This document shows, piece after piece, positions 1 to 54,703 of a DNA stretch of 54,703 nucleotides. Position 1 is the first letter of the stretch; each line of letters starts with the position of its first letter. The stretch comes from an uncultured Oscillospiraceae bacterium. GTDB taxonomy: Bacteria > Bacillota > Clostridia > Oscillospirales > Oscillospiraceae. The position numbers and the translations under genes were made by a program. Under the pieces are notes generated by a model. The model ran no database searches. It was not told where the DNA came from and worked only from the letters and a program-made list of their open reading frames with translations. The stretch covers positions 1 through 54,703 of the forward strand of contig CALWXF010000013.1 of the NCBI GenBank assembly GCA_944385445.1, in the 5' to 3' direction.

Positions 1-311
1 CGCACCGGGGCCAGGGTGATGTTCTTGCGGATGGTCATGTTGGGGAACAGGTTGAAGTGCTGGAACACCATGCCCATGTGCTGCCGCACATGGTCGATGT
101 CGCTCTTGGGGTCGGTGATGTCAGTGCCGTCAAAGGTGATGGTACCGGCGGAAGGGGTCTCCAACAGGTTCAGGCAGCGCAGGAAGGTGGACTTGCCCGA
201 GCCGGAGGGGCCCAGAACCACCACTTTTTCACCGGGATAGATGTGCTGGTTCAAATTGTCCAGCACCAGGTGGTTGCCAAAGGATTTGGATAAGTTTTTA
301 ACGTCGATCAC
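1..311 (-). CDS. Polar amino-acid ABC transporter, ATP-binding subunit (partial, C-terminus outside window)
   Basis: About 103 N-terminal residues of an ABC ATPase of the GlnQ/HisP kind, which powers amino-acid import at the inner face of the membrane. The start is a GTG at 311 preceded by GGAGG about 10 nt upstream. Translation gives VIDVKNLSKSFG, then the Walker A motif GPSGSGKST and, further on, the Q-loop region MVFQHFNLFPN that is typical of polar amino-acid transporters. The start overlaps the stop of the permease gene by 14 nt, so the two are translationally coupled. Order in the operon is receptor, permease, ATPase. The signature motif and Walker B lie beyond position 1 and are not visible. 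Confidence 0.93.
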   Translation of the reverse strand, partial: MIDVKNLSKSFGNHLVLDNLNQHIYPGEKVVVLGPSGSGKSTFLRCLNLLETPSAGTITFDGTDITDPKSDIDHVRQHMGMVFQHFNLFPNMTIRKNITLAPV

Positions 312-1065
312 TTTGACGCAGCCTCCTTTCCAGTTTGCCCTGGAGCCAGGTGAAGATGAGCACCATGATGAGGTACATCACAGCGGCAATGAGCAGGGGA
401 TACATGGCCTCATAGGTCTTGCTGCTGATGGCCTGGGCAAAGTAGATGATCTCTTTGCCGGAGATCACCGAAATGAGGGAGGTATCCTTGAGCAGCACGA
501 TAAACTCATTGCCCAGGGCGGGGAGAATGGCCTTAAATGCCTGGGGGATGACAATAAAGCGCATGGTGTCCAGATAGCCCAGGCCCAGAGAACGGCCTGC
601 CTCCATCTGGCCCGGGTCCAAGCTCATCAGACCACCCCGGATGATTTCCGCCACATAGGCGCCCGAGTTGATGCCCAGGGTCAGAGCGCCCACCATGGTG
701 AGGTCACGGCTGGTGGCGAAGATCACCAGACCCATAATCATCAGCTGCACCAGCATGGGGGTGCCGCGAATCACGGTGACATATATCCGGCAGATGACGT
801 TGACCACGCCCAACAGGGGATTGCGGTGACCGGGTCGCTGCTGGTCGTGGGCGGTGCGGATGGTGGCCACCAGAAGGCCCAGAAACACACCGATGCACAG
901 GGCGATGACGGTGAGCTGGATGGTCATGCCCAGGCCCTTGAAATACTGCATCCACCGGTCTTCCATAAACCATGCCCGGTAAAATTTCAGGAAAGCGTCC
1001 TGAAAGAAACCAAGGTCTGCTTTGGGGATGTTGACCCAAGTCTCGTACAACTGGTCAATTCCCAT
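298..1065 (-). CDS. Polar amino-acid ABC transporter permease (HisM/GlnP family)
   Basis: 255 residues. An N-terminal amphipathic part is followed by membrane segments starting at about residue 45 (GMTIQLTVIALCIGVFLGLL), and by further segments around 90-115, 120-140 and 205-235. The EAA loop that contacts the ATPase is visible as EAGRSLGLGYLDTMRFIVIP (about residues 157-176), including the G and the IVIPQA tail usual in this family. RBS GAGGAG lies just before the ATG. Transporters of this type move histidine, glutamine, arginine, lysine or cystine. The ARG-box-like site upstream of the receptor gene hints at arginine or another basic amino acid, but that is inference. Confidence 0.93.
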   Translation of the reverse strand: MGIDQLYETWVNIPKADLGFFQDAFLKFYRAWFMEDRWMQYFKGLGMTIQLTVIALCIGVFLGLLVATIRTAHDQQRPGHRNPLLGVVNVICRIYVTVIRGTPMLVQLMIMGLVIFATSRDLTMVGALTLGINSGAYVAEIIRGGLMSLDPGQMEAGRSLGLGYLDTMRFIVIPQAFKAILPALGNEFIVLLKDTSLISVISGKEIIYFAQAISSKTYEAMYPLLIAAVMYLIMVLIFTWLQGKLERRLRQSDRR

Positions 1066-1103
1066 ACGATCACTCCTCTACCTTTATTTCTCTCAAATGT
1101 GGG

Positions 1104-1131
1104 AAAAGGGGCGGTGGGAACCGCCCCTTTT
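1104..1131 (-). terminator. Intercistronic hairpin between receptor and permease genes
   Basis: A perfect 12-bp stem (AAAAGGGGCGGT / ACCGCCCCTTTT) with a 4-nt loop follows the receptor stop codon at 1145 and precedes the permease start at 1065. It ends in a short T run on the minus strand. Such hairpins in amino-acid importer operons usually act as partial terminators or 3'-end stabilisers, so the receptor is made in excess over the membrane subunits. Confidence 0.75.
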
Positions 1132-1144
1132 GGCCTTTGATGGT

Positions 1145-1969
1145 TTAGTCAGCCTTGATGTGGCTGTTGATGATGGAGTCCACAGTGCCGTCGGCAATCA
1201 GCTCGTCCAGAGCCTTTTGGATGGCCTCCTGGAGCTGGGTGTTGCCCTCGGCTACAGCAATGCAGTAGTCCTCGGTGACCCACTCGCCGGGGAGGATGGT
1301 CAGACCCTCGTTGGCGGCCACAAACTCCTTGGCGGGGGCCTCGTCAATGATCACGGCGTCCACCTGTCCATTCACCAGAGCCTGCACGGCAGTAGCACCG
1401 CTGTCAAAGGCCTTTACAGCGTCCTCGCCATAGCCGCCGTTCTCGGGGGTGTCAGAGGCATAGATGTAGCCGGTGGTGCCACGCTGGGTGCCGATGAGCT
1501 TGCCGTCGCCCAGGTTATCCAGGGTCACGTCGGAGCCCTCCTTGATGATGACCACCTGCACGCCGGTGGCGTACTTGGAGGTGAAGTCCATGGTCTCATC
1601 CCGCTCCTCGCTGTAGCTCAGACCGGCCAGCACCATGTCGGAACGGCCATTCTGCACCGCCATGAGAGCGGAGTCAAAGTCCATGTCGTCAATGACCAGC
1701 TCCAGGTCCAGCTTCTCAGCAATAGCCCAGGCGAGCTCCACGTCGATGCCCTCAAAACCGGTGCCCTCATAGCCCTGTCCGTCAGCCACGGACTCATAGG
1801 GGGGGAACTGGGCGTTGGTGGACATGATGAGCTTGCCGCTCTCCGCAGTCTTCAGGCCAGAGTCGTCGCCCTCCTGCTTGCTGCTGCTGTTACCGCAGGC
1901 GGCCAGAGAGGCCACCATGCCAATGGCCATAGCCATGGCTGCAATCTTCTTCCAAACTTTCATATTCAT
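1145..1969 (-). CDS. Extracellular amino-acid-binding lipoprotein of ABC importer (SBP_bac_3)
   Basis: About 274 residues. The N-terminus is MNMKVWKKIAAMAMAIG and reaches the lipobox LAAC at about residue 31, so the mature protein is lipid-anchored at a cysteine. A Ser/Gly/Asp linker follows. The mature part has the family-3 solute-binding pattern: LIMSTNAQFPPYE, then GFEGIDVELAWAIAEKL, SDMVLAGLSYSEERDE, and GTQRGTTGYIYA for the second lobe. ATG at 1969 or 1963 both lie below GAGGAG (spacing 4 or 10 nt); an upstream ATG at 1987 has no ribosome site. It should capture a polar amino acid and deliver it to the permease encoded next. Confidence 0.92.
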   Translation of the reverse strand: MNMKVWKKIAAMAMAIGMVASLAACGNSSSKQEGDDSGLKTAESGKLIMSTNAQFPPYESVADGQGYEGTGFEGIDVELAWAIAEKLDLELVIDDMDFDSALMAVQNGRSDMVLAGLSYSEERDETMDFTSKYATGVQVVIIKEGSDVTLDNLGDGKLIGTQRGTTGYIYASDTPENGGYGEDAVKAFDSGATAVQALVNGQVDAVIIDEAPAKEFVAANEGLTILPGEWVTEDYCIAVAEGNTQLQEAIQKALDELIADGTVDSIINSHIKAD

Positions 1970-2028
1970 CCGTCTCCTCAAATCCATTTCATGTTCTTGT
2001 CCCCCGCCCGGGGGAAGTAATTGCCATG

Positions 2029-2057
2029 ATTATACCCCTGGAATGAATATAATGCAA
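2029..2057 (-). promoter_or_regulatory. Sigma-A promoter of the amino-acid importer operon
   Basis: On the minus strand TTGCAT is followed after 17 bp by TATAAT, about 60 bp before the receptor start. The -35 is close to consensus and the -10 is perfect. The spacer contains ATATTCATTC, which resembles an ARG-box half-site. Confidence 0.8.
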
Positions 2058-2106
2058 GAGGAAACTGGGATATTCCTGTATTTTATTCAAATTGACCGGA
2101 TAGATA

Positions 2107-2132
2107 TGAATGTATATTCATTTTTATGCAAG
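2107..2132. promoter_or_regulatory. ARG-box-like operator (possible ArgR/AhrC site)
   Basis: The palindrome TGAATGTATATTCA (2107-2120) fits the TGAAT-N4-ATTCA core of ArgR boxes. A second half-site-like stretch, ATTTTTATGCAAG, abuts it. It lies about 50 bp upstream of the -35 of the amino-acid importer operon. The match is to the published consensus as I know it; no regulator gene is in the window. Confidence 0.45.
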
Positions 2133-2147
2133 TTTTCTGTATAACCC

Positions 2148-2969
2148 TCAGTCCAGAGCCAGTCCCAGGTAGCCCCGGCGGGTCTGCTGCCAGAGGGCGG
2201 GGGGCTCTTTGAGCCAGCGGATGGCCCCGAAGGGGACTCCTTCCGCCCGGCCTGCGGGGGTGCGCAGCTCGCCGGGGCCCTGGCACAGGTGGGCGACCCG
2301 GCGGCCCCCCTCCGCCTCGTCTCCGGGCAGGCATAAAAGCTCCTTGACGATGCGGAACTTCCCCCAGTCCTCCACCACGGCGCAGCCGGGGCCATGGGTC
2401 AGCTCCAGGCGGTAGAGCGCCCCGTGGAGCTGGCCCTCAAAGGCCACCTGGCCGGGGGTGTGGACGATGTGGGGGATGCTCCCCAGCAGCTCCTCCCGCA
2501 GGGAGACATACTCCTGGGGGGTAATCTCTTGCCATGGCCCCTCCTGGGGAGCGGGGAGGGGAGTGCGCAGGTGGTAAAAGGCAGGCTCAAAGCCGTTTTT
2601 GCCGAAAAACTGAAACAGCGAGGGGGCGGCGGGGACGGTGCACACAAAGTCCATCCCCTGGTCGGCCGTCCACTGGGCGGCGGCGTCCATGAGTTGGGCG
2701 GCGTACCCCTTGCCCCGGCTGTGGGGGTTGGTGGCCAGGGCGTACAGATAGGTGCCCGGACAGGGGGCGGCGGCGGGACAGGCCAGAGATACGGGGGTGA
2801 GCACCAACATGCTCTCCACCTGTCCATTCTCCACCAGCACCAGGGGGCCCTGGGGGGCGCACAGGTCATAGAAGGCCTCCTGGGCCTGGGGCTCGTCCCC
2901 AAATACGGTGCGCCACAGCTGGTGGGTCTGTTCCCGCTCCTGGGGCCGGGCGTGTCTGCACTCAGCCAT
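2148..2969 (-). CDS. GNAT family N-acetyltransferase
   Basis: 273 residues starting MAECRHARPQEREQ. The acetyl-CoA-binding motif A is clear at about residues 75-95: YLYALATNPHSRGKGYAAQL, with the R/Q-x-x-G-x-G/A pyrophosphate loop. After it FFGKNGFEPAFYHLR gives the usual C-terminal motif B. The C-terminal half (about 150-273) is longer than a minimal GNAT and may be a second, degenerate GNAT-like or SCP2-like domain. The start overlaps the stop of the DUF2156 gene by 8 nt, so the two are probably one operon and may act on the same class of substrate. The substrate cannot be read from sequence. Confidence 0.8.
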   Translation of the reverse strand: MAECRHARPQEREQTHQLWRTVFGDEPQAQEAFYDLCAPQGPLVLVENGQVESMLVLTPVSLACPAAAPCPGTYLYALATNPHSRGKGYAAQLMDAAAQWTADQGMDFVCTVPAAPSLFQFFGKNGFEPAFYHLRTPLPAPQEGPWQEITPQEYVSLREELLGSIPHIVHTPGQVAFEGQLHGALYRLELTHGPGCAVVEDWGKFRIVKELLCLPGDEAEGGRRVAHLCQGPGELRTPAGRAEGVPFGAIRWLKEPPALWQQTRRGYLGLALD

Positions 2970-3879
2970 GGCTTGCCTCCCGCACGGTGTACTTCTCCAG
3001 GAGCAGCTCGGGGTAGTAGGACAGCTTGGCACGGCGCAGCCCTTCCAGGCCTAAGTCGTCTTCCCGGTTGAGCCACTTCACCTGAGGGTGGCGCTCCCGC
3101 ACCATCCGGGCCATCTCCCGGGCAATGGTGGGGTAGGAGCCCTGGATGTCGGCAAAGGCCTTTTCAAAGTGGACGTTGAAGCACTCGGGGGTGGTGAGGC
3201 TGCCCAGGGAGAAGGCCACGGGGCGGCCTCCGGCGGTGATGACCCCGCCCTCCATCTCCAGAGCGTCCATCTGGTACAGGGCCTCGATGATGGCCACCGT
3301 CTCGGCGCTGAGGCTCTTGTCCTCCCCCGCATCCTTGAGGTTGGCCCACTCCTTTTCCATCTCCAGACACAGGTGCATGTTGTCCTTGGTGATGGGGTGG
3401 AACATCCAGTCCGGGTTGTTGTCGTCAAAGCGGCGGATGTGGTTGCGCTTCTGGTGCAGCTTCTTGCCGGGCAGGTCCGCCATCTTGTTGATGTCATACA
3501 GGTAGTCGAAGCTGTCCCGGTCCTCCTCAAAGGTGAAGCGGCCGGGGAACTCCGCCTCCAGCTGCTCTTTTTGGTCGGGGGTGACGCACACCATCACCAG
3601 GGATACCCCCAGGGATTTGGCGTTGTCCTCCATCACCTCCAGGGCAGGGGCCAGAGGGCCTGTCCCAGGGGGGAAGAGGAAGCTCTCACCCAGGCCGCCC
3701 AGCAGGCGCACCACCACCCGGTCCCCCACCCGGCAATACTGCTGGGGATAGGCGCCGCTCCACAGATACATGCTGTTGAAGTTGTACTGACAGCCCATGC
3801 TGCCGGTGTTCTGAAACAGAGGGGCCGCCCACTGGCGGTCCTCCAGTTTCGGTGCCACAAATTTACACTCGCAACTCAT
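2962..3879 (-). CDS. DUF2156 domain protein (LPG-synthase C-terminal-like, GNAT fold)
   Basis: 305 residues with no membrane segment. The sequence carries features of DUF2156, the domain that forms the tRNA-dependent aminoacyl-transfer half of MprF-type lipid synthases: YLYDINKMADLPGKKLHQKRNHIRRF (about residues 137-162), then the late INREDDLGLEGLRRAKLSYYP-like block (WLNREDDLGLEGL, about 271-283). Free-standing versions occur in many Clostridia; their substrate is unknown to me. GAGGT precedes the ATG and a good sigma-A promoter lies 54 bp upstream. It overlaps the downstream acetyltransferase gene. Confidence 0.82.
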   Translation of the reverse strand: MSCECKFVAPKLEDRQWAAPLFQNTGSMGCQYNFNSMYLWSGAYPQQYCRVGDRVVVRLLGGLGESFLFPPGTGPLAPALEVMEDNAKSLGVSLVMVCVTPDQKEQLEAEFPGRFTFEEDRDSFDYLYDINKMADLPGKKLHQKRNHIRRFDDNNPDWMFHPITKDNMHLCLEMEKEWANLKDAGEDKSLSAETVAIIEALYQMDALEMEGGVITAGGRPVAFSLGSLTTPECFNVHFEKAFADIQGSYPTIAREMARMVRERHPQVKWLNREDDLGLEGLRRAKLSYYPELLLEKYTVREASHG

Positions 3880-3932
3880 ACAAAAATTACCTCGTTTGTC
3901 CGCTTTCCTGCGGAGATTTTAACTTATTTTAT

Positions 3933-3961
3933 ATCATAGCATATTTCTAGGAAAAACGCAA
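3933..3961 (-). promoter_or_regulatory. Sigma-A promoter of the DUF2156-GNAT operon
   Basis: Minus-strand TTGCGT (3956-3961), 17-bp spacer, TATGAT (3933-3938). The -35 overlaps the T-rich 3' end of the candidate SRP RNA, so that gene and this operon are packed end to promoter. Confidence 0.75.
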
Positions 3962-4021
3962 CCCTGCTGTGCTGCTTCCTTCCCAACGGTGCAGCCCGTC
4001 CGGGTCGGTCCAGGCCGAATG
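3955..4021 (-). ncRNA. ffs: Candidate small SRP (4.5S-like) RNA
   Basis: The minus strand contains GGAAGGAAGCAGC (3974-3986), a 13-nt exact match to the nearly universal core of bacterial signal recognition particle RNA that binds the Ffh M domain. It is followed by ACAGCAGGGUUGCG and a T run. CGACCC upstream can pair with GGGUUG downstream to close the hairpin. The bases on the 5' side of the loop (ACCGUUG) differ from the usual CAGGUCC, so the apical fold is not textbook. The 5' boundary is uncertain because a repeat begins near 4017. Confidence 0.5.
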
Positions 4022-4838
4022 CCTCCCTTGTGTAAAGGGAGGTGGCCCGGCATGATGGGGCCCCCGCCAAAGCCCAGCGCAAGCGGGTTTGGTGGGGAGA
4101 GGAGGTGCGACGGCGTGAGCGAGACTTGCCCCGTCTCTCAGGGGCAAGGCGAGGGATACACAGTCCGCACCGACGAGTCGGAGGGATTGTTCTTCTCCGA
4201 TTTCTCAGGCGCAGACCAGCGCCCCCGGTGGGGACGCTCCGCTGGGGTGACTTTCTGCCGCCAGAAAGTCACCAAAGACCGCCAAAGGCGGGGCCTTCCC
4301 CCGCCTTGTGGAATCCACCCCGCCGGTACTGGTCGGAGCGTGCACCTTTCTCTGTTCGGCCCTTGGCCCGTTTGGGTCACATGGATGAAATGGAAATTCC
4401 ATTGCATGTGCCTGCTTCTATGAAACATTGTGCTTCTACCCCCAGGGCCTTATCCTGGTGCAACGCTGTTCCCAGCTAACGGGAGCATGGCTTCCGGCGG
4501 CGGGAACACCGCTTCTCCAGGGTAGGCCCGGACATGGAAACCGCCTGGTGATAGGGCCAGCTGCCCAGGATGCCTGGTATGGTGGCAGTAACAGGAACCA
4601 CAGCAAGGGTCACGGGCCGAATTTAGACTTGACGCATGGACAGCCTCGTACCCCAGGGAGGTCCTTAGGGGGGAACGCCCTAAGCGGGTTTTGGTTCCTT
4701 TTGACCGGGCAAAAGGAACCCCCAGCGGGGAGCGTCCCCACCAGGCTGGCAAGCCTGAGCCCTGGGTGGTTAGACGGACAACCCCTCAGTCAGCCCTGCG
4801 GGCTGCCAGCTCCCCTTACACAGGGGAGCCTTTGGGGT
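4017..4838. repeat. Composite hairpin repeat, copy 1 (modules A-C-D-E-B)
   Basis: No gene is supported here. The stretch is one copy of a dispersed composite repeat. Reading left to right: module A (4022-4190, ends near GACGAGTCGGAGGGATTG), module C with the stem GGTGACTTTCTG / CAGAAAGTCACC (4246-4273), module D around 4440-4525 (GGCCTTATCCTGG and a GGCGGCGGGAAC block), module E (4628-4755) with the stem GGTTCCTTTT / AAAAGGAACC (4693-4720), and module B (about 4785-4834; CTTACACAGGGGAGCC). The same modules recur in six other intergenic regions of this window. Confidence 0.85.
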
Positions 4839-4846
4839 TGGAGCGC

Positions 4847-4879
4847 AAAAAAGCCGCCGCAGCCATACGCTGCGGCGGC
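4847..4879 (-). terminator. Rho-independent terminator of rny
   Basis: Minus-strand 11-bp perfect stem (GCCGCCGCAGC / GCTGCGGCGGC), 5-nt loop, followed by TTTTTT. It starts 14 nt after the rny stop codon. Confidence 0.92.
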
Positions 4880-4892
4880 AAATGGGTCCATA

Positions 4893-6449
4893 TTATTTTG
4901 CGTACTCGATGGCCTTGGTCTCCCGGATCAGGTTGACCTTGATCTGGCCGGGGTACTCCAGCTCGTCCTCGATCTTCTTGGCGATCTCCCGGGCGAGAAT
5001 GACCATGCGGTCCTCGGAGACTTCCTCGGGCTTGATCATCACCCGCACCTCACGTCCGGCCTGGATGGCGTAGGCCTTGTCCACTCCAGCGAAGGAGGAG
5101 GACAGCTCTTCCAGCTTCTCCAGACGCTTGATGTAGTACTCCACATTCTCTTTCCGGGCGCCGGGACGGGCGGCGGAGATGGCGTCGGCCGCCTGCACCA
5201 GGCAGGCCACGATGGTCTTGGCCTCCACGTCACCGTGGTGGGCCTCGATGGCGTGAATGACGGCCTCGCTCTCCCGGTACTTCCGGGCCAGCTCCACGCC
5301 GATCTGCACATGGGAGCCCTCCACCTCGTGGTCAATGGACTTGCCCAGGTCGTGGAGCAGTCCGGCCCGCTTGGCCTGGTTGACGTCGGCGCCGATCTCG
5401 GCAGCCAGCAGACCAGCCAGCAGAGCCACCTCGATGGAGTGGTTGAGCACGTTCTGGCCGTAGCTGGTGCGGTAGCGCTGGCGGCCCAGCAGCTTCACCA
5501 GCTCGGGGGACAGGCCGTGGACGTTGGTCTCGAACACGGCACGCTCGCCCTCGGCCTTGATGGTGGCGTCCACCTCTCGCTTGGCCTTCTCCACCATCTC
5601 CTCGATGCGAGTGGGGTGGATACGGCCGTCCAGAATCAGCTTCTCCAGGGCCAGCCGGGCAATCTCCCGGCGCACCGGGTCGAAGCAGGACACAGTGATG
5701 GCCTCGGGGGTGTCGTCGATGATGAGGTCCACCCCGGTCATGGTCTCCAGGGTACGGATGTTGCGGCCCTCACGGCCGATGATACGGCCCTTCATCTCGT
5801 CGTTGGGCAGGGGCACCACGGACACGGTGGCCTCCGCCACATGGTCAGCGGCGCAGCGCTGGATGGCCAGGGCGATCTGCTCCCGGGCGTAGGTGTCGGC
5901 CTCCTCCTTGAAGCGGGCCTGAATCTCCTTGATCTTCAGGGCCTCCTCGTGGGTGACCTCCTCCTCCAGCTGTTCAATGAGGTAGCGCTTGGCCTCCTCG
6001 CACGTCAGGCCGGAGATCTGCTCCAGCAGCTGGGTCTGACGCTCCTTGATGGTGTCCAGTTCCGCACGGTCCCGGTCCAGCTCGGCGCTGCGAGCGGCCA
6101 GCACGTCCTCCTTGCGCTCCAGGTTCTCCATCTTGCGGTCCAGATTCTCCTCTTTCTGGTTGACCCGGTTCTCCTGGCGCTGGAGCTCATTGCGGCGGTC
6201 CTTGACTTCCTGCTCAAACTCGTTGCGGGCCTTGAGGATCTCCTCTTTGGCCTCCACGGTAGCCTCACGCTTCTTGCTTTCCGCGCTCTTGATGGCCTCG
6301 TTGATGACACGACGGGCTTCCTCCTCCGCAGAGCCGATCTCACGCTCGGCCACGGCCTTGCGTCGGTGATAGCCCACAGCTGCGCCCACACCCCCGCCGA
6401 TGACCAGGGCGATGAGCGCCGCAATAACTGCAATGATAATTTCGTTCAT
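4893..6449 (-). CDS. rny: Ribonuclease Y
   Basis: 518 residues, the usual length. The N-terminal membrane anchor [20 protein letters not shown] is followed by a long charged coiled coil (about 30-200, rich in E/K/R/Q), a KH RNA-binding domain with the loop [13 protein letters not shown], and an HD phosphohydrolase domain with [12 protein letters not shown] supplying the metal-binding HD pair. It is the membrane-bound endonuclease that starts mRNA decay in many Firmicutes. Start ATG 6449 is preceded by AAGGAGG with a 9-nt gap. It is monocistronic: its own promoter lies about 240 nt upstream and a strong terminator follows. Confidence 0.97.
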
Positions 6450-6686
6450 GAATGTTCCCACACCTCCTTGATTGTTAGATTTTTTCGTACAAAAGCCAAA
6501 ATAAGACGCGATGCACCCACAGGGCACACCGCGATAATCGAAAAACCGCCCACCCAATTTGGGCGCAGTATTTGAGTGTCATATAGCTTGCCAACGTACA
6601 TATATGAAAGCACCCACATACAACAGGGTGCAGCAATTCCTCAAACAGGCGATGACTCGCCCGGTCTTCCAAAATTATCTCCTGTT

Positions 6687-6715
6687 ATTGTAAATGGAAC
6701 TGTGCAATCTGTCAA
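6687..6715 (-). promoter_or_regulatory. Sigma-A promoter of rny, giving a long 5' leader
   Basis: Minus-strand TTGACA, 17-bp spacer, TACAAT. Transcription from here would give a leader of about 230 nt before rny. The leader holds a GCACCC / GGGTGC stem and a CCCAA-A-TTGGG stem. This explains most of the 6450-6740 gap; I see no gene in it. Confidence 0.75.
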
Positions 6716-6747
6716 GAGGAATTCTGTCGCTTCCTGGTGGACACAGG

Positions 6748-6985
6748 ACAACCCCTCAGTCTGCCTGACGGCAGACAGCTCCCCTTACACAGGGGAGCCT
6801 TTGGAAATTGCCGAACCAAAAGCCTCCCTTGAGTCCCGGGAGGTGGCCCGGCGTAAGCCGGGTCGGAGGGATTGACTGCCACCATGTGTCCTGTTTTTGA
6901 CTGGCTTTGTTCGGTGGTCTGTCCCGTCAATCCCTCAGTCTGCCCTGCGGGCAGCCAGCTCCCTTTACACAAGGGAGCCTTTGGC
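6748..6985. repeat. Composite hairpin repeat, partial copy 2 (B, short A, B)
   Basis: Two B modules (6748-6805 and 6927-6984, each with CAGTCTGCC and a CTCCC(C/T)TTACACA(G/A)GGGAGCC stem) flank a shortened A module (about 6815-6873, ending GGGTCGGAGGGATTG). No coding region is supported. Confidence 0.75.
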
Positions 6986-7012
6986 TCGCCGGAGGGGAAC
7001 CATCGTGGACCC

Positions 7013-7101
7013 TTATTCCTCGTCCAACTTGAGTACTGCCATGAAAGCTTCGGAAGGCATCTGGACCGTACCCAAACTGCGCATCTTCTTCTTGCCTGCC
7101 C
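7013..7101 (-). pseudogene. Duplicated 3' end of lepA (about 29 codons)
   Basis: This stretch encodes the end of LepA again on the minus strand (…[23 protein letters not shown], stop TAA at 7013-7015). It is about 90% identical in DNA to the true lepA 3' end at 7254-7343, 243 bp away, and keeps the stop codon. There is no start or promoter of its own. It is a partial tandem duplication, with a six-hairpin array lying between the two copies. Confidence 0.85.
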
Positions 7102-7230
7102 CATGAAACCACGGTTTCATGGGGACCCCGGATTTCACTCCGGCAGGGGCAAGTGAATTGCCCCTGCCCCAAGGTTTTGCCACGGGCAAAACGCTTGTAC
7201 GGCGCACAGCGCCGCCCCACGGTGTGGGGC
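7099..7230. repeat. Array of six consecutive perfect hairpins beside lepA
   Basis: Within 132 bp six perfect inverted repeats sit end to end: CCCCATGAAACC/GGTTTCATGGGG (12 bp, 7099-7124), CCGGA/TCCGG (7128-7143), CAGGGGCAA/TTGCCCCTG (9 bp, 7144-7166), GTTTTGCC/GGCAAAAC (8 bp, 7174-7192), CGGCGC/GCGCCG (7200-7214), GCCCCAC/GTGGGGC (7 bp, 7214-7230). Loops are 2-6 nt. The stems are unrelated in sequence. No T tract follows, so they are not simple terminators. Confidence 0.85.
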
Positions 7231-7233
7231 CCC

Positions 7234-7343
7234 GGAAGGCAAAAAGAAAATGTCGTTATTCCTCGTCCAACTTGAGCACCGCCATGAAAGCTTCGGAAGG
7301 CATCTGGACCGTACCCAGGCTCCGCATTTTCTTTTTGCCTTCC
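7234..7343. repeat. 19-bp perfect inverted repeat around the lepA stop codon
   Basis: The 19 bases at 7234-7252 (GGAAGGCAAAAAGAAAATG) are the exact reverse complement of 7325-7343, which lie inside lepA. The 72 bases between hold the last codons and the stop of lepA. The lepA mRNA could fold its own 3' end into a long stem. Confidence 0.85.
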
Positions 7344-9064
7344 TTCTGCTTCTCCAGCAGCTTCTTCTTTCGGGTGATATCGCCGCCGTAGCACTTGGCC
7401 AGCACGTCCTTGCGCAGGGCCTTGATGGTCTCACGGGCGATGACCTTGCCGCCGATGGCGGCCTGGATGGGAATCTCGAACATCTGGCGGGGGATGTTCT
7501 CCTTGAGCTTCTCGCAGATCCGACGGGCCCGCTTATAGGCCTTCTCCCGGTGGGCGATGAAGGACAGGGCGTCCACCTGGTCGCCGTTTAACAGCAGGTC
7601 CACCTTCACCAGGTCGGAGGGCCGGTAGTCGGCCAGCTCGTAATCCAGGGAGGCGTAGCCCTTGGTGCGGGCCTTGAGGGTGTCGAAGAAGTCGTAGATG
7701 ATCTCGTTGAGGGGCATCAGGTAGTGGATCTCCACCAGGTTGGTGTCCAGATACTGCATGTCCTTGTACTCGCCCCGGCGGTCCTGGCACAGGGGCATGA
7801 TGTTGCCCACATAGTCGGGGGGCGCAATGATAGACACGTTGACATAGGGCTCCCGGGCCTCGGAAATGGTGCCGGGGTTGGGGTAGTTGTGGGGATTATC
7901 CACCCGCACCACGGTGCCGTCGGTCTTGGTGACCTCGTAGATGACGGAGGGGAGGGTGGTGATGAGGTCCAGGTCAAACTCCCGCTCCAGCCGCTCCTGG
8001 ATGATCTCCATGTGGAGCATACCCAAAAAGCCGCAGCGGAAGCCAAAGCCCAGGGCGATGGAGGACTCCGGCTCAAAGGACAGGGAGGCGTCGTTGAGCT
8101 GCAGCTTGTCCAGGGCGTCCCGGAGGTCGGGGTACTTGGAGCCGTCCTCGGTGTACACGCCGCAGTACACCATGGGCTGCACCGGGCGGTAGCCGGGCAG
8201 GGCCTCAGGGGTGGGGTTGGCCACCTCGGTGATGGTGTCGCCCACCCGGGTGTCCTTCACGTTCTTGATGGAGGCGGTGAAGTAGCCTACCTCGCCGGCG
8301 GACAGCTCTCGGGCAGCCTCCATCCCCAGGGGGCGCAGGTAGCCGCACTCCAGCACGGTGTGCTCCACCCCGGAGGCCATCAGGCGCACCTTCATGCCCG
8401 GGCGGATGGTGCCCTCCATGACACGGAAGTACACGATGACGCCCAGATAGGGGTCATACTGGCTGTCGAAGATGAGGGCCTTCAGAGGGGCCTTGGGGTC
8501 TCCGGTGGGGGCGGGGACATTGTGGACAATGTCCTCCAGCACGGAGCGGATGTTGATGCCCATCTTGGCGGAGATTTCGGGGGCGTCCAGGGCAGGCAGG
8601 CCGATGATGTCCTCGATCTCGTGCTTGACCCGCTGGGGGTCGGCGGCGGGCAGGTCGATTTTGTTGAGCACCGGGCGAATCTCCAGGTCGTGGTCCAGGG
8701 CCAGATAGGTGTTGGCCAGGGTCTGGGCCTCCACGCCCTGGGCGGCATCCACCACCAGCACCGCACCTTCACAGGCGGCCAGAGAGCGGGAGACCTCGTA
8801 GTTGAAGTCCACATGGCCCGGGGTGTCAATGAGGTTGAGGCAGTAGGTCTCCCCATTGTCGGCGGTGTAGTCCATGCGCACGGCACGGGCCTTGATGGTG
8901 ATGCCCCGCTCCCGCTCCAGGTCCATGTTGTCCAGCAGCTGGGACTCCATCTGCCGCTGCTCCACAGCGCCGCAGATCTCGATCATACGGTCCGACAGGG
9001 TGGATTTGCCGTGGTCAATGTGGGCGATGATGGAAAAATTGCGAATGTGATCTTGTTTGGTCAT
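7256..9064 (-). CDS. lepA: Elongation factor 4 (LepA) GTPase
   Basis: 602 residues, standard length. The G1 motif AHIDHGKST is at residues 14-22, the switch region RERGITIKA follows, and DTPGHVDF gives G3 and NKIDLP gives G4. The C-terminal part ends [19 protein letters not shown], a typical LepA tail. EF4 is a ribosome-associated translational GTPase that can back-translocate or remodel stalled ribosomes. GGGAGGAG precedes the ATG. It follows the XRE gene by 61 bp without an evident terminator and may be co-transcribed with it. Its 3' end is partly duplicated downstream and lies inside a long inverted repeat. In Bacillus lepA is near gpr; here the two are 3.7 kb apart. Confidence 0.97.
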
Positions 9065-9125
9065 ATTGGTATCGCTCCTCCCTGGGATTACACGCCGCCC
9101 CGGTGGGCGGTGCTGACAAAACGAA

Positions 9126-9824
9126 TTATTTTACCCGCTCTTGGTGGCTCTTCATGTCGCCGTTGAGCCGTTCGCCACAGGCGTGGATGATTTGCAGCAG
9201 GGACTGGTAGGTGCCCGGATAGTTGTCCATCATCTGGTCGTGGGACATGTCCGGGAACTTCTGCTTGCTCTGGGTCAGGGACTCCAGATAATCCGCCTCA
9301 TTGAGAATGAGGTCCACTCGGGGCAGACCGGCCATGAACTGCTCCTTGGGCACCGAGAAAAAGCTGTCTCCATTGTCCATGCCCGCCCGCCGCAGGTGGC
9401 GGAAGAGGATATACACGGAGGTGGACAGAAAGTTGGTGGCCGCCCGAATGGCCTTCTTGTTGTCCAGCTTGCCCAGCAGGTCAAAGAGGACCCCCACCGA
9501 GTTCACCACCAGCTTTTTGGACAGGGTGGCCATCACCGAGCCCTTGAGCAGATTGTCGGGTTGGGCGGAGGCGTCAAAGAGGGTATCCACGTCCAGAATG
9601 GTGGTGCCGTCCCGGCTCAGGGTACGGCCCAGCAAAAAGTCGGCGGACACATTGTAAAAATCACAGGCTTTCACCACAAAGGCCAAACCCGGCTCCCGCA
9701 CCCCGTTTTCGTAGTGGGACAGCAGGGCCTGGGAGATGCCCAGCGCTCCGGCTGCCTGTCGCTGGGAGATGCCCTTTTCCTGCCGCAACAGGGACAAAGA
9801 ACGTGCAAAATCAGCATGGATCAT
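9126..9824 (-). CDS. XRE-family transcriptional regulator
   Basis: 232 residues. The helix-turn-helix lies at the N-terminus (about residues 9-62): [35 protein letters not shown], the HTH_3 pattern, followed by [10 protein letters not shown]. The remaining 160 residues have no domain I recognise; they are mostly helical and may sense a ligand or dimerise. The start ATG at 9824 is preceded by AGAGGG; an upstream in-frame start at 9857 has no ribosome site. A good promoter lies about 40 bp upstream. Its targets cannot be read from the sequence, but lepA is the next gene on the same strand. Confidence 0.88.
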
Positions 9825-9864
9825 GTTATACCCTCTCTTTTCGTTCTCCAATCGCATTGTTTAT

Positions 9865-9893
9865 AGTATACCCAAGTGATTACAAGATGTAAA
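9865..9893 (-). promoter_or_regulatory. Sigma-A promoter of the XRE gene
   Basis: Minus-strand TTTACA (9888-9893), 17-bp spacer, TATACT (9865-9870), ending 41 bp before the start codon. Confidence 0.8.
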
Positions 9894-10059
9894 TAAGGTG
9901 TTCCCACGGAAGGAGGAAAATTGCACAGAGTATTTTTGTGCCTTTCCACCATATGGATGGTGGAGGGACAAATTTCGTTGTTTGAGATTTTTTTAACAAT
10001 GATTGTCAGAATATCCGGGCAAAACCCTGCAAATGCTTGCCTTTTCTCTTTCCAGACCC

Positions 10060-10088
10060 TTGCAATCTGGCTGGGATGGTGCTACATT
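10060..10088 (+). promoter_or_regulatory. Putative sigma-A promoter of pta
   Basis: TTGCAA (10060-10065), 17-bp spacer, TACATT (10083-10088), about 55 bp before the pta start. The -10 is weaker than others in the window. The rest of the 9894-10142 gap shows no other clear element. Confidence 0.5.
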
Positions 10089-10142
10089 AATAGGCGATAT
10101 GACTCGGAACACACTATGTACATTATGGAGGGAACCCAACTC

Positions 10143-11117
10143 ATGTTTGGTCAATTGATTGAAAAACTGAAAGCCAGCCCCAAGACCATCGTCTTCACCG
10201 AGGGCACCGATGCCCGTATTCTGGAGGCCTCTGCCCGTCTGCTGTCCTCCACCTTCCTCAAGCCCATTCTCATTGGCAACAAGGAAGAGGTGCAGGCTGC
10301 CGCTGAGAAGACCGGTTTCAACATCAACGGTGCTATCATCATGGACCCCACCAAGTATGACAAGATGGAGGAAATGGTGGCTGCCATGGTGGAACTGCGC
10401 CGTGGTAAGATGACCCCCGAGCAGTGTCGGGAGCTGCTGCTCCAGGGCAACTACTTCGGCACCATGCTGGTGAAGATGGGCGTGGCCGACTGCCTGCTGG
10501 GCGGCGCCACCTACTCCACCGCCGACACCGTGCGCCCCGCGCTTCAGCTGATTAAGACCAAGCCCGGCAACAAGATTGTGTCCTCCTGCTTTATTATGGT
10601 GCGTGCTGCCGCCACCGGCTCCAACGAGGTGCTGGCCATGGGCGACTGCGCCATCAACATCGACCCCAGCGAGGACGACCTGGTGGAGATCGCCCAGGAG
10701 TGCGCCCAGTGCGCTCGGGTGTTCGGCATCGACCCCAAGGTGGCTCTGCTGAGCTATTCCACCAAGGGCTCCGGCAAGGGCCCCGACGTGGACAAGATGC
10801 GCAACGCCACCGAGAAGCTGCTGGCCACCAACCCCGACTTCGCCGTGGACGGCGAGCTGCAGTTTGACGCCGCCGTGTCCCCCGCCGTGGGCGGCCTGAA
10901 GTGCCCCAGCTCCCCCGTGGCCGGCCACGCCAACACCTTCATCTTCCCCAACATCTCCGCCGGCAATATCGGCTACAAGATGGTGCAGCGCCTTGGGAAT
11001 TTCGACGCCTACGGCCCCATCCTGCTGGGCCTGAACGCCCCCATCAACGACCTGTCCCGTGGCTGCAACGCCATGGAGGTCTATTCCATGGCCATCATCA
11101 CCGCCGCTCTGGCCTAA
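10143..11117 (+). CDS. pta: Phosphate acetyltransferase
   Basis: 324 residues, as for the short Pta of Firmicutes. It catalyses acetyl-CoA + phosphate to acetyl phosphate + CoA; with acetate kinase this makes ATP in fermentation. Visible family blocks are IVFTEGTDARILEASARLL near the N-terminus, YFGTMLVKMGVADCLLGGA, MLSYSTKGSG-like ALLSYSTKGSGKGPDV, and the late VAGHANTFIFPNISAGNIGYK and GLNAPINDLSRGC motifs. The start was set at ATG 10143 because GGAGGG lies 13 nt upstream; longer in-frame extensions do not look like Pta. Acetate kinase is not in the window; a terminator directly follows, so it is transcribed alone. Confidence 0.96.
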   Translation: MFGQLIEKLKASPKTIVFTEGTDARILEASARLLSSTFLKPILIGNKEEVQAAAEKTGFNINGAIIMDPTKYDKMEEMVAAMVELRRGKMTPEQCRELLLQGNYFGTMLVKMGVADCLLGGATYSTADTVRPALQLIKTKPGNKIVSSCFIMVRAAATGSNEVLAMGDCAINIDPSEDDLVEIAQECAQCARVFGIDPKVALLSYSTKGSGKGPDVDKMRNATEKLLATNPDFAVDGELQFDAAVSPAVGGLKCPSSPVAGHANTFIFPNISAGNIGYKMVQRLGNFDAYGPILLGLNAPINDLSRGCNAMEVYSMAIITAALA

Positions 11118-11127
11118 CCCAGATACA

Positions 11128-11168
11128 TAAAAATCCCCTCGATGTGCATGCATCGAGGGGATTTTTTT
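11128..11168. terminator. Bidirectional terminator between pta and the convergent aldolase gene
   Basis: A 12-bp perfect stem (ATCCCCTCGATG / CATCGAGGGGAT) with a 6-nt loop, an A run on its left and seven Ts on its right. It can end transcription from both sides. Confidence 0.93.
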
Positions 11169-11171
11169 GTC

Positions 11172-12203
11172 TTACAGCCCCTCCAAATCCGCCGTCAACT
11201 GCGCCACCTGCTCGTCGGTGGTACACCAGCTGGTGCAAAAGCGCACGGCGGTGTGTCCTTCGTCCACCTTCTCCCAAAAGGACCAGGCGTGTTTGCCCGC
11301 CAAACGCTCCAAATGAGCGTCGGGGAGGACGGGGAAGAGCTGGTTGGTGGGGGAGTCGTAGCGCATTTGGTAGCCCTTGGCCTGGAAGGCCTGGGACAGC
11401 TTGCGGGCCTGCTCCACGCCGTTTTCCCCCAGGCGGAAGTAGAGGCCGTCCTCCAGCAGAGCCTCGAACTGCACCCCCAGCAGACGGCCCTTGGCCAGCA
11501 TCCCGCCCCGCTGCTTGATGAGGTAGCGGAAGTCCCGGGCCAGAGCGGGGTTGGAGATCACCACCGCCTCTCCGAACAGCGCCCCCACCTTGGTGCCGCC
11601 CAGGTAGAACACGTCGCACAGCTCATAGAGCAGAGGGAGGGTGACGCTCTTCTCGGCGGCCAGGCCGTAGGCCAGCCGGGCCCCGTCCACAAAGAGGGGG
11701 AGGCCAAACTCCCGGCACACCTGGGAGATGGCGGTGAGCTCCTGGGCGGTATACACCGTGCCCTGCTCGGTGGGGTGGGAGAGGTACACCATGCCCGGCT
11801 GCACCAGGTGCTCGTGGGTGGAGTCCTGCCAGTGGGCCTCCACAGCTTCCCGCACCTGCCGGGCGGTGATTTTGCCATCCGAGGAGGGGAGGGGGAGCAC
11901 CTTGTGTCCGGTGGACTCGATGGCGCCGGTCTCGTGGCAGTTGATGTGGCCGGTGTGGGCGCACAGCACCCCCTGGTGGGGCCGCAGGGCGGCGGCGATG
12001 ACGGTGGTGTTGGTCTGGGTGCCCCCCACCAAAAACTCCACGGTGGCGTCGGGAGCCTGGCACAGGTCCCGGATCAGCGCTCTGGCCCGGTCACAGTGCC
12101 CGTCCACCCCGTAGCCGGGGGTCTGCTCCATATTGGTGCGGGTCAGGGCGGCCAGAAGGTCGGGATGGCACCCTTCGGCGTAGTCACATTCCCATCGAAT
12201 CAC
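11172..12203 (-). CDS. Threonine aldolase / beta-eliminating lyase family (PLP enzyme)
   Basis: 343 residues. The start is GTG at 12203 (AGGAG 8 nt upstream), giving VIRWECDYAEGCHPDLL, which matches the N-terminal FxNDYSEGAHP block of low-specificity threonine aldolases. Later blocks are EFLVGGTQTNTTVI (cofactor phosphate), HINCHETGAIESTGHK, PLFVDGARLAYGLAAE (the Asp that contacts the PLP nitrogen) and FYLGGTKVGALFGEAVV, where the Lys of GGTK forms the Schiff base. The likely reaction is threonine to glycine plus acetaldehyde, though relatives act on other beta-hydroxy amino acids. It is convergent with pta and upstream of no other gene. Confidence 0.9.
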   Translation of the reverse strand: MIRWECDYAEGCHPDLLAALTRTNMEQTPGYGVDGHCDRARALIRDLCQAPDATVEFLVGGTQTNTTVIAAALRPHQGVLCAHTGHINCHETGAIESTGHKVLPLPSSDGKITARQVREAVEAHWQDSTHEHLVQPGMVYLSHPTEQGTVYTAQELTAISQVCREFGLPLFVDGARLAYGLAAEKSVTLPLLYELCDVFYLGGTKVGALFGEAVVISNPALARDFRYLIKQRGGMLAKGRLLGVQFEALLEDGLYFRLGENGVEQARKLSQAFQAKGYQMRYDSPTNQLFPVLPDAHLERLAGKHAWSFWEKVDEGHTAVRFCTSWCTTDEQVAQLTADLEGL

Positions 12204-12219
12204 GGAAAACACTCCTTTT

Positions 12220-12257
12220 GACAAAAAATAAAAGCCGTCTGCTCGGCAGACGGCTTT
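12220..12257 (-). terminator. Rho-independent terminator of rpsT
   Basis: Minus-strand 12-bp stem (AAAGCCGTCTGC / GCAGACGGCTTT), 3-nt loop, followed by TATTTTTTGT. It lies 35 nt after the rpsT stop codon. Confidence 0.92.
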
Positions 12258-12292
12258 TTGTGCTTTGGTTTCAGCGATCAGACGCCACTTGC

Positions 12293-12556
12293 TCAGGCCA
12301 GCTTGTTGAGCTTCACAGTCATGGCGCTCTTCTTGTGAGCGGCATTGTTCTTGTGCAGCAGACCCTTGGCAGCAGCCTGATCCACGGCCTTAACGGCCAC
12401 CTTATAAGCGGCATCGGCCTCGCTGCGGTTGCCTTCGGCCACCGCGGCCTCAAACTTCTTCAGGTCGGTCTTCAGCGCGGACTTCTGAGCCTTGTTCTGA
12501 GCCGCCTTGGTAGCATTCACCAGAACACGCTTTTTGGCAGACTTGATATTGGGCAA
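12293..12556 (-). CDS. rpsT: Ribosomal protein bS20
   Basis: 87 residues starting MPNIKSAKKRVLVNATKAAQ, the invariant S20 N-terminus, and ending AMTVKLNKLA. It binds 16S rRNA in the small subunit. The start is TTG at 12556, chosen because GGAGGTG lies 6 nt upstream and because it restores the PNIKSAKKR start; a GTG four codons earlier overlaps the ribosome site. S20 genes in other bacteria also use a rare start codon, linked to autoregulation. It is divergent from gpr, an arrangement kept in many Clostridia and Bacilli. Confidence 0.96.
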   Translation of the reverse strand: MPNIKSAKKRVLVNATKAAQNKAQKSALKTDLKKFEAAVAEGNRSEADAAYKVAVKAVDQAAAKGLLHKNNAAHKKSAMTVKLNKLA

Positions 12557-12742
12557 ACCAAACACCTCCTCCGATGTGATTTTATGTTTTTGCGCAGTTT
12601 CCCGTCGCAGATATGTATTCTAGCATGAAACTCCGAAAAAAGCAACACTTAATTTACTATTTGTATAAAATTTTTTTCCAGGGCAAAAAATAGGGAGACA
12701 ATTTCCCATTTTGCACAACATGTAGTGGAAGGAGAGCGGGGC

Positions 12743-13597
12743 ATGAGGAGCATTCGCACGGATTTGGCCCAGGAGGCCCACCAGTTCTATGGGGAGATCC
12801 AGGGGGTGGACAGCCGGGAGATGACCTGTGAGGGGTATGAGGCCCACATGGTGCAGGTACGCACCCCCCAGGCGGCCCAGGCGTTGGGCAAGCCGGTGGG
12901 CACCTATGTGACGGTGGAGCTGGACGGGCTGCTGAGAAGGGAGGAGGCGGGGTTTTCCCGGGCGGTGGAGGCGGTGGCCGGGCTTTTAGCCACCATGCTG
13001 CCGGAGACGGGGCTGGCCCTGGTGGTGGGGCTGGGCAACCGGGCCATGACCCCGGACCTGGTGGGGCCCCGGGCGGTGGATTTCACCCTGGTGACCCGGC
13101 ACCTGGTGGAGGCGTTGCCCCAGTTTTCCCACCTGCGTGCGGTGGCGGCTCTGGCCGCCGGGGTGCTGGGCACCACGGGGGTGGAGAGCGGGATGCTGGT
13201 CCAGGCGGTGGTGGACAAGCTCCACCCCAGCTGTGTCATCGCCGTGGATGCCCTGGCCTCCCGGTCGGTGGAGCGGCTGTGCCGCACGGTGCAGCTGGCC
13301 GACACGGGCATCGTCCCCGGCTCCGGGGTGGGCAACCACCGCTATGCCCTCAGCCGGGACACCCTGGGGGTGCCGGTGGTGAGCCTGGGGGTGCCCACAG
13401 TGGTGGACGGGGCCACCCTCATCCAGGACCTGCTGGGGGAGAACGCCCCAGAGGAGACGCCGGGGCGGGAGCTGTTTGTCACCCCCCGGGAGGTGGACAG
13501 CCGGGTGGCGGATTTGGCCCGGGTGCTGGGGTATGCCATCAGCCGGGCGCTGAATCCCTCCCTGAGTGTGGAGGAGCTGAATATGCTCATTGAGTAA
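12743..13597 (+). CDS. gpr: Germination protease GPR (family A25)
   Basis: 284 residues. It degrades small acid-soluble proteins that protect spore DNA once germination starts. Recognisable blocks are IRTDLAQEA at the N-terminus, VVGLGNRAMTPDLVGPRAVDF (about residues 92-112), VDALASRSVERLCRTVQ with the catalytic-region Asp, and TGIVPGSGVGNHR. The ATG at 12743 has GGAAGGAGAG upstream. Only four residues precede RTDLA, so the 15-residue propeptide of Bacillus GPR is short or absent here. TGTATA at 12662-12667 might be a sigma-G -35, but no convincing -10 follows. It shows that the organism belongs to a sporulating lineage. Confidence 0.95.
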   Translation: MRSIRTDLAQEAHQFYGEIQGVDSREMTCEGYEAHMVQVRTPQAAQALGKPVGTYVTVELDGLLRREEAGFSRAVEAVAGLLATMLPETGLALVVGLGNRAMTPDLVGPRAVDFTLVTRHLVEALPQFSHLRAVAALAAGVLGTTGVESGMLVQAVVDKLHPSCVIAVDALASRSVERLCRTVQLADTGIVPGSGVGNHRYALSRDTLGVPVVSLGVPTVVDGATLIQDLLGENAPEETPGRELFVTPREVDSRVADLARVLGYAISRALNPSLSVEELNMLIE

Positions 13598-13664
13598 AAA
13601 AGGTTTCCCTATACAGAGAAGATTGGAAGCCCTTACAGGCAGTAACGAAAGGATGGTCCTTCGC

Positions 13665-14778
13665 CTGTGTCTCAGGCGCAGACCGGCGCCCCTCCAGGGA
13701 CGCTCCGCTGGGTGACTTTCTGCCGCCAGAAAGTCACCAAAGACCGCCAAAGGAGGGGTCTTTCCCCTCCTTGTGGAATCCACCCTGCGGTACTGGGAGC
13801 CCCTGCGTTCTTCTCTTCCCGGCCCTTGGACTGGTGTGGTCACATGGATGGCTTTCCGTTCTAGGGTTGCCGCCTACTCCTCTGCTGGTGCATCCTTCTT
13901 CCCCCAGGGCCTTACCCTGGTGAGCCACTGTTCCCAGCGGTTGGTGGCCTGGCTTCCGGCGGCGGGAACGCCGCACACTAGGGTAAGGCCCTGGAAGGAG
14001 AGGCACCGTCTCACAGAGAAGGGGGCACTTCCCATAGACTTGCCAGGCCATCCATGTGACCCCACCGGGACCAGGGCCGACGATGGGCTTGACGCAGGGA
14101 CAGCCTCGTACCCCAGGGGGGTCCTTAGGGGGGAACGCCCTAAGTGGCTTTTCGCCCATTTTGGCCAGTCAAAATGGGCCCCAGCGGAGCGTCCCTGGAA
14201 GGGCGCTGGGTTCTGCCCAGAAAATTGGAGAAGGCCAATCCCTCCGACTCGTCGGTGCGGACTGTGTATCCCTCGCCTTGCCCCTGAGAGACGGGGCAAG
14301 TCTCGCTCACGCCGTCGCACCTCCTCTCCCCACCAAACCCGCTTGCGCTGGGCTTTGGCGGGGGCCCCATCATGCCGGGCCACCTCCCTTTGCACAAGGG
14401 AGGCTTTGAGTCTGGCAGTCACCGGAAGCCGGACTTCCGGCGGCGGGAACGCCGCACACTAGGGTAAGGCCCTGGGGATAGAAGCATTGTTTTTCAGAGA
14501 AACAGGTACTTTCTGTAGAAGTTCCACGCCATCCATGTGACCCCACCGGGACCAGGGCCGACGATGGGCTTGACGCAGGGACAGCCTCGTACCCCAGGGG
14601 GGTCCTTAGGGGGGAACGCCCTAAGCGGGTTTTGGTACCTTTTGCCCGCTCAAAAGGTACCCCCAGCGGGCAGCGTCCCCACCAGGCTGGCAAGCCGAAA
14701 CCATGGGCGGTTAGAACGTCAACCCCTCAGTCTGCTTCGCAGACAGCTCCCCTTGCACAGGGGAGGCTTTGGTCGGTC
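13665..14778. repeat. Composite hairpin repeat, copy 3 (C, D, E, inverted A, D, E, B)
   Basis: This gap contains no supported gene. Modules in order: C with GGTGACTTTCTG / CAGAAAGTCACC (around 13710-13737), D (CCAGGGCCTTACCCTGG near 13907), E with the stem GCCCATTTT / AAAATGGGC (14154-14179), inverted A (about 14237-14405), D again (14445-14490), E again with the stem GGTACCTTTT / AAAAGGTACC (14634-14661), and B (14720-14775). Two E modules 480 bp apart carry different but self-complementary stems. Confidence 0.85.
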
Positions 14779-14800
14779 AGCGTCTGAGACAAAATTCCCG

Positions 14801-14829
14801 TTGTCCTGCTTTTTCATCTCTGGTATACT
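14801..14829 (+). promoter_or_regulatory. Sigma-A promoter of the YihY gene
   Basis: TTGTCC, 17-bp spacer, TATACT, 39 bp before the GTG start. Confidence 0.8.
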
Positions 14830-14868
14830 GAGAAGTAGTTTTTTCGGTACAAAAGGAGGTGACTTGCC

Positions 14869-15726
14869 GTGAAACGCCTGTGGGAGAATGCCCGGCAGGT
14901 TCCGCCCGTGGGGTTTGTGGCAGACGTGGTGGAGCTGTACTTTGTCCACCGGGTCAGCCGCTCGGCTGCCGAGCTGGCCTATTTTCTGCTTCTGACCTTT
15001 TTCCCCATTCTCATCTGTATCTCCGCCTTCGTCTCCAAGCTAAACCTGGAGATGTCCGCCCTGCTGGAGGAGGCCAGCTATGTGCTGCCCCAGGAGGTTT
15101 TGGCCATCTTCCAGGACTATTTGCACTATATCGACACCCACCAGTCCGATGCCATGCTGGTGGCCGGGGTATTCATGTCCGCCCTGTTTGCCTCCGCCGC
15201 CGTGCGGGGGCTGATGAACATCATGCACGAAATCTACGGCAGAGCCACCTTCCAGGGGCTCCGCCAGCTCATCGCCAGCCTGATCTTTGCCGTGCTGCTG
15301 CTCATTACCATCTACCTGTCCATCACCGTGGTGGTCACGGGCAACTGGTTTTTCCACATGCTCAGCCAACTGCTCCGGCTGGAGAACCTGGTGGCCCAGG
15401 TGAGCACCTGGCAGTGGTGCAAGTACCTGCTGCTCACCGCCCTGGTGTTCCTCTTCATCCTCCTGCTCTACCGCTTCGCCACCCCCCTGGACAAGCCCCG
15501 GCCCCCGGTGATCCCCGGCTCTCTGGTGGCGGCGGTGGCCCTCACGGCAGCCTCCATGGTGTTCTCCTACTTCATGGAGAACTCCACCAAGTACTCCCTG
15601 GTGTACGGCTCCTTGACCTCCATGATCATCCTCCTGGTGTGGCTGTACCTGTGCGGTAACGTCCTCATTGTGGGCAGCCTCATCAACTACGTCATCTACC
15701 AGAGAAAACGCCGGAAAAGCGTATAA
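14869..15726 (+). CDS. YihY/BrkB family inner-membrane protein
   Basis: 285 residues, integral membrane protein. The family block AELAYFLLLTFFPILICISA lies at about residues 33-52; further membrane segments are around 95-115 (LVAGVFMSALFASAAVRGLM), 140-165, 190-210, 215-240 and 245-275 (SMIILLVWLYLCGNVLIVGS). The C-terminus is a basic tail YQRKRRKSV on the cytoplasmic side. BrkB/YihY proteins are widespread; their function is unsettled and the old RNase BN name is wrong. GTG start with AAAGGAGGTGA 8 nt upstream. It may be followed by the small gene at 15778 in one transcript. Confidence 0.92.
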   Translation: MKRLWENARQVPPVGFVADVVELYFVHRVSRSAAELAYFLLLTFFPILICISAFVSKLNLEMSALLEEASYVLPQEVLAIFQDYLHYIDTHQSDAMLVAGVFMSALFASAAVRGLMNIMHEIYGRATFQGLRQLIASLIFAVLLLITIYLSITVVVTGNWFFHMLSQLLRLENLVAQVSTWQWCKYLLLTALVFLFILLLYRFATPLDKPRPPVIPGSLVAAVALTAASMVFSYFMENSTKYSLVYGSLTSMIILLVWLYLCGNVLIVGSLINYVIYQRKRRKSV

Positions 15727-15777
15727 TTTCCCCCTCCTCGGCCACCCTAAGGGCAGAACTGCGGGGAGGTGGCGGAC

Positions 15778-16227
15778 ATGTGGCAAGTGGGCGTGTGGGA
15801 GCCGGAGGAGCCGGTGAGTCCCCTGCTGGCGGCGCTGGCCAGAGAGGCAGACTGCCTCATTCGGGCCTGCTGCGCCCCCCATCCCACCTGGAACACCCCC
15901 CTGGACCTGCTGGTGGTGGCCCCCCACGGGCCCCGGGCGGTGTGTCTGCCCCCCTGCCGGGCCGCCCTGGTGCCCGGGGATGTGGCCCCGCCAACGTGCG
16001 CCGCCCCGCCCCCCATCTGGGTCAGCTACGGCTGCGCCAGCTGCAATACCCTCACCCTGTCCAGCCTCACCGGCCACTCCGCCGCCGTGGCGGTGCAGCG
16101 GGAATTTCCACACCTGGGGAGCGGTATTGTGGAACGTCAGGAGCTGGTGCTCCCCTATTCCGGCCCCGCTCCGCTGCCTTTTTTGGCCCAGGTGGGGACG
16201 GCGCTGCTATTGGGTCTGCTGCCCTGA
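15778..16227 (+). CDS. Conserved-looking hypothetical protein
   Basis: 149 residues beginning MWQVGVWEPEEPVSPLLAAL. I do not recognise the family. It has a strong ribosome site (GGGGAGGTGG, 5 nt before the ATG), G+C and codon use like its neighbours, and contains WVSYGCASCNTLTLSSL with a Cys-x-x-Cys, a short hydrophobic C-terminus (FLAQVGTALLLGLLP), and several other Cys residues (ADCLIRACCAPH). No signal peptide or clear membrane span. The 51-bp distance to the YihY gene suggests co-transcription. It could be a small redox or metal-binding protein, but that is only inference. Confidence 0.7.
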   Translation: MWQVGVWEPEEPVSPLLAALAREADCLIRACCAPHPTWNTPLDLLVVAPHGPRAVCLPPCRAALVPGDVAPPTCAAPPPIWVSYGCASCNTLTLSSLTGHSAAVAVQREFPHLGSGIVERQELVLPYSGPAPLPFLAQVGTALLLGLLP

Positions 16228-16253
16228 GAGGGGGAGCATTTTTTCTCCCGGGC

Positions 16254-16282
16254 TTTACGTCTCCAAAATCATGTGATATAAT
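16254..16282 (+). promoter_or_regulatory. Sigma-A promoter of the DUF1836-DegV genes
   Basis: TTTACG, 17-bp spacer, TATAAT, ending 30 bp before the DUF1836 start codon. Confidence 0.78.
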
Positions 16283-16312
16283 TTTCAGCATAAGATTGGA
16301 GCTGATACTGCC

Positions 16313-16852
16313 ATGGAAGAACTGGTAGAATTAAAGGAAAATATCGCATCCCAACGTCCGGACAGCTGGGACCGGCTGCCGGATATCCCTTTGTATATGG
16401 ACCAGGTGGTGTCCTACCTCACCCGTCAGATGGTGTGTTTCAAGGAGGGGGACGGTCTGACCTCCGCCATGATCAACAACTACATCAAGGACGGCCTGCT
16501 GGCCCGGGCCAACGGCAAGAAGTACGGCAAGGAGCACCTGGCCTACCTCACCGCCATCAGCGACCTCAAGCAGGTGCTCAGCGTGCGGGAGATGCGCACC
16601 CTGGTGGCCATTGGCAAGAATGTGGGCACCAGCCAGGAGCAGTACGACTATTTTTGCCGGGTGCTGGACCAGGCCCTGGACCAGGCCGCCGGACAGCTCA
16701 ATGAAGAGGCGGCGGAGGAGAAGCTGCCCGGCATGGTGCTCACCTACGCCTTGCAGAGCTACGCCCACGGGCTGGTGTGTCGGCGGCTGCTGGAGATCAT
16801 GGCCCAGAAATCTGGGTGTGCCGACCTGCTGAAGGGCGGGAAAAAGAAGTAA
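16313..16852 (+). CDS. DUF1836 domain protein (putative DNA-binding regulator)
   Basis: 179 residues. It matches the DUF1836 pattern: LPDIPLYMDQVVSYLTRQM near the N-terminus, then LTSAMINNYIKDGLLARANGKKYGKEHLAYLTAISDLKQVLSVREM (about 58-103), which resembles a MerR-like winged helix in which INNYVK-type residues contact DNA. DUF1836 proteins are common in Clostridia, usually alone or beside degV. The gene is 25 bp upstream of degV, with no terminator between, so they are probably one unit. Ribosome site TTGGAGC is moderate. Confidence 0.87.
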   Translation: MEELVELKENIASQRPDSWDRLPDIPLYMDQVVSYLTRQMVCFKEGDGLTSAMINNYIKDGLLARANGKKYGKEHLAYLTAISDLKQVLSVREMRTLVAIGKNVGTSQEQYDYFCRVLDQALDQAAGQLNEEAAEEKLPGMVLTYALQSYAHGLVCRRLLEIMAQKSGCADLLKGGKKK

Positions 16853-16877
16853 ACCACATCAAAGGAGGAGCTTTCCC

Positions 16878-17750
16878 ATGTCAAACTACGTCATTGTCAC
16901 CGATTCGTCCTGCGACCTGCCCGCCCGCCTGGTGGAGGCGCTGGAATTACATACCGTGCCTCTGGCCTTCCTCTTTGGGGAGAAGACCTACTACAACTAC
17001 CCCGACAACCGGGAGATGAGCCCCAAGGCCTTCTATGACCGCCTGCGGGCGGGGGAGATAGCCACCACCAACGCCATCAACGTGGGTCAGGTGACGGATT
17101 TCCTCACCCCCTTCCTGGAGGAGGGCAAGGACATCCTGATTCTGAGCTTCTCCTCCGGCCTGTCCACCTCCTTTAATTCCTACACCATCTCTGCCCAGGA
17201 CCTGGCCGAGCAGTACCCTGAGCGCACCATCCGGGTCATCGACACCCTGTGCGCCTCCCTGGGCCAGGGCATGCTGGTGTACCAGGCAGCCCAGCTGCGC
17301 CAGGCAGGGAAGAGCCTGGACGAGGTGGCCCAGTGGGTGGAGGACAACAAGCTGCGCCAGTGCCACTGGTTCACCGTGGACGACCTGTTCTTCCTCAAGC
17401 GGGGTGGCCGGGTGTCTGCCGCCATCGCCGTGGTGGGCACCATGCTGCAAATTAAGCCCGTGCTCCATGTGGACAACGAGGGACACCTCATCAGCGTGGC
17501 CAAGGCCCGGGGCCGCAAGGCATCCTTGCAGGCTCTGGTGGACAAGGTGGGCCAGCTGGGGGAGGACGTGGCCAATCAGACCATGTTCATCAGCCACAGC
17601 GACTGCGAGGCGGACGCCCAGTTCGTGGCCGACCAGATCAAGGCAAAGTATGGCACAAAGGAAATTATCCTCAACGATATCGGGCCCGTCATCGGCGCCC
17701 ACACCGGCCCCGGCTGTGTGGCCCTGTTCTTCATGGGCAAGCACCGCTGA
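16878..17750 (+). CDS. DegV family fatty-acid-binding protein
   Basis: 290 residues. DegV/FakB proteins hold a fatty acid for phosphorylation by FakA. Family marks are VIVTDSSCDLP at the N-terminus, ATTNAINVGQ, LILSFSSGLSTSFNS (phosphate/acyl carboxylate contact), VIDTLCASLGQG, the FFLKRGGRVSAA block, and late HTGPGCVALFFMG. GGAGGAG is 9 nt before the ATG. No fakA (DAK domain) gene is in the window. A strong terminator follows. Confidence 0.95.
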   Translation: MSNYVIVTDSSCDLPARLVEALELHTVPLAFLFGEKTYYNYPDNREMSPKAFYDRLRAGEIATTNAINVGQVTDFLTPFLEEGKDILILSFSSGLSTSFNSYTISAQDLAEQYPERTIRVIDTLCASLGQGMLVYQAAQLRQAGKSLDEVAQWVEDNKLRQCHWFTVDDLFFLKRGGRVSAAIAVVGTMLQIKPVLHVDNEGHLISVAKARGRKASLQALVDKVGQLGEDVANQTMFISHSDCEADAQFVADQIKAKYGTKEIILNDIGPVIGAHTGPGCVALFFMGKHR

Positions 17751-17760
17751 GCAAACGAAA

Positions 17761-17788
17761 AAAACCGGCGCATCTGCGCCGGTTTTTT
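17761..17788 (+). terminator. Rho-independent terminator of degV
   Basis: 11-bp stem (AAAACCGGCGC / GCGCCGGTTTT), 4-nt loop, six Ts. Confidence 0.93.
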
Positions 17789-17856
17789 GTACTCCCCACA
17801 GGCAAAAGCCCCCTCCATTTCCCCCGCCAAACCGGAATTTCTGGGCACAAAAACAG

Positions 17857-17885
17857 TTGACAAACCCCCGCCAACTGGATAAGAT
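17857..17885 (+). promoter_or_regulatory. Sigma-A promoter of the ileS T-box leader
   Basis: TTGACA, 17-bp spacer, TAAGAT. The leader would start near 17893. Confidence 0.85.
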
Positions 17886-17892
17886 ATAGAGG

Positions 17893-18165
17893 TTAAATGC
17901 GTGGAACAGGACGAGTACCCAACTCACCCCCCCACCAGAGAGCCGCTGATATGGTGGAACAGCGGCGGGACCGGGCCTTGGGGAATATCACCTGGGAGCT
18001 GCAAACCCAACGGGCAGGTGCTGCCCCAGTAGGCTTTGCCGGGTTGGTCTCCGTTATTGGGACCCGTCGAGGGGTCTGTGCGTGGCACAGGCAACGAGAG
18101 TGGTACCGCAGAGGTTATTCACACCTTTGTCTCTCAAACATCTTGAGGGACAAAGGTGTTTTTTG
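17893..18165 (+). promoter_or_regulatory. T-box riboswitch, isoleucine-specific
   Basis: The leader has the parts of a T-box: stem I with AGAGA-type bases and a specifier loop in GGGAATATCACC, where the codon ATC (17987-17989) reads isoleucine; a conserved T-box sequence GAGAGTGGTACCGCAG (18096-18111) whose TGGTACC side binds the NCCA end of uncharged tRNA; and a terminator with a 17-bp stem from ACACCTTTGTC to GACAAAGGTGT followed by TTTTTT (18121-18165). Uncharged tRNA-Ile would favour the antiterminator and switch ileS on. Confidence 0.93.
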
Positions 18166-18199
18166 TCCCCAAAAACTCAAACACAGGAGGAATCCCACC

Positions 18200-21007
18200 A
18201 TGGATTACAACAAGACCGTACACCTCCCCCAGACCGACTTCCCCATGCGGGCGGGCCTTCCCAAGCGGGAACCCGAGCTGCTCAACGGCAAGTGGGAGGT
18301 GGAGACCTATCACAAGCTGATGAAGAAGAACGAGGGCAAGCCCAAGTTTGTCCTCCACGACGGCCCTCCCTACGCCAACGGCCACATCCACATCGGCACC
18401 GCCCTGAACAAGATTCTCAAGGACATCATCATCCGCTACAAGAACATGACCGGCTTCCAGGCCCCCTATGTCCCCGGCTGGGACACCCACGGCCTGCCCA
18501 TCGAGTCCGCCATCTTGAAGGACAAGAAGATCAAGCGGGACGAGCTCACCGACTCCGAGTTCCGGGACAAGTGCCGGGACTTCGCCCTGAACTTCGTGGA
18601 CATCCAGCGCAGCGAGTTCCAGCGCCTGGGCGTCATCGGCGACTGGGAGAACCCCTACCTCACCCTCAAGCCCGAGTTTGAGGCCAAGCAGGTGGAGATC
18701 TTCGGCAAGATGGCGGAGAAGGGCTACATCTACAAGGGCATGAAGCCCGTGTACTGGTGCCCCCACGACCAGACCGCTCTGGCTGAGGCCGAGATCGAGT
18801 ATGCCGACGACCCCTGCACCACCATCTTCGTGAAGTTCCCCGTAAAGGACGACCAGGGCAAGCTGGCCTCGGTCACCGACCTCAGCAAGACCTACTTCGT
18901 CATCTGGACCACCACCCCCTGGACCATCCCCGGCAACTACGCCATTTCCGTCAACCCGGTCTTCGACTATGTGCTGCTGCAGGCTCCCAACGGCGAGGTG
19001 TATATCCTGGCCGAGGGCCTGGTGGAGTCCGTGTGCAAGGCCGCTGGCCTGGACCAGGCCGCCTGCACCGTGCTGGCCACCTTCAAGGGCAGCGACTTCG
19101 AGCTGATGACCGCCAAGCACCCCCTGTTCGACCGGGAGAGCGTCATCCTCTGCGGCGACCACGTGACCCTGGATGCCGGTACCGGCTGCGTTCACACCGC
19201 CCCCGGCTTCGGCGCCGACGACTTTAACATCTGCAAGGCCTACGACGATGCGGGCAAGACCCACATCGGCACCCCCGTGCCCGTCAACGCCAAGGGCGTC
19301 ATGACCGACGAGCGGTACAACGGCCAGTTCTACGCCAAGGGCAACGACCTGGTGGTGGCTGACCTGGAGGCCGAGGGCTTCCTGCTGGCCAAGGAGAACA
19401 TCGTCCACTCCTACCCCCACTGCTGGCGCTGCAAGAACCCCATCATCTACCGTGCCACCGAGCAGTGGTTCTGCTCCGTGGACGCCATCAAGGATACCGC
19501 AGTGAAGAGCTGCGACAACATCTCCTGGCACCCCTCCTGGGGCAAGGACCGCATGACCTCCATGATCAGCGAGCGCAACGACTGGTGCATCTCCCGTCAG
19601 CGCAAGTGGGGCGTGCCCATCCCCATCTTCTACTGCGACCAGTGCGGGGCCGACATTGTCACTCCCGAGACCATCCAGCGTGTCTCCGAGCTGTTCCGGG
19701 AGCACGGCTCTAACATCTGGTTTGAGAAGACCGCCGACGAGCTGGTGGAAGGTCTGGGCCTGAAGTGCCCCCACTGCGGCGGCGTCCACTTCTCCAAGGA
19801 GTCCGACATCATGGACGTGTGGTTCGACTCCGGCTCCACCCACGCCGCTGTGCTGGATGAGCGAGACGACCTGGCCTTCCCCGCCGACGTGTACCTGGAG
19901 GGCGGCGACCAGTACCGTGGTTGGTTCCAGTCCTCCATGCTCACCTCCATTGCCGCCAAGGGCGTGGCCCCCTACAAGCAGATCATCACCCACGGCTGGA
20001 CCGTGGACGGCGAGGGCAAGGCCATGCACAAGTCTCTGGGCAATGCCGTGTCCCCCGACGAGGTGATCAAGGACTACGGCGCTGACATGCTGCGTCTGTG
20101 GGTGGCCTCCGCTGACTACACCCAGGACATGCGCATCTCCCCCGAGATTTTGAAGCAGCTCAGCCAGGCCTACCTGAAGATCCGCAACACCGCCCGCTAC
20201 ATGCTGGGCAACCTGGCCGGCTTCGACCCCAACGCCCCTGTGGCCGTGGCCGATATGATGGAGCTGGACCGCTGGGCCGTGCACCAGTTCAACAACCTGG
20301 TGGCCGCCTGCCGCGCCGCCTATGAGCGCTACGAGTTCCACGCCGCCTACCGTGCCATCTACAACTTCTGCGTGGTGGAGATGTCCAACTTCTACCTGGA
20401 TATCATCAAGGACCGCCTGTACTGTGGTGATGAAGCTGGCCGCCGCTCCGCTCAGACCGCCCTGTATATCATCGTGGACGGCATGACCCGGCTGCTGGCC
20501 CCCATCCTGGCCTTCACCAGCCAGGAGATCTGGTCTGCCATGCCCCACGCCGACAGCGACGACACCGAGTGCGTGCTGTTCAACGACATTCCCGCCGTCA
20601 ACCCCGCCTACGCCATGACCGAGGCCGAGGACGAGAAGTGGAACCGCATCATTGCCCTGCGGGACGACGTGAACAAGGCTCTGGAGCTGGCCCGCAGTGA
20701 GCAGGGCATCAAGAAGAGCACCGACGCCGCTCTGTCCCTCACCTTCACCGCCTCCGCCTGGGAGCAGTTCCAGGCCATGAACCTCACCGAGGCCGATCTG
20801 GCCACCCTGTGCATTGTCTCCCAGGTCACCGTGGCCCAGGGCGAAGGCCAGGGCTACCAGGGCGAGGAGTTCGAGGGCCTCACCGTGGCGGTCTCTCTGG
20901 CCGAGGGCGCCAAGTGCCCCCGCTGCTGGAACCACGACACCAGCATCGGCACCAGTGAGGGCCATGCCGAGCTGTGCGCCCGCTGCGCCGCTGTGCTGGG
21001 CGAATAA
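18200..21007 (+). CDS. ileS: Isoleucyl-tRNA synthetase
   Basis: 935 residues, class I synthetase that charges tRNA-Ile. Start ATG 18200 with AGGAGG upstream. The Rossmann fold begins at DGPPYANGHIHIGTALNK, then PYVPGWDTHGLPIE. The editing (CP1) domain includes WTTTPWTIPGN and GTGCVHTAPGFG. The catalytic core resumes at QWFCSVDA; DVWFDSGSTH and GGDQYRGWF follow. The KMSKS-type loop reads AMHKSLGN. The C-terminal zinc module is CPRCWN…CARC. Two catalytic signatures deviate from the usual HIGH and KMSKS (HIGT, AMHKS). Control is by the T-box leader just upstream. Confidence 0.97.
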   Translation: MDYNKTVHLPQTDFPMRAGLPKREPELLNGKWEVETYHKLMKKNEGKPKFVLHDGPPYANGHIHIGTALNKILKDIIIRYKNMTGFQAPYVPGWDTHGLPIESAILKDKKIKRDELTDSEFRDKCRDFALNFVDIQRSEFQRLGVIGDWENPYLTLKPEFEAKQVEIFGKMAEKGYIYKGMKPVYWCPHDQTALAEAEIEYADDPCTTIFVKFPVKDDQGKLASVTDLSKTYFVIWTTTPWTIPGNYAISVNPVFDYVLLQAPNGEVYILAEGLVESVCKAAGLDQAACTVLATFKGSDFELMTAKHPLFDRESVILCGDHVTLDAGTGCVHTAPGFGADDFNICKAYDDAGKTHIGTPVPVNAKGVMTDERYNGQFYAKGNDLVVADLEAEGFLLAKENIVHSYPHCWRCKNPIIYRATEQWFCSVDAIKDTAVKSCDNISWHPSWGKDRMTSMISERNDWCISRQRKWGVPIPIFYCDQCGADIVTPETIQRVSELFREHGSNIWFEKTADELVEGLGLKCPHCGGVHFSKESDIMDVWFDSGSTHAAVLDERDDLAFPADVYLEGGDQYRGWFQSSMLTSIAAKGVAPYKQIITHGWTVDGEGKAMHKSLGNAVSPDEVIKDYGADMLRLWVASADYTQDMRISPEILKQLSQAYLKIRNTARYMLGNLAGFDPNAPVAVADMMELDRWAVHQFNNLVAACRAAYERYEFHAAYRAIYNFCVVEMSNFYLDIIKDRLYCGDEAGRRSAQTALYIIVDGMTRLLAPILAFTSQEIWSAMPHADSDDTECVLFNDIPAVNPAYAMTEAEDEKWNRIIALRDDVNKALELARSEQGIKKSTDAALSLTFTASAWEQFQAMNLTEADLATLCIVSQVTVAQGEGQGYQGEEFEGLTVAVSLAEGAKCPRCWNHDTSIGTSEGHAELCARCAAVLGE

Positions 21008-21021
21008 TCTATTGCAATGCC

Positions 21022-21060
21022 AAAACACCCGGGAAATGATACCATTTCCCGGGTGTTTTT
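21022..21060 (+). terminator. Rho-independent terminator of ileS
   Basis: 17-bp perfect stem beginning AAAACACCCGGGAAATG with a 4-nt loop and a T tail. Most of this hairpin is present again at 27112-27148, at the left end of the second copy of the duplicated cassette. Confidence 0.92.
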
Positions 21061-21109
21061 ATGCCACAGGGCAGATACCCGCTAGGAACGCCGGGTATAG
21101 AAACCCGCC

Positions 21110-21138
21110 GTGACAATGTCTGGCATCTGTGGTATGCT
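21110..21138 (+). promoter_or_regulatory. Promoter of sigma/anti-sigma cassette 1
   Basis: GTGACA, 17-bp spacer, TATGCT. An inverted repeat ATACCCG / CGGGTAT lies about 12 bp upstream (21076-21099) and could be an operator or part of a hairpin. It looks like a sigma-A site; a promoter read by the encoded sigma factor cannot be told apart by eye. Confidence 0.6.
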
Positions 21139-21182
21139 CATTGTAAAAGAGACGGTCAAAGAGAGAGGCTGGTGAAGAAGAC

Positions 21183-21722
21183 GTGGAGCGACAGGAGCTC
21201 TTTGAAACGCTGTATTTGGAGATGTATCACAAGCTGGTGGGCTACGCCGCACGAGGTCTGGAGGGCAACCTGGACCTGGCGGAGGAGGCGGTGCAGGACA
21301 CCTTCCGCATTTTCTGGGTCAAGTACGACCAGGCAGCCGCTTCCCCCAATGTACGGGGGTGGATTGTAAATACCCTCAAGGGAGAAATTCTCAACATTCG
21401 GAGGACCCGAGCCAGGATGGCCAATCTGGTGGCCCAGCTCTCCGCCACCCCGCAGGTGGTAACAGTGGCCCGGGATGAGCACGGGCTGGATGTGGAATAC
21501 GGCGACCTCGGGAAAGACCCCGACTATCAACTGCTCTGTGAGTTCGCCCTGGAACAGCGGACGGTGAAGGAACTGGCCCAGAGCCGGGGTATTACCATTC
21601 CCGCCTGCAAAAAGCGGTTGGAGCGGGCCCGAAAACGGCTGAGAAAATATTTTGAAGAAATGGACGGAAGCGGTCACCTTTCCGTCACATCCGAACGTAC
21701 TATGAAAGAAAGGGGGTCATGA
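21183..21722 (+). CDS. RNA polymerase sigma-70 family (ECF-like) factor, copy 1
   Basis: 179 residues with GTG start. Region 2 is at about residues 7-70: YHKLVGYAARGLEGNLDLAEEAVQDTFRIFW, with the AEEAVQDTF helix usual for region 2.2. Region 4 is at about 115-160: EFALEQRTVKELAQSRGITIPACKKRLERARKRLRKYF, ending in the recognition helix. It lacks a clear sigma-1.1 or region 3 domain, as in ECF factors. Its stop overlaps the anti-sigma start (ATGA). The protein is identical to the one encoded at 27271. It should direct RNA polymerase to a small regulon, probably including the downstream ABC or lipoprotein genes. Confidence 0.9.
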   Translation: MERQELFETLYLEMYHKLVGYAARGLEGNLDLAEEAVQDTFRIFWVKYDQAAASPNVRGWIVNTLKGEILNIRRTRARMANLVAQLSATPQVVTVARDEHGLDVEYGDLGKDPDYQLLCEFALEQRTVKELAQSRGITIPACKKRLERARKRLRKYFEEMDGSGHLSVTSERTMKERGS

Positions 21723-21724
21723 CA

Positions 21725-22588
21725 ATGGGCGATTCCAAAACCACATGGAATCCAAATTACCGCTGCTTTGACGCCATGACCACAGAGCAGCTGGAGCAGC
21801 TGCTCCGGGCAGACCTGGACTGTCCTGAAGTGGATGCCCTGGCCCCTGAGACCATCCTGTATATTCTGGACGTACTGGGACGCAGGAAGGGGGAGGACCC
21901 CCAGGGGGAGGAGACGGCCCGGGAGAAGCTGGCCCAATGCCGGGCCCTCTATCTTCCCTGTGATGACCCGGCTTCCCTCTATGATTGGGAGGAGAAGGAG
22001 GCTTCTCCTCCCGCTGAGGTCCCCCGTCGCAAACCCCGTCTGCGGGTCATACGCCGCTTGGGCCTGGTGGCCGCTGTTATTTCCGTTCTGTTTGCCACGT
22101 TGCTGGCAGCACAAGCCGCTGGGGTGGATCTGTGGGGCATGATCGTCCGGTGGTCGGACGAGACCTTCCACTTCAGCTACCAGGGCGAAGGTCCCTCCTC
22201 CAGCTGGATGAATGGACAAGAGGAGTTGGAGGGGTTGGAGATGACAGACCATCTGCCCAGCTGGATTCCAGAGGGGTATACGGTACAGAAAATACAGACC
22301 TTTGAGTTTGACGATTGGTCCACGGTTGCAATCTCATTTTGTGGGGATGACATGCCTACATTCCGTTTCAGTGCGTACATCTATGATGATCTGGAGCAGA
22401 TGCAACATCTTACATTCGAGAAGGACGGTACTCCTGTCCAGGAACAGAAACTGTCCAATGGGAACACAGTCTACTTTTACGAAAATTCTGGATATAAAAA
22501 ATCAGTATATCAGGACAAAAACATTATTTATTCTATTTCTGGGGATTTAACCGAAGAATCTGTAATAAACATACTGGACTCTGTTTGA
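21725..22588 (+). CDS. Anti-sigma factor-like membrane protein with DUF4367 sensor, copy 1
   Basis: 287 residues. The N-terminal cytoplasmic part (about 1-105) should bind the sigma factor. One membrane segment is at about 106-128 (LGLVAAVISVLFATLLAAQAA). The extracytoplasmic part (about 165-287) fits DUF4367: LPSWIPEGYTVQKIQTFEF, VYFYENSGYKKSVYQDKNIIYSISGDLTEESVINIL. ATG 21725 has AGGGGG 8 nt upstream; ATG 21719 overlaps the sigma stop. Identical to copy 2 up to about residue 154, then only about half identical. A likely one-step sensor: a signal on the outer domain frees the sigma factor. Confidence 0.85.
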   Translation: MGDSKTTWNPNYRCFDAMTTEQLEQLLRADLDCPEVDALAPETILYILDVLGRRKGEDPQGEETAREKLAQCRALYLPCDDPASLYDWEEKEASPPAEVPRRKPRLRVIRRLGLVAAVISVLFATLLAAQAAGVDLWGMIVRWSDETFHFSYQGEGPSSSWMNGQEELEGLEMTDHLPSWIPEGYTVQKIQTFEFDDWSTVAISFCGDDMPTFRFSAYIYDDLEQMQHLTFEKDGTPVQEQKLSNGNTVYFYENSGYKKSVYQDKNIIYSISGDLTEESVINILDSV

Positions 22589-22601
22589 TGGAGGTTGTCA
22601 T

Positions 22602-23030
22602 ATGAAGCAGCGGAAGTTATGGCTGGTGTTATTTGTATCCGTTTTTCTGGTATGTGCCATAGGTACGCAAGCCTATGCTCAAACTCGTGCAAGTAGTTAT
22701 GTAGAAGCTTATTCCGTTTCAGCTCAACGAGGTACTCATCGGGGAGAAGTGGATATTGAGGCCATGATAACATCTAATTACACAGTACCCAAAATTGGCG
22801 TTTTAAAAATTGAGATTTATCAATCCAATGGCACACACATAACCACCATACAGGGAAGTACATCCAACGGCTTGCTGGCCTCCAAAAGTAGCTTTATCCA
22901 TGGATTAACGTATACATATACGGGCGTTCCAGGTACTTCCTACTATGCAAAGGTCACTTTGTGTGCAGGCACAGCCAGCGATTATGATACAAGACTGGTA
23001 AGAACTCAGACCGTGAAAGCCCCAAGCTGA
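22602..23030 (+). CDS. Small secreted protein of unknown function
   Basis: 142 residues. A signal peptide MKQRKLWLVLFVSVFLVCAI…TQAYA ends at about residue 26. The mature part is Thr/Ser/Tyr-rich with alternating hydrophobic residues (VLKIEIYQSNGTHITTI, YYAKVTLCAGTASDYDTR), suggesting a single beta-sandwich domain. I do not recognise the family. It starts 13 bp after the anti-sigma stop, so it is likely co-transcribed with the cassette, and its G+C is clearly lower than that of the neighbouring housekeeping genes, which suggests recent acquisition. It could be cargo or a ligand of the sensing system. Confidence 0.75.
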   Translation: MKQRKLWLVLFVSVFLVCAIGTQAYAQTRASSYVEAYSVSAQRGTHRGEVDIEAMITSNYTVPKIGVLKIEIYQSNGTHITTIQGSTSNGLLASKSSFIHGLTYTYTGVPGTSYYAKVTLCAGTASDYDTRLVRTQTVKAPS

Positions 23031-23060
23031 ACTTTATTCTAATAACCTAGTACCGGTGTC

Positions 23061-23098
23061 TCACAAGTCCTGTCGATGTTCCCAGACGGGACTTGTGA
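23061..23098. promoter_or_regulatory. Intercistronic stem-loop before the ABC transporter genes
   Basis: A 14-bp stem (TCACAAGTCCTGTC / GACGGGACTTGTGA, one G-U pair) with a 10-nt loop. No T tract follows, so it is more likely an mRNA-processing or stability element, or an operator, than a terminator. Confidence 0.55.
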
Positions 23099-23161
23099 CG
23101 CTATGGGGGAAACATGGATCACATCCTATCAGCCGTACAAGCGGAAGAGGAGGGAACCGAT

Positions 23162-23827
23162 ATGCATGCATTGGAACTTTGTAACGTCAGCTACACCTAC
23201 CAAACCCAGTATCAAAAGGTGGAGGCCCTTCGGTCCATTTCCACCTCCTTTGACCAGGGGAAGGTCTACGCCATTGTGGGAAAATCAGGCAGTGGTAAGA
23301 CTACCCTGCTCTCCCTGCTGGCCGGGCTGGACCTGCCCAGTCAGGGAGAGGTTCTCTGCCAGGGCACGCCCACCAGCCAGGTGAAGCTAGAGACCTACCG
23401 CCGGGAACAGGTGGCCGTCATCTACCAGAATTTCCGTCTTTTCCCCCTGCTCACCGTGGAGGAAAACGTGATGTATCCCATGGAACTGCGGGGGATGAAA
23501 TCCAAAGAGGCCCGGACCAAAGCCCAGGCTCTGATTGAGCGGGTGGGCCTGCCGGAGGCGGTGTCTCAGCGGTTCCCCACCATGCTCTCAGGAGGAGAGC
23601 AGCAGCGGGTGGCCATTGCCCGTGCCCTGGGCATGGACACCCACATCCTGTTGGCCGACGAGCCCACCGGAAACTTGGACACCTCCAACAGTGAAAATAT
23701 CTTCTCTCTTCTCCAGGGTCTGGCCCATCAGGAAGGATACTGCGTGATTCTGGTCACCCATGACCGGGTTCTGGCAGGAAAGGCAGACCAGGTACTGGAG
23801 CTCCACGACGGACAGCTGGTTTTCTAG
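23162..23827 (+). CDS. ABC transporter ATP-binding protein (MacB/LolD type)
   Basis: 221 residues. Start ATG 23162 follows GAGGAGGG. Walker A is GKSGSGKTT (about residues 40-48), the Q loop is VIYQNFRLFP, the signature is LSGGEQQRVAIARAL (about 140-154), Walker B is ILLADEPTGNLD and the switch His is in VTHDRV. This subgroup pairs with FtsX-type permeases and drives mechanical export or extraction of lipoproteins or antimicrobial peptides rather than classic transport. It sits 18 bp upstream of its permease. The position behind the sigma/anti-sigma cassette suggests induction under envelope stress. Confidence 0.95.
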   Translation: MHALELCNVSYTYQTQYQKVEALRSISTSFDQGKVYAIVGKSGSGKTTLLSLLAGLDLPSQGEVLCQGTPTSQVKLETYRREQVAVIYQNFRLFPLLTVEENVMYPMELRGMKSKEARTKAQALIERVGLPEAVSQRFPTMLSGGEQQRVAIARALGMDTHILLADEPTGNLDTSNSENIFSLLQGLAHQEGYCVILVTHDRVLAGKADQVLELHDGQLVF

Positions 23828-23845
23828 AAAGGGGGAGCGGGACGT

Positions 23846-26800
23846 ATGTTCATTCGCAACGGAATCTATTCCACTCTGCGAGCCAAGGGGCGCACAGCGC
23901 TGTTCTCTCTGCTCCTGGCGCTGCTCACCGTCTCTCTGGCTCTGGGCCTGGGGCTGTGGAGCTACTGCGCCCAGACCCTGGCTGCCATTGACCAAACCTA
24001 TACCTCCATCGCCCTGTTGGAATACATCGGGGAGGACTATCCCCAGGAGTATGCAGCGGACGAGGCCGCCCGGACAGCTCTGGACCAGCTGCCCGACCTG
24101 TCCGAGATGTCTGGCGTCACCTTGTGGGAGCCCACCCGTCGGGTGATGGCCCTGGCCCAGGGCTATCAACGTCAGGGCGGCGTCATCCCCTATGAGGACC
24201 AGATGGTGGTGACGGTGTACAACCTGGTAGCCCAGGAGGACTCCGGCTGGGGCATCGTTTCCCCCAAAGATCTGCCGGAGGAATACCTGATGGAGTACCG
24301 TGACGGCACTGCCACAGTGAAACTGGACCAGGGGATGTGGGAGAACATCCCGGAGTTTTTCGGCCAGCTCCCCCAGGAGCTCCCCGATGTCTACTGTATG
24401 GTGTCGGGGGACACCGGCACCCTGGTGGACACCACCCAGGGCCTGTCTGTGGACATCAGCGACCTGTTGAAAAACGACCAGGTCTACCTGGCCGCTGCCA
24501 CCGATGTGGTGGACCCCATCACCGGGGTCACCCGCACCGAGGAGCGGATCAGCGGCACGGTCTCGTCTGCCACGACCTATAGTGCCATCCTCGGTCAAGT
24601 TCTCTATGCCCAGCAGGCAAAGGCGGGACTGTTGCTCACCATTGACCCGGGAGAGAGCGGATTTGTCCCCCAGCCCGGCCAACGCTACCTCCTCCACGGG
24701 CAGCTGTTTGAGAGCAGGAATTCTAATCTGGCCATGATCGTCACATCGTTTTCCGACGCTGACGGTCAACCGCCCTATCAGGAAATCGAGGATTACCAGG
24801 ACCCGGCTCTGGACCAGGGGCCTTTCTATGACTGCGCTCAGCGCTATCAGACCGGCAACAATTACATCCAGGTGGAGGCCAGCGACCAGATCCAGGCTCT
24901 GGACCCCTTCCAGCAGGGGGTCCTCTATTTGGAGCAGGGGCGGTTTCCTGACCCCGGGGAGCCTGGCGTGTGTGTCGTCACCCAAGACATCGCCCAGCAG
25001 CTGGAGCTGTCTGTGGGAGACACGCTCCCTGTGTCCCTGATGCAGTCCACCTCCTCGGACCCCTTCTCCCTGGAGCTCATGGACGGTTCCCGCAGCTGGA
25101 CGGTGGTAGGACTGGTCAACAGCAGCCAGGACTACCAGGGGCGTGTCTGGGTCTCCCAGGGCACCGACCTGCCTGACACCCCTCTGTTTGGTTACCAGCT
25201 GGGCAGAGCGGTGCTGGACAATGCCCAGGCCACCCAGACCGTGGCGGAAATGGCCCAACAGCTCCCTCAGGGTGTCCGAGTCACTCTGCTGGACCAGGGG
25301 TATGCCTCTGCCTCTGAGCCCCTACAGGCCATGGAATCCACCGCCCAGGGAATCACCGCCGCCGCCCTTGTGGGTATGCTGGCTGTACTGTGCCTCTTCG
25401 CCTTTCTGTTTGTGGGACGGCAGCAACAGGCCGTGGATGTGATGGTCTCTCTGGGCACTCCCCGGAGCAAAATCGCCCTGTGGCTGCTCTCCGGTGCCGT
25501 CGTGGTATCCGGTGCAGCGGTGGTGGTGGGCGGCATCCTGGCAACGGTATGTATGAACGCCCTCATCCAGCTGGCTCTCCATGTGGTGCAGGGGCTGTAC
25601 CAGACCAATTTGAGGTATAGCGACCAGGTGCTGGGCGCCGTACGGGAGACCCCTCTGCTCCAGCATGCTCCCCTATGGCCCGGACCCACAGCTGCGGGTC
25701 TGGTCTTTCTGGTGTCTGTGGTCCTCTGCCTTGCCTTTTTGCGCCAGGCGTACCGGAAAAACACCCGCCACCAAGGAAAATTCCAGGTACGGGTCCCTCG
25801 GGGCCGCACCAGTACCGCAGGGCGTGGCGCGCTTCGCTTTGCCCTTTTGTCCGCCCGGCGTGGCGGCTGGCGATCCGTCGTGGTGCCGGTGGTGTCCCTG
25901 GTCCTCTCCGGCGTGCTGTGTCTGCTGATGGTCATCGCTCAGGGATGGGGCGCTCAGCGGGATAGACTGTACCACAACAGCACCATTACCGGGGTCTTTA
26001 CCTCCACCAACGGCAGACAGTACACCGATCTGCAAATTGCAAATCCCTGGGCCCTGCGGGAGTCCGGGATGGTGTCTGACATCCAGACCAGCTTTTCCAG
26101 CCACTACTGGCTGGCGGAGGATATGCCCACCTTTGCAGACACGGAGTTCGGCCAATCCCGGGAGCGTGCCTGGATCGGCCAGCAAGACCAGGTGGTGTTC
26201 CTCAACGCCCTGGATGCCGCTCCCGCCTTCCTCTACAGTGGCACCCCCCCGGTGACCTGGCTGGAGGGCTGGGACGAGCACTTCCTGGCCGATCCCAACT
26301 ACTATGACTCCCGCACTCAGACCCCCTGGCCCTGTGTCGCCAGCCAGGGATGGATGGATGCCCACGGGGTGTCTTTGGGCGGTGAAATTGACATTTCCAT
26401 GGAAATGACCGTCCAAAAACCGGGCGGAAAACAACAGGCCGTGGGTGTAGTGCCCATCCAGGTGGTGGGAGCCTACGATGCCCCCCAGGGACAGAACACC
26501 TGCTACATGCCCCTATCCTATTGGGTCTTGCCCCCCTGGAGCGCCCAGGAGGACCAGCGCAGTGATGCCCCCAGCGGGTCTTTTGGAACCTGCCGCTTCA
26601 CACTCTCGGACGCCAGCCAGCTGGAGCAATTCCGCAGCTGGCTGGAGCAGGAGGGCTACTCCACGCCCTTGGAGCTGGACGGGACCCGCACCACGGTGGT
26701 GCTCAAAGACGGGGCCTTTGTCCAGACCGCCCAGGCCCTGGAGCGATACCTCACCCTGAGTCAGTTTCTCTTCCCCGTTCTATTTTTGCTGCTGGGCGTC

Positions 26801-27085
26801 ATGGGCTTTGTGGTGTCCTGGCTGATGGTCCAGGGGCGGCGGAGCGAGTTTGCCATTATGGGCGGCCTGGGGGCCTCCAAGGGCCGCATGTTCGCCTCCT
26901 TCTTCCTGGAACAGCTGCTGCTGTGTCTGGCCGGAGGCCTGGCGTGCGGACTCCTCTTTACCCTGGCCGCTGGAACTGCTGTGGTATGGCTGGCCGTGCT
27001 GGGTTTCGTGGCGTGCTATCTAGCGGGCTGCTCCCTGGCCGTGGCAGCGGTGGGTCGCACCAAGATCGCAGCGTTGCTGTCCTAA
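23846..27085 (+). CDS. Large FtsX-family ABC transporter permease
   Basis: 1079 residues, about the size of the duplicated ABC3-type permeases. First membrane span about residues 15-38 (RTALFSLLLALLTVSLALGL), then an external domain of about 450 residues. A cluster of spans follows at about 500-565 and 611-632. The second half begins with a new N-terminal-type span (about 675-697, VVVPVVSLVLSGVLCLLMV), has another large external domain, and ends in three spans (about 970-1075) with the FtsX-like block FAIMGGLGASKGRMFASFFLEQ. Two similar halves indicate internal duplication. It should work with the ATPase encoded directly upstream. Confidence 0.92.
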   Translation: MFIRNGIYSTLRAKGRTALFSLLLALLTVSLALGLGLWSYCAQTLAAIDQTYTSIALLEYIGEDYPQEYAADEAARTALDQLPDLSEMSGVTLWEPTRRVMALAQGYQRQGGVIPYEDQMVVTVYNLVAQEDSGWGIVSPKDLPEEYLMEYRDGTATVKLDQGMWENIPEFFGQLPQELPDVYCMVSGDTGTLVDTTQGLSVDISDLLKNDQVYLAAATDVVDPITGVTRTEERISGTVSSATTYSAILGQVLYAQQAKAGLLLTIDPGESGFVPQPGQRYLLHGQLFESRNSNLAMIVTSFSDADGQPPYQEIEDYQDPALDQGPFYDCAQRYQTGNNYIQVEASDQIQALDPFQQGVLYLEQGRFPDPGEPGVCVVTQDIAQQLELSVGDTLPVSLMQSTSSDPFSLELMDGSRSWTVVGLVNSSQDYQGRVWVSQGTDLPDTPLFGYQLGRAVLDNAQATQTVAEMAQQLPQGVRVTLLDQGYASASEPLQAMESTAQGITAAALVGMLAVLCLFAFLFVGRQQQAVDVMVSLGTPRSKIALWLLSGAVVVSGAAVVVGGILATVCMNALIQLALHVVQGLYQTNLRYSDQVLGAVRETPLLQHAPLWPGPTAAGLVFLVSVVLCLAFLRQAYRKNTRHQGKFQVRVPRGRTSTAGRGALRFALLSARRGGWRSVVVPVVSLVLSGVLCLLMVIAQGWGAQRDRLYHNSTITGVFTSTNGRQYTDLQIANPWALRESGMVSDIQTSFSSHYWLAEDMPTFADTEFGQSRERAWIGQQDQVVFLNALDAAPAFLYSGTPPVTWLEGWDEHFLADPNYYDSRTQTPWPCVASQGWMDAHGVSLGGEIDISMEMTVQKPGGKQQAVGVVPIQVVGAYDAPQGQNTCYMPLSYWVLPPWSAQEDQRSDAPSGSFGTCRFTLSDASQLEQFRSWLEQEGYSTPLELDGTRTTVVLKDGAFVQTAQALERYLTLSQFLFPVLFLLLGVMGFVVSWLMVQGRRSEFAIMGGLGASKGRMFASFFLEQLLLCLAGGLACGLLFTLAAGTAVVWLAVLGFVACYLAGCSLAVAAVGRTKIAALLS

Positions 27086-27197
27086 TATCTGTCTAAGGCA
27101 AATTAAAAAGCAACACCCGGGAAATGATACAATTTTCCGGGTGTTTTTATGCCACAGGGCAGATACCCGCTAGGAACGCCGGGTATAGAAACCCGCC

Positions 27198-27226
27198 GTG
27201 ACAATGTCTGGCATCTGTGGTATGCT
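27198..27226 (+). promoter_or_regulatory. Promoter of sigma/anti-sigma cassette 2
   Basis: Same bases as the copy-1 promoter: GTGACA, 17-bp spacer, TATGCT, with the same upstream ATACCCG / CGGGTAT inverted repeat. Confidence 0.6.
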
Positions 27227-27270
27227 CATTGTAAAAGAGACGGTCAAAGAGAGAGGCTGGTGAAGAAGAC

Positions 27271-27810
27271 GTGGAGCGACAGGAGCTCTTTGAAACGCTG
27301 TATTTGGAGATGTATCACAAGCTGGTGGGCTACGCCGCACGAGGTCTGGAGGGCAACCTGGACCTGGCGGAGGAGGCGGTGCAGGACACCTTCCGCATTT
27401 TCTGGGTCAAGTACGACCAGGCAGCCGCTTCCCCCAATGTACGGGGGTGGATTGTAAATACCCTCAAGGGAGAAATTCTCAACATTCGGAGGACCCGAGC
27501 CAGGATGGCCAATCTGGTGGCCCAGCTCTCCGCCACCCCGCAGGTGGTAACAGTGGCCCGGGATGAGCACGGGCTGGATGTGGAATACGGCGACCTCGGG
27601 AAAGACCCCGACTATCAACTGCTCTGTGAGTTCGCCCTGGAACAGCGGACGGTGAAGGAACTGGCCCAGAGCCGGGGTATTACCATTCCCGCCTGCAAAA
27701 AGCGGTTGGAGCGGGCCCGAAAACGGCTGAGAAAATATTTTGAAGAAATGGACGGAAGCGGTCACCTTTCCGTCACATCCGAACGTACTATGAAAGAAAG
27801 GGGGTCATGA
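27271..27810 (+). CDS. RNA polymerase sigma-70 family (ECF-like) factor, copy 2
   Basis: 179 residues, identical in protein and apparently in DNA to the factor at 21183-21722, including the GTG start and the ATGA overlap with the next gene. Two identical factors would serve one common regulon, so signals sensed by either partner would be merged. Identity over the whole gene points to a very recent duplication or to continuing gene conversion. Confidence 0.9.
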   Translation: MERQELFETLYLEMYHKLVGYAARGLEGNLDLAEEAVQDTFRIFWVKYDQAAASPNVRGWIVNTLKGEILNIRRTRARMANLVAQLSATPQVVTVARDEHGLDVEYGDLGKDPDYQLLCEFALEQRTVKELAQSRGITIPACKKRLERARKRLRKYFEEMDGSGHLSVTSERTMKERGS

Positions 27811-27812
27811 CA

Positions 27813-28745
27813 ATGGGCGATTCCAAAACCACATGGAATCCAAATTACCGCTGCTTTGACGCCATGACCACAGAGCAGCTGGAGCAGCTGCTCCGGGCAG
27901 ACCTGGACTGTCCTGAAGTGGATGCCCTGGCCCCTGAGACCATCCTGTATATTCTGGACGTACTGGGACGCAGGAAGGGGGAGGACCCCCAGGGGGAGGA
28001 GACGGCCCGGGAGAAGCTGGCCCAATGCCGGGCCCTCTATCTTCCCTGTGATGACCCGGCTTCCCTCTATGATTGGGAGGAGAAGGAGGCTTCTCCTCCC
28101 GCTGAGGTCCCCCGTCGCAAACCCCGTCTGCGGGTCATACGCCGCTTGGGCCTGGTGGCCGCTGTTATTTCCGTTCTGTTTGCCACGTTGCTGGCAGCAC
28201 AAGCCGCTGGGGTGGATCTGTGGGGCATGATCGTCCGGTGGTCGGACGAGACCTTCCACTTCAGCTACCAGGGGGACGGCCCCTCCTCCAGCTGGATAGA
28301 CGGGCAGGAGGAGCTGGAGGGCCTGGCGCTGAAAGAGTATCTGCCCCGCTGGATTCCTAAGGGGTATGCCGTGGAGGAAATTCAGACCTACGAGTTGAAC
28401 GACCAGTCTACTGCTATCATCACGTTTAGCGGTGAGAACTTGCCCACCTTATATCTGTCTGTCGATGTCTATGAGGACTTGGAGCAGATGCAGCATATGA
28501 CCTTTGAGAAGGACGATGCCCCCGTTCAAGAGCGACGGCTATCCGGGGGGACTGTCTACTTTTATACAAATGGTGGATATGAACATTCGATCTATCAATG
28601 CCAGAATGTGGTTTACTCCATGTCCGGCGATATCACGCAGGAGACAGCAATAAAGGTATATGAATCCACTGAGGGAGGGATGTATACTACAACACATGTT
28701 GGCGGAGTATCGTCCATCCCAGGTGTCCAGATGTATTCTAAATAA
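27813..28745 (+). CDS. Anti-sigma factor-like membrane protein with DUF4367 sensor, copy 2
   Basis: 310 residues. Residues 1 to about 154, including the sigma-binding part and the membrane span, match copy 1 exactly. The outer DUF4367 domain differs: LPRWIPKGYAVEEIQTYEL, YLSVDVYEDLEQMQHMTFEK, VYFYTNGGYEHSIYQCQNVVYSMSGDITQETAIKVYEST. It also carries a 20-residue C-terminal extension (TTTHVGGVSSIPGVQMYSK) absent from copy 1. Same partner, different sensor. The start was placed at ATG 27813 by analogy with copy 1. Confidence 0.85.
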   Translation: MGDSKTTWNPNYRCFDAMTTEQLEQLLRADLDCPEVDALAPETILYILDVLGRRKGEDPQGEETAREKLAQCRALYLPCDDPASLYDWEEKEASPPAEVPRRKPRLRVIRRLGLVAAVISVLFATLLAAQAAGVDLWGMIVRWSDETFHFSYQGDGPSSSWIDGQEELEGLALKEYLPRWIPKGYAVEEIQTYELNDQSTAIITFSGENLPTLYLSVDVYEDLEQMQHMTFEKDDAPVQERRLSGGTVYFYTNGGYEHSIYQCQNVVYSMSGDITQETAIKVYESTEGGMYTTTHVGGVSSIPGVQMYSK

Positions 28746-28799
28746 TCTGAGTCCTTAGTTGCTGGAAAAGCATGAGATTGACAAGGAGGTAATTGGACT

Positions 28800-29339
28800 A
28801 TGAAGAAAATCGTAGGCATCCTGTCATTGGCTGTGGTTTTGCTGACGTTATATGCCTGTCAAATTTCTGTTGCCCCCTCTCAGTCTCCTACAGACACGCC
28901 ACCCCAGGTAACCCAGCCAGACCAGTACCAATACAGCACCTTTATGCAGAATATTAAGGTCTATAACGTGGAGGATACCAGCTTAACGCCAGAAGCAGCG
29001 GCCCAACAGCTCATGACACTATTTCTGGACGATTTAAGTAGGCCTTCCCAGGTGCGAACATTCCAGATTACTCAATATAAAAACCTGCGGGTGGAGGTGC
29101 TGCCCACCACGGAGCTGAAAGCCACCGCTGTGCTGGGATACGGCCTGACCGCAGAGGAAGTGGGCGAGATGTTCTGGATTGTGCTGCCGGAATATGAGTT
29201 CCAGTATACCGGCACTCTCAGTCCCATCGGAGAATGTCCATCGGGCAAGTGGTTGAATCAGGAAGATCAGGGAAATGTGCGTGGCTTTTTGTTAAAACAG
29301 ACCGAGCACGGCTATTCTCTGCAATCACGGTATCAATAA
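28800..29339 (+). CDS. Lipoprotein of unknown function
   Basis: 179 residues. The signal MKKIVGILSLAVVLLTLYAC has a lipobox LYAC with Cys20. A Ser/Thr/Pro linker (SQSPTDTPPQ) follows, then a domain from about 45 on: SLTPEAAAQQLMTLFLDDL, FQITQYKNLRVEVLPTTELKATAVLGYGL, FWIVLPEYEFQYTGTLSPIGE. I do not recognise the family. AAGGAGGT precedes the ATG. It sits 54 bp behind anti-sigma copy 2 and is probably cargo of that cassette. Confidence 0.8.
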   Translation: MKKIVGILSLAVVLLTLYACQISVAPSQSPTDTPPQVTQPDQYQYSTFMQNIKVYNVEDTSLTPEAAAQQLMTLFLDDLSRPSQVRTFQITQYKNLRVEVLPTTELKATAVLGYGLTAEEVGEMFWIVLPEYEFQYTGTLSPIGECPSGKWLNQEDQGNVRGFLLKQTEHGYSLQSRYQ

Positions 29340-29754
29340 CGGGTGTGATTTCGCTGGCTTGTGGTCTGTTTGGGACCGGCAAACTCCTGACGTAAATGAA
29401 CCCGTTCATGCGTTTGTGACCGCTGGTAGTACCAATTCTACTGTGACAATCTACGAAGGAAATGCGGACGGCCACTGCCAGGTAATGTTGAATACATACA
29501 CATTTGCACAGTTTCGGGCAATCTACGATTATGTTTCTAAAAGTGTAGCCCACAAATTTACGGGGACTGCACAGAGATATTCTGCCTCTTACCACAAAGT
29601 ACCTTGCAGCTACGGTGGGTGTTCTGGATATATTTTGCAGCGGCACTACGCTCAGACTCCCGGAACAAACGTCCGGTGTCTTGGGTGTGGATATGTGGGT
29701 AATATTAGCGGTGGAATTATGTCTGTAGGAAACAATGCCAATGAAAATGAATAG
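29296..29754 (+). pseudogene. Remnant of a small cysteine-rich protein (start missing)
   Basis: An open frame of about 150 codons lacks an ATG or GTG with a ribosome site; the only start-like codon is TTG at 29359. The encoded tail (FVTAGSTNSTVTIYEGNADGHC…, SASYHKVPCSYGGCSGYI, NVRCLGCGYVGNISGG) has a C-x4-C and a C-x2-C pair that could bind zinc. The upstream part of the frame overlaps the lipoprotein gene. It looks like the C-terminal part of a secreted protein whose 5' end was lost, though an intact gene with a weak TTG start is possible. Low G+C. Confidence 0.5.
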
Positions 29755-29845
29755 TATATTGATTCGATTTTTCCTTCTAAATCACATCAGTAGTTCTTAG
29801 CTTGATGAAGGGGCAATTTATGATTTGAAAAGTGCGGTGAGAAAC

Positions 29846-29975
29846 ATGAAAAAGAAGAAGTTTGCCAGTGTATTTCTGGCCCTCTCCTCTGGATGACGGA
29901 ACGATCACCCAGAGCTTTATCCTTATCAAAGAGGGCGAAGTCTGGTGTGTGGGGGGTAGCTACTTCCCGGTCTAA
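29846..29975 (+). pseudogene. Fragment of a secreted protein gene with internal deletion
   Basis: ATG 29846 opens MKKKKFASVFLALSSG and then stops at TGA. In another frame the end of a protein continues at once: DGTITQSFILIKEGEVWCVGG, stop TAA at 29973. Signal-peptide start and C-terminal tail are thus joined with most of the middle gone and a frame change. Confidence 0.6.
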
Positions 29976-30064
29976 TCTAGCCCTGCATCAAGGAAAACAC
30001 ATTGCCCCAGAGAATGGTTGGAATCCAAACGCCTGTGAGCTGCACAAGTAAGGAGGGGTATGAG

Positions 30065-31423
30065 ATGAAGCACACGGCAAACACGTGGAAAAAGCCACTG
30101 GGAATTGTGGCGGTGTTGGTGGTCCTGGTCGCTGTGGCCGCCGCCGCATTCTTTCGCTCCAAACCCATGGTGGACCCCGCCGACACCCTCCAGGTGCGCT
30201 CCATCAGCGCCGACTACTGGAATAGCGGGGAGACCTATCACTGTGACATCTCCCAGGAGAATATTCCCCAGAAATTGAGCCGTGATCTGGTGTCCCTCTT
30301 TCAGGGGATCACCATCCGAAACACCCTCTTTCCCCGCCAGAACACCTACACCGTGGAGCCGGACTCAGTGTACATCAGCATTCAGGTGGGGCTGTCTGAG
30401 GGGTCCATGCGGGTGAACCTGAGCACCAATTCCGCCTACACATCCGCCCAATTTGGGGACACCCACTGCTCCATTGTGGACGGTCAGGCCTTGTACCAGA
30501 AGGTATATGATCGGCTGTCCCCCCTCCTGGTGGCCCATGGTTCCCCCGGGGACCCAGAGGGAGAGCCCAGTCCCACCCCGAGCCAGCTGCCCCAGACGGT
30601 GCCCTGGGAGGTACCTGAGCAGCCGTCGGTGTCCTACGAGGAGTATTTTGAGCAGGAGCGGGAGTATGACTTTGAGGACCTGGATTATGCTTGGTTTTAC
30701 GACCAGTGCGACTTTGAGTATCGAGACGGCGCTCTGTATCTGGTGGACAGCCAAAAAACCGGGGAGGCGCTGTGGAAGGTCTGCGACATGGACAACTTAG
30801 AGGTCAAGGCGGTGGACCCGGCGTGGATCTACGGCATCGTAGACGGCAAGACCCTCATCCGCATGGACTACAAAGGGAACCACCAGGAGACCCTATTTGT
30901 AGATGACAGCGGCCTCATTTCCACTATGAACCGGGATAGTTCCAACCCCATATCTGTGGCGTATACCTATCGCTATGATGGAACGATGGAACCCATGTGC
31001 ATTCAGAATCCCCTGCCTCTGGCGGACCGCTCGGTGATGTACTTCTGGGCTGGAGCGGAAGATGGGGACGGGGCGGCCCTGTACCGCCTGTATGTGCACG
31101 ACGGACACACCGACGTGGTGTACCAGTACACCCAGAAGGAGTTGGAGCAGTACCGCTTCCCCGACTACCCGGAGCTGGAGGGCACCGGGCCCTACTACCG
31201 CATTTCTGCGCCGAACCCAGTGTCCAATGTGGAAGTTCGCTGGTCTGTTGGGAACCCGGAGTTCTTCCAGCGGTTTGAAGCGGAGGTGCAGGGGGACTTT
31301 GGCAAGCTCACCGACACGGAGCTAATCCACTATAATACCATTGGCTACCATCTGCATAGCCAGCTGAACTGCACCAAAAATACCTTCACAGGCGCTTTCC
31401 AACAGGTAGAGCCGGAGTGGTAA
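30065..31423 (+). CDS. Membrane-anchored extracytoplasmic protein of unknown function
   Basis: 452 residues. The N-terminus MKHTANTWKKPLGIVAVLVV has one membrane span (about 11-30) without a lipobox, so it is likely a signal anchor with the rest outside. Residues about 35-165 form one domain (ADTLQVRSISADYWNSGETYHC), followed by a Pro/Glu-rich linker (PSPTPSQLPQTVPWEVPEQP) and a C-terminal half with tandem short Gly/Asp-turn repeats (FEYRDGALYLVDSQKTGEALWKV, IYGIVDGKTLIRMDYKG), which suggests a beta-propeller-like fold similar to DUF5050 proteins. AAGGAGGGG precedes the ATG. It is the last gene of the cassette-2 region. Confidence 0.78.
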   Translation: MKHTANTWKKPLGIVAVLVVLVAVAAAAFFRSKPMVDPADTLQVRSISADYWNSGETYHCDISQENIPQKLSRDLVSLFQGITIRNTLFPRQNTYTVEPDSVYISIQVGLSEGSMRVNLSTNSAYTSAQFGDTHCSIVDGQALYQKVYDRLSPLLVAHGSPGDPEGEPSPTPSQLPQTVPWEVPEQPSVSYEEYFEQEREYDFEDLDYAWFYDQCDFEYRDGALYLVDSQKTGEALWKVCDMDNLEVKAVDPAWIYGIVDGKTLIRMDYKGNHQETLFVDDSGLISTMNRDSSNPISVAYTYRYDGTMEPMCIQNPLPLADRSVMYFWAGAEDGDGAALYRLYVHDGHTDVVYQYTQKELEQYRFPDYPELEGTGPYYRISAPNPVSNVEVRWSVGNPEFFQRFEAEVQGDFGKLTDTELIHYNTIGYHLHSQLNCTKNTFTGAFQQVEPEW

Positions 31424-31437
31424 CAAATCAGGAATGC

Positions 31438-31484
31438 AGACCCCCAGGAACTCGCCATTTGGCGGGCTCCTGGGGGTCTTTTTT
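31438..31484. terminator. Bidirectional terminator between the cassette-2 region and tetR
   Basis: Outer stem AGACCCCCAGGA / TCCTGGGGGTCT (12 bp) with inner CGCCA / TGGCG pairs, then six Ts on the plus strand. It overlaps the end of the convergent TetR gene, whose stop is at 31483. Confidence 0.85.
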
Positions 31485-32034
31485 ATCGGTGGGTCACCCC
31501 GGCGATGAGGTCGTCGGTACGCCTCGCCATGTCCTGGGGGGACTCGGGGCAACCCCGGGACAGCCAGTCTTTGATGAGGCCCACGCCCCCCGCCACGCAG
31601 AAGGTGTAGCGATAGGCCACATCCGGCTGGGTGCGCTGCAAGGGGGTGAGAATGTAGTGGGAGAGCATCTCCTCAATGTGGTGGAGAAAGCCAATGTCCC
31701 CCCGGGGGCCCAGCAGAGCGGCGCAGATGTCCCGGTTGGCAAAGAGGATGGAGAACACATCCTCCAAAAAGGCCAGGGTGCCCCCCTGGAGCTGCCCGGT
31801 GAGGGTCTGCTCCATGGCGTGGCCGATCTGGTCATACAGCTCCTGCTCCACACACTCCAGCATGTGGGGAATGTCCCGGTAGTGGAGGTAGAAGGTGGAG
31901 CGGTTGATATCCACCAAATCCACCAGTTCGGTGACCGTCACCTCGTTGACGCTCTTCTCCCCCATCAGCCGGGCCAGCCCCTGGCGCAGCTGGGCCCGGG
32001 TGCGCCGCACCCGTCGGTCTGGTTTCCGCTCCAT
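31483..32034 (-). CDS. TetR/AcrR family transcriptional regulator
   Basis: 183 residues starting MERKPDRRVRRTRAQLRQGL. The helix-turn-helix is at about residues 25-55 (KSVNEVTVTELVDLVDINRSTFYLHYRDI). The C-terminal domain (about 75-180) has FSILFANRDICAALLGPRGDIGFLHHIE and AYRYTFCVAGGVGLIKDWLSRG, the pattern of TetR_C_7/C33-like regulators. GGAGGGG is 7 nt before the ATG. It is divergent from the YhgE/Pip gene, with a 17-bp palindrome in the spacer, so it probably represses that gene and perhaps itself. Confidence 0.92.
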   Translation of the reverse strand: MERKPDRRVRRTRAQLRQGLARLMGEKSVNEVTVTELVDLVDINRSTFYLHYRDIPHMLECVEQELYDQIGHAMEQTLTGQLQGGTLAFLEDVFSILFANRDICAALLGPRGDIGFLHHIEEMLSHYILTPLQRTQPDVAYRYTFCVAGGVGLIKDWLSRGCPESPQDMARRTDDLIAGVTHR

Positions 32035-32128
32035 TGTAAGCCCCTCCTGTCTTGTAAATCTTTTTTGAACAATGGACATTCTGTCGTCACTCTGTCCATT
32101 AATCCACAGAACGCCGACCAATTGTCGG

Positions 32129-32157
32129 TTGTGTTGTCTGATCCCCTCCAGTATAAT
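32129..32157 (+). promoter_or_regulatory. Sigma-A promoter of the YhgE/Pip gene
   Basis: TTGTGT, 17-bp spacer, TATAAT. The -35 adjoins an imperfect palindrome CCGACCAATTGTCGG (32114-32128). Confidence 0.8.
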
Positions 32158-32192
32158 GCCCTTTGTAAAAAATCACAATACCGAGATGTATA

Positions 32193-32209
32193 GTAGACAC
32201 TATGTCTAC
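32193..32209. promoter_or_regulatory. Candidate TetR operator
   Basis: Perfect inverted repeat GTAGACA-CTA-TGTCTAC in the spacer between tetR and the YhgE/Pip gene, about 30 bp after the expected transcription start. Size and place fit a TetR-type operator acting as a roadblock. Confidence 0.6.
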
Positions 32210-32234
32210 AAGACCTGGAAGGAAGGGTTTGACG

Positions 32235-34517
32235 TTGAAACGACAAGAATGGAAGCGTTTGCTCCGCAATCCGCTGCTGTTGGTGGTGATGGTGGCCATT
32301 ATCGCCATTCCCACCATCTACACCACCCTGTTTTTGGGCTCCATGTGGGACCCCTACGGGAACGTGGAGCATTTGCCGGTGGCGGTGGTGAATCTGGACC
32401 AGTCGGTGACAGTGGAGGGGGAGACCTATGACATTGGGCAGTCCCTGGTGGACAACCTGAAAGAGGAGCCTGCTCTGGACTTCCACTTCATGGGCCAGGA
32501 GGAGGCCCAGGAGGGGCTGGCGGACGGCACCTACTACATGGTCATCACCATCCCGGAGGACTTCTCCCAGCGGGCCGCCTCCATCACGGCGGAACACCCC
32601 CAGACCATGGAGTTGAAGTACGAGACCAACCCCGGCACCAACTACATCGCCTCCAAGCTGGGGGAGAGCGCCATGAAGGAGATGGAGCTGGGGGTGCGGG
32701 AGGAAGTGACCCGCACCTACGCCGCCACCATGCTGGAGCAGATTGGCGTGGTGGGAGACGGCATGGCCCAGGCCGCTGACGGCAGCGGCGAGCTGAAAGA
32801 CGGGGCAAACACCCTCACCCAGGGGGCAGCGTCCCTCACTGACTATCTGGGTCAGCTGTCCCAGAGCTCTCTCACCTTTGTGGACGGCTCCCAGCGGCTG
32901 AGCCAGGGCCTGGGCGAGTATCTGGCAGGGGTGACCCAGGTGGCAGAGGGCAGCGGAGCCCTCAACGACGGCGCCAAACAGCTGGAGGACGGGCTGGGCC
33001 AGCTCCAGCAGGCCACCCAGCCCCTCACCCAGGGGGTGGAGCAGCTGCAAGAGGGGGCCCAGAATTTGGCCCAGGGAGCCGGACAGGCGGCCAATAGCAG
33101 CGGCACCCTGTCCCTGGGCGCTGCCCAGGTGGATGAGAGCCTGGGGGCCCTCCTGGCGGGCCTCCAGACCCTGCAAAGCCAGACCGCCAACCTGCCCCAG
33201 AACGCCCAGGAGCTGGCCGATGGGGCCAAGCAGTTGGAGCAGGGCCTACAGGGGCTGTCCCTGGCCATCCAGAGCGGGCAGGTGAGTGGGGCGCAGCTGC
33301 AAGCCCTGGTGGGTCAGCTGCAACAGGGGGCGGACCAGCTGTCCCAGGGGCTGGGCCAGCTCAGCCAGCAGGCCCCCGCCCTCACCCAGGGCATCTCTCA
33401 GGCCGCCCAGGGGGCCGGACAGCTGAAAGACCAGGGCACCGCTCCCCTGCGCTCCGGCGCTGCCCAGCTGCAACAGGGCCTCAACACCCTGGCCCAGGGC
33501 AGTGAGACCCTATCTCAAGGCGTGACCCAGATGCAGGGCCAGCTCCCCGCCCTCACCCAGGGGGTGGATAAGCTGTACCAGGGCGCCGCCCAGCTCCACC
33601 AGGGCACCCAGAGTCTGGTGGACGGCGCAGGTCAGCTCCTGGACAACCAGGCCCAGCTGACCCAGGGCATGGACGCCCTCACCCAGGGCTCGGTGCAGAT
33701 TCAGGACGCCGCCGGGCAGCTGCACCAGGGGGCCCAGACCCTCACCGACGGGGCCCAGGCTCTGGCCGACGGAGCGGCCACCCTCCAGGACAAGCTGGCA
33801 GAGGGCGCCCAGGAGATCGCCGACACCAACACGGGAGACGAGGTGGCGGACATGATGGCCGCTCCGGTGGACACCCAGGAGCGCCAGCTCACCCAGGTGC
33901 CCAACAACGGCCACGGCATGGCCCCCTACATGATGTCGGTGGCTCTGTGGGTGGGCTGCATCGCCTTTAGCCTGATGTACCCCCTGACCCAGTACAGCGG
34001 GGAGTTGAAAAGCGGCTTTGCCTGGTGGCGGAGCAAGGCCTCGGTGCTGTACACCGTGGCCATCCTGGAGGCCCTGGTGATGCTGGGCAGCCTCCACCTG
34101 TTCAATGGGTTCCAGCCCGTGGACTGGGGCCGCACGGTGCTGGTGGCCCTGGTGGCCGCCCTCACCTTCATGTCGGTGATGTACTTCTTCACCTGCCTGA
34201 TGGGCAAGGTGGGCAGCTTCTTAATGCTCATCTTCATGGTACTCCAGCTGGCGGGCTCGGTGGGCACCTATCCCCTGGAACTGTCCGGCTCCTTCGTCCC
34301 CGCCCTCAACGGCTGGGTGCCCTTCACCTACACCGTGCGGGCCTTCCGCAGCGCCATTGCCGGAGGCCAGGACCTCACGGGATGCCTGTTGTATCTGGCG
34401 GTGTGGCTGGTGGTGTTCACCGCCCTGACGCTGGTGGTGTTCCAGGTGCGTACCCGCAGAATTCGCAAAGGTCAGCCCACCCTGATGGTGTGGCTGGAAG
34501 AGCACAGCCTGGCATAA
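32235..34517 (+). CDS. YhgE/Pip family membrane protein (ABC-2-like)
   Basis: About 760 residues from TTG 32235 (GGAAGGAAGGG 7 nt upstream); ATG 32202 lies inside the operator palindrome and has no ribosome site. The N-terminus MKRQEWKRLLRNPLLLVVM leads into span 1 and the family block IYTTLFLGSMWDPYGN. A long outer segment follows, of which about 180-530 is a repetitive Gln/Gly/Leu/Ala helical region with recurring QLxxGAxxLxxG units (coiled coil-like). The C-terminal part has five spans (about 560-745), ending in TLVVFQVRTRRIRK. This family includes phage infection protein Pip and YukE/EsaA relatives; several neighbours of TetR genes act in drug or solvent efflux. Function here is inferred. 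Confidence 0.9.
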   Translation: MKRQEWKRLLRNPLLLVVMVAIIAIPTIYTTLFLGSMWDPYGNVEHLPVAVVNLDQSVTVEGETYDIGQSLVDNLKEEPALDFHFMGQEEAQEGLADGTYYMVITIPEDFSQRAASITAEHPQTMELKYETNPGTNYIASKLGESAMKEMELGVREEVTRTYAATMLEQIGVVGDGMAQAADGSGELKDGANTLTQGAASLTDYLGQLSQSSLTFVDGSQRLSQGLGEYLAGVTQVAEGSGALNDGAKQLEDGLGQLQQATQPLTQGVEQLQEGAQNLAQGAGQAANSSGTLSLGAAQVDESLGALLAGLQTLQSQTANLPQNAQELADGAKQLEQGLQGLSLAIQSGQVSGAQLQALVGQLQQGADQLSQGLGQLSQQAPALTQGISQAAQGAGQLKDQGTAPLRSGAAQLQQGLNTLAQGSETLSQGVTQMQGQLPALTQGVDKLYQGAAQLHQGTQSLVDGAGQLLDNQAQLTQGMDALTQGSVQIQDAAGQLHQGAQTLTDGAQALADGAATLQDKLAEGAQEIADTNTGDEVADMMAAPVDTQERQLTQVPNNGHGMAPYMMSVALWVGCIAFSLMYPLTQYSGELKSGFAWWRSKASVLYTVAILEALVMLGSLHLFNGFQPVDWGRTVLVALVAALTFMSVMYFFTCLMGKVGSFLMLIFMVLQLAGSVGTYPLELSGSFVPALNGWVPFTYTVRAFRSAIAGGQDLTGCLLYLAVWLVVFTALTLVVFQVRTRRIRKGQPTLMVWLEEHSLA

Positions 34518-34528
34518 TTGAACCGATT

Positions 34529-34562
34529 AAAAGCCCCGGGATAGAAATCCCGGGGCTTTTTG
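34529..34562 (+). terminator. Rho-independent terminator of the YhgE/Pip gene
   Basis: 14-bp stem (AAAAGCCCCGGGAT / ATCCCGGGGCTTTT), 4-nt loop, then a T. Confidence 0.9.
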
Positions 34563-34599
34563 GCGTATTCTGACTTTCTAATCATCTGCGGTGCAGGCT

Positions 34600-35340
34600 T
34601 TCCAGCCTGGTTTTACGCTCCGCTGGGGCCCCTCTAGCCCTCCCAGAGGTGCGCTGGCAGACAGGCTCCAAACCGCTTGTGGAAGTCTTGTTCTCCTGTG
34701 GTTCCTTACGCAGGCTTGCCAGCCTGGTGGGGACGCTCCCCGCTGGGGGTTCCTTTTGCTCGGTCAAAAGGAACCAAAACCCGCTTAGGGCGTTCCCCCC
34801 TAAGGACCCCCCTGGGGTACGAGGCTGCCCCTGCGTCAGGCCTAAGTTCGGCCCGTCACCCTTGCTGTGGCCCCTGTTTGTGCCACCACACCAGGCCCCC
34901 TGGGCAGCTGGCCCTATGGCTGGGTGGTTTCCACCTCCGGGCCTCCTCTGGTGGAGCGGTGTTGCCACCGCCGTCAGCCAGGCTACCGATCGCTGGGAAC
35001 AGCGGCTCACCAGGGTAAGGCCCTGGCGGTAGAAGCACAATTGTTCCACAGAAGTATGCGCTTTCTGTGGAAGTTCCATGCAGCCCATGTGCCCCCACCG
35101 GGCCAAGGGCCGAACAGAGAAAGGCGCACTCTCCACCCAGTACCGCGGGGTGGATTCCACAAGGCGGGGGAAGGCCCCGCCTTTGGCGATTCTTTCCCCT
35201 CTTTCTCATCGCTGAGAAAGGGGGCCCAGCGGAGCGTCCCACCCGGCTGGCAAGCCTGAATCAGGTCGTTCAGAAGAACACCTCTTCCGTCTGCCTAACG
35301 ACAGACAGACCCCCTGACTCAGGAGAGCCTTTGGGCTGCA
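34600..35340. repeat. Composite hairpin repeat, copy 4 (inverted E, D, C, B remnant)
   Basis: No gene is supported. Order is E (34716-34835, stem GGTTCCTTTT / AAAAGGAACC at 34748-34775), D (about 34930-35035, GGGCAGCTGGCCC and a CAGGGTAAGGCCCTGG part), C (35135-35240, stem CTTTCTCA / TGAGAAAG extended by CCCC / GGGG) and a worn B module (35277-35335). Orientation is opposite to copy 1. Confidence 0.82.
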
Positions 35341-35345
35341 AAAGC

Positions 35346-35381
35346 GCAAAAAAAGGGCTCTGCTTAAAGCAGAGCCCTTTG
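35346..35381 (-). terminator. Rho-independent terminator of gap
   Basis: Minus-strand stem AAAGGGCTCTGCTT / AGCAGAGCCCTTT with a 2-3 nt loop, then a run of Ts, about 12 nt after the gap stop codon. Confidence 0.9.
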
Positions 35382-35392
35382 AAATGGTTTTC

Positions 35393-36415
<1,023 letters not shown>

Positions 36416-36449
36416 TTATAAAATTGGATGATCGCGTTTGCGCAAGGCT

Positions 36450-36478
36450 ATTATACATCACATTCCAGCCAAATGGAA
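36450..36478 (-). promoter_or_regulatory. Promoter of gap
   Basis: Minus-strand TATAAT (36450-36455) with a weak -35 TTCCAT 17 bp upstream. The AT palindrome at 36487-36500 begins 9 bp further upstream and could be an operator or UP element. Confidence 0.6.
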
Positions 36479-36746
36479 GGGGGTTGTGAAAAATTTTTCA
36501 AAGTTTCTTTCTCCTGGGCACTCATGGAACATCTGGCTTGAGAAAGCCGAGAAAAATCCGACATTTCAACAAAAACACCGTCTGAAATCAGTGGCTTTCT
36601 TGCGCCGCAAAAGAGAGAAAACGGCAAAAAATGGGGATATCATCCAGGCCAAACACGTCAAATAGTCCAAAAAATTTGTAGCATCCCGGGATGTGGTTGC
36701 AAAATTTGTGCACCCGCTCCCCCTGGCCCACCAGCCCCGGCCGCCC

Positions 36747-36776
36747 TTGACAGTGCAGGGAGTGGGGGAATATAAT
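36747..36776 (+). promoter_or_regulatory. Sigma-A promoter of the CLC gene
   Basis: TTGACA, 18-bp spacer, TATAAT; the leader is only about 30 nt. Confidence 0.85.
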
Positions 36777-36812
36777 CGAATCCACCAATGAAACCGTAAA
36801 GGGCGGGAGGAT

Positions 36813-38078
36813 ATGAGAGAAAAAGTGAGGAATTTCTGGGGCAGAGTCCGCCCCACGGCGGGGGCCTGGGTCCACTGGACCGTGTTGGCGGCGCTCACGG
36901 GGGTGGTATGCGGGGCGGCGGGGTCCGCCTTTTCTCATGCCATCACTCTGGTGACCGCATGGCGGGGGCAGCACCCCTGGCTGCTCTTTTGTATGCCCCT
37001 GGCGGGCCTGGCCATTGTGTGGCTCTACCAGGTCTGCGGCATGGAAAATGACAGCGGCACCAACCAGATCATCGCCAGCGTGCGCTCCGGCCAGCGGCCG
37101 CCCCTGCGCCTGGCCCCCCTCATCTTCATCGGCTCGGTGCTCACCCACCTCACCGGCGGCAGTGCGGGCCGGGAGGGAGCGGCCCTGCAAATCGGCGGCA
37201 GTCTGGCCTGCCAGGTGGGCCAGCGGCTCCACCTGGGGGAGCGTCAGATGAACGTGGAGGTGATGTGCGGCATGAGCGGCCTGTTTGCCGCCCTGTTTGG
37301 CACCCCCCTCACCGCCACCGTGTTTGCCATGGAGGTGGTGAGCGTGGGTATCGTCCACTACTCCGCCTTTTTCCCCTGTCTGCTCACCGCCTTGGTGTCC
37401 ACGGGGGTCACCGTCCTGCTGGGGGTGGAGGGGGAGCACTACACCCTGTCCGCCATTCCCACCCTGGAGGCGGCATCCCTGGCCCAGATCGGGGTGCTGG
37501 GAGTGGGATGCGCCCTGCTGGCCATCACCTTCTGCGTGGTGGTGCACCAGACCGGGCACTGGTACGCCCACACCTTCCCCAATCCCTATCTGCGGGCCGT
37601 GGTGGGCGGCGTGCTGGTGGTGGCCATCAGCCTGCTGGAGGGCAGCGGCGACTACAACGGGGCAGGGGGGCACATCATCGCCCTGGCGGTGGATGCGGGC
37701 ACCGTCCACGTCCCCTGGGCCTTTGCGTTGAAGCTGCTGCTCACCGCCCTCACCCTGGGGGCGGGCTACCGGGGCGGCGAGATCGTGCCCACCTTCTTTG
37801 TGGGTGCCACCTTTGGCTGTGCCGTGGCCCCGCTGCTGGGGGTGGACCCGGGCTTCGGGGCGGCGGTGTGTATGATCGCCCTGTTCTGCGGGGTGGTGAA
37901 CTGCCCTCTGGCCAGCATCTTTTTGAGCGTGGAGCTGTTCGGCAGTGAGGGCCTTCTGTTCTTTGCCCTGGCCTGTGCCCTCAGCTACCTGCTCAGCGGC
38001 AAGTTCTCCCTGTACTCCAGCCAGAAAATTGTCTATTCCAAGCTGGAGCCCCGGTTTATTGACGAACACGCACACTAA
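36813..38078 (+). CDS. CLC-family anion transporter, probably CLC-F (fluoride/proton antiporter) type
   Basis: 421 residues with 10-12 membrane segments. The gating glutamate is in GGSAGREGAALQIGG (about residues 115-129). The first selectivity segment reads DSGTNQI rather than the chloride-type GSGIP, and the block RLAPLIFIGSVLTHLTGGSAGREG together with YRGGEIVPTFFVGATFG resembles the CLC-F subgroup that expels fluoride. From memory of that subgroup the match is better than to chloride exchangers. ATG 36813 follows GGGAGGAT. No CBS domains. A bidirectional terminator follows. A plain chloride transporter is the alternative. Confidence 0.85.
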   Translation: MREKVRNFWGRVRPTAGAWVHWTVLAALTGVVCGAAGSAFSHAITLVTAWRGQHPWLLFCMPLAGLAIVWLYQVCGMENDSGTNQIIASVRSGQRPPLRLAPLIFIGSVLTHLTGGSAGREGAALQIGGSLACQVGQRLHLGERQMNVEVMCGMSGLFAALFGTPLTATVFAMEVVSVGIVHYSAFFPCLLTALVSTGVTVLLGVEGEHYTLSAIPTLEAASLAQIGVLGVGCALLAITFCVVVHQTGHWYAHTFPNPYLRAVVGGVLVVAISLLEGSGDYNGAGGHIIALAVDAGTVHVPWAFALKLLLTALTLGAGYRGGEIVPTFFVGATFGCAVAPLLGVDPGFGAAVCMIALFCGVVNCPLASIFLSVELFGSEGLLFFALACALSYLLSGKFSLYSSQKIVYSKLEPRFIDEHAH

Positions 38079-38116
38079 AAAAACTCCCTGGAAGCGGTGC
38101 TTCCAGGGAGTTTTTC
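38079..38116. terminator. Bidirectional terminator between clc and obgE
   Basis: 17-bp perfect stem starting AAAAACTCCCTGGAAGC with a 3-nt loop; A run on the left, Ts on the right. It abuts the obgE stop codon (38117). Confidence 0.93.
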
Positions 38117-39400
38117 TCACTTTTGGTACTCGAATTCCAGGTTGTACAGGCACACCAGGTCGCCGTCGGTGACGCCTTTGGCCTCCATCTGGTCGAAGAC
38201 GCCCGCTTCCCGCAGCCGCTTGTCGAACCAGTTGCGGCTCTCGTAGTCGGAGAAGTTGACGTTGGCCATAAGCTGGCGCAGCCAGGGCCCGTCCACCAGC
38301 CAGGTGCCGTCCTCGTCCCGGGTGATCTCCAGGGGGGCGGAGGTGTCCACCTCGGGGGGACGCTCCACAAAGGTGGGCTCGAAGACCAGGATGGGGGGCA
38401 GGTGAGCCAGCTCGTCGGCGGCAGCGTACATCAGCTCTTTGGTGCCCTGGTGGGTGGCAGCGGACATCTCAAAGAGTCGGCAGCCCTTGGCCTCCACATG
38501 GGCCCGCAGCCGCTCCAGCAGCTCGGGGTCCTCCATCACGTCCACCTTGTTGGCAGCCACCAGCATTTTGCGGCTGGCCAGCTCGGGGGACCACTGCTCC
38601 AGCTCGGTGCAGATGGTGTCGAAGTCCTCCACTGGGTCCCGGCCCTCGCTGCCGGACACGTCCACCACATGGATGAGCAGGCGGCAGCGGTCAATGTGGC
38701 GCAAAAAGTCGTGGCCCAAGCCGGCGCCCTCTGCGGCGCCCTCGATGATGCCGGGGATGTCGGCCAGCACGAAGGAGCGGCCCTCCTCCATGGGCACCAC
38801 GCCCAGGTTGGGGAAGAGGGTGGTGAAGTGGTAGTTGGCGATCTTGGGCTGGGCACGGGTGACCACGCTCAAGAGGGTGGACTTGCCCACGTTGGGGAAG
38901 CCCACCAGGCCCACATCGGCCAGCAGCTTCAGCTCCAGGATGACGTCCCGCTCCTGCCCGGGCAGGCCGGCCTTGGCAAACCGGGGCACCTGGCGGGTGG
39001 GGGTGGCAAAGTGCTGGTTGCCCCAGCCGCCCTTGCCGCCACGGGCCAGCACAAAGGGCTTGTCGTCGGACATGTCGCAGATGATCTCTTTGGTCTCGGC
39101 GTCCCGCACCACGGTGCCACGAGGCACCTTGATGACCAGGTCCGCCCCGTCCTTGCCGGTGCAGCGCTTGCCGCTGCCGTTCATGCCGGTTTCAGCCACA
39201 TACTTGCGCTTGTAGCGGAAGTCCATGAGGGTGGACATGTGGGGGTCCACGGTGAGGACGATGTTGCCGCCCCGTCCGCCGTCGCCGCCGTCGGGACCGC
39301 CAGCGGCCACGTATTTCTCCCGGTGGAAGGAGACGGCGCCGCCGCCGCCCGCCCCGGCCCGCACCAGGATTCGGGCGGTATCAATGAATTGATTGGCCAT
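38117..39400 (-). CDS. obgE: GTPase ObgE
   Basis: 427 residues. The Gly-rich Obg fold occupies about 1-158 (RAGAGGGGAVSFHREKY, GGPDGGDGGRGG). The G domain starts with GFPNVGKST at 167-175, then DIPGIIEGA (G3) and NKVD (G4). The C-terminal OCT domain (about 345-427) is present (LVDGPWLRQLMANVNFSDYES), as in Firmicutes. Obg is essential and links 50S ribosome assembly to nutrient state and, in spore formers, to sporulation onset. ATG 39400 has GGAGGTG 6 nt upstream. It lies downstream of rplU-prp-rpmA as in most bacteria, but a terminator and a hairpin array separate it from rpmA. Confidence 0.97.
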   Translation of the reverse strand: MANQFIDTARILVRAGAGGGGAVSFHREKYVAAGGPDGGDGGRGGNIVLTVDPHMSTLMDFRYKRKYVAETGMNGSGKRCTGKDGADLVIKVPRGTVVRDAETKEIICDMSDDKPFVLARGGKGGWGNQHFATPTRQVPRFAKAGLPGQERDVILELKLLADVGLVGFPNVGKSTLLSVVTRAQPKIANYHFTTLFPNLGVVPMEEGRSFVLADIPGIIEGAAEGAGLGHDFLRHIDRCRLLIHVVDVSGSEGRDPVEDFDTICTELEQWSPELASRKMLVAANKVDVMEDPELLERLRAHVEAKGCRLFEMSAATHQGTKELMYAAADELAHLPPILVFEPTFVERPPEVDTSAPLEITRDEDGTWLVDGPWLRQLMANVNFSDYESRNWFDKRLREAGVFDQMEAKGVTDGDLVCLYNLEFEYQK

Positions 39401-39429
39401 GGTAGGCACCTCCATTCGATATGGGCCGA

Positions 39430-39666
39430 AAAAGGCCGAAGGCCTTTTCCGACCGGATTTGCATGGGAGCCGAGGTCTAAAAAGCCCTCGGCAGAGTTTC
39501 CCCGCCTCCAGGCGGGGAAATAAATTAAAATCATGTCTTTTCCCAGGACATGCGCATGGGAAAAGACACTTCTCAGCCCGCCAGTGTGGAATTGGGTCGT
39601 CCTTTGACCCAATTATGCATGCAGCGGGCTGCAAACCCTCGATGGAAATGCTGGCATTTCCATCGA
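39430..39666. repeat. Array of six hairpins between rpmA and obgE
   Basis: In order: AAAAGGCC/GGCCTTTT (39430-39448), GCCGAGG/CCTCGGC (39469-39492), TTTCCCCGCC/GGCGGGGAAA (10 bp, 39497-39520), TGTCTTTTCCCA/TGGGAAAAGACA (12 bp, 39534-39568), AGCCCGC/GCGGGCT enclosing AATTGGGTC/GACCCAATT (39575-39630), and TCGATGGAAATG/CATTTCCATCGA (12 bp, 39639-39666). The stems are perfect and unrelated to each other. This is the 5' region of obgE; the last hairpin runs into the rpmA terminator. Confidence 0.85.
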
Positions 39667-39707
39667 CTAAAAAACGTCCCGGACAAGAGCTATGTCCGGG
39701 ACGTTTT
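39665..39707 (-). terminator. Rho-independent terminator of the rplU-prp-rpmA operon
   Basis: Minus-strand 15-bp perfect stem (AAAACGTCCCGGACA / TGTCCGGGACGTTTT), 7-nt loop, followed by TTTTTTAG. It starts 8 nt after the rpmA stop. Confidence 0.92.
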
Positions 39708-39714
39708 AACAGCA

Positions 39715-39999
39715 TTACTGAGCGATCTCGTACACGGAGACCTTCTTGCGGTCCTTGCCCATGCGCTCGAACTTCACCTTGCCGTCCACCAGGGCGAACA
39801 GGGTGTCGTCGGAGCCCTTACCCACGTTGTTACCGGGGTGGATGTGGCTGCCGCGCTGACGAACCAGAATGTTGCCGGCCAGAACGAACTGACCGTCGGC
39901 ACGCTTCACGCCCAGGCGCTTGGACTCGGAGTCACGGCCGTTCTTGGTGGAGCCGCCGCCCTTCTTGTGAGCGAAGAGCTGGATGTTGATCTTCAGCAT
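39715..39999 (-). CDS. rpmA: Ribosomal protein bL27 (with cleaved N-terminal extension)
   Basis: 94 residues. [24 protein letters not shown] shows the Firmicutes-type extension: the residues up to QLF are removed by the protease Prp so that AHKKG becomes the mature N-terminus that reaches the peptidyl-transferase centre. The rest ([35 protein letters not shown]) is typical L27. The prp gene is immediately upstream in the same operon. Confidence 0.97.
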
Positions 40000-40036
40000 A
40001 AGTCGTTACCGTCCTTTCTAAAAGGTGATTGGGGAC

Positions 40037-40381
40037 TTAGTCCTCGTCATCATCGTCCAGCAGAACGATGAGATTGTCGGGGTATTCCTGGCTGAGCGCC
40101 TGGAGATAGACCATCAAGCCAACCATCAGATTCTGGCTGGTGTGCTCATTTCCCTCGCTCAGGCCGGTGGGAAGCCGCAGGGACAGGTGGGCTTCCTCCT
40201 CCTTGACCTTTACCGGCGCTCCCAGACCCAGCACCTCATTCAAAGTGCACTCCAGAAGTCCCACGGTAGAGGAGATGGCGGCGCAGACGATGTCGGACCC
40301 GGCATCGGCGTAGCCGCTGTGTCCATCCACCACAACGCCGTCCATACGGCCATTGCTTGCGTGGAATGTGACGGTGGTCAT
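40037..40381 (-). CDS. prp: Ribosomal-processing cysteine protease Prp
   Basis: 114 residues (YsxB family). The catalytic His and Cys lie in GHSGYADAGSDIVCAAIS (His20-region and Cys about residue 33). It trims the N-terminal extension of L27. The protein ends in an acidic tail (LLDDDDED). TAGGAGG precedes the ATG. Position between rplU and rpmA is the conserved Firmicutes order. Confidence 0.94.
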   Translation of the reverse strand: MTTVTFHASNGRMDGVVVDGHSGYADAGSDIVCAAISSTVGLLECTLNEVLGLGAPVKVKEEEAHLSLRLPTGLSEGNEHTSQNLMVGLMVYLQALSQEYPDNLIVLLDDDDED

Positions 40382-40396
40382 ATGGCGCCTCCTAAA

Positions 40397-40708
40397 TTAG
40401 GCGTTGACCTTGGTGATCTCCACCTTGGTGTAGGGCTGACGATGACCCTGACGACGGCGGTAGTTCTTCTTGGGCTTGTACTTGAAGACCAGCACCTTCT
40501 TGCCCTTGCCGTTCTTCACCACGTTGGCGGTGACGGAGGCACCCTCCACAACGGGAGCGCCGAAGGTAGCGCTGTCGCCGTTCAGGACAGCCAGAACCTT
40601 GTCGAAGGTGATGGAGCTACCGGCCTCGGCATCCAGCTTCTCGATGTAGAGGACGTCGCCCTCGGTCACCTTGTACTGCTTGCCGCCGGTCTCGATGATT
40701 GCGTGCAT
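40397..40708 (-). CDS. rplU: Ribosomal protein bL21
   Basis: 103 residues beginning [25 protein letters not shown] and ending [16 protein letters not shown], both diagnostic of L21, a 23S rRNA-binding protein of the large subunit. The start was set at ATG 40708; an upstream in-frame start three codons away adds nothing. The leader before it (about 85 nt) has a GAAGCG / CGCTTC stem that may take part in autoregulation. Confidence 0.96.
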
Positions 40709-40797
40709 ACTTTGCACCTGCCTTTCCTTTATTACGGGCTCGCTGTCGGGGGAGGAAGCGAACGCTTCACTTATGTCCCATTCAAAGCGGCTTTGAC

Positions 40798-40826
40798 ATT
40801 ATATCAACGCCTGGGGGCGTTGTCAA
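40798..40826 (-). promoter_or_regulatory. Consensus sigma-A promoter of the rplU operon
   Basis: Minus-strand TTGACA, 17-bp spacer, TATAAT: a perfect match at both hexamers, fitting a highly expressed ribosomal operon. The spacer holds an ACGCCCCCAGGCGTT inverted repeat. Confidence 0.93.
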
Positions 40827-40904
40827 TGGTTTTCTCTCAATTTCTGAAAGAAAAGCATTGTCTTTTTTCTCTTTCTCTGGAGGCCTGTCCTTCGACCATT
40901 TCTC

Positions 40905-41550
40905 AGGCACAGACTAGCGCCCCCGCCGGGGACGCTCCCGGCCAAAGGCTCCCCCTGAGTCAGGGGTTGTCCGTCTAACCGTCCCTGTTTCCGGCTTGCC
41001 AGCCTGGTGGGGACGCTTCCCGCTGGGGGTTCCTTTTGACTGGCCAAAAGGAACGAAAAGCCACTTAGGGCGTTCCCCCCTAAGGACCTCCCTTAGGGTA
41101 CGAGGCTGCCCCTGCGTCAAGGCTATGTTCGGCCCGTCACCCTTGCTGTGGCGCCTGGTCATGCCACCACACCAGGCTACCTTGGGCAGCCGGCCCTACA
41201 ACCAGGCAGTTTCCACATCCGGGCCTACCCTGGAAGAGCGGCGTTCCCGCCGCCGGAAGCCGGGCCCCCGATAGCTGGGAACAGCGGCACACCAGGGTAA
41301 GGCCCTGGGGGCAGAAGGATTATGTTTCAGAAAAGTAGGTATGTTTGGTAGAAGTTCCATGCTATCTATGTGACCCCACCAGTCCAAGGGCCGAAAATAG
41401 GAAGGTGCATACTCCACCCAGTACCGCGGGGTGGATTCCACAAGGCGGGGGAAGGCCCCGCCTTTGGTGGTCTTTGGTTCCTTTCTGGCAGCAGAAAGGA
41501 ACCCCCAGCGGGGAGCGCGTTCCCCAGGCTTACAAGCCTGAAAAAGCCCC
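40905..41550. repeat. Composite hairpin repeat, copy 5 (inverted B, E, D, C)
   Basis: No gene is supported. B remnant near 40944-40975 (AAAGGCTCCCCCTGAGTC), E (40985-41130, stem GGTTCCTTTT / AAAAGGAAC at 41028-41054), D (about 41225-41315, GGGAACAGCGG and CCAGGGTAAGGCCCTGG), C (41400-41510, stem GGTTCCTTTCTG / CAGAAAGGAACC at 41476-41503). The C stem here differs from copies 1 and 3 at matched positions on both arms. Confidence 0.82.
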
Positions 41551-41581
41551 CCAAAGCCAATACAGCTTTGAGGGACTCCAT

Positions 41582-43060
41582 TCAAAGGTTTGTCTGAAAC
41601 TGTGCCGTCTGGGCCTTATGCTGGCAGATTTTCTCCCAGCTGTCCAGGTACTCCCTGGGGTACTTGGGGTTGGACAGGCGGTCAATCTTCCCGGTGGCGG
41701 GGTTGACCAGCTTGGTGATGCCGCCAGCGCCCAGGGAGAGCACCGACTGCAACTCCTCCATCATGATGATGTTATAGGCGCATACGGCACCAGGCTTGGC
41801 CCAGCCCACATTTTCAAAGGAGCCGGACATGTACTTTTGCCGATACAGGTAGTAGGGCACATATCCCGCTCCCCGCAGGGTGTTCTCGGCATAGGCCAGC
41901 ATGTCCGCCACTTCCTGGGGTGTGCACAGCTTGCCCTGCTCCTCCATGAGCTTGGCCCCCTTTTTCAGGGCCAGGGTGTGGACGGTGATGTTGGCGGGGT
42001 CCATGGCCACCACCTGCTCCAGGGTGCGGGCAAAGCCCTCCACCGTGTCGGTGGGCAGGCCTGCAATCAAATCCATATTCACCATGCCGCCGTAGGCGTC
42101 ACGGGCCAGGTCCATGGCATCCACGATCTGAGCGGCGGTGTGTGCCCGGCCCATCTCCCGCAGCACCGAGTCCTCCATGGTCTGGGGGTTGATGGAGATG
42201 CGATGGATGTGGTGGGCCTTCAAGACCTCCAACTTTTCCCGGGTAATGGTGTCGGGGCGGCCCGCCTCCACCGTGAACTCCACGCACCCCTCCAGGGGCA
42301 GGTGCTCCTCCATGTGGGTGAGCACCCGGTCCATTTGCTCAGCCGACAGGGTGGTTGGGGTGCCGCCTCCCATGTAGGCGGTCTTAATGGTCACGCCGTG
42401 TTGGCGCAGCTGGTTTCCGGCCTCCTCAATCTCCCGGCACAGGGCGTCCACATAGGGCTCCACCAGGGCCAGCGCCCCCTTTACATCGGCGGAGATGAAG
42501 GAGCAGTAGGCGCACCGGGTGGGGCAGAAGGGAATGCCCACATAGAGGGAGAGCTGTCTGGACTCCAGGCTGCGGATGACAGACAGGGCAGCGTGGGCAC
42601 AGTCCATGGCCAGGTCCGCCCGGGAGGGGCTGACCCGGTAGAGGCTTGTGAGGGTGTCCCGGGCCTGCTCTGGGGTGTCCCCCGCCACCATCTGGCGGGT
42701 GGGCAGCTTCACCGGGCGCACCCCGGTGAGGGCCCCCCAGGGGGGCTCCTGGCCCAGAGCGGCCACTCCGGCGTCGTAGAAAGCCAGGCGAACAATGCGC
42801 TGGCGCACCCGGTCATCCTCCAGCCCGCCGGTGAGGTGGGAGAGCGGCTCGCTGCGCTGGGCCTCGTACACACCTCCGTCCCACCACAGCTTGGCATGGG
42901 CCACCACGTCATGCCCCCGGGTGAACAGTTCCACCTGGGCCATGGACTGGTCCCAGGTGGGTGGTGTGTCGGGATATTCGGGTTTTTGGCCGGGGAACAG
43001 GGTCATCATCATCTGTTCCACGGCATACTGGTACTGGTGGCCCACCAAATACAGCTTCAT
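41582..43060 (-). CDS. hemZ: Oxygen-independent coproporphyrinogen III oxidase-like radical SAM protein HemZ
   Basis: 492 residues. N-terminal domain of about 160 residues typical of HemZ; radical SAM cluster motif CPTRCAYCSF (C-x3-C-x2-C) at about residues 177-186; the S-adenosylmethionine block TAYMGGGTPTTL; and NPQTMEDSVLREMGRAH, DLIAGLPTDT later. C-terminal HemN-type part has YRQKYMSGSFENVGW. Start overlaps the MBL gene stop (ATGA), so they are coupled. HemZ occurs in anaerobes that also lack other haem genes, and its substrate is not settled. The stop lies next to a composite repeat. Confidence 0.93.
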   Translation of the reverse strand: MKLYLVGHQYQYAVEQMMMTLFPGQKPEYPDTPPTWDQSMAQVELFTRGHDVVAHAKLWWDGGVYEAQRSEPLSHLTGGLEDDRVRQRIVRLAFYDAGVAALGQEPPWGALTGVRPVKLPTRQMVAGDTPEQARDTLTSLYRVSPSRADLAMDCAHAALSVIRSLESRQLSLYVGIPFCPTRCAYCSFISADVKGALALVEPYVDALCREIEEAGNQLRQHGVTIKTAYMGGGTPTTLSAEQMDRVLTHMEEHLPLEGCVEFTVEAGRPDTITREKLEVLKAHHIHRISINPQTMEDSVLREMGRAHTAAQIVDAMDLARDAYGGMVNMDLIAGLPTDTVEGFARTLEQVVAMDPANITVHTLALKKGAKLMEEQGKLCTPQEVADMLAYAENTLRGAGYVPYYLYRQKYMSGSFENVGWAKPGAVCAYNIIMMEELQSVLSLGAGGITKLVNPATGKIDRLSNPKYPREYLDSWEKICQHKAQTAQFQTNL

Positions 43061-43692
43061 CCCCGTCTCACGGCCTCCAGCATACAGAAGTTGGTGGTGC
43101 GCTCCCGCTCCAGCGTCGAGGCCCCCTCATGGCCGGGGTAGACCCGGAAGTCCCCCGAGAGGTTGTAAAGACGCTTGAGGGAGTGCAGCAGTTCCTCCTC
43201 GCTGCCCCCCTCCAGGTCGGTGCGGCCCATGGAGCCCTCAAAGAGGGTGTCTCCGGTGAACAGGGCGTCCTCCACCTGGAGCACCACGCCACCGGGGGTG
43301 TGGCCGGGGGTGTGGAGCACCTTCACGGTGAGACCCCCCACGGGCACGGTGTCCCCCTCCTGGTAGGGCAGCACGTTCCCAAAGGAGCTGACACTGGGGA
43401 AGGTGGTGCCGAACAGGGAGGTGGTGGTCTGGTTGGGGTTCACGTCCGCCGGGTGGCAGTACACGGGCAGGTTGGGCCACTGAGAACGCAGGCCGGGGAT
43501 GCCCAGGATGTGGTCAAAGTGGCTGTGGGTGAGGAGGATGGCCACGGGATTCAGGCCCCGGCCCTGGATAAAAGCGGCCACCTGCTCCCCGTCGTCGCCG
43601 GGGTCCACCACGGCGCAGTCCAGGGTATTCTCGTCCCAGAAGATATAACAATTGGTTTGAATCATGCCCAATTGCATCCGTTTGATTTCCAT
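43057..43692 (-). CDS. MBL-fold metallo-hydrolase (glyoxalase II-like)
   Basis: 211 residues from ATG 43692 (GAGGTG upstream). The metal motif THSHFDH (about residues 59-65) is followed by TPGHTPGG with the third His, GDTLFEGSMGRTD with the bridging Asp, and PGHEGASTLERER near the end. Proteins of this group hydrolyse thioesters such as S-lactoylglutathione or related small substrates; the true substrate is unknown. It overlaps hemZ by 4 nt, an arrangement often kept in Clostridia. Confidence 0.92.
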   Translation of the reverse strand: MEIKRMQLGMIQTNCYIFWDENTLDCAVVDPGDDGEQVAAFIQGRGLNPVAILLTHSHFDHILGIPGLRSQWPNLPVYCHPADVNPNQTTTSLFGTTFPSVSSFGNVLPYQEGDTVPVGGLTVKVLHTPGHTPGGVVLQVEDALFTGDTLFEGSMGRTDLEGGSEEELLHSLKRLYNLSGDFRVYPGHEGASTLERERTTNFCMLEAVRRG

Positions 43693-43801
43693 ATTATCAC
43701 CTCGAACAGTTCCCCCGCAAAGGCGGGAGAAGGTCATAAATTGTCGGTAACATCATACCTTGTTTTGTACAAAATGTAAAGATGTAACCGTTCGAGCCCC
43801 T

Positions 43802-44488
43802 TCACCGCACTTCGACATGGTCCACATAGGGGCGCATCTGGGCGGCAAAGCCCGCCATGGTCTCCCCGTCCCAGGAAGACAGGCCGGGGCGCAGCACCGT
43901 GTCCCGGTGGGTGTAGGTCTGGAGGTAATACCGCTTGGCCCCGGCAATCCAGGGCCCCATGTCTGCAAAGGACTGGGCATCGTGGAACTGGCGCACCACG
44001 GTTGTGCGGAATTCGTAGTCCACCCGACCCTCCAGCAGCCAGGACACGCTCTCCCGGATGGGGGCCAAATCCAGCCCCGGAACCCCCACGGTCTGGCCGT
44101 ACCGGGCGGGGCTGTTTTTGATGTCCATGGCCACATAGTCCACCAGGCCAGACTTCCACAATTCCACAAGCCGCTGTGGAAAACTCCCGTTGGTGTCCAC
44201 CTTTACCAGATAGCCCAGGGTTTTGATGGTGTCCAGCAGCTCCTCCGCCTGGGGATTCCGCAGGGGCTCGCCGCCGCTGACGCACACCCCGTCCAGCAGC
44301 CCCTGCCGCCGGGTGAGGAAGGAGCGAAATTCCTCCAGGGTCATGGCAGGGGCGGGGCGCTCCCCCTCCACCAGAGGGCCGTTGTGGCAGAAGGGACAGC
44401 GGAAATTGCAGCCCCCCAAAAACACCGTACACCCCACCTTGCCTGGCCAGTCCAGGAGGGTGAGGGGCTGTAAGCCGTCAATGTGCAT
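43802..44488 (-). CDS. nrdG: Anaerobic ribonucleotide-reductase activating protein (NrdG-type radical SAM)
   Basis: 228 residues from ATG 44488; ATG 44494 two codons earlier is too close to the ribosome site GAGGGGG. The cluster motif CNFRCPFCHN (C-x3-C-x2-C) is at about residues 26-35, preceded by LLDWPGKVGCTVFLGG, then VCVSGGEPL and VKVDTNG. This is the NrdG2 pattern. It would install the glycyl radical on NrdD, whose gene is 7 kb to the right. The two genes are not in one operon. A pyruvate formate-lyase activase is the alternative. Confidence 0.87.
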   Translation of the reverse strand: MHIDGLQPLTLLDWPGKVGCTVFLGGCNFRCPFCHNGPLVEGERPAPAMTLEEFRSFLTRRQGLLDGVCVSGGEPLRNPQAEELLDTIKTLGYLVKVDTNGSFPQRLVELWKSGLVDYVAMDIKNSPARYGQTVGVPGLDLAPIRESVSWLLEGRVDYEFRTTVVRQFHDAQSFADMGPWIAGAKRYYLQTYTHRDTVLRPGLSSWDGETMAGFAAQMRPYVDHVEVR

Positions 44489-44561
44489 GTCCATTCCCCC
44501 TCTTTTGTTCTTGTCTTCATGGTAGACGGGTGGGGCGGCAATGTCAAGGGAATTGCCATAG

Positions 44562-45945
44562 ACAGCTGTCTGCCGTCGGGCAGACGGAGGGGTTGTCCGT
44601 CTAACCGCCCAAAGTTTAGGCTTGCCAGCCAGGGTTTGCTCCGCAGGGTGACTTTCTGCCGCCAGAAAGTCACCAAAGACCGCCAAAGGCGGGGCCTTCC
44701 CCCGCCTTGTGGAATCCACCCCGCCGGTACTGGGTGGAGGGTGCGTCTTTCTCTGTTCGGCCCTTGACTCGGTAGGGTCACTTAGATGGATTAGAAATTC
44801 TACAGGTCATGCCTGCTTCTCTGGCCATGTGTACTTCTACCCCCAGGGCCTTACCCTGGTGCACCGCTGTTCCCAGCGGGCGGGGGATTGGCTTCCAGTG
44901 ACTGCCAGACGCAAAGCCTCCCTTGTGTAAAGGGAGGTGGCATGGCATGATGGGGCCCCCGCCAAAGCCCAGCGCAAGCGGGTTTGGTGGGGAGAGGAGG
45001 TGCAACGGCGTGAGCGAGACTTGCCCCGTCTCTCAGGGGCAAGGCGAGGGATACACAGTCCGCACCGACGAGTCGGAGGGATTGTCTGCCACCTGGGTAA
45101 CGTCAACCCCTCAGTCTGCCCCACGGGCAGACAGCTCCCCTTACACAGGGGAGCCTTTGAGCCGGGCAGTCACCGAGAGCCTGGCTCCCGGCGGCGGGAA
45201 CGCCGCTGCTCCAGGGTAGGCCCGGACATGAAAACCGCCAGGCCGTAGGGCCAGCTGCCCAGGGTGGCCTGGTGTGGTGGCAGTACCAGGAGCCACAACA
45301 AGGGTCACAGGCCGAACTGAGACTTGACGCATGGACAGCCTGATACCCCAGGGGGATCCTTAGGGGGGAACGCCCTAAGTGGCTTTTCGTCCATTTTGGC
45401 CAGTCAAAATGGACCCCAGCGGAGCGTCCCCACCAGGCTGGCAAGCCGGAACCCTGGGTGGTTAGACGGACAACCCCTCAGTCTGCCCCACGGGCAGACA
45501 GCTCCCCTTACACAGGGGAGCCTTTGGCCGGAAGTGACCCGGAACATTGCCGCATTTCTTGGGTTGCTGAGTGCTTGCCCCTCCCGAATCCCCCAGAGCA
45601 AGGCCAGGGCAGCCACGGGCCGGGCAAGCCACGGCCCCTACCACAGCAACACAGGAAGTGCGGCAAAAGCCTCCGGCGGCGGGAACGCCGCTGCTCCAGG
45701 GTAGGCCCGGACATGGAAACCGTCCAGCCATAGGGCCAGCTGACCAGGGTGGCCTGGTGTGGTGGCAGTGACAGGAGCCACAGCAAGGGTACCGGGCCGA
45801 ATTTAGGCTTGACGCAGGCCCAGCCTCGTACCCCAAGGGGGTACTTAGGGGGGAACGCCCTAAGCGGGTTTTGGTTTCTTTTGCCCGCTCAAAAGAAACC
45901 CCCAGCGGGGAGCGTCCCCACCAGGCTGGCAAGCCTAAGAAGGGG
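44562..45945. repeat. Composite hairpin repeat, copy 6 (B, C, D, A, B, D, E, B, D, E)
   Basis: The largest copy, with no supported gene. C stem GGTGACTTTCTG / CAGAAAGTCACC near 44646-44673; A module 44917-45086; B modules near 44571, 45108-45165 and 45474-45530; D blocks near 44838, 45188 and 45675 (each with GGCGGCGGGAACGCCGC or a close form); E modules at 45326-45450 (stem GTCCATTTT / AAAATGGAC, 45389-45414) and 45809-45935 (stem GGTTTCTTTT / AAAAGAAACC, 45873-45900). The D-E-B run is repeated in tandem with different stems. Confidence 0.85.
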
Positions 45946-45965
45946 AGCATAGAAGGACCAGGCTT

Positions 45966-46010
45966 TGACAAAAGGAAAAGCCCGGAGGAAGCGGCTGCTT
46001 CCTCCGGGCT
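45966..46010 (-). terminator. Rho-independent terminator of the fucosidase gene
   Basis: Minus-strand 14-bp perfect stem (AGCCCGGAGGAAGC / GCTTCCTCCGGGCT), 4-nt loop, then TTTTCCTTTTG. Its left arm and about 20 adjoining bases occur again at 54596-54625, where the right arm is missing. Confidence 0.92.
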
Positions 46011-46049
46011 CTCGTCTTATTTTGGCTGGTTCCTCAGTCTAGGAACAAC

Positions 46050-49000
46050 TTAGTTGCCACGGCGGCGGCGCACCACAGTAGCGGTGCTCAGCACCACCAC
46101 AGCGGCGCCCAGAACCACCACATACAGCATCAGCTGGGCGGAGTCGCCGGTCTGAGCGGGCTTCTCACCCTCGGGCTTCTCAGTGGCGTCGGGCTTGTCG
46201 GTGCCCTCAGGCTTGTCGGTGGCGTTGGGAGTCTCGCCGCTCTCGGTGGTCAGGCCACGGATGGCGGTGTCCAGCTGGGTCACAGCGGCGTCCACCGTCT
46301 TCTGGTCGTCCTCAGACAGGGTGGCGTCAGCCATCACAGCCTGGGCATTGGCCAGAGCGGTGCGGAAGGTGGCCACGGACTGGGCGGTGTAGCCGGTGAG
46401 GTCCATGCCCTCGGCCTTGCCGATGAGGCCTTCCAGGATGTCCTTGTTGGCCTTGAAGCGCTGGGCCAGGATGGCATTGAGCAGGGCCTCGGTGGCGCTG
46501 TCCACGTCCTCCTGCATGGCGTCGCCGTCACCGGCCACGTCCTGAGCGGTCTTGAGAGCGTCCACCAGCTGCTGCCAGTTGGCCTCCACATACTTGTCGG
46601 CCTCGTCCATCATGGCCTCAGCACGGTCGATGACCAGGTTGAGCATGGTCTTGTCGCCCTGAGTCAGACCCAGACCCCAGATACCGTTGAGCAGGTTGTC
46701 CCAAGCGGTGTTCACATCCTCCTGGGTGGCGTCGGCGTCAGCCAGAACGGTCTTGGCGTTGGCCAGAGCGTCCTCGAAGGCCTTCTTGGCGGTGTCGGTA
46801 ACACCCTCGGTGGACAGATTCTCGGCATAGGCGATGGTCTTCTCCAGCAGCTCCTTGTTCACTTCGCTGGGCTCGGGAGTGGGCTCAGGAGTGGGCTCGG
46901 GAGTGGGCTCAGGAGTGGGCTCGGGAGTAGGCTCGGGAGTGGGCTCAGGAGTGGGCTCGGGAGTAGGCTCGGGAGTGGGCTCGGGAGTGGGCTCCACGGG
47001 AGGCTCAGCGGCCTCCTTGAGCTCGATGACCAGCTTGTCCAGCTGGGGAGACTTCTTGTCGGGACCGGTGAACACCAGAGTGCCGGCGCCGGCCTTGGTG
47101 ATCTCGATCTCGAAGGTGACGGTGTGGGTCTGAGTGGCGCTGTCGCCAGCACCGGCAGTGACGGTGCCGGACTCCACCTTGCCGTCGGGCTCGCTCCAGG
47201 CCAGGGAGTTGTTGGGATCGCCGCTGCGATAGGTAGCGGTGACGGTGTAGATACCAGCAGTCTCAGCCTCATAGGGGAAGGAAATGGTATCCTGCTGGTT
47301 CAGGCAGTTGATGAACTCGCCGTGGCTGGCCCAGTCGGCCTTGGCAATCTGGAGGGGCCAAGCCTCGTTCTCGCCAGTATTCTTCAGAATGGCAAACTCA
47401 GCTTCCAGAGTCACGGACACGCCCTTCTCGTTGGGGAAGTAGAAGGGATCTTCGGTGGTGTACTGCTCACGCTCCACCAGAGCGGCCAGAGCGGTCTCAA
47501 TGGCGGTCTTAGCCTCAGCCATGGCGGCCACGGAGGGGTTCTCCTCCTTCAGCAGCTCGGCGGCATCAGCGATGGCCTGGGCATAGGCATCCCAGCCGCT
47601 GGTGTACCACTCGCCCAGCTTGCCGTCGGCGGCGTCCACCAGAGCCTGGAGGTCGTCGCGGCTCACTTCGGGAGCGAAGGTCACTTCAATGGTGGTCTCG
47701 CTGGTGACGCTGTCCAGGGTGTAGGTGTTGTCGGTGACGGTGACGGTCTCACCGTTGACCACCACGGACTCCACACGGTAGCCAGCATCAGGGGTGATGG
47801 TGAGGGTGAAGGACTCGCCCTCGGTGACAGCGGTGGTGCCAGCGGGGGAGACGGTGCCGCCCTCGTTGGCAGTCACGGTGACGTTGCAGGTCTGGTAGTC
47901 GATGTTCTTGGGGGTGATGACCAGCTTGTCCAGCTGGGGAGACTTCTTGGCGGGGCCGGTGAACACCAGGGTGCCAGCGCCAGCCTCGGTGACCTCGATG
48001 TCAAAGGTGACGGTGTGGGTGGCGGTGGCGCTGTCCCCGGCGCCAGCGGAGACGGTGCCGGAGGTGATCTTACCGTCCACCTCGCTCCAAGCCAGGGAGT
48101 TGTTGGTGTCGCCGCTGCGATAGGTGGCGGTGACGGTGTAGGTGCCGGTGCGGTCGGCCACATAGGGGAAGGAGATGGTGTCGTTCTGGTTCAGGCAGTT
48201 GACGAACTCGCCGTGGCTGGCCCAGTCGGCCTTGGCGATCTGGAGGGGCCAAGCCTCGTTCTCGCCGGTGTTCTTGAGAATGGCGAACTCAGCTTCCACG
48301 GTGTAGGTGGAGTTGGGCTGCCAGGGGAAGGGCACGGGGTCGTCGGCGGAGTACTGCTCACGCTCCACCAGAGCGCCCTTGGCGGCCTGGATGGCGGCCA
48401 CAGCCTGGGCCATAGCCTCCTGGTCGGCGTCGGTGGCAGCCAGCAGCTCCTTGCCCTGAGCCACGGCCTGGGCGTAGGCGTCCCAGCCGGAGGCGTACCA
48501 CTCGCCCAGAGTGCCCTCGGCCTCATTCACCAGGGCCTCCAGCTGCTCACGAGAGGCGGAGTCCATATCCTTGATGGTGACGGTGGCGATGGGGTTGAAG
48601 CCCAGAATGACGTCCTTGTCGGCGGAGGACAGCTCGATGGTGAACTCCAGGTCGCCGGTGATGTTGGTGTTGCGGCGGGTCTCCACAGGAGCGGTTTTCT
48701 CGGTCTCGCCGGGCTGGAAGGTGACCTCAGTCACCAGGTCAGAGTTGAAGTCGCCCTGAACGGCGGAGCCGGGGTTGGGGGACAGCTTCACGGTGACAGG
48801 CTCTTCACTGGTGCCGCCCACGCGGACCAGCTTGACGTCCATGCGCTGCTCCTCGTTCATGGTGTAGCGGCTCTCCTCGATGCCGATCATGCCCTTGCCG
48901 CCGTTGTTGATGGTGTAGGCGGACTCAATGCCGATGGCCTTGGAGGTCACTCGCAGCTCCAGGGTGTGCTCGCCATCTTTCAGGTCTTCGGAGACGAAGA

Positions 49001-50885
49001 TGTACTGACCCAGGGCACGGGCGGAGGCGTTGGTGTCAATGGTGGACACCTTCTCGCCGTCGATGTAGATGTCAGCCTTGCCGTGGTTGGGGTCCTTGGT
49101 ACCCAGCAGGTAGATCTTGGAGCCGGTGAAGTTGACGGTGAAGGTGGCACCGGCGTTGGCCCACTTGTTGGTGCCGCCGATGAACTGGGAGCCGGTCTCG
49201 TCGGTCCAGCCGCTGGAGAACCGGAAGGCCCCATTCTTGATGTCGATGACGTCCATGCCGTCGGGGGCAGCGCCGGAGAGCTCAAAGCCCTCGCTGGCCT
49301 TGTACACGCCCACCTCGCTGATCATGGGCACCTTGCCGTCGGGGGTGGACACGGTGATGCGCACCTGGTCGCCCCGGACAGCGCCGGTGCGCACCAGACG
49401 CTTGGCGCCGATGGTCTGGCCGGACTGCATCTCGTGCCACTCGCCGCTGGCATCGCGATACTCCACTTTGTAGGAGTTGATGCGCTGGCCGTTCTGGATG
49501 GCCTCTTCCACGCTCACCACGTCGAAGCTCTTCACGCCGCCCAGGTCGATGAGCAGGGTGCCCTCGTTGGTGCCGTCCTGGGTGGTCCAGTAGGTGGCGT
49601 CGTTGCCGTCGATGGTGTTGCCGGGCTTGTAGGCCACGTCATTGCCACGGACGTTGGTGGCCTGCACGGAGGCGGCCAGGTTCTTCTTAAAGGTCTCCTG
49701 GACGTTCTGGCCGAACTCGGTCACACGGTCCAGAATGGCCTGATCCACGGTGCCCTGGTTGTTGGGGGGCACGTTGAGCAGCAGCGTGCCGTTGTGGCCC
49801 ACGGAGCGGAAGTACATCTCGCCCAGGGCGGCAATGGTCTTGGGGGTGTTCTTCTGAGTGCCCCAGAACCAGCCGGAGGTGATGCGGGCATCACACTCAG
49901 GCACGGTCCACTGGTTGCCGTTTTCCAGGCCCACGGTGTAGCCGCCCTGAGAGCCGCTGTTGATGGTGTTGTTGTCGTAGTTCACCATGGACTTGGACCA
50001 GGTGTCATCGGCGGCGTAGCCGTTCTCGTTGCCGATCCAGCGCACGGTGGTGTAGGCCTCGGCGCCGAAGAGCATACAGTCGGCCTCATAGCCGGCCTTC
50101 TTGCCCTCGTTGCTCTGAATGGTGTTAAACCACTTCTGGAAGTCGTACTCCTGGGCGTTGGCGCCGGAGCCCTTGGCGCCGTCCATCCACACCTCGACGA
50201 AGTGGCCGTCGTTGCCGTACTTGTCGTTGCCCAGGATCTCCTGGAGCTGGTTGTTGTAGTACTCGTTGTAGTCCAGCACGTCGTTTTCCTTGCTGGTGGG
50301 GTTGCCGTTGGCGTCATAGTAGCCGTAGCTGTCGTCGTGGATATCCCAGGGGGACAGATACAGGCCCATGTTCATGTCGTACTTGGTGCAGGCCTCGGAC
50401 AGCTCAGCCAGAATGTCGCCCTGGCCGTTTTTGTAGCTGGTGTTGGCCACATCGTACTCGGTGTAGGCGCTGTTCCAGATACAGAAGCCGTCGTGGTGCT
50501 TGGCGGTGACGATGAGCATCTGGAAGCCGGCGTCCTTCAGAGTCTTGACCATGGTGTCAGCATCGAAGTCGGTCTCCAGCTTGAAGATCTCGTCGGGGGT
50601 CTTGTCCCCGTAGTGCTCACCCCACTCGATCTCGTTGAAGGTGTTGGGGCCGAAGTGGCAGAATGCGGACAGCTCTGCCTTCTGATACCAATACTGATTG
50701 GCGTTGGGCAAAACCTCGTCCGGGGTGGGTGCTGGGGTGGCGTTGTCGGTGAGAGACTCATCCCCGATGTAGGTGGGCTCTGCGGCCCAGGCTGCCGGGA
50801 AACTGGCGCCTACCATGGTAGAGGCCAGCATGGTCCCCGCCAAAGCCAGAGCCAAACCGCGCTTAGCAGGACGTTTTCCTTTCAT
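46050..50885 (-). CDS. Secreted, cell-wall-anchored multidomain alpha-L-fucosidase (GH29)
   Basis: 1611 residues. Signal peptide to about residue 35. GH29 catalytic domain about 55-430, with TAKHHDGFCIW (127-137) and VWMDGAKG, where Asp235 is the likely nucleophile. Then an F5/8C (CBM32-like) domain (about 430-550), a beta-sandwich with GSKIYLLGTKDPNHGKADIYIDG, a Calx-beta-like domain, a FIVAR helical repeat (about 777-845), a CBM6/35-like domain (about 853-993), a Big/Flg_new-type repeat, a second FIVAR and a second, nearly identical CBM (1148-1291), a (TPEP)n linker, three more FIVAR-like repeats, and a sortase-type end PAQTGD + membrane span + RRRRGN. It should release fucose from host mucin or milk-type glycans at the cell surface. 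Confidence 0.93.
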   Translation of the reverse strand: MKGKRPAKRGLALALAGTMLASTMVGASFPAAWAAEPTYIGDESLTDNATPAPTPDEVLPNANQYWYQKAELSAFCHFGPNTFNEIEWGEHYGDKTPDEIFKLETDFDADTMVKTLKDAGFQMLIVTAKHHDGFCIWNSAYTEYDVANTSYKNGQGDILAELSEACTKYDMNMGLYLSPWDIHDDSYGYYDANGNPTSKENDVLDYNEYYNNQLQEILGNDKYGNDGHFVEVWMDGAKGSGANAQEYDFQKWFNTIQSNEGKKAGYEADCMLFGAEAYTTVRWIGNENGYAADDTWSKSMVNYDNNTINSGSQGGYTVGLENGNQWTVPECDARITSGWFWGTQKNTPKTIAALGEMYFRSVGHNGTLLLNVPPNNQGTVDQAILDRVTEFGQNVQETFKKNLAASVQATNVRGNDVAYKPGNTIDGNDATYWTTQDGTNEGTLLIDLGGVKSFDVVSVEEAIQNGQRINSYKVEYRDASGEWHEMQSGQTIGAKRLVRTGAVRGDQVRITVSTPDGKVPMISEVGVYKASEGFELSGAAPDGMDVIDIKNGAFRFSSGWTDETGSQFIGGTNKWANAGATFTVNFTGSKIYLLGTKDPNHGKADIYIDGEKVSTIDTNASARALGQYIFVSEDLKDGEHTLELRVTSKAIGIESAYTINNGGKGMIGIEESRYTMNEEQRMDVKLVRVGGTSEEPVTVKLSPNPGSAVQGDFNSDLVTEVTFQPGETEKTAPVETRRNTNITGDLEFTIELSSADKDVILGFNPIATVTIKDMDSASREQLEALVNEAEGTLGEWYASGWDAYAQAVAQGKELLAATDADQEAMAQAVAAIQAAKGALVEREQYSADDPVPFPWQPNSTYTVEAEFAILKNTGENEAWPLQIAKADWASHGEFVNCLNQNDTISFPYVADRTGTYTVTATYRSGDTNNSLAWSEVDGKITSGTVSAGAGDSATATHTVTFDIEVTEAGAGTLVFTGPAKKSPQLDKLVITPKNIDYQTCNVTVTANEGGTVSPAGTTAVTEGESFTLTITPDAGYRVESVVVNGETVTVTDNTYTLDSVTSETTIEVTFAPEVSRDDLQALVDAADGKLGEWYTSGWDAYAQAIADAAELLKEENPSVAAMAEAKTAIETALAALVEREQYTTEDPFYFPNEKGVSVTLEAEFAILKNTGENEAWPLQIAKADWASHGEFINCLNQQDTISFPYEAETAGIYTVTATYRSGDPNNSLAWSEPDGKVESGTVTAGAGDSATQTHTVTFEIEITKAGAGTLVFTGPDKKSPQLDKLVIELKEAAEPPVEPTPEPTPEPTPEPTPEPTPEPTPEPTPEPTPEPTPEPTPEPSEVNKELLEKTIAYAENLSTEGVTDTAKKAFEDALANAKTVLADADATQEDVNTAWDNLLNGIWGLGLTQGDKTMLNLVIDRAEAMMDEADKYVEANWQQLVDALKTAQDVAGDGDAMQEDVDSATEALLNAILAQRFKANKDILEGLIGKAEGMDLTGYTAQSVATFRTALANAQAVMADATLSEDDQKTVDAAVTQLDTAIRGLTTESGETPNATDKPEGTDKPDATEKPEGEKPAQTGDSAQLMLYVVVLGAAVVVLSTATVVRRRRGN
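46869..46995. repeat. Tandem 12-bp repeat encoding the TPEP linker
   Basis: About ten tandem units of a 12-mer (GGCTCGGGAGTG or GGCTCAGGAGTG) encode PTPEPTPEP on the minus strand. Such linkers span the wall; the unit count is likely to vary between strains. Confidence 0.92.
47030..47420. repeat. Intragenic direct repeat, CBM copy 2 of the fucosidase
   Basis: Over 90% identical in its best part (about 47323-47400) to 47915-48305, at a spacing of about 885 bp. It covers the carbohydrate-binding module with NTGENEAWPLQIAKADWASH. Confidence 0.88.
47915..48305. repeat. Intragenic direct repeat, CBM copy 1 of the fucosidase
   Basis: Partner of 47030-47420. High DNA identity shows a recent internal duplication of the FIVAR-CBM unit, or ongoing conversion between the two. 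Confidence 0.88.
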
Positions 50886-51107
50886 GTATATTCCTTCCTT
50901 TCCTTTGTGCGGTGCATTGTGAGATACGCACCGTTTTTCACTTATATCATACCATACCCCACCCACCATCGGTACATCTTCTTGTGCGAAATCCCAATTT
51001 TGTGAGGTTTGGCAGATTGGGACCTAATTTTTTGTAAAAATTACACAACTTTTCTTTGAATAACAGGATTTTCCTTTGCCCGGATAAATTTTTGCATTCT
51101 GCACAAC

Positions 51108-51142
51108 GCCCCGGTCCACCTTTTTATAAGGTGGACCGGGGC
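51108..51142. other. 15-bp perfect hairpin upstream of the fucosidase gene
   Basis: GCCCCGGTCCACCTT / AAGGTGGACCGGGGC with a 5-nt loop, without a T tract. It is between the fucosidase start (50885) and the antisense RNA promoter. The surrounding 50886-51170 stretch is AT-rich and should hold the fucosidase promoter, of which TATGATATAAG near 50940 is the best -10 candidate; I see no clear -35. Confidence 0.6.
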
Positions 51143-51177
51143 CAGCCGACGAACGTTTCTATGTCCCTTTCACATGC

Positions 51178-51206
51178 TTGACACATGTTCTCACGCCGTG
51201 TATACT
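51178..51206 (+). promoter_or_regulatory. Sigma-A promoter of the antitoxin RNA
   Basis: TTGACA, 17-bp spacer, TATACT: near consensus, with no protein gene downstream on this strand. Confidence 0.85.
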
Positions 51207-51212
51207 GATAGT

Positions 51213-51303
51213 AGAAAAGGGGTGCTGCCAGCGACGGCTGTCCCCCCGGGTTAAATCAGAGAAGTAACCGCATGGTTGGGAGCCGGGCGGTTACTTCCTT
51301 TTA
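51213..51303 (+). ncRNA. Antisense RNA, putative type I antitoxin
   Basis: About 90-nt transcript predicted from the promoter at 51178-51206 to a terminator with an 11-bp stem GAAGTAACCGC / GCGGTTACTTC (51261-51297) and the tail CTTTTATT. Its 3' end overlaps the last codons and stop of the small toxin gene on the other strand, so the two RNAs are complementary there, as for TxpA/RatA and related pairs. Confidence 0.7.
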
Positions 51304-51380
51304 TTGAGCTGAAACAGCCCGATAATACCCACGATCAGCAGTCCAATCTGCACCAGGTCAGAAAACGTGACATACTCCAT
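51291..51380 (-). CDS. Holin-like small toxin (type I toxin-antitoxin)
   Basis: 29 residues: MEYVTFSDLVQIGLLIVGII followed by GLFQLNKRK. One membrane span and a short basic tail, the pattern of the putative holin-like toxin family (Hol_Tox) related to TxpA/BsrG. A very strong ribosome site (AGGGGGG, 5 nt before the ATG) and its own good promoter (51475-51503) support expression. The stop codon lies inside the stem that ends the antisense RNA. Such peptides depolarise the membrane when overproduced; a role for this one is inferred from the family. Confidence 0.82.
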   Translation of the reverse strand: MEYVTFSDLVQIGLLIVGIIGLFQLNKRK

Positions 51381-51474
51381 GAGTGCCCCCCCTTTCAACC
51401 AGGGGGCAAGGAAGCACCCCCTTATGTAGATGAAGGGGGAACAACCGCCAAATGTGTGGCAGCACCTTACCTGG

Positions 51475-51503
51475 AGTATAGCAGACCTTGCCGCCTGTTG
51501 CAA
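51475..51503 (-). promoter_or_regulatory. Sigma-A promoter of the toxin mRNA
   Basis: Minus-strand TTGCAA, 17-bp spacer, TATACT. The leader to the toxin start is about 90 nt and contains a GGGGGTGCTT / AAGG…CCCC-rich stretch able to fold and hide the ribosome site. Confidence 0.8.
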
Positions 51504-51508
51504 GACAG

Positions 51509-51551
51509 CGCCCGTACCTGCCCCAATGTGAGGCAGGTACGGGCGTTTTTT
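51509..51551 (+). terminator. Hairpin at the nrdD 3' end (T tract on plus strand)
   Basis: 14-bp perfect stem CGCCCGTACCTGCC / GGCAGGTACGGGCG with a 9-nt loop. The run of Ts is on the plus strand; on the minus strand, where nrdD is transcribed, the As precede the stem and no T tract follows. It may stabilise the nrdD 3' end while stopping plus-strand transcripts from entering nrdD antisense. Confidence 0.7.
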
Positions 51552-53616
51552 ATCCCACTTGATACACTTGTCGGTCGTGGAACTCCTGGGTCTTGCCGTC
51601 GTTCCAATTCTGCACCGGGCGGTAGTAGCCGGTGATGCGGCTGTACACCTCGGCGGGCTTGCCGCAGTGGGGGCAGGTGAATTGCTCCCCGGGCAGGTAT
51701 CCGTGGTCGGCGCACACCGAGTAGGTGGGGGAAATGGTGTAGTAGGGCAGCTTGTAGTTCTGGGCGATCTTGCGCACCAGGGCGGCAGCGGACTGCCAGC
51801 CGGGCAGCTTCTCCCCCAGGAAGGCGTGGAACACCGTGCCGGAGGTGTAGAGCACCTGGAGCTGGTCCTGGACGTCCAGGGCGGCAAACAGGTCGTCGGT
51901 ACACCCCACGGGGAGGTGGGAGGAGTTGGTGTAGTAGGGGGTGCCGTGGTCGTTGGCGGTGCGGATGAGGGGATATTTCTCCTTGTCGTGGCGGGCGAAG
52001 CGGTAGGTGGTGGACTCCGCCGGGGTGGCCTCCAGGTTGAAGAGGTCTCCGTACTCCTCCTGGTAGTCGGAGAGGCGCTCCCGCATGTGGGTGAGCACCT
52101 CCACGGCGAAGGCCTGGGTGTCCGGGTGGGTGAGGTCGTGGCGCAGCCAGGGGGCGTTGAGACCCACCTCGTTCATCCCCACCAGGCCGATGGTGGAGAA
52201 ATGGTTGCGGAAGGTGCCCAGGTAATGCTTGGTGTAGGGGTACAGGCCGTTTTCCATCAGCTGGGTGATGACGGTGCGCTTGGTGTGCAGGGAGCGGGCG
52301 GCCAGGTCCATGAGGTGGTCCAGCCGCTGATAGAATTCCTCTGGGTCCTTGGACAGATAGGCGATGCGGGGCAGGTTGATGGTCACCACCCCCACGCTGC
52401 CCGTGGACTCCCCGGAGCCGAAGTAGCCCCCGGACTTCTTGCGCAGCTCCCGCAGGTCCAGCCGCAGACGGCAGCACATGGAGCGCACATCGGAGGGCTC
52501 CATGTCCGAGTTGATGTAGTTGGAGAAGTAGGGAGTGCCGTACTTGGCGGTCATCTCAAAGAGCAGCTGGTTGTTCTCCGTCTCCGACCAGTCGAAGTCC
52601 CGGGTGATGGAGTAGGTGGGGATGGGGTACTGGAAGCCCCGGCCGTTGGCATCCCCCTCGATCATGATCTCCAAAAAGGCCCGGTTGACCATGTCCATCT
52701 CTTTTTTGCAGTCCCCATAGGTGAAGTCCATGAACTTCCCGCCCACAATGGCGGGCTGGCCCGCCAGGTCGGGGGGCACGGTCCAGTCCAAAGTGATGTT
52801 GGTAAAGGGGGCCTGGGTGCCCCAGCGGCTGGGGGTGTTCACCCCGTAGACAAAGGACTGGATGCACTGCTTCACCTCGTCCTGGCTCAGGTGATCCACC
52901 CGGACGAAGGGGGCCAGATAGGTGTCGAAGGAGGAGAAAGCCTGGGCCCCCGCCCACTCGTTTTGCATGATGCCCAGGAAGTTCACCATCTGGTTGCACA
53001 GGGTGGACAGGTGACGGGCGGGGGAGGAGGTGATCTTCCCCGGCACGCCCCCCAGCCCCTGGTAGATGAGCTGTTTCAGGGACCACCCGGCACAGTACCC
53101 GGTGAGCATGGACAGGTCGTGGAGATGCAGGTCTCCGTCCCGGTGGGCATTCGCCACCTCCTGGTCGTAGATCTCACTGAGCCAGTAGTTGGCGGTGATG
53201 GCCCCGGAGTTGGACAGAATGAGGCCGCCCACCGAGTAGGTGACGGTGGAGTTCTCCTTCACCCGCCAGTCGTTGATGCGCAGGTAGTTGTCCACCAGCT
53301 CCTTGTAGTTGAGGAGGGTGGAGGAGGCGTGGCGCACGTTCTCCCGCTGCTTGCGGTAGAGAATGTAGGCCTTGGCCACCTCGGCATATCCCGCCTGGAT
53401 GAGCACCACTTCCACGCTGTCCTGGATGTCCTCCACGGCAATGAGGCCGCTGCGAATCTTGGGCTGAAAGTCCGCCGTCACCCGCAGCGCCAGCAGCTCC
53501 ACCACCTCCGGGTGGGCCTGCTGCCCCTGGGCCTGAAAGGCCTTGGTCATGGCGGCAATGATCTTGTTTAATTGAAAGGGAACGGTGGAGCCGTCCCGCT
53601 TGGTCACTTGGTACAT
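51550..53616 (-). CDS. nrdD: Anaerobic ribonucleoside-triphosphate reductase (class III)
   Basis: 688 residues. An ATP-cone regulatory domain occupies about 1-95 (VTKRDGSTVPFQLNKIIAAM). The barrel has DGDLHLHDLSMLTGYCAGWS, FVYGVNTPSRWGTQAPFTNI, GTPYFSNYINSDMEPSDVRSMCCRLRL and GSVGVVTINLPRIA. The C-terminal zinc site starts FTCPHCGKPAEVYSR, and the radical Gly is in SRITGYYRPVQNW. It makes dNTPs from NTPs without oxygen, using a glycyl radical set by NrdG. Start ATG 53616 with AGAGGAG. Control by NrdR is indicated upstream. Confidence 0.96.
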   Translation of the reverse strand: MYQVTKRDGSTVPFQLNKIIAAMTKAFQAQGQQAHPEVVELLALRVTADFQPKIRSGLIAVEDIQDSVEVVLIQAGYAEVAKAYILYRKQRENVRHASSTLLNYKELVDNYLRINDWRVKENSTVTYSVGGLILSNSGAITANYWLSEIYDQEVANAHRDGDLHLHDLSMLTGYCAGWSLKQLIYQGLGGVPGKITSSPARHLSTLCNQMVNFLGIMQNEWAGAQAFSSFDTYLAPFVRVDHLSQDEVKQCIQSFVYGVNTPSRWGTQAPFTNITLDWTVPPDLAGQPAIVGGKFMDFTYGDCKKEMDMVNRAFLEIMIEGDANGRGFQYPIPTYSITRDFDWSETENNQLLFEMTAKYGTPYFSNYINSDMEPSDVRSMCCRLRLDLRELRKKSGGYFGSGESTGSVGVVTINLPRIAYLSKDPEEFYQRLDHLMDLAARSLHTKRTVITQLMENGLYPYTKHYLGTFRNHFSTIGLVGMNEVGLNAPWLRHDLTHPDTQAFAVEVLTHMRERLSDYQEEYGDLFNLEATPAESTTYRFARHDKEKYPLIRTANDHGTPYYTNSSHLPVGCTDDLFAALDVQDQLQVLYTSGTVFHAFLGEKLPGWQSAAALVRKIAQNYKLPYYTISPTYSVCADHGYLPGEQFTCPHCGKPAEVYSRITGYYRPVQNWNDGKTQEFHDRQVYQVG

Positions 53617-53672
53617 AGGCCACGCTCCTCTCTGTGTATCTGCGCTGGCCGCCCGGTGGGCGGTGCTCTTCT

Positions 53673-53701
53673 ATGATACCACTGGCATGGAGCAAATTCA
53701 A
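53673..53701 (-). promoter_or_regulatory. Sigma-A promoter of nrdD
   Basis: Minus-strand TTGAAT, 17-bp spacer, TATCAT. The -35 overlaps the first NrdR box. The leader has a GCCGCCC / GGGCGGT-like stem. Confidence 0.78.
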
Positions 53702-53742
53702 TATATATTGTATCTATATTTTATCGACACAATATATTGTGC
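53698..53742. promoter_or_regulatory. Pair of NrdR boxes
   Basis: ACACAATATATTGTGC (53727-53742) matches the NrdR-box consensus almost fully; TCAATATATATTGTAT (53698-53713) is a weaker second box. Their centres are about 30 bp apart, close to three helical turns, as is usual for NrdR, and the weaker one covers the -35. Confidence 0.78.
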
Positions 53743-53757
53743 GTTATAGTGGCAAAA

Positions 53758-54625
53758 CACAGCCATGGCCAAAGGCTCCCCTGTGTAAGGGGAGCTGTCT
53801 GCGAAGCAGACTGAGGGGTTGTCCGTCTAACCACCCCTGTTTCAGGCTTGCCAGCCTGGTGGGGACGCTCCGCTGGGGGCCATGGTTCCGCCATGCCCAA
53901 AGGCTCCCCTGTGTAAGGGGAGCTGTCTGCGAAGCAGACTGAGGGGTTGTCCGTCTAACCACCCCTGTATCCGGCTTGCCAGCCTGGTGGGGACGCTACC
54001 CGCTGGGGGTGCCTTTTGAGCGGGCAAAAGGCACCAAAACCCGCTTAGGGCGTTCCCCCCTAAGAACCCCCCTGGGGTACCAGGCTGGCCTTGCGTCAAG
54101 TCTAGGTTCGGCCCTGGTCCCGGTGGGGTCACATAGATGGCCTGGCAAGTTTATGGGAAGTGCCCCCTTCTCTGTGAGTCGGTGCCTCTTCTTCCAGGGC
54201 CTTACCCTGGTGTGCGGCGTTCCCGCCGCCGGGGGCCTGGCTATCAGCAACTGAAATCAGTTGCATACCAGGGTGAGGTCCTGGCGGTAGAAGAATGTAC
54301 CAACAGAGGAGTAGATACAAACCATAGAACAACAAGCCATCTATGTGACCCCACCAGGCCAAGGACCGAAAAGAGGAAAACGCACACCCACCCAGTACTG
54401 CGGGGTGGATTCCACAAGGCGGGGGAAGGCCCCGCCTTTGGCGATTCTTTCCCCGATTTCTCATCGGGGAGAAATCGGGCCCAGCGGAGCGTCCCCGGCT
54501 GGGGCGCTGGTTTCCGCCAAGGAAATCGGAGGAGTGTAATCCCTCCATCAGCCCGGCGGCTGACAAGCCTGAGAAGGGGACCATAGAAGGATAAGCCTTT
54601 GACAAAAGGAAAAGCCCGGAGGAAG
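53758..54625. repeat. Composite hairpin repeat, copy 7 (B, B, E, D, C, A remnant)
   Basis: No gene is supported. A unit of about 131 bp (B plus GTTGTCCGTCTAACC and GCTTGCCAGCCTGGTGG) is tandemly duplicated (53761-53895, 53892-54000). E follows (stem GGTGCCTTTT / AAAAGGCACC, 54008-54035), then D (54195-54275), C (54390-54495; stem CCCGATTTCTC / GAGAAATCGGG) and part of A. The end (54562-54625) matches the sequence leading into the fucosidase terminator. Confidence 0.85.
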
Positions 54626-54703
54626 CAGTGAACCGCTCCCCGTCAAGAGGACAGTGAAAAAATATAAAGTTTTCCCGGCCAGTAGCCTATGTGTGCTGCT
54701 GGC
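54626..54703. other. Unassigned window end
   Basis: 78 bp with no recognisable gene, promoter or repeat module; AT-rich stretch AAAAAATATAAAG near 54657. Confidence 0.4.

Follow-up and report, generated by a model that had tools for sequence, protein, structure and literature searches.

Among described bacterial repeats, the REPINs (REP-BIME) associated with RAYT (TnpA-REP) are dispersed intergenic repeats with inverted end units, and the available text of the reports also describes a tetranucleotide 5' of the hairpin and compensatory changes within it (PMC3116915, PMC8266576); all four features are shared by the elements analysed here. The ends of IS200/IS605 likewise carry a pairing tetranucleotide beside the hairpin foot, according to the available part of the source (PMC8266576). 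The ITxF/TMECO sequences are abundant bacterial repeats in which a single strand can form a triplex, with a pyrimidine class as here; they were searched for as stems of 6-15 triplets joined by loops of 1-6 nt, and the main text of the paper nowhere uses the word pseudoknot (PMC4666352). Among RNAs, the SAM-V riboswitch, with its major-groove triple helix, the guanidine-III riboswitch (PMC6061858, PMC5696562) and the CptIN antitoxin RNA (PMC4627078) combine an H-type pseudoknot with a triple helix, as far as the accessible parts of these papers describe them.

Hairpins and elements in the window

The first-pass annotation of the window, i.e. the whole analysed stretch of 54,703 nucleotides, described eight hairpins. 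All of them were recovered with complementary arms, at 4693, 14154, 14634, 45389 and 45873 on the plus strand and at 34748, 41028 and 54008 on the minus strand; the observation is real, and it concerns eight separate intergenic copies and not a single feature. The outer mismatch reported for the 41028 copy is a C.C opposition at the outermost position, which is common (111 of 252 parsed modules). The loop was given as 8 nt and has to be corrected to 6 nt closed by one further G-C pair. The arms come in about ten sequences, yet the stem is a perfect 10-12 bp in 54 of 55 distinct copies, and one locus, L022, carries a chimeric hairpin with arms from two variants. Chance does not account for these copies: the palindrome CCTTAGGGGGGAACGCCCTAAG, which adjoins the hairpins, gave 57 matches with at most two mismatches in the 2.15-Mb genome against 0 for a reversed control. 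The genes named in the window, where nine proteins were scanned, include those for RNase Y, HemZ, NrdD, ObgE and IleS. In Rfam searches at gathering thresholds no family fitted the modules, the only matches being a T-box in the window (17893-18137) and, in locus L066, a glycine riboswitch, and a permissive search of 4200-4900 returned weak matches alone (best E 1.4). Literature searches with sequence strings and for bacterial triplex pseudoknots retrieved no description, in agreement with the earlier remark that no element of this form has been described, although neither kind of search spans all print.

The hairpin belongs to a module that constitutes both outward-facing ends of a dispersed, mobile-like element of about 500 bp. 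Each terminal module was parsed into four bases 5' of the hairpin (N4), a pyrimidine linker, a lower stem, a pyrimidine tract of the stem and the loop. For a module to be parsed, its linker had to consist of pyrimidines and its lower stem to span six positions; seven of 259 modules did not fit this pattern and are excluded from the counts on 252 (in L001 and L124 the fold seems unchanged apart from a shift of the linker, L102, L145 and L164 are truncated or rearranged, L167 is longer by two bases and L182 differs in its loop). Two exceptional classes, CGGT/CGGC..GCGG and TGGT..GCAG, account for 28 of the 252 and have a 4-nt loop and a linker shorter by one base; N4:loop pairing in them is limited to at most two positions in 26 modules and to three in 2. 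The layout in the window is as follows.

4246 to 4281, minus strand: left terminal module of element 1, CGGT-CTTT-GGTGAC-TTTCTG-loop GCGG, exception class, N4:loop pairing incomplete
4664 to 4684, plus strand: right-end inner hairpin of element 1, CTTAGGGGGGAACGCCCTAAG
4685 to 4720, plus strand: right terminal module of element 1, N4 CGGG, linker TTTT, lower stem GGTTCC, tract TTTTG, loop ACCG+GG, three of four N4:loop pairs
13711 to 13746, minus strand: left terminal module of element 2, exception class GCGG
14124 to 14180, plus strand: inner hairpin and right terminal module of element 2, TGGC/GCCA, linker TTTT, stem CGCCCA
14605 to 14661, plus strand: inner hairpin and terminal module of element 3 (right half only), CGGG/CCCG, stem GGTACC
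34748 to 34804, minus strand: inner hairpin and right terminal module of element 4, CGGG/ACCG, stem GGTTCC
35187 to 35225, plus strand: left terminal module of element 4, CGAT/ATCG, linker TCTTT, tract TTTCT, lower stem CCCCTC/GGGGGC with one T.G pair
41028 to 41084, minus strand: inner hairpin and right terminal module of element 5, TGGC/GCCA, linker TTTT, stem CGTTCC
41468 to 41503, plus strand: left terminal module of element 5, exception class TGGT..GCAG
44647 to 44682, minus strand: left terminal module of element 6, whose interior holds inserted repeats, exception class GCGG
45359 to 45415, plus strand: inner hairpin and right terminal module of element 6, TGGC/GCCA, stem CGTCCA
45844 to 45900, plus strand: inner hairpin and terminal module of element 7 (right half only), CGGG/CCCG, stem GGTTTC
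54008 to 54064, minus strand: inner hairpin and right terminal module of element 8, CGGG/CCCG, stem GGTGCC
54442 to 54480, plus strand: left terminal module of element 8, CGAT/ATCG, linker TCTTT, tract TTTCT, stem CCCCGA

The element is present in seven genomes of the source genus. Similar modules were found in six genomes from other genera, where they were fetched with patterns that demand the mirror match described below and where pattern matches are no commoner than those of a reversed control; viral contigs scanned with a longer mirror-tract pattern gave 0 matches. Orthologous sites differ between genomes by presence or absence of an element, and at the hemZ-rplU site the elements of genomes G000 and G020 carry differing end modules. 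The RNase Y site of G001 keeps, by eye, an apparent decayed end module and is thus a deletion and not an empty site; no clean insertion site with target duplication was seen in the site comparisons. Paired ends in the listed loci lie about 330-400 bp apart between inner motifs, with home-genome exceptions of about 730 and 770 bp, and no autonomous version with a gene between the ends was seen among them; neither a trans-acting protein nor an autonomous element was found. No open reading frame is common to all copies: in any one of the six frames, 49-53 of the 53 full-length copies contain an internal stop. Pfam gave no match for four ORFs that overlie element 1. The elements lie mostly 3' of genes: by crude ORF calls, 46 of 53 sites could be judged (7 undetermined), of which 26 are tandem, 15 convergent and 5 divergent.

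Covariation of N4, loop, arms, linker and tract

N4 is complementary to four loop bases at all positions in 197 of the 252 modules, at three in 28 and at fewer in 27. In 75 distinct rows, exception classes included, 274 of 300 N4:loop pairs were complementary against 187.9 ± 7.7 (maximum 220) in 10,000 permutations, 2 of the 188 modules being unparsed in this test. Five fully paired classes occur in the genus (CGGG/CCCG, CGAT/ATCG, TGGC/GCCA, CGGC/GCCG, TGGG/CCCA) and six further ones in other genera (CCGC/GCGG, TCGC/GCGA, GCGA/TCGC, GTGC/GCAC, GCGG/CCGC, TCAG/CTGA); 18 modules are CGGG/ACCG with a standing mismatch. A second pairing on the other strand, between an outer AGCG and a loop ending in CGCT, was seen for many CT-ending loops and was not adopted as general; the last two loop bases are CT in 84 of 252 modules.

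Covariation was assayed with shuffled columns, with controls in which the partner was slid, and on a tree built from element interiors. Two sets of distinct sequences were used, in which near-identical copies from overlapping loci may persist: 33 36-mers with linker TTTT, the 28 exception-class modules being left out, and 39 39-mers, five modules of 40 nt falling outside both. Paired cells amounted to 96.0% of the 36-mers (87.1% in shuffles) and 94.6% of the 39-mers (72.4%), and the covariation scores of 0.232 (0.068 shuffled) and 0.586 (0.185 shuffled), respectively, were equalled in 0 of 500 shuffles. Two of the five shuffle-tested measures were not clearly above shuffles: pairs changed on both sides were as high in 8/500 (36-mers) and 113/500 (39-mers), and further pair types in 245/500 and 332/500. 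The paired arm changes first noticed in eight copies are thereby borne out on a far larger set.

The linker is the exact mirror of the pyrimidine tract of the stem in 223 of 252 modules, the linker/tract combinations being TTTT/TTTT (103), TCTTT/TTTCT (100), TTTTT/TTTTT (20), CTTT/TTTCT (28) and TCTTT/TTTTT (1). The linker variants are few. The linker column that varies among the 39-mers agrees with its purine partner in all 39 sequences, 8 of which are changed on both sides; shuffles of this pair of columns, which was picked after the pattern had been seen, gave 83.6% matched and were as high in 0 of 500. The lower stems GGTGAC, CGTCTA and CCCCGA were each found with two different, exactly mirrored linker/tract sets. 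On the tree of the 95 distinct interiors having a parsed right module, linker changes (11), tract changes (11) and joint changes (11) were equal in number. Since shuffling raises the number of changes on this tree for all labels (for the linker, from 11 to a mean of 20.9), the association is partly the result of descent; moreover, whole cassettes are probably exchanged between copies, so that linked changes would resemble repeated covariation. To our knowledge, covariation at base-triple positions is rarely seen in natural sequences.

A predicted pseudoknot-triplex and its alternatives

N4:loop pairing and a linker that mirrors the tract, the relation expected of a parallel strand of base triples, together predict an H-type pseudoknot containing a major-groove triple helix of 4-5 layers, with the hairpin as the core of the module. 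The second helix, between an upstream strand and the loop, is supported by covariation with 28 of 252 modules as exceptions, and the linker, an exact mirror in 223 of 252, would be Hoogsteen-matched to the purine strand of the stem. Read from the inside of the element outwards, the strand would form an inner hairpin (e.g. CTTAGGG..CCCTAAG) followed directly by the pseudoknot, in which N4 would pair with the first four loop bases and stack on the stem, the 4-5-nt linker would lie in the major groove along the A/G-rich strand of the upper stem in T.A-T and C.G-C triples, and the lower stem would be the distance that the linker crosses. Two causes had been offered for the paired changes, namely selection on a folded strand or a copying process that repairs the arms. 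The first is strengthened by the N4:loop and mirror relations; copying errors can restore arms and cannot create a mirror match, from which we infer selection on the folded strand. From sequence comparison, we estimate at about 0.6 the probability that the terminal modules form this pseudoknot-triplex at the element ends and are maintained as a folded strand, with RNA as our best guess for the working form. As RNA, the element, lying mostly 3' of genes, might give read-through transcripts a compact knot for protection or pausing, or might offer the knot to a factor acting in trans to spread the element. The wobbles point weakly to the proposed strand (6 G.T against 3 A.C cells in the 36-mers and 39-mers, the chimera left out), and because of this weak bias RNA is not established. 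Folding of the whole element as RNA was uninformative on the strand, the two strands being near equal (-334 and -332) with G.T exceeding A.C on each.

The main alternative, possible and on balance unlikely, is that the same pseudoknot-triplex acts as single-stranded DNA, formed on the lagging strand or in an intermediate of transposition, where a recombinase that mobilises the elements would recognise it. Its model is the hairpins that serve as recognition sites for the IS200/IS605 and REP transposases. The inverted ends, the dispersal and the presence or absence at orthologous sites would all be expected of it, and the pairs are nearly all Watson-Crick with few G.T. In addition, the available text of the sources reports compensatory hairpin changes in REPINs, which are DNA elements (PMC3116915), and pyrimidine triplexes that form in DNA and RNA alike (PMC4666352). 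Against single-stranded DNA, five of the seven carriers (G000, G018, G024, G009 and G020; assemblies 86-99% complete) yielded no match to the Y1 transposase (PF01797), the other two having two strong matches (G001) and one weak match with an internal stop (G010), and mobility driven by Y1/RAYT was rejected on this ground; neither a target duplication nor an autonomous copy was seen. The groove of A-form RNA, deep and narrow, would be a better match than B-form DNA for a short linker that crosses 10-12 bp, which also counts against the DNA reading.

It is improbable that the module is an ordinary bidirectional terminator or mRNA-stabilising hairpin in intergenic repeats, the remainder being coincidence: the position 3' of genes would suit such a role, but the T-rich tract lies 5' and not 3' of the hairpin, and the N4:loop and mirror relations have no part in termination. 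Least probable of all is an origin without selection on the fold, by template switching at quasi-palindromes that keeps the arms complementary while sets travel as recombining blocks, since, despite the chimeric hairpins of L022 and L064, the differing end modules at hemZ-rplU and module classes scattered over the interior tree (though less so than at random), this process yields inverted copies that neither make nor keep the linker mirror match, linker and tract take matching alternatives on GGTGAC, CGTCTA and CCCCGA although split by the lower stem, and six of the eleven fully paired N4:loop classes were seen in other genera alone.

A broader proposal, which we advance tentatively and at slightly less than even odds, tempered by the reversed-control result outside the genus, is that Clostridia have an undescribed class of dispersed elements with ends marked by shape: an inner hairpin joined to a triple-helix pseudoknot, with covariation among its Watson-Crick pairs, pseudoknot pairs and base triples, would be read, in RNA or single-stranded DNA, by a factor of the host or of the element. 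Such a factor would spread the elements or shield or stop transcripts, and the end sequences would be free to drift into many compatible classes; that separate parts change in step suggests that shape rather than sequence is read. With hundreds of naturally occurring variants of a single compact fold, a predicted triple-helix pseudoknot, the family provides a test set for fold recognition. As a handle of a mobile element the fold would be a new way of marking DNA ends, and a role in mRNA tails would make it a bacterial equivalent of the stabilising RNA triple helices that exist elsewhere.

Comparison with known systems

The hairpins of IS200/IS605 lie on one strand, whereas the two ends of the present element are inverted. 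In IS200/IS605 the tetranucleotide pairs with the cleavage site, as the available part of PMC8266576 describes, and N4 pairs with the loop of its own hairpin; a Y1 transposase that could serve a non-autonomous derivative was not found in the home genome. The two inverted end units are as in a REPIN, but neither RAYT nor Y1 transposase was found in the genome (0 PF01797 matches in G000), and the REPIN tetranucleotide, GTAG in the available descriptions, has no conserved counterpart 5' of the palindrome, N4 varying (CGGG, TGGC, CGAT, CGGC, TGGG and others) in step with the loop. Also unlike REPINs as described there, the linker between N4 and stem mirrors the tract, and the elements reach about 500 bp. 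With 4-5 triplets plus a pseudoknot helix, the modules fall short of the at least six triplets of an ITxF, as defined in the available text. The type III antitoxins (ToxI/CptI) have a tandem repeat array according to the accessible text on ToxIN repeats (PMC8860590), and the copies here are dispersed through the genome. From the SAM-V and guanidine-III riboswitches, as far as the available sources describe them, the modules differ in that no conserved ligand-site bases were seen and that many dispersed copies stand at both element ends; the predicted strand order is nevertheless of the type of those triple-helix H-type pseudoknot RNAs.

Paired changes in the hairpin arms

The eight hairpins described in the first-pass annotation were all found in the window as described, and the paired arm changes that it claimed are real and widespread. 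The window is one contig of the home genome (2.15 Mb, 91% complete), in which CCTTAGGGGGGAACGCCCTAAG, the motif adjoining the hairpin, gave 57 matches at up to 2 mismatches and its reversed control gave 0. A perfect stem of 10-12 bp was present in 54 of 55 distinct fetched copies, despite about ten arm forms. The sole imperfect stem among them, at locus L022, and the hairpin of L064 are chimeric, each with arms of different variants, which suggests recombination between copies inside the loop.

Stem arms were analyzed together with the pairs between the loop and N4, the four bases 5' of the pyrimidine linker, in 33 distinct 36-mers (linker TTTT) and 39 distinct 39-mers; modules of the forms CGGT/CGGC..GCGG and TGGT..GCAG, here called the exception class, were left out of the 36-mers. 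Paired cells amounted to 96.0% and 94.6%, respectively, and covariation scores to 0.232 and 0.586 versus 0.068 and 0.185 in shuffles, none of 500 shuffles being as high. When the partners were slid by one column the scores dropped to 0.019-0.147. Pairs changed on both sides numbered 6 and 11, which 8 and 113 of the shuffles equalled; the pair-type count was equalled by 245 and 332 of 500, so these two measures add little.

In a tree built from 95 distinct interiors, the linker and the stem's pyrimidine tract undergo 11 changes each, and again 11 when taken jointly; the corresponding figures are 23 for N4, 37 for the loop and 38 for both jointly. Shuffling the labels raises the number of changes (for the linker, to a mean of 20.9 and a minimum of 17), indicating that descent contributes too. 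Exchange of whole end cassettes may lie behind many of the label changes and the interiors are mosaic, so these changes are not all independent.

Loop pairing and the mirrored linker

Besides the pairing of the arms, which stands as first noted, a layer that had not been reported was found. N4 is fully complementary to the loop in 143 of 186 modules, and in 75 distinct rows 274 of 300 N4:loop positions pair, versus 187.9 ± 7.7 in 10,000 permutations (maximum 220). In a larger set of 252 modules, pairing is complete in 197, reaches three pairs in 28 and is lower in 27; 18 modules have N4 CGGG and loop ACCG, which leaves one pseudoknot position constantly mismatched. The exception class (28 of 252, and 4 of the 14 parsed modules of the window) is marked by a loop of four bases, GCGG or GCAG, together with a linker short by one base; 27 of these 28 modules sit on L-type ends, and in 26 no more than two positions pair with N4. 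Both groups count against the predicted fold.

In 223 of 252 modules the linker mirrors the pyrimidine tract of the stem letter for letter, and in 224 the two are equally long, the parsing pattern, fitted by 252 of 259 modules, having itself required a pyrimidine linker and a lower stem of six positions. Such mirroring amounts to parallel Hoogsteen matching of the stem's purine strand (TTTT with AAAA, TTTTT with AAAAA, TCTTT with AGAAA). The sole variable linker column of the 39-mers, picked after the pattern had been seen, fits its purine partner in 39 of 39. Each of the lower stems GGTGAC, CGTCTA and CCCCGA was found with two alternative linker/tract sets, both of them exact mirrors; GGTTCC and GGTTTC each occur with TTTT/TTTT and with the exception-class CTTT/TTTCT. 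Of the two causes first proposed for the arm changes, selection on a folded strand is favoured; a copying process that repairs the arms does not account for the linker mirror, because template switching copies in the inverted sense and cannot yield a mirror match.

Elements, setting and distribution

Most modules sit at the right end of a repeat that measures about 475 bp from the outer edge of one end module to that of the other (coverage plot; 53 full-length copies aligned); an inverted module of the same type makes up its left end. Each end reads, from inside to out, inner hairpin, N4, pyrimidine linker, stem, loop, stem and outer CCCAGCGGAGCG or CCTGCGGAGC. Read on the other strand, many right ends (45865-45910 is one example) allow an alternative pairing, of the outer AGCG with a loop ending in CGCT, that would compete with N4:loop pairing. 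In some elements both ends carry the palindromic inner hairpin, separated by 332-377 bp; interiors vary from family to family. Internal stops break each of the six reading frames in 49-53 of the 53 full-length copies, and four ORFs over element 1, one of the window's repeats, gave no Pfam match. RNase Y, HemZ and NrdD are among the genes next to the window's blocks. Of the 46 copies judged across the home genome, 26 have tandem genes on their two sides, 15 convergent and 5 divergent ones, a tally resting on crude ORF calls with 7 of 53 copies not judged.

The window also carries a second palindromic family of about 60 bp (CAACCCCTCAGTCTGCC..GGCAGACAGCTCCCCTTACACAGGGGAGCCTTTG), whose inner hairpin seems by eye to vary pairwise too, and a repeat of about 180 bp (GCCTCCCTTGTGTAAAGGGAGG ... 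GAGTCGGAGGGATTG) that sits inside element 6 and adjoins other elements.

Other features of the window
4776-4834, 6745-6803, 6925-6983, 14713-14771, 45101-45159, 45468-45526: palindromic repeats of about 60 bp
4010-4190 and 44905-45085: repeat of about 180 bp, 96% identity between these two copies
near 14236-14410, opposite strand: third copy of the 180-bp repeat, by eye
17893-18137: T-box leader at the start of the isoleucine tRNA ligase gene
21024-21323 and 27112-27411: 300-bp direct duplication, 99% identity, 6.1 kb apart
46844-47030: 12-bp tandem repeat within a 1639-aa reading frame, minus strand (46050-50969)

The home genome (G000), G010 (where the next gene differs), G020 and G024 (where the contig ends inside it) carry the element 3' of RNase Y; at this site it is absent in G003 and G035, with the same next gene, and in G012, with another; a remnant in G001 looks like a decayed end module, and G018 was not readable. 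The hemZ-rplU interval holds elements in G000 and G020, differing in end modules and interiors, and none in G018. A clean target duplication was not observed. A search of 42 genomes from the genus found Y1 transposase in 16, to which G000, G018, G024, G009 and G020 do not belong; no element carrying its own transposase was identified in this analysis.

The inner palindrome, with one mismatch allowed, was found in 7 of 60 genomes searched, including the home genome, all of one genus (37 of its genomes searched); named records are Pseudoflavonifractor, Candidatus Enterenecus avicola and uncultured Oscillospiraceae. A mirror-tract-only pattern matched 24 of 295 genomes at order level (reversed control, 6 genomes). 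A second one matched 19 of 150 at family level versus 23 for its reverse, which also describes a terminator-like hairpin, and so provides alone no evidence outside the genus. Among the extra-genus loci from both searches, 43 gave 44 matches, and in 29 of these matches the stem spans 8 bp or more. A four-base loop/upstream match under a loose rule occurs in 11 of these 29; seven have the module arrangement by eye (L197, L204, L240, L244, L248, L249, L253) and the remaining four look like chance matches in T-rich runs. Most other extra-genus matches have a different hairpin adjoining rRNA/tRNA genes, or none.

In several of the order's genomes, hairpins of the form GTTTTCTTTGC..ACTTTCTT..AAGAAAGT adjoin tRNA genes and 5S rRNA-like genes (L188 ~200-240; L203 ~410-450; L213 ~1500-1545). 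Their linker mirrors the stem tract and their loop has four bases, without N4:loop pairing; they are possibly related triplex hairpins.

An unanchored scan for a stem with N4:loop pairing in 275 sequences (922 kb) returned 285 distinct patterns, counting alternative registers, both strands and some unrelated single matches, and 0 in 400 kb of base-shuffled sequence (one strand). By eye, the plan of inner hairpin, N4, linker and hairpin recurs in other genera with new N4:loop pairs, in six genomes (G361, G427, G435, G279, G068, G173) of three family groups (f1, f9, f20). As the mirror patterns had fetched these modules, their N4:loop pairing alone is independent evidence.

N4/loop pairs in other genera
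L240: CCGC/GCGG, TCAG/CTGA
L244 and L249: TCGC/GCGA, CCGC/GCGG
L248: GCGA/TCGC
L194: GTGC/GCAC
L197: GCGG/CCGC
L204: TGGC/GCCA, at both ends of a different element

Predicted fold and known relatives

The strand order N4, linker, 5' strand of the stem, loop (complement of N4) and 3' strand of the stem is that of an H-type pseudoknot, in which the first linker would sit in the major groove of the stem as a triple helix, a geometry we infer from the sequences. Sequence comparison gives strong evidence for a single strand that folds into a pseudoknot with a base-triple layer, and we put the probability of the fold itself at about 0.8. The initial observation is confirmed and extends beyond what was reported. 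We lean towards RNA rather than DNA as the working polymer; the 6 G.T versus 3 A.C cells on the proposed strand (36-mers and 39-mers, chimera left out) favour that strand only weakly, and folding of whole elements as RNA gave indistinguishable strands.

The modules have no match in Rfam, and no description of this combination of features was found among the open-licence papers searched. Bacterial intrastrand triplexes have already been catalogued (PMC4666352); these have longer triplets than the modules, and the main text of that paper mentions no pseudoknot. RNA pseudoknots with a triple helix are described among riboswitches (PMC6061858, PMC5696562). REPINs share with the modules inverted ends and compensatory hairpin changes (PMC3116915). 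REP hairpins likewise have a tetranucleotide at their foot which, unlike N4, is described as mostly GTAG and read by a Y1 protein (PMC8266576).
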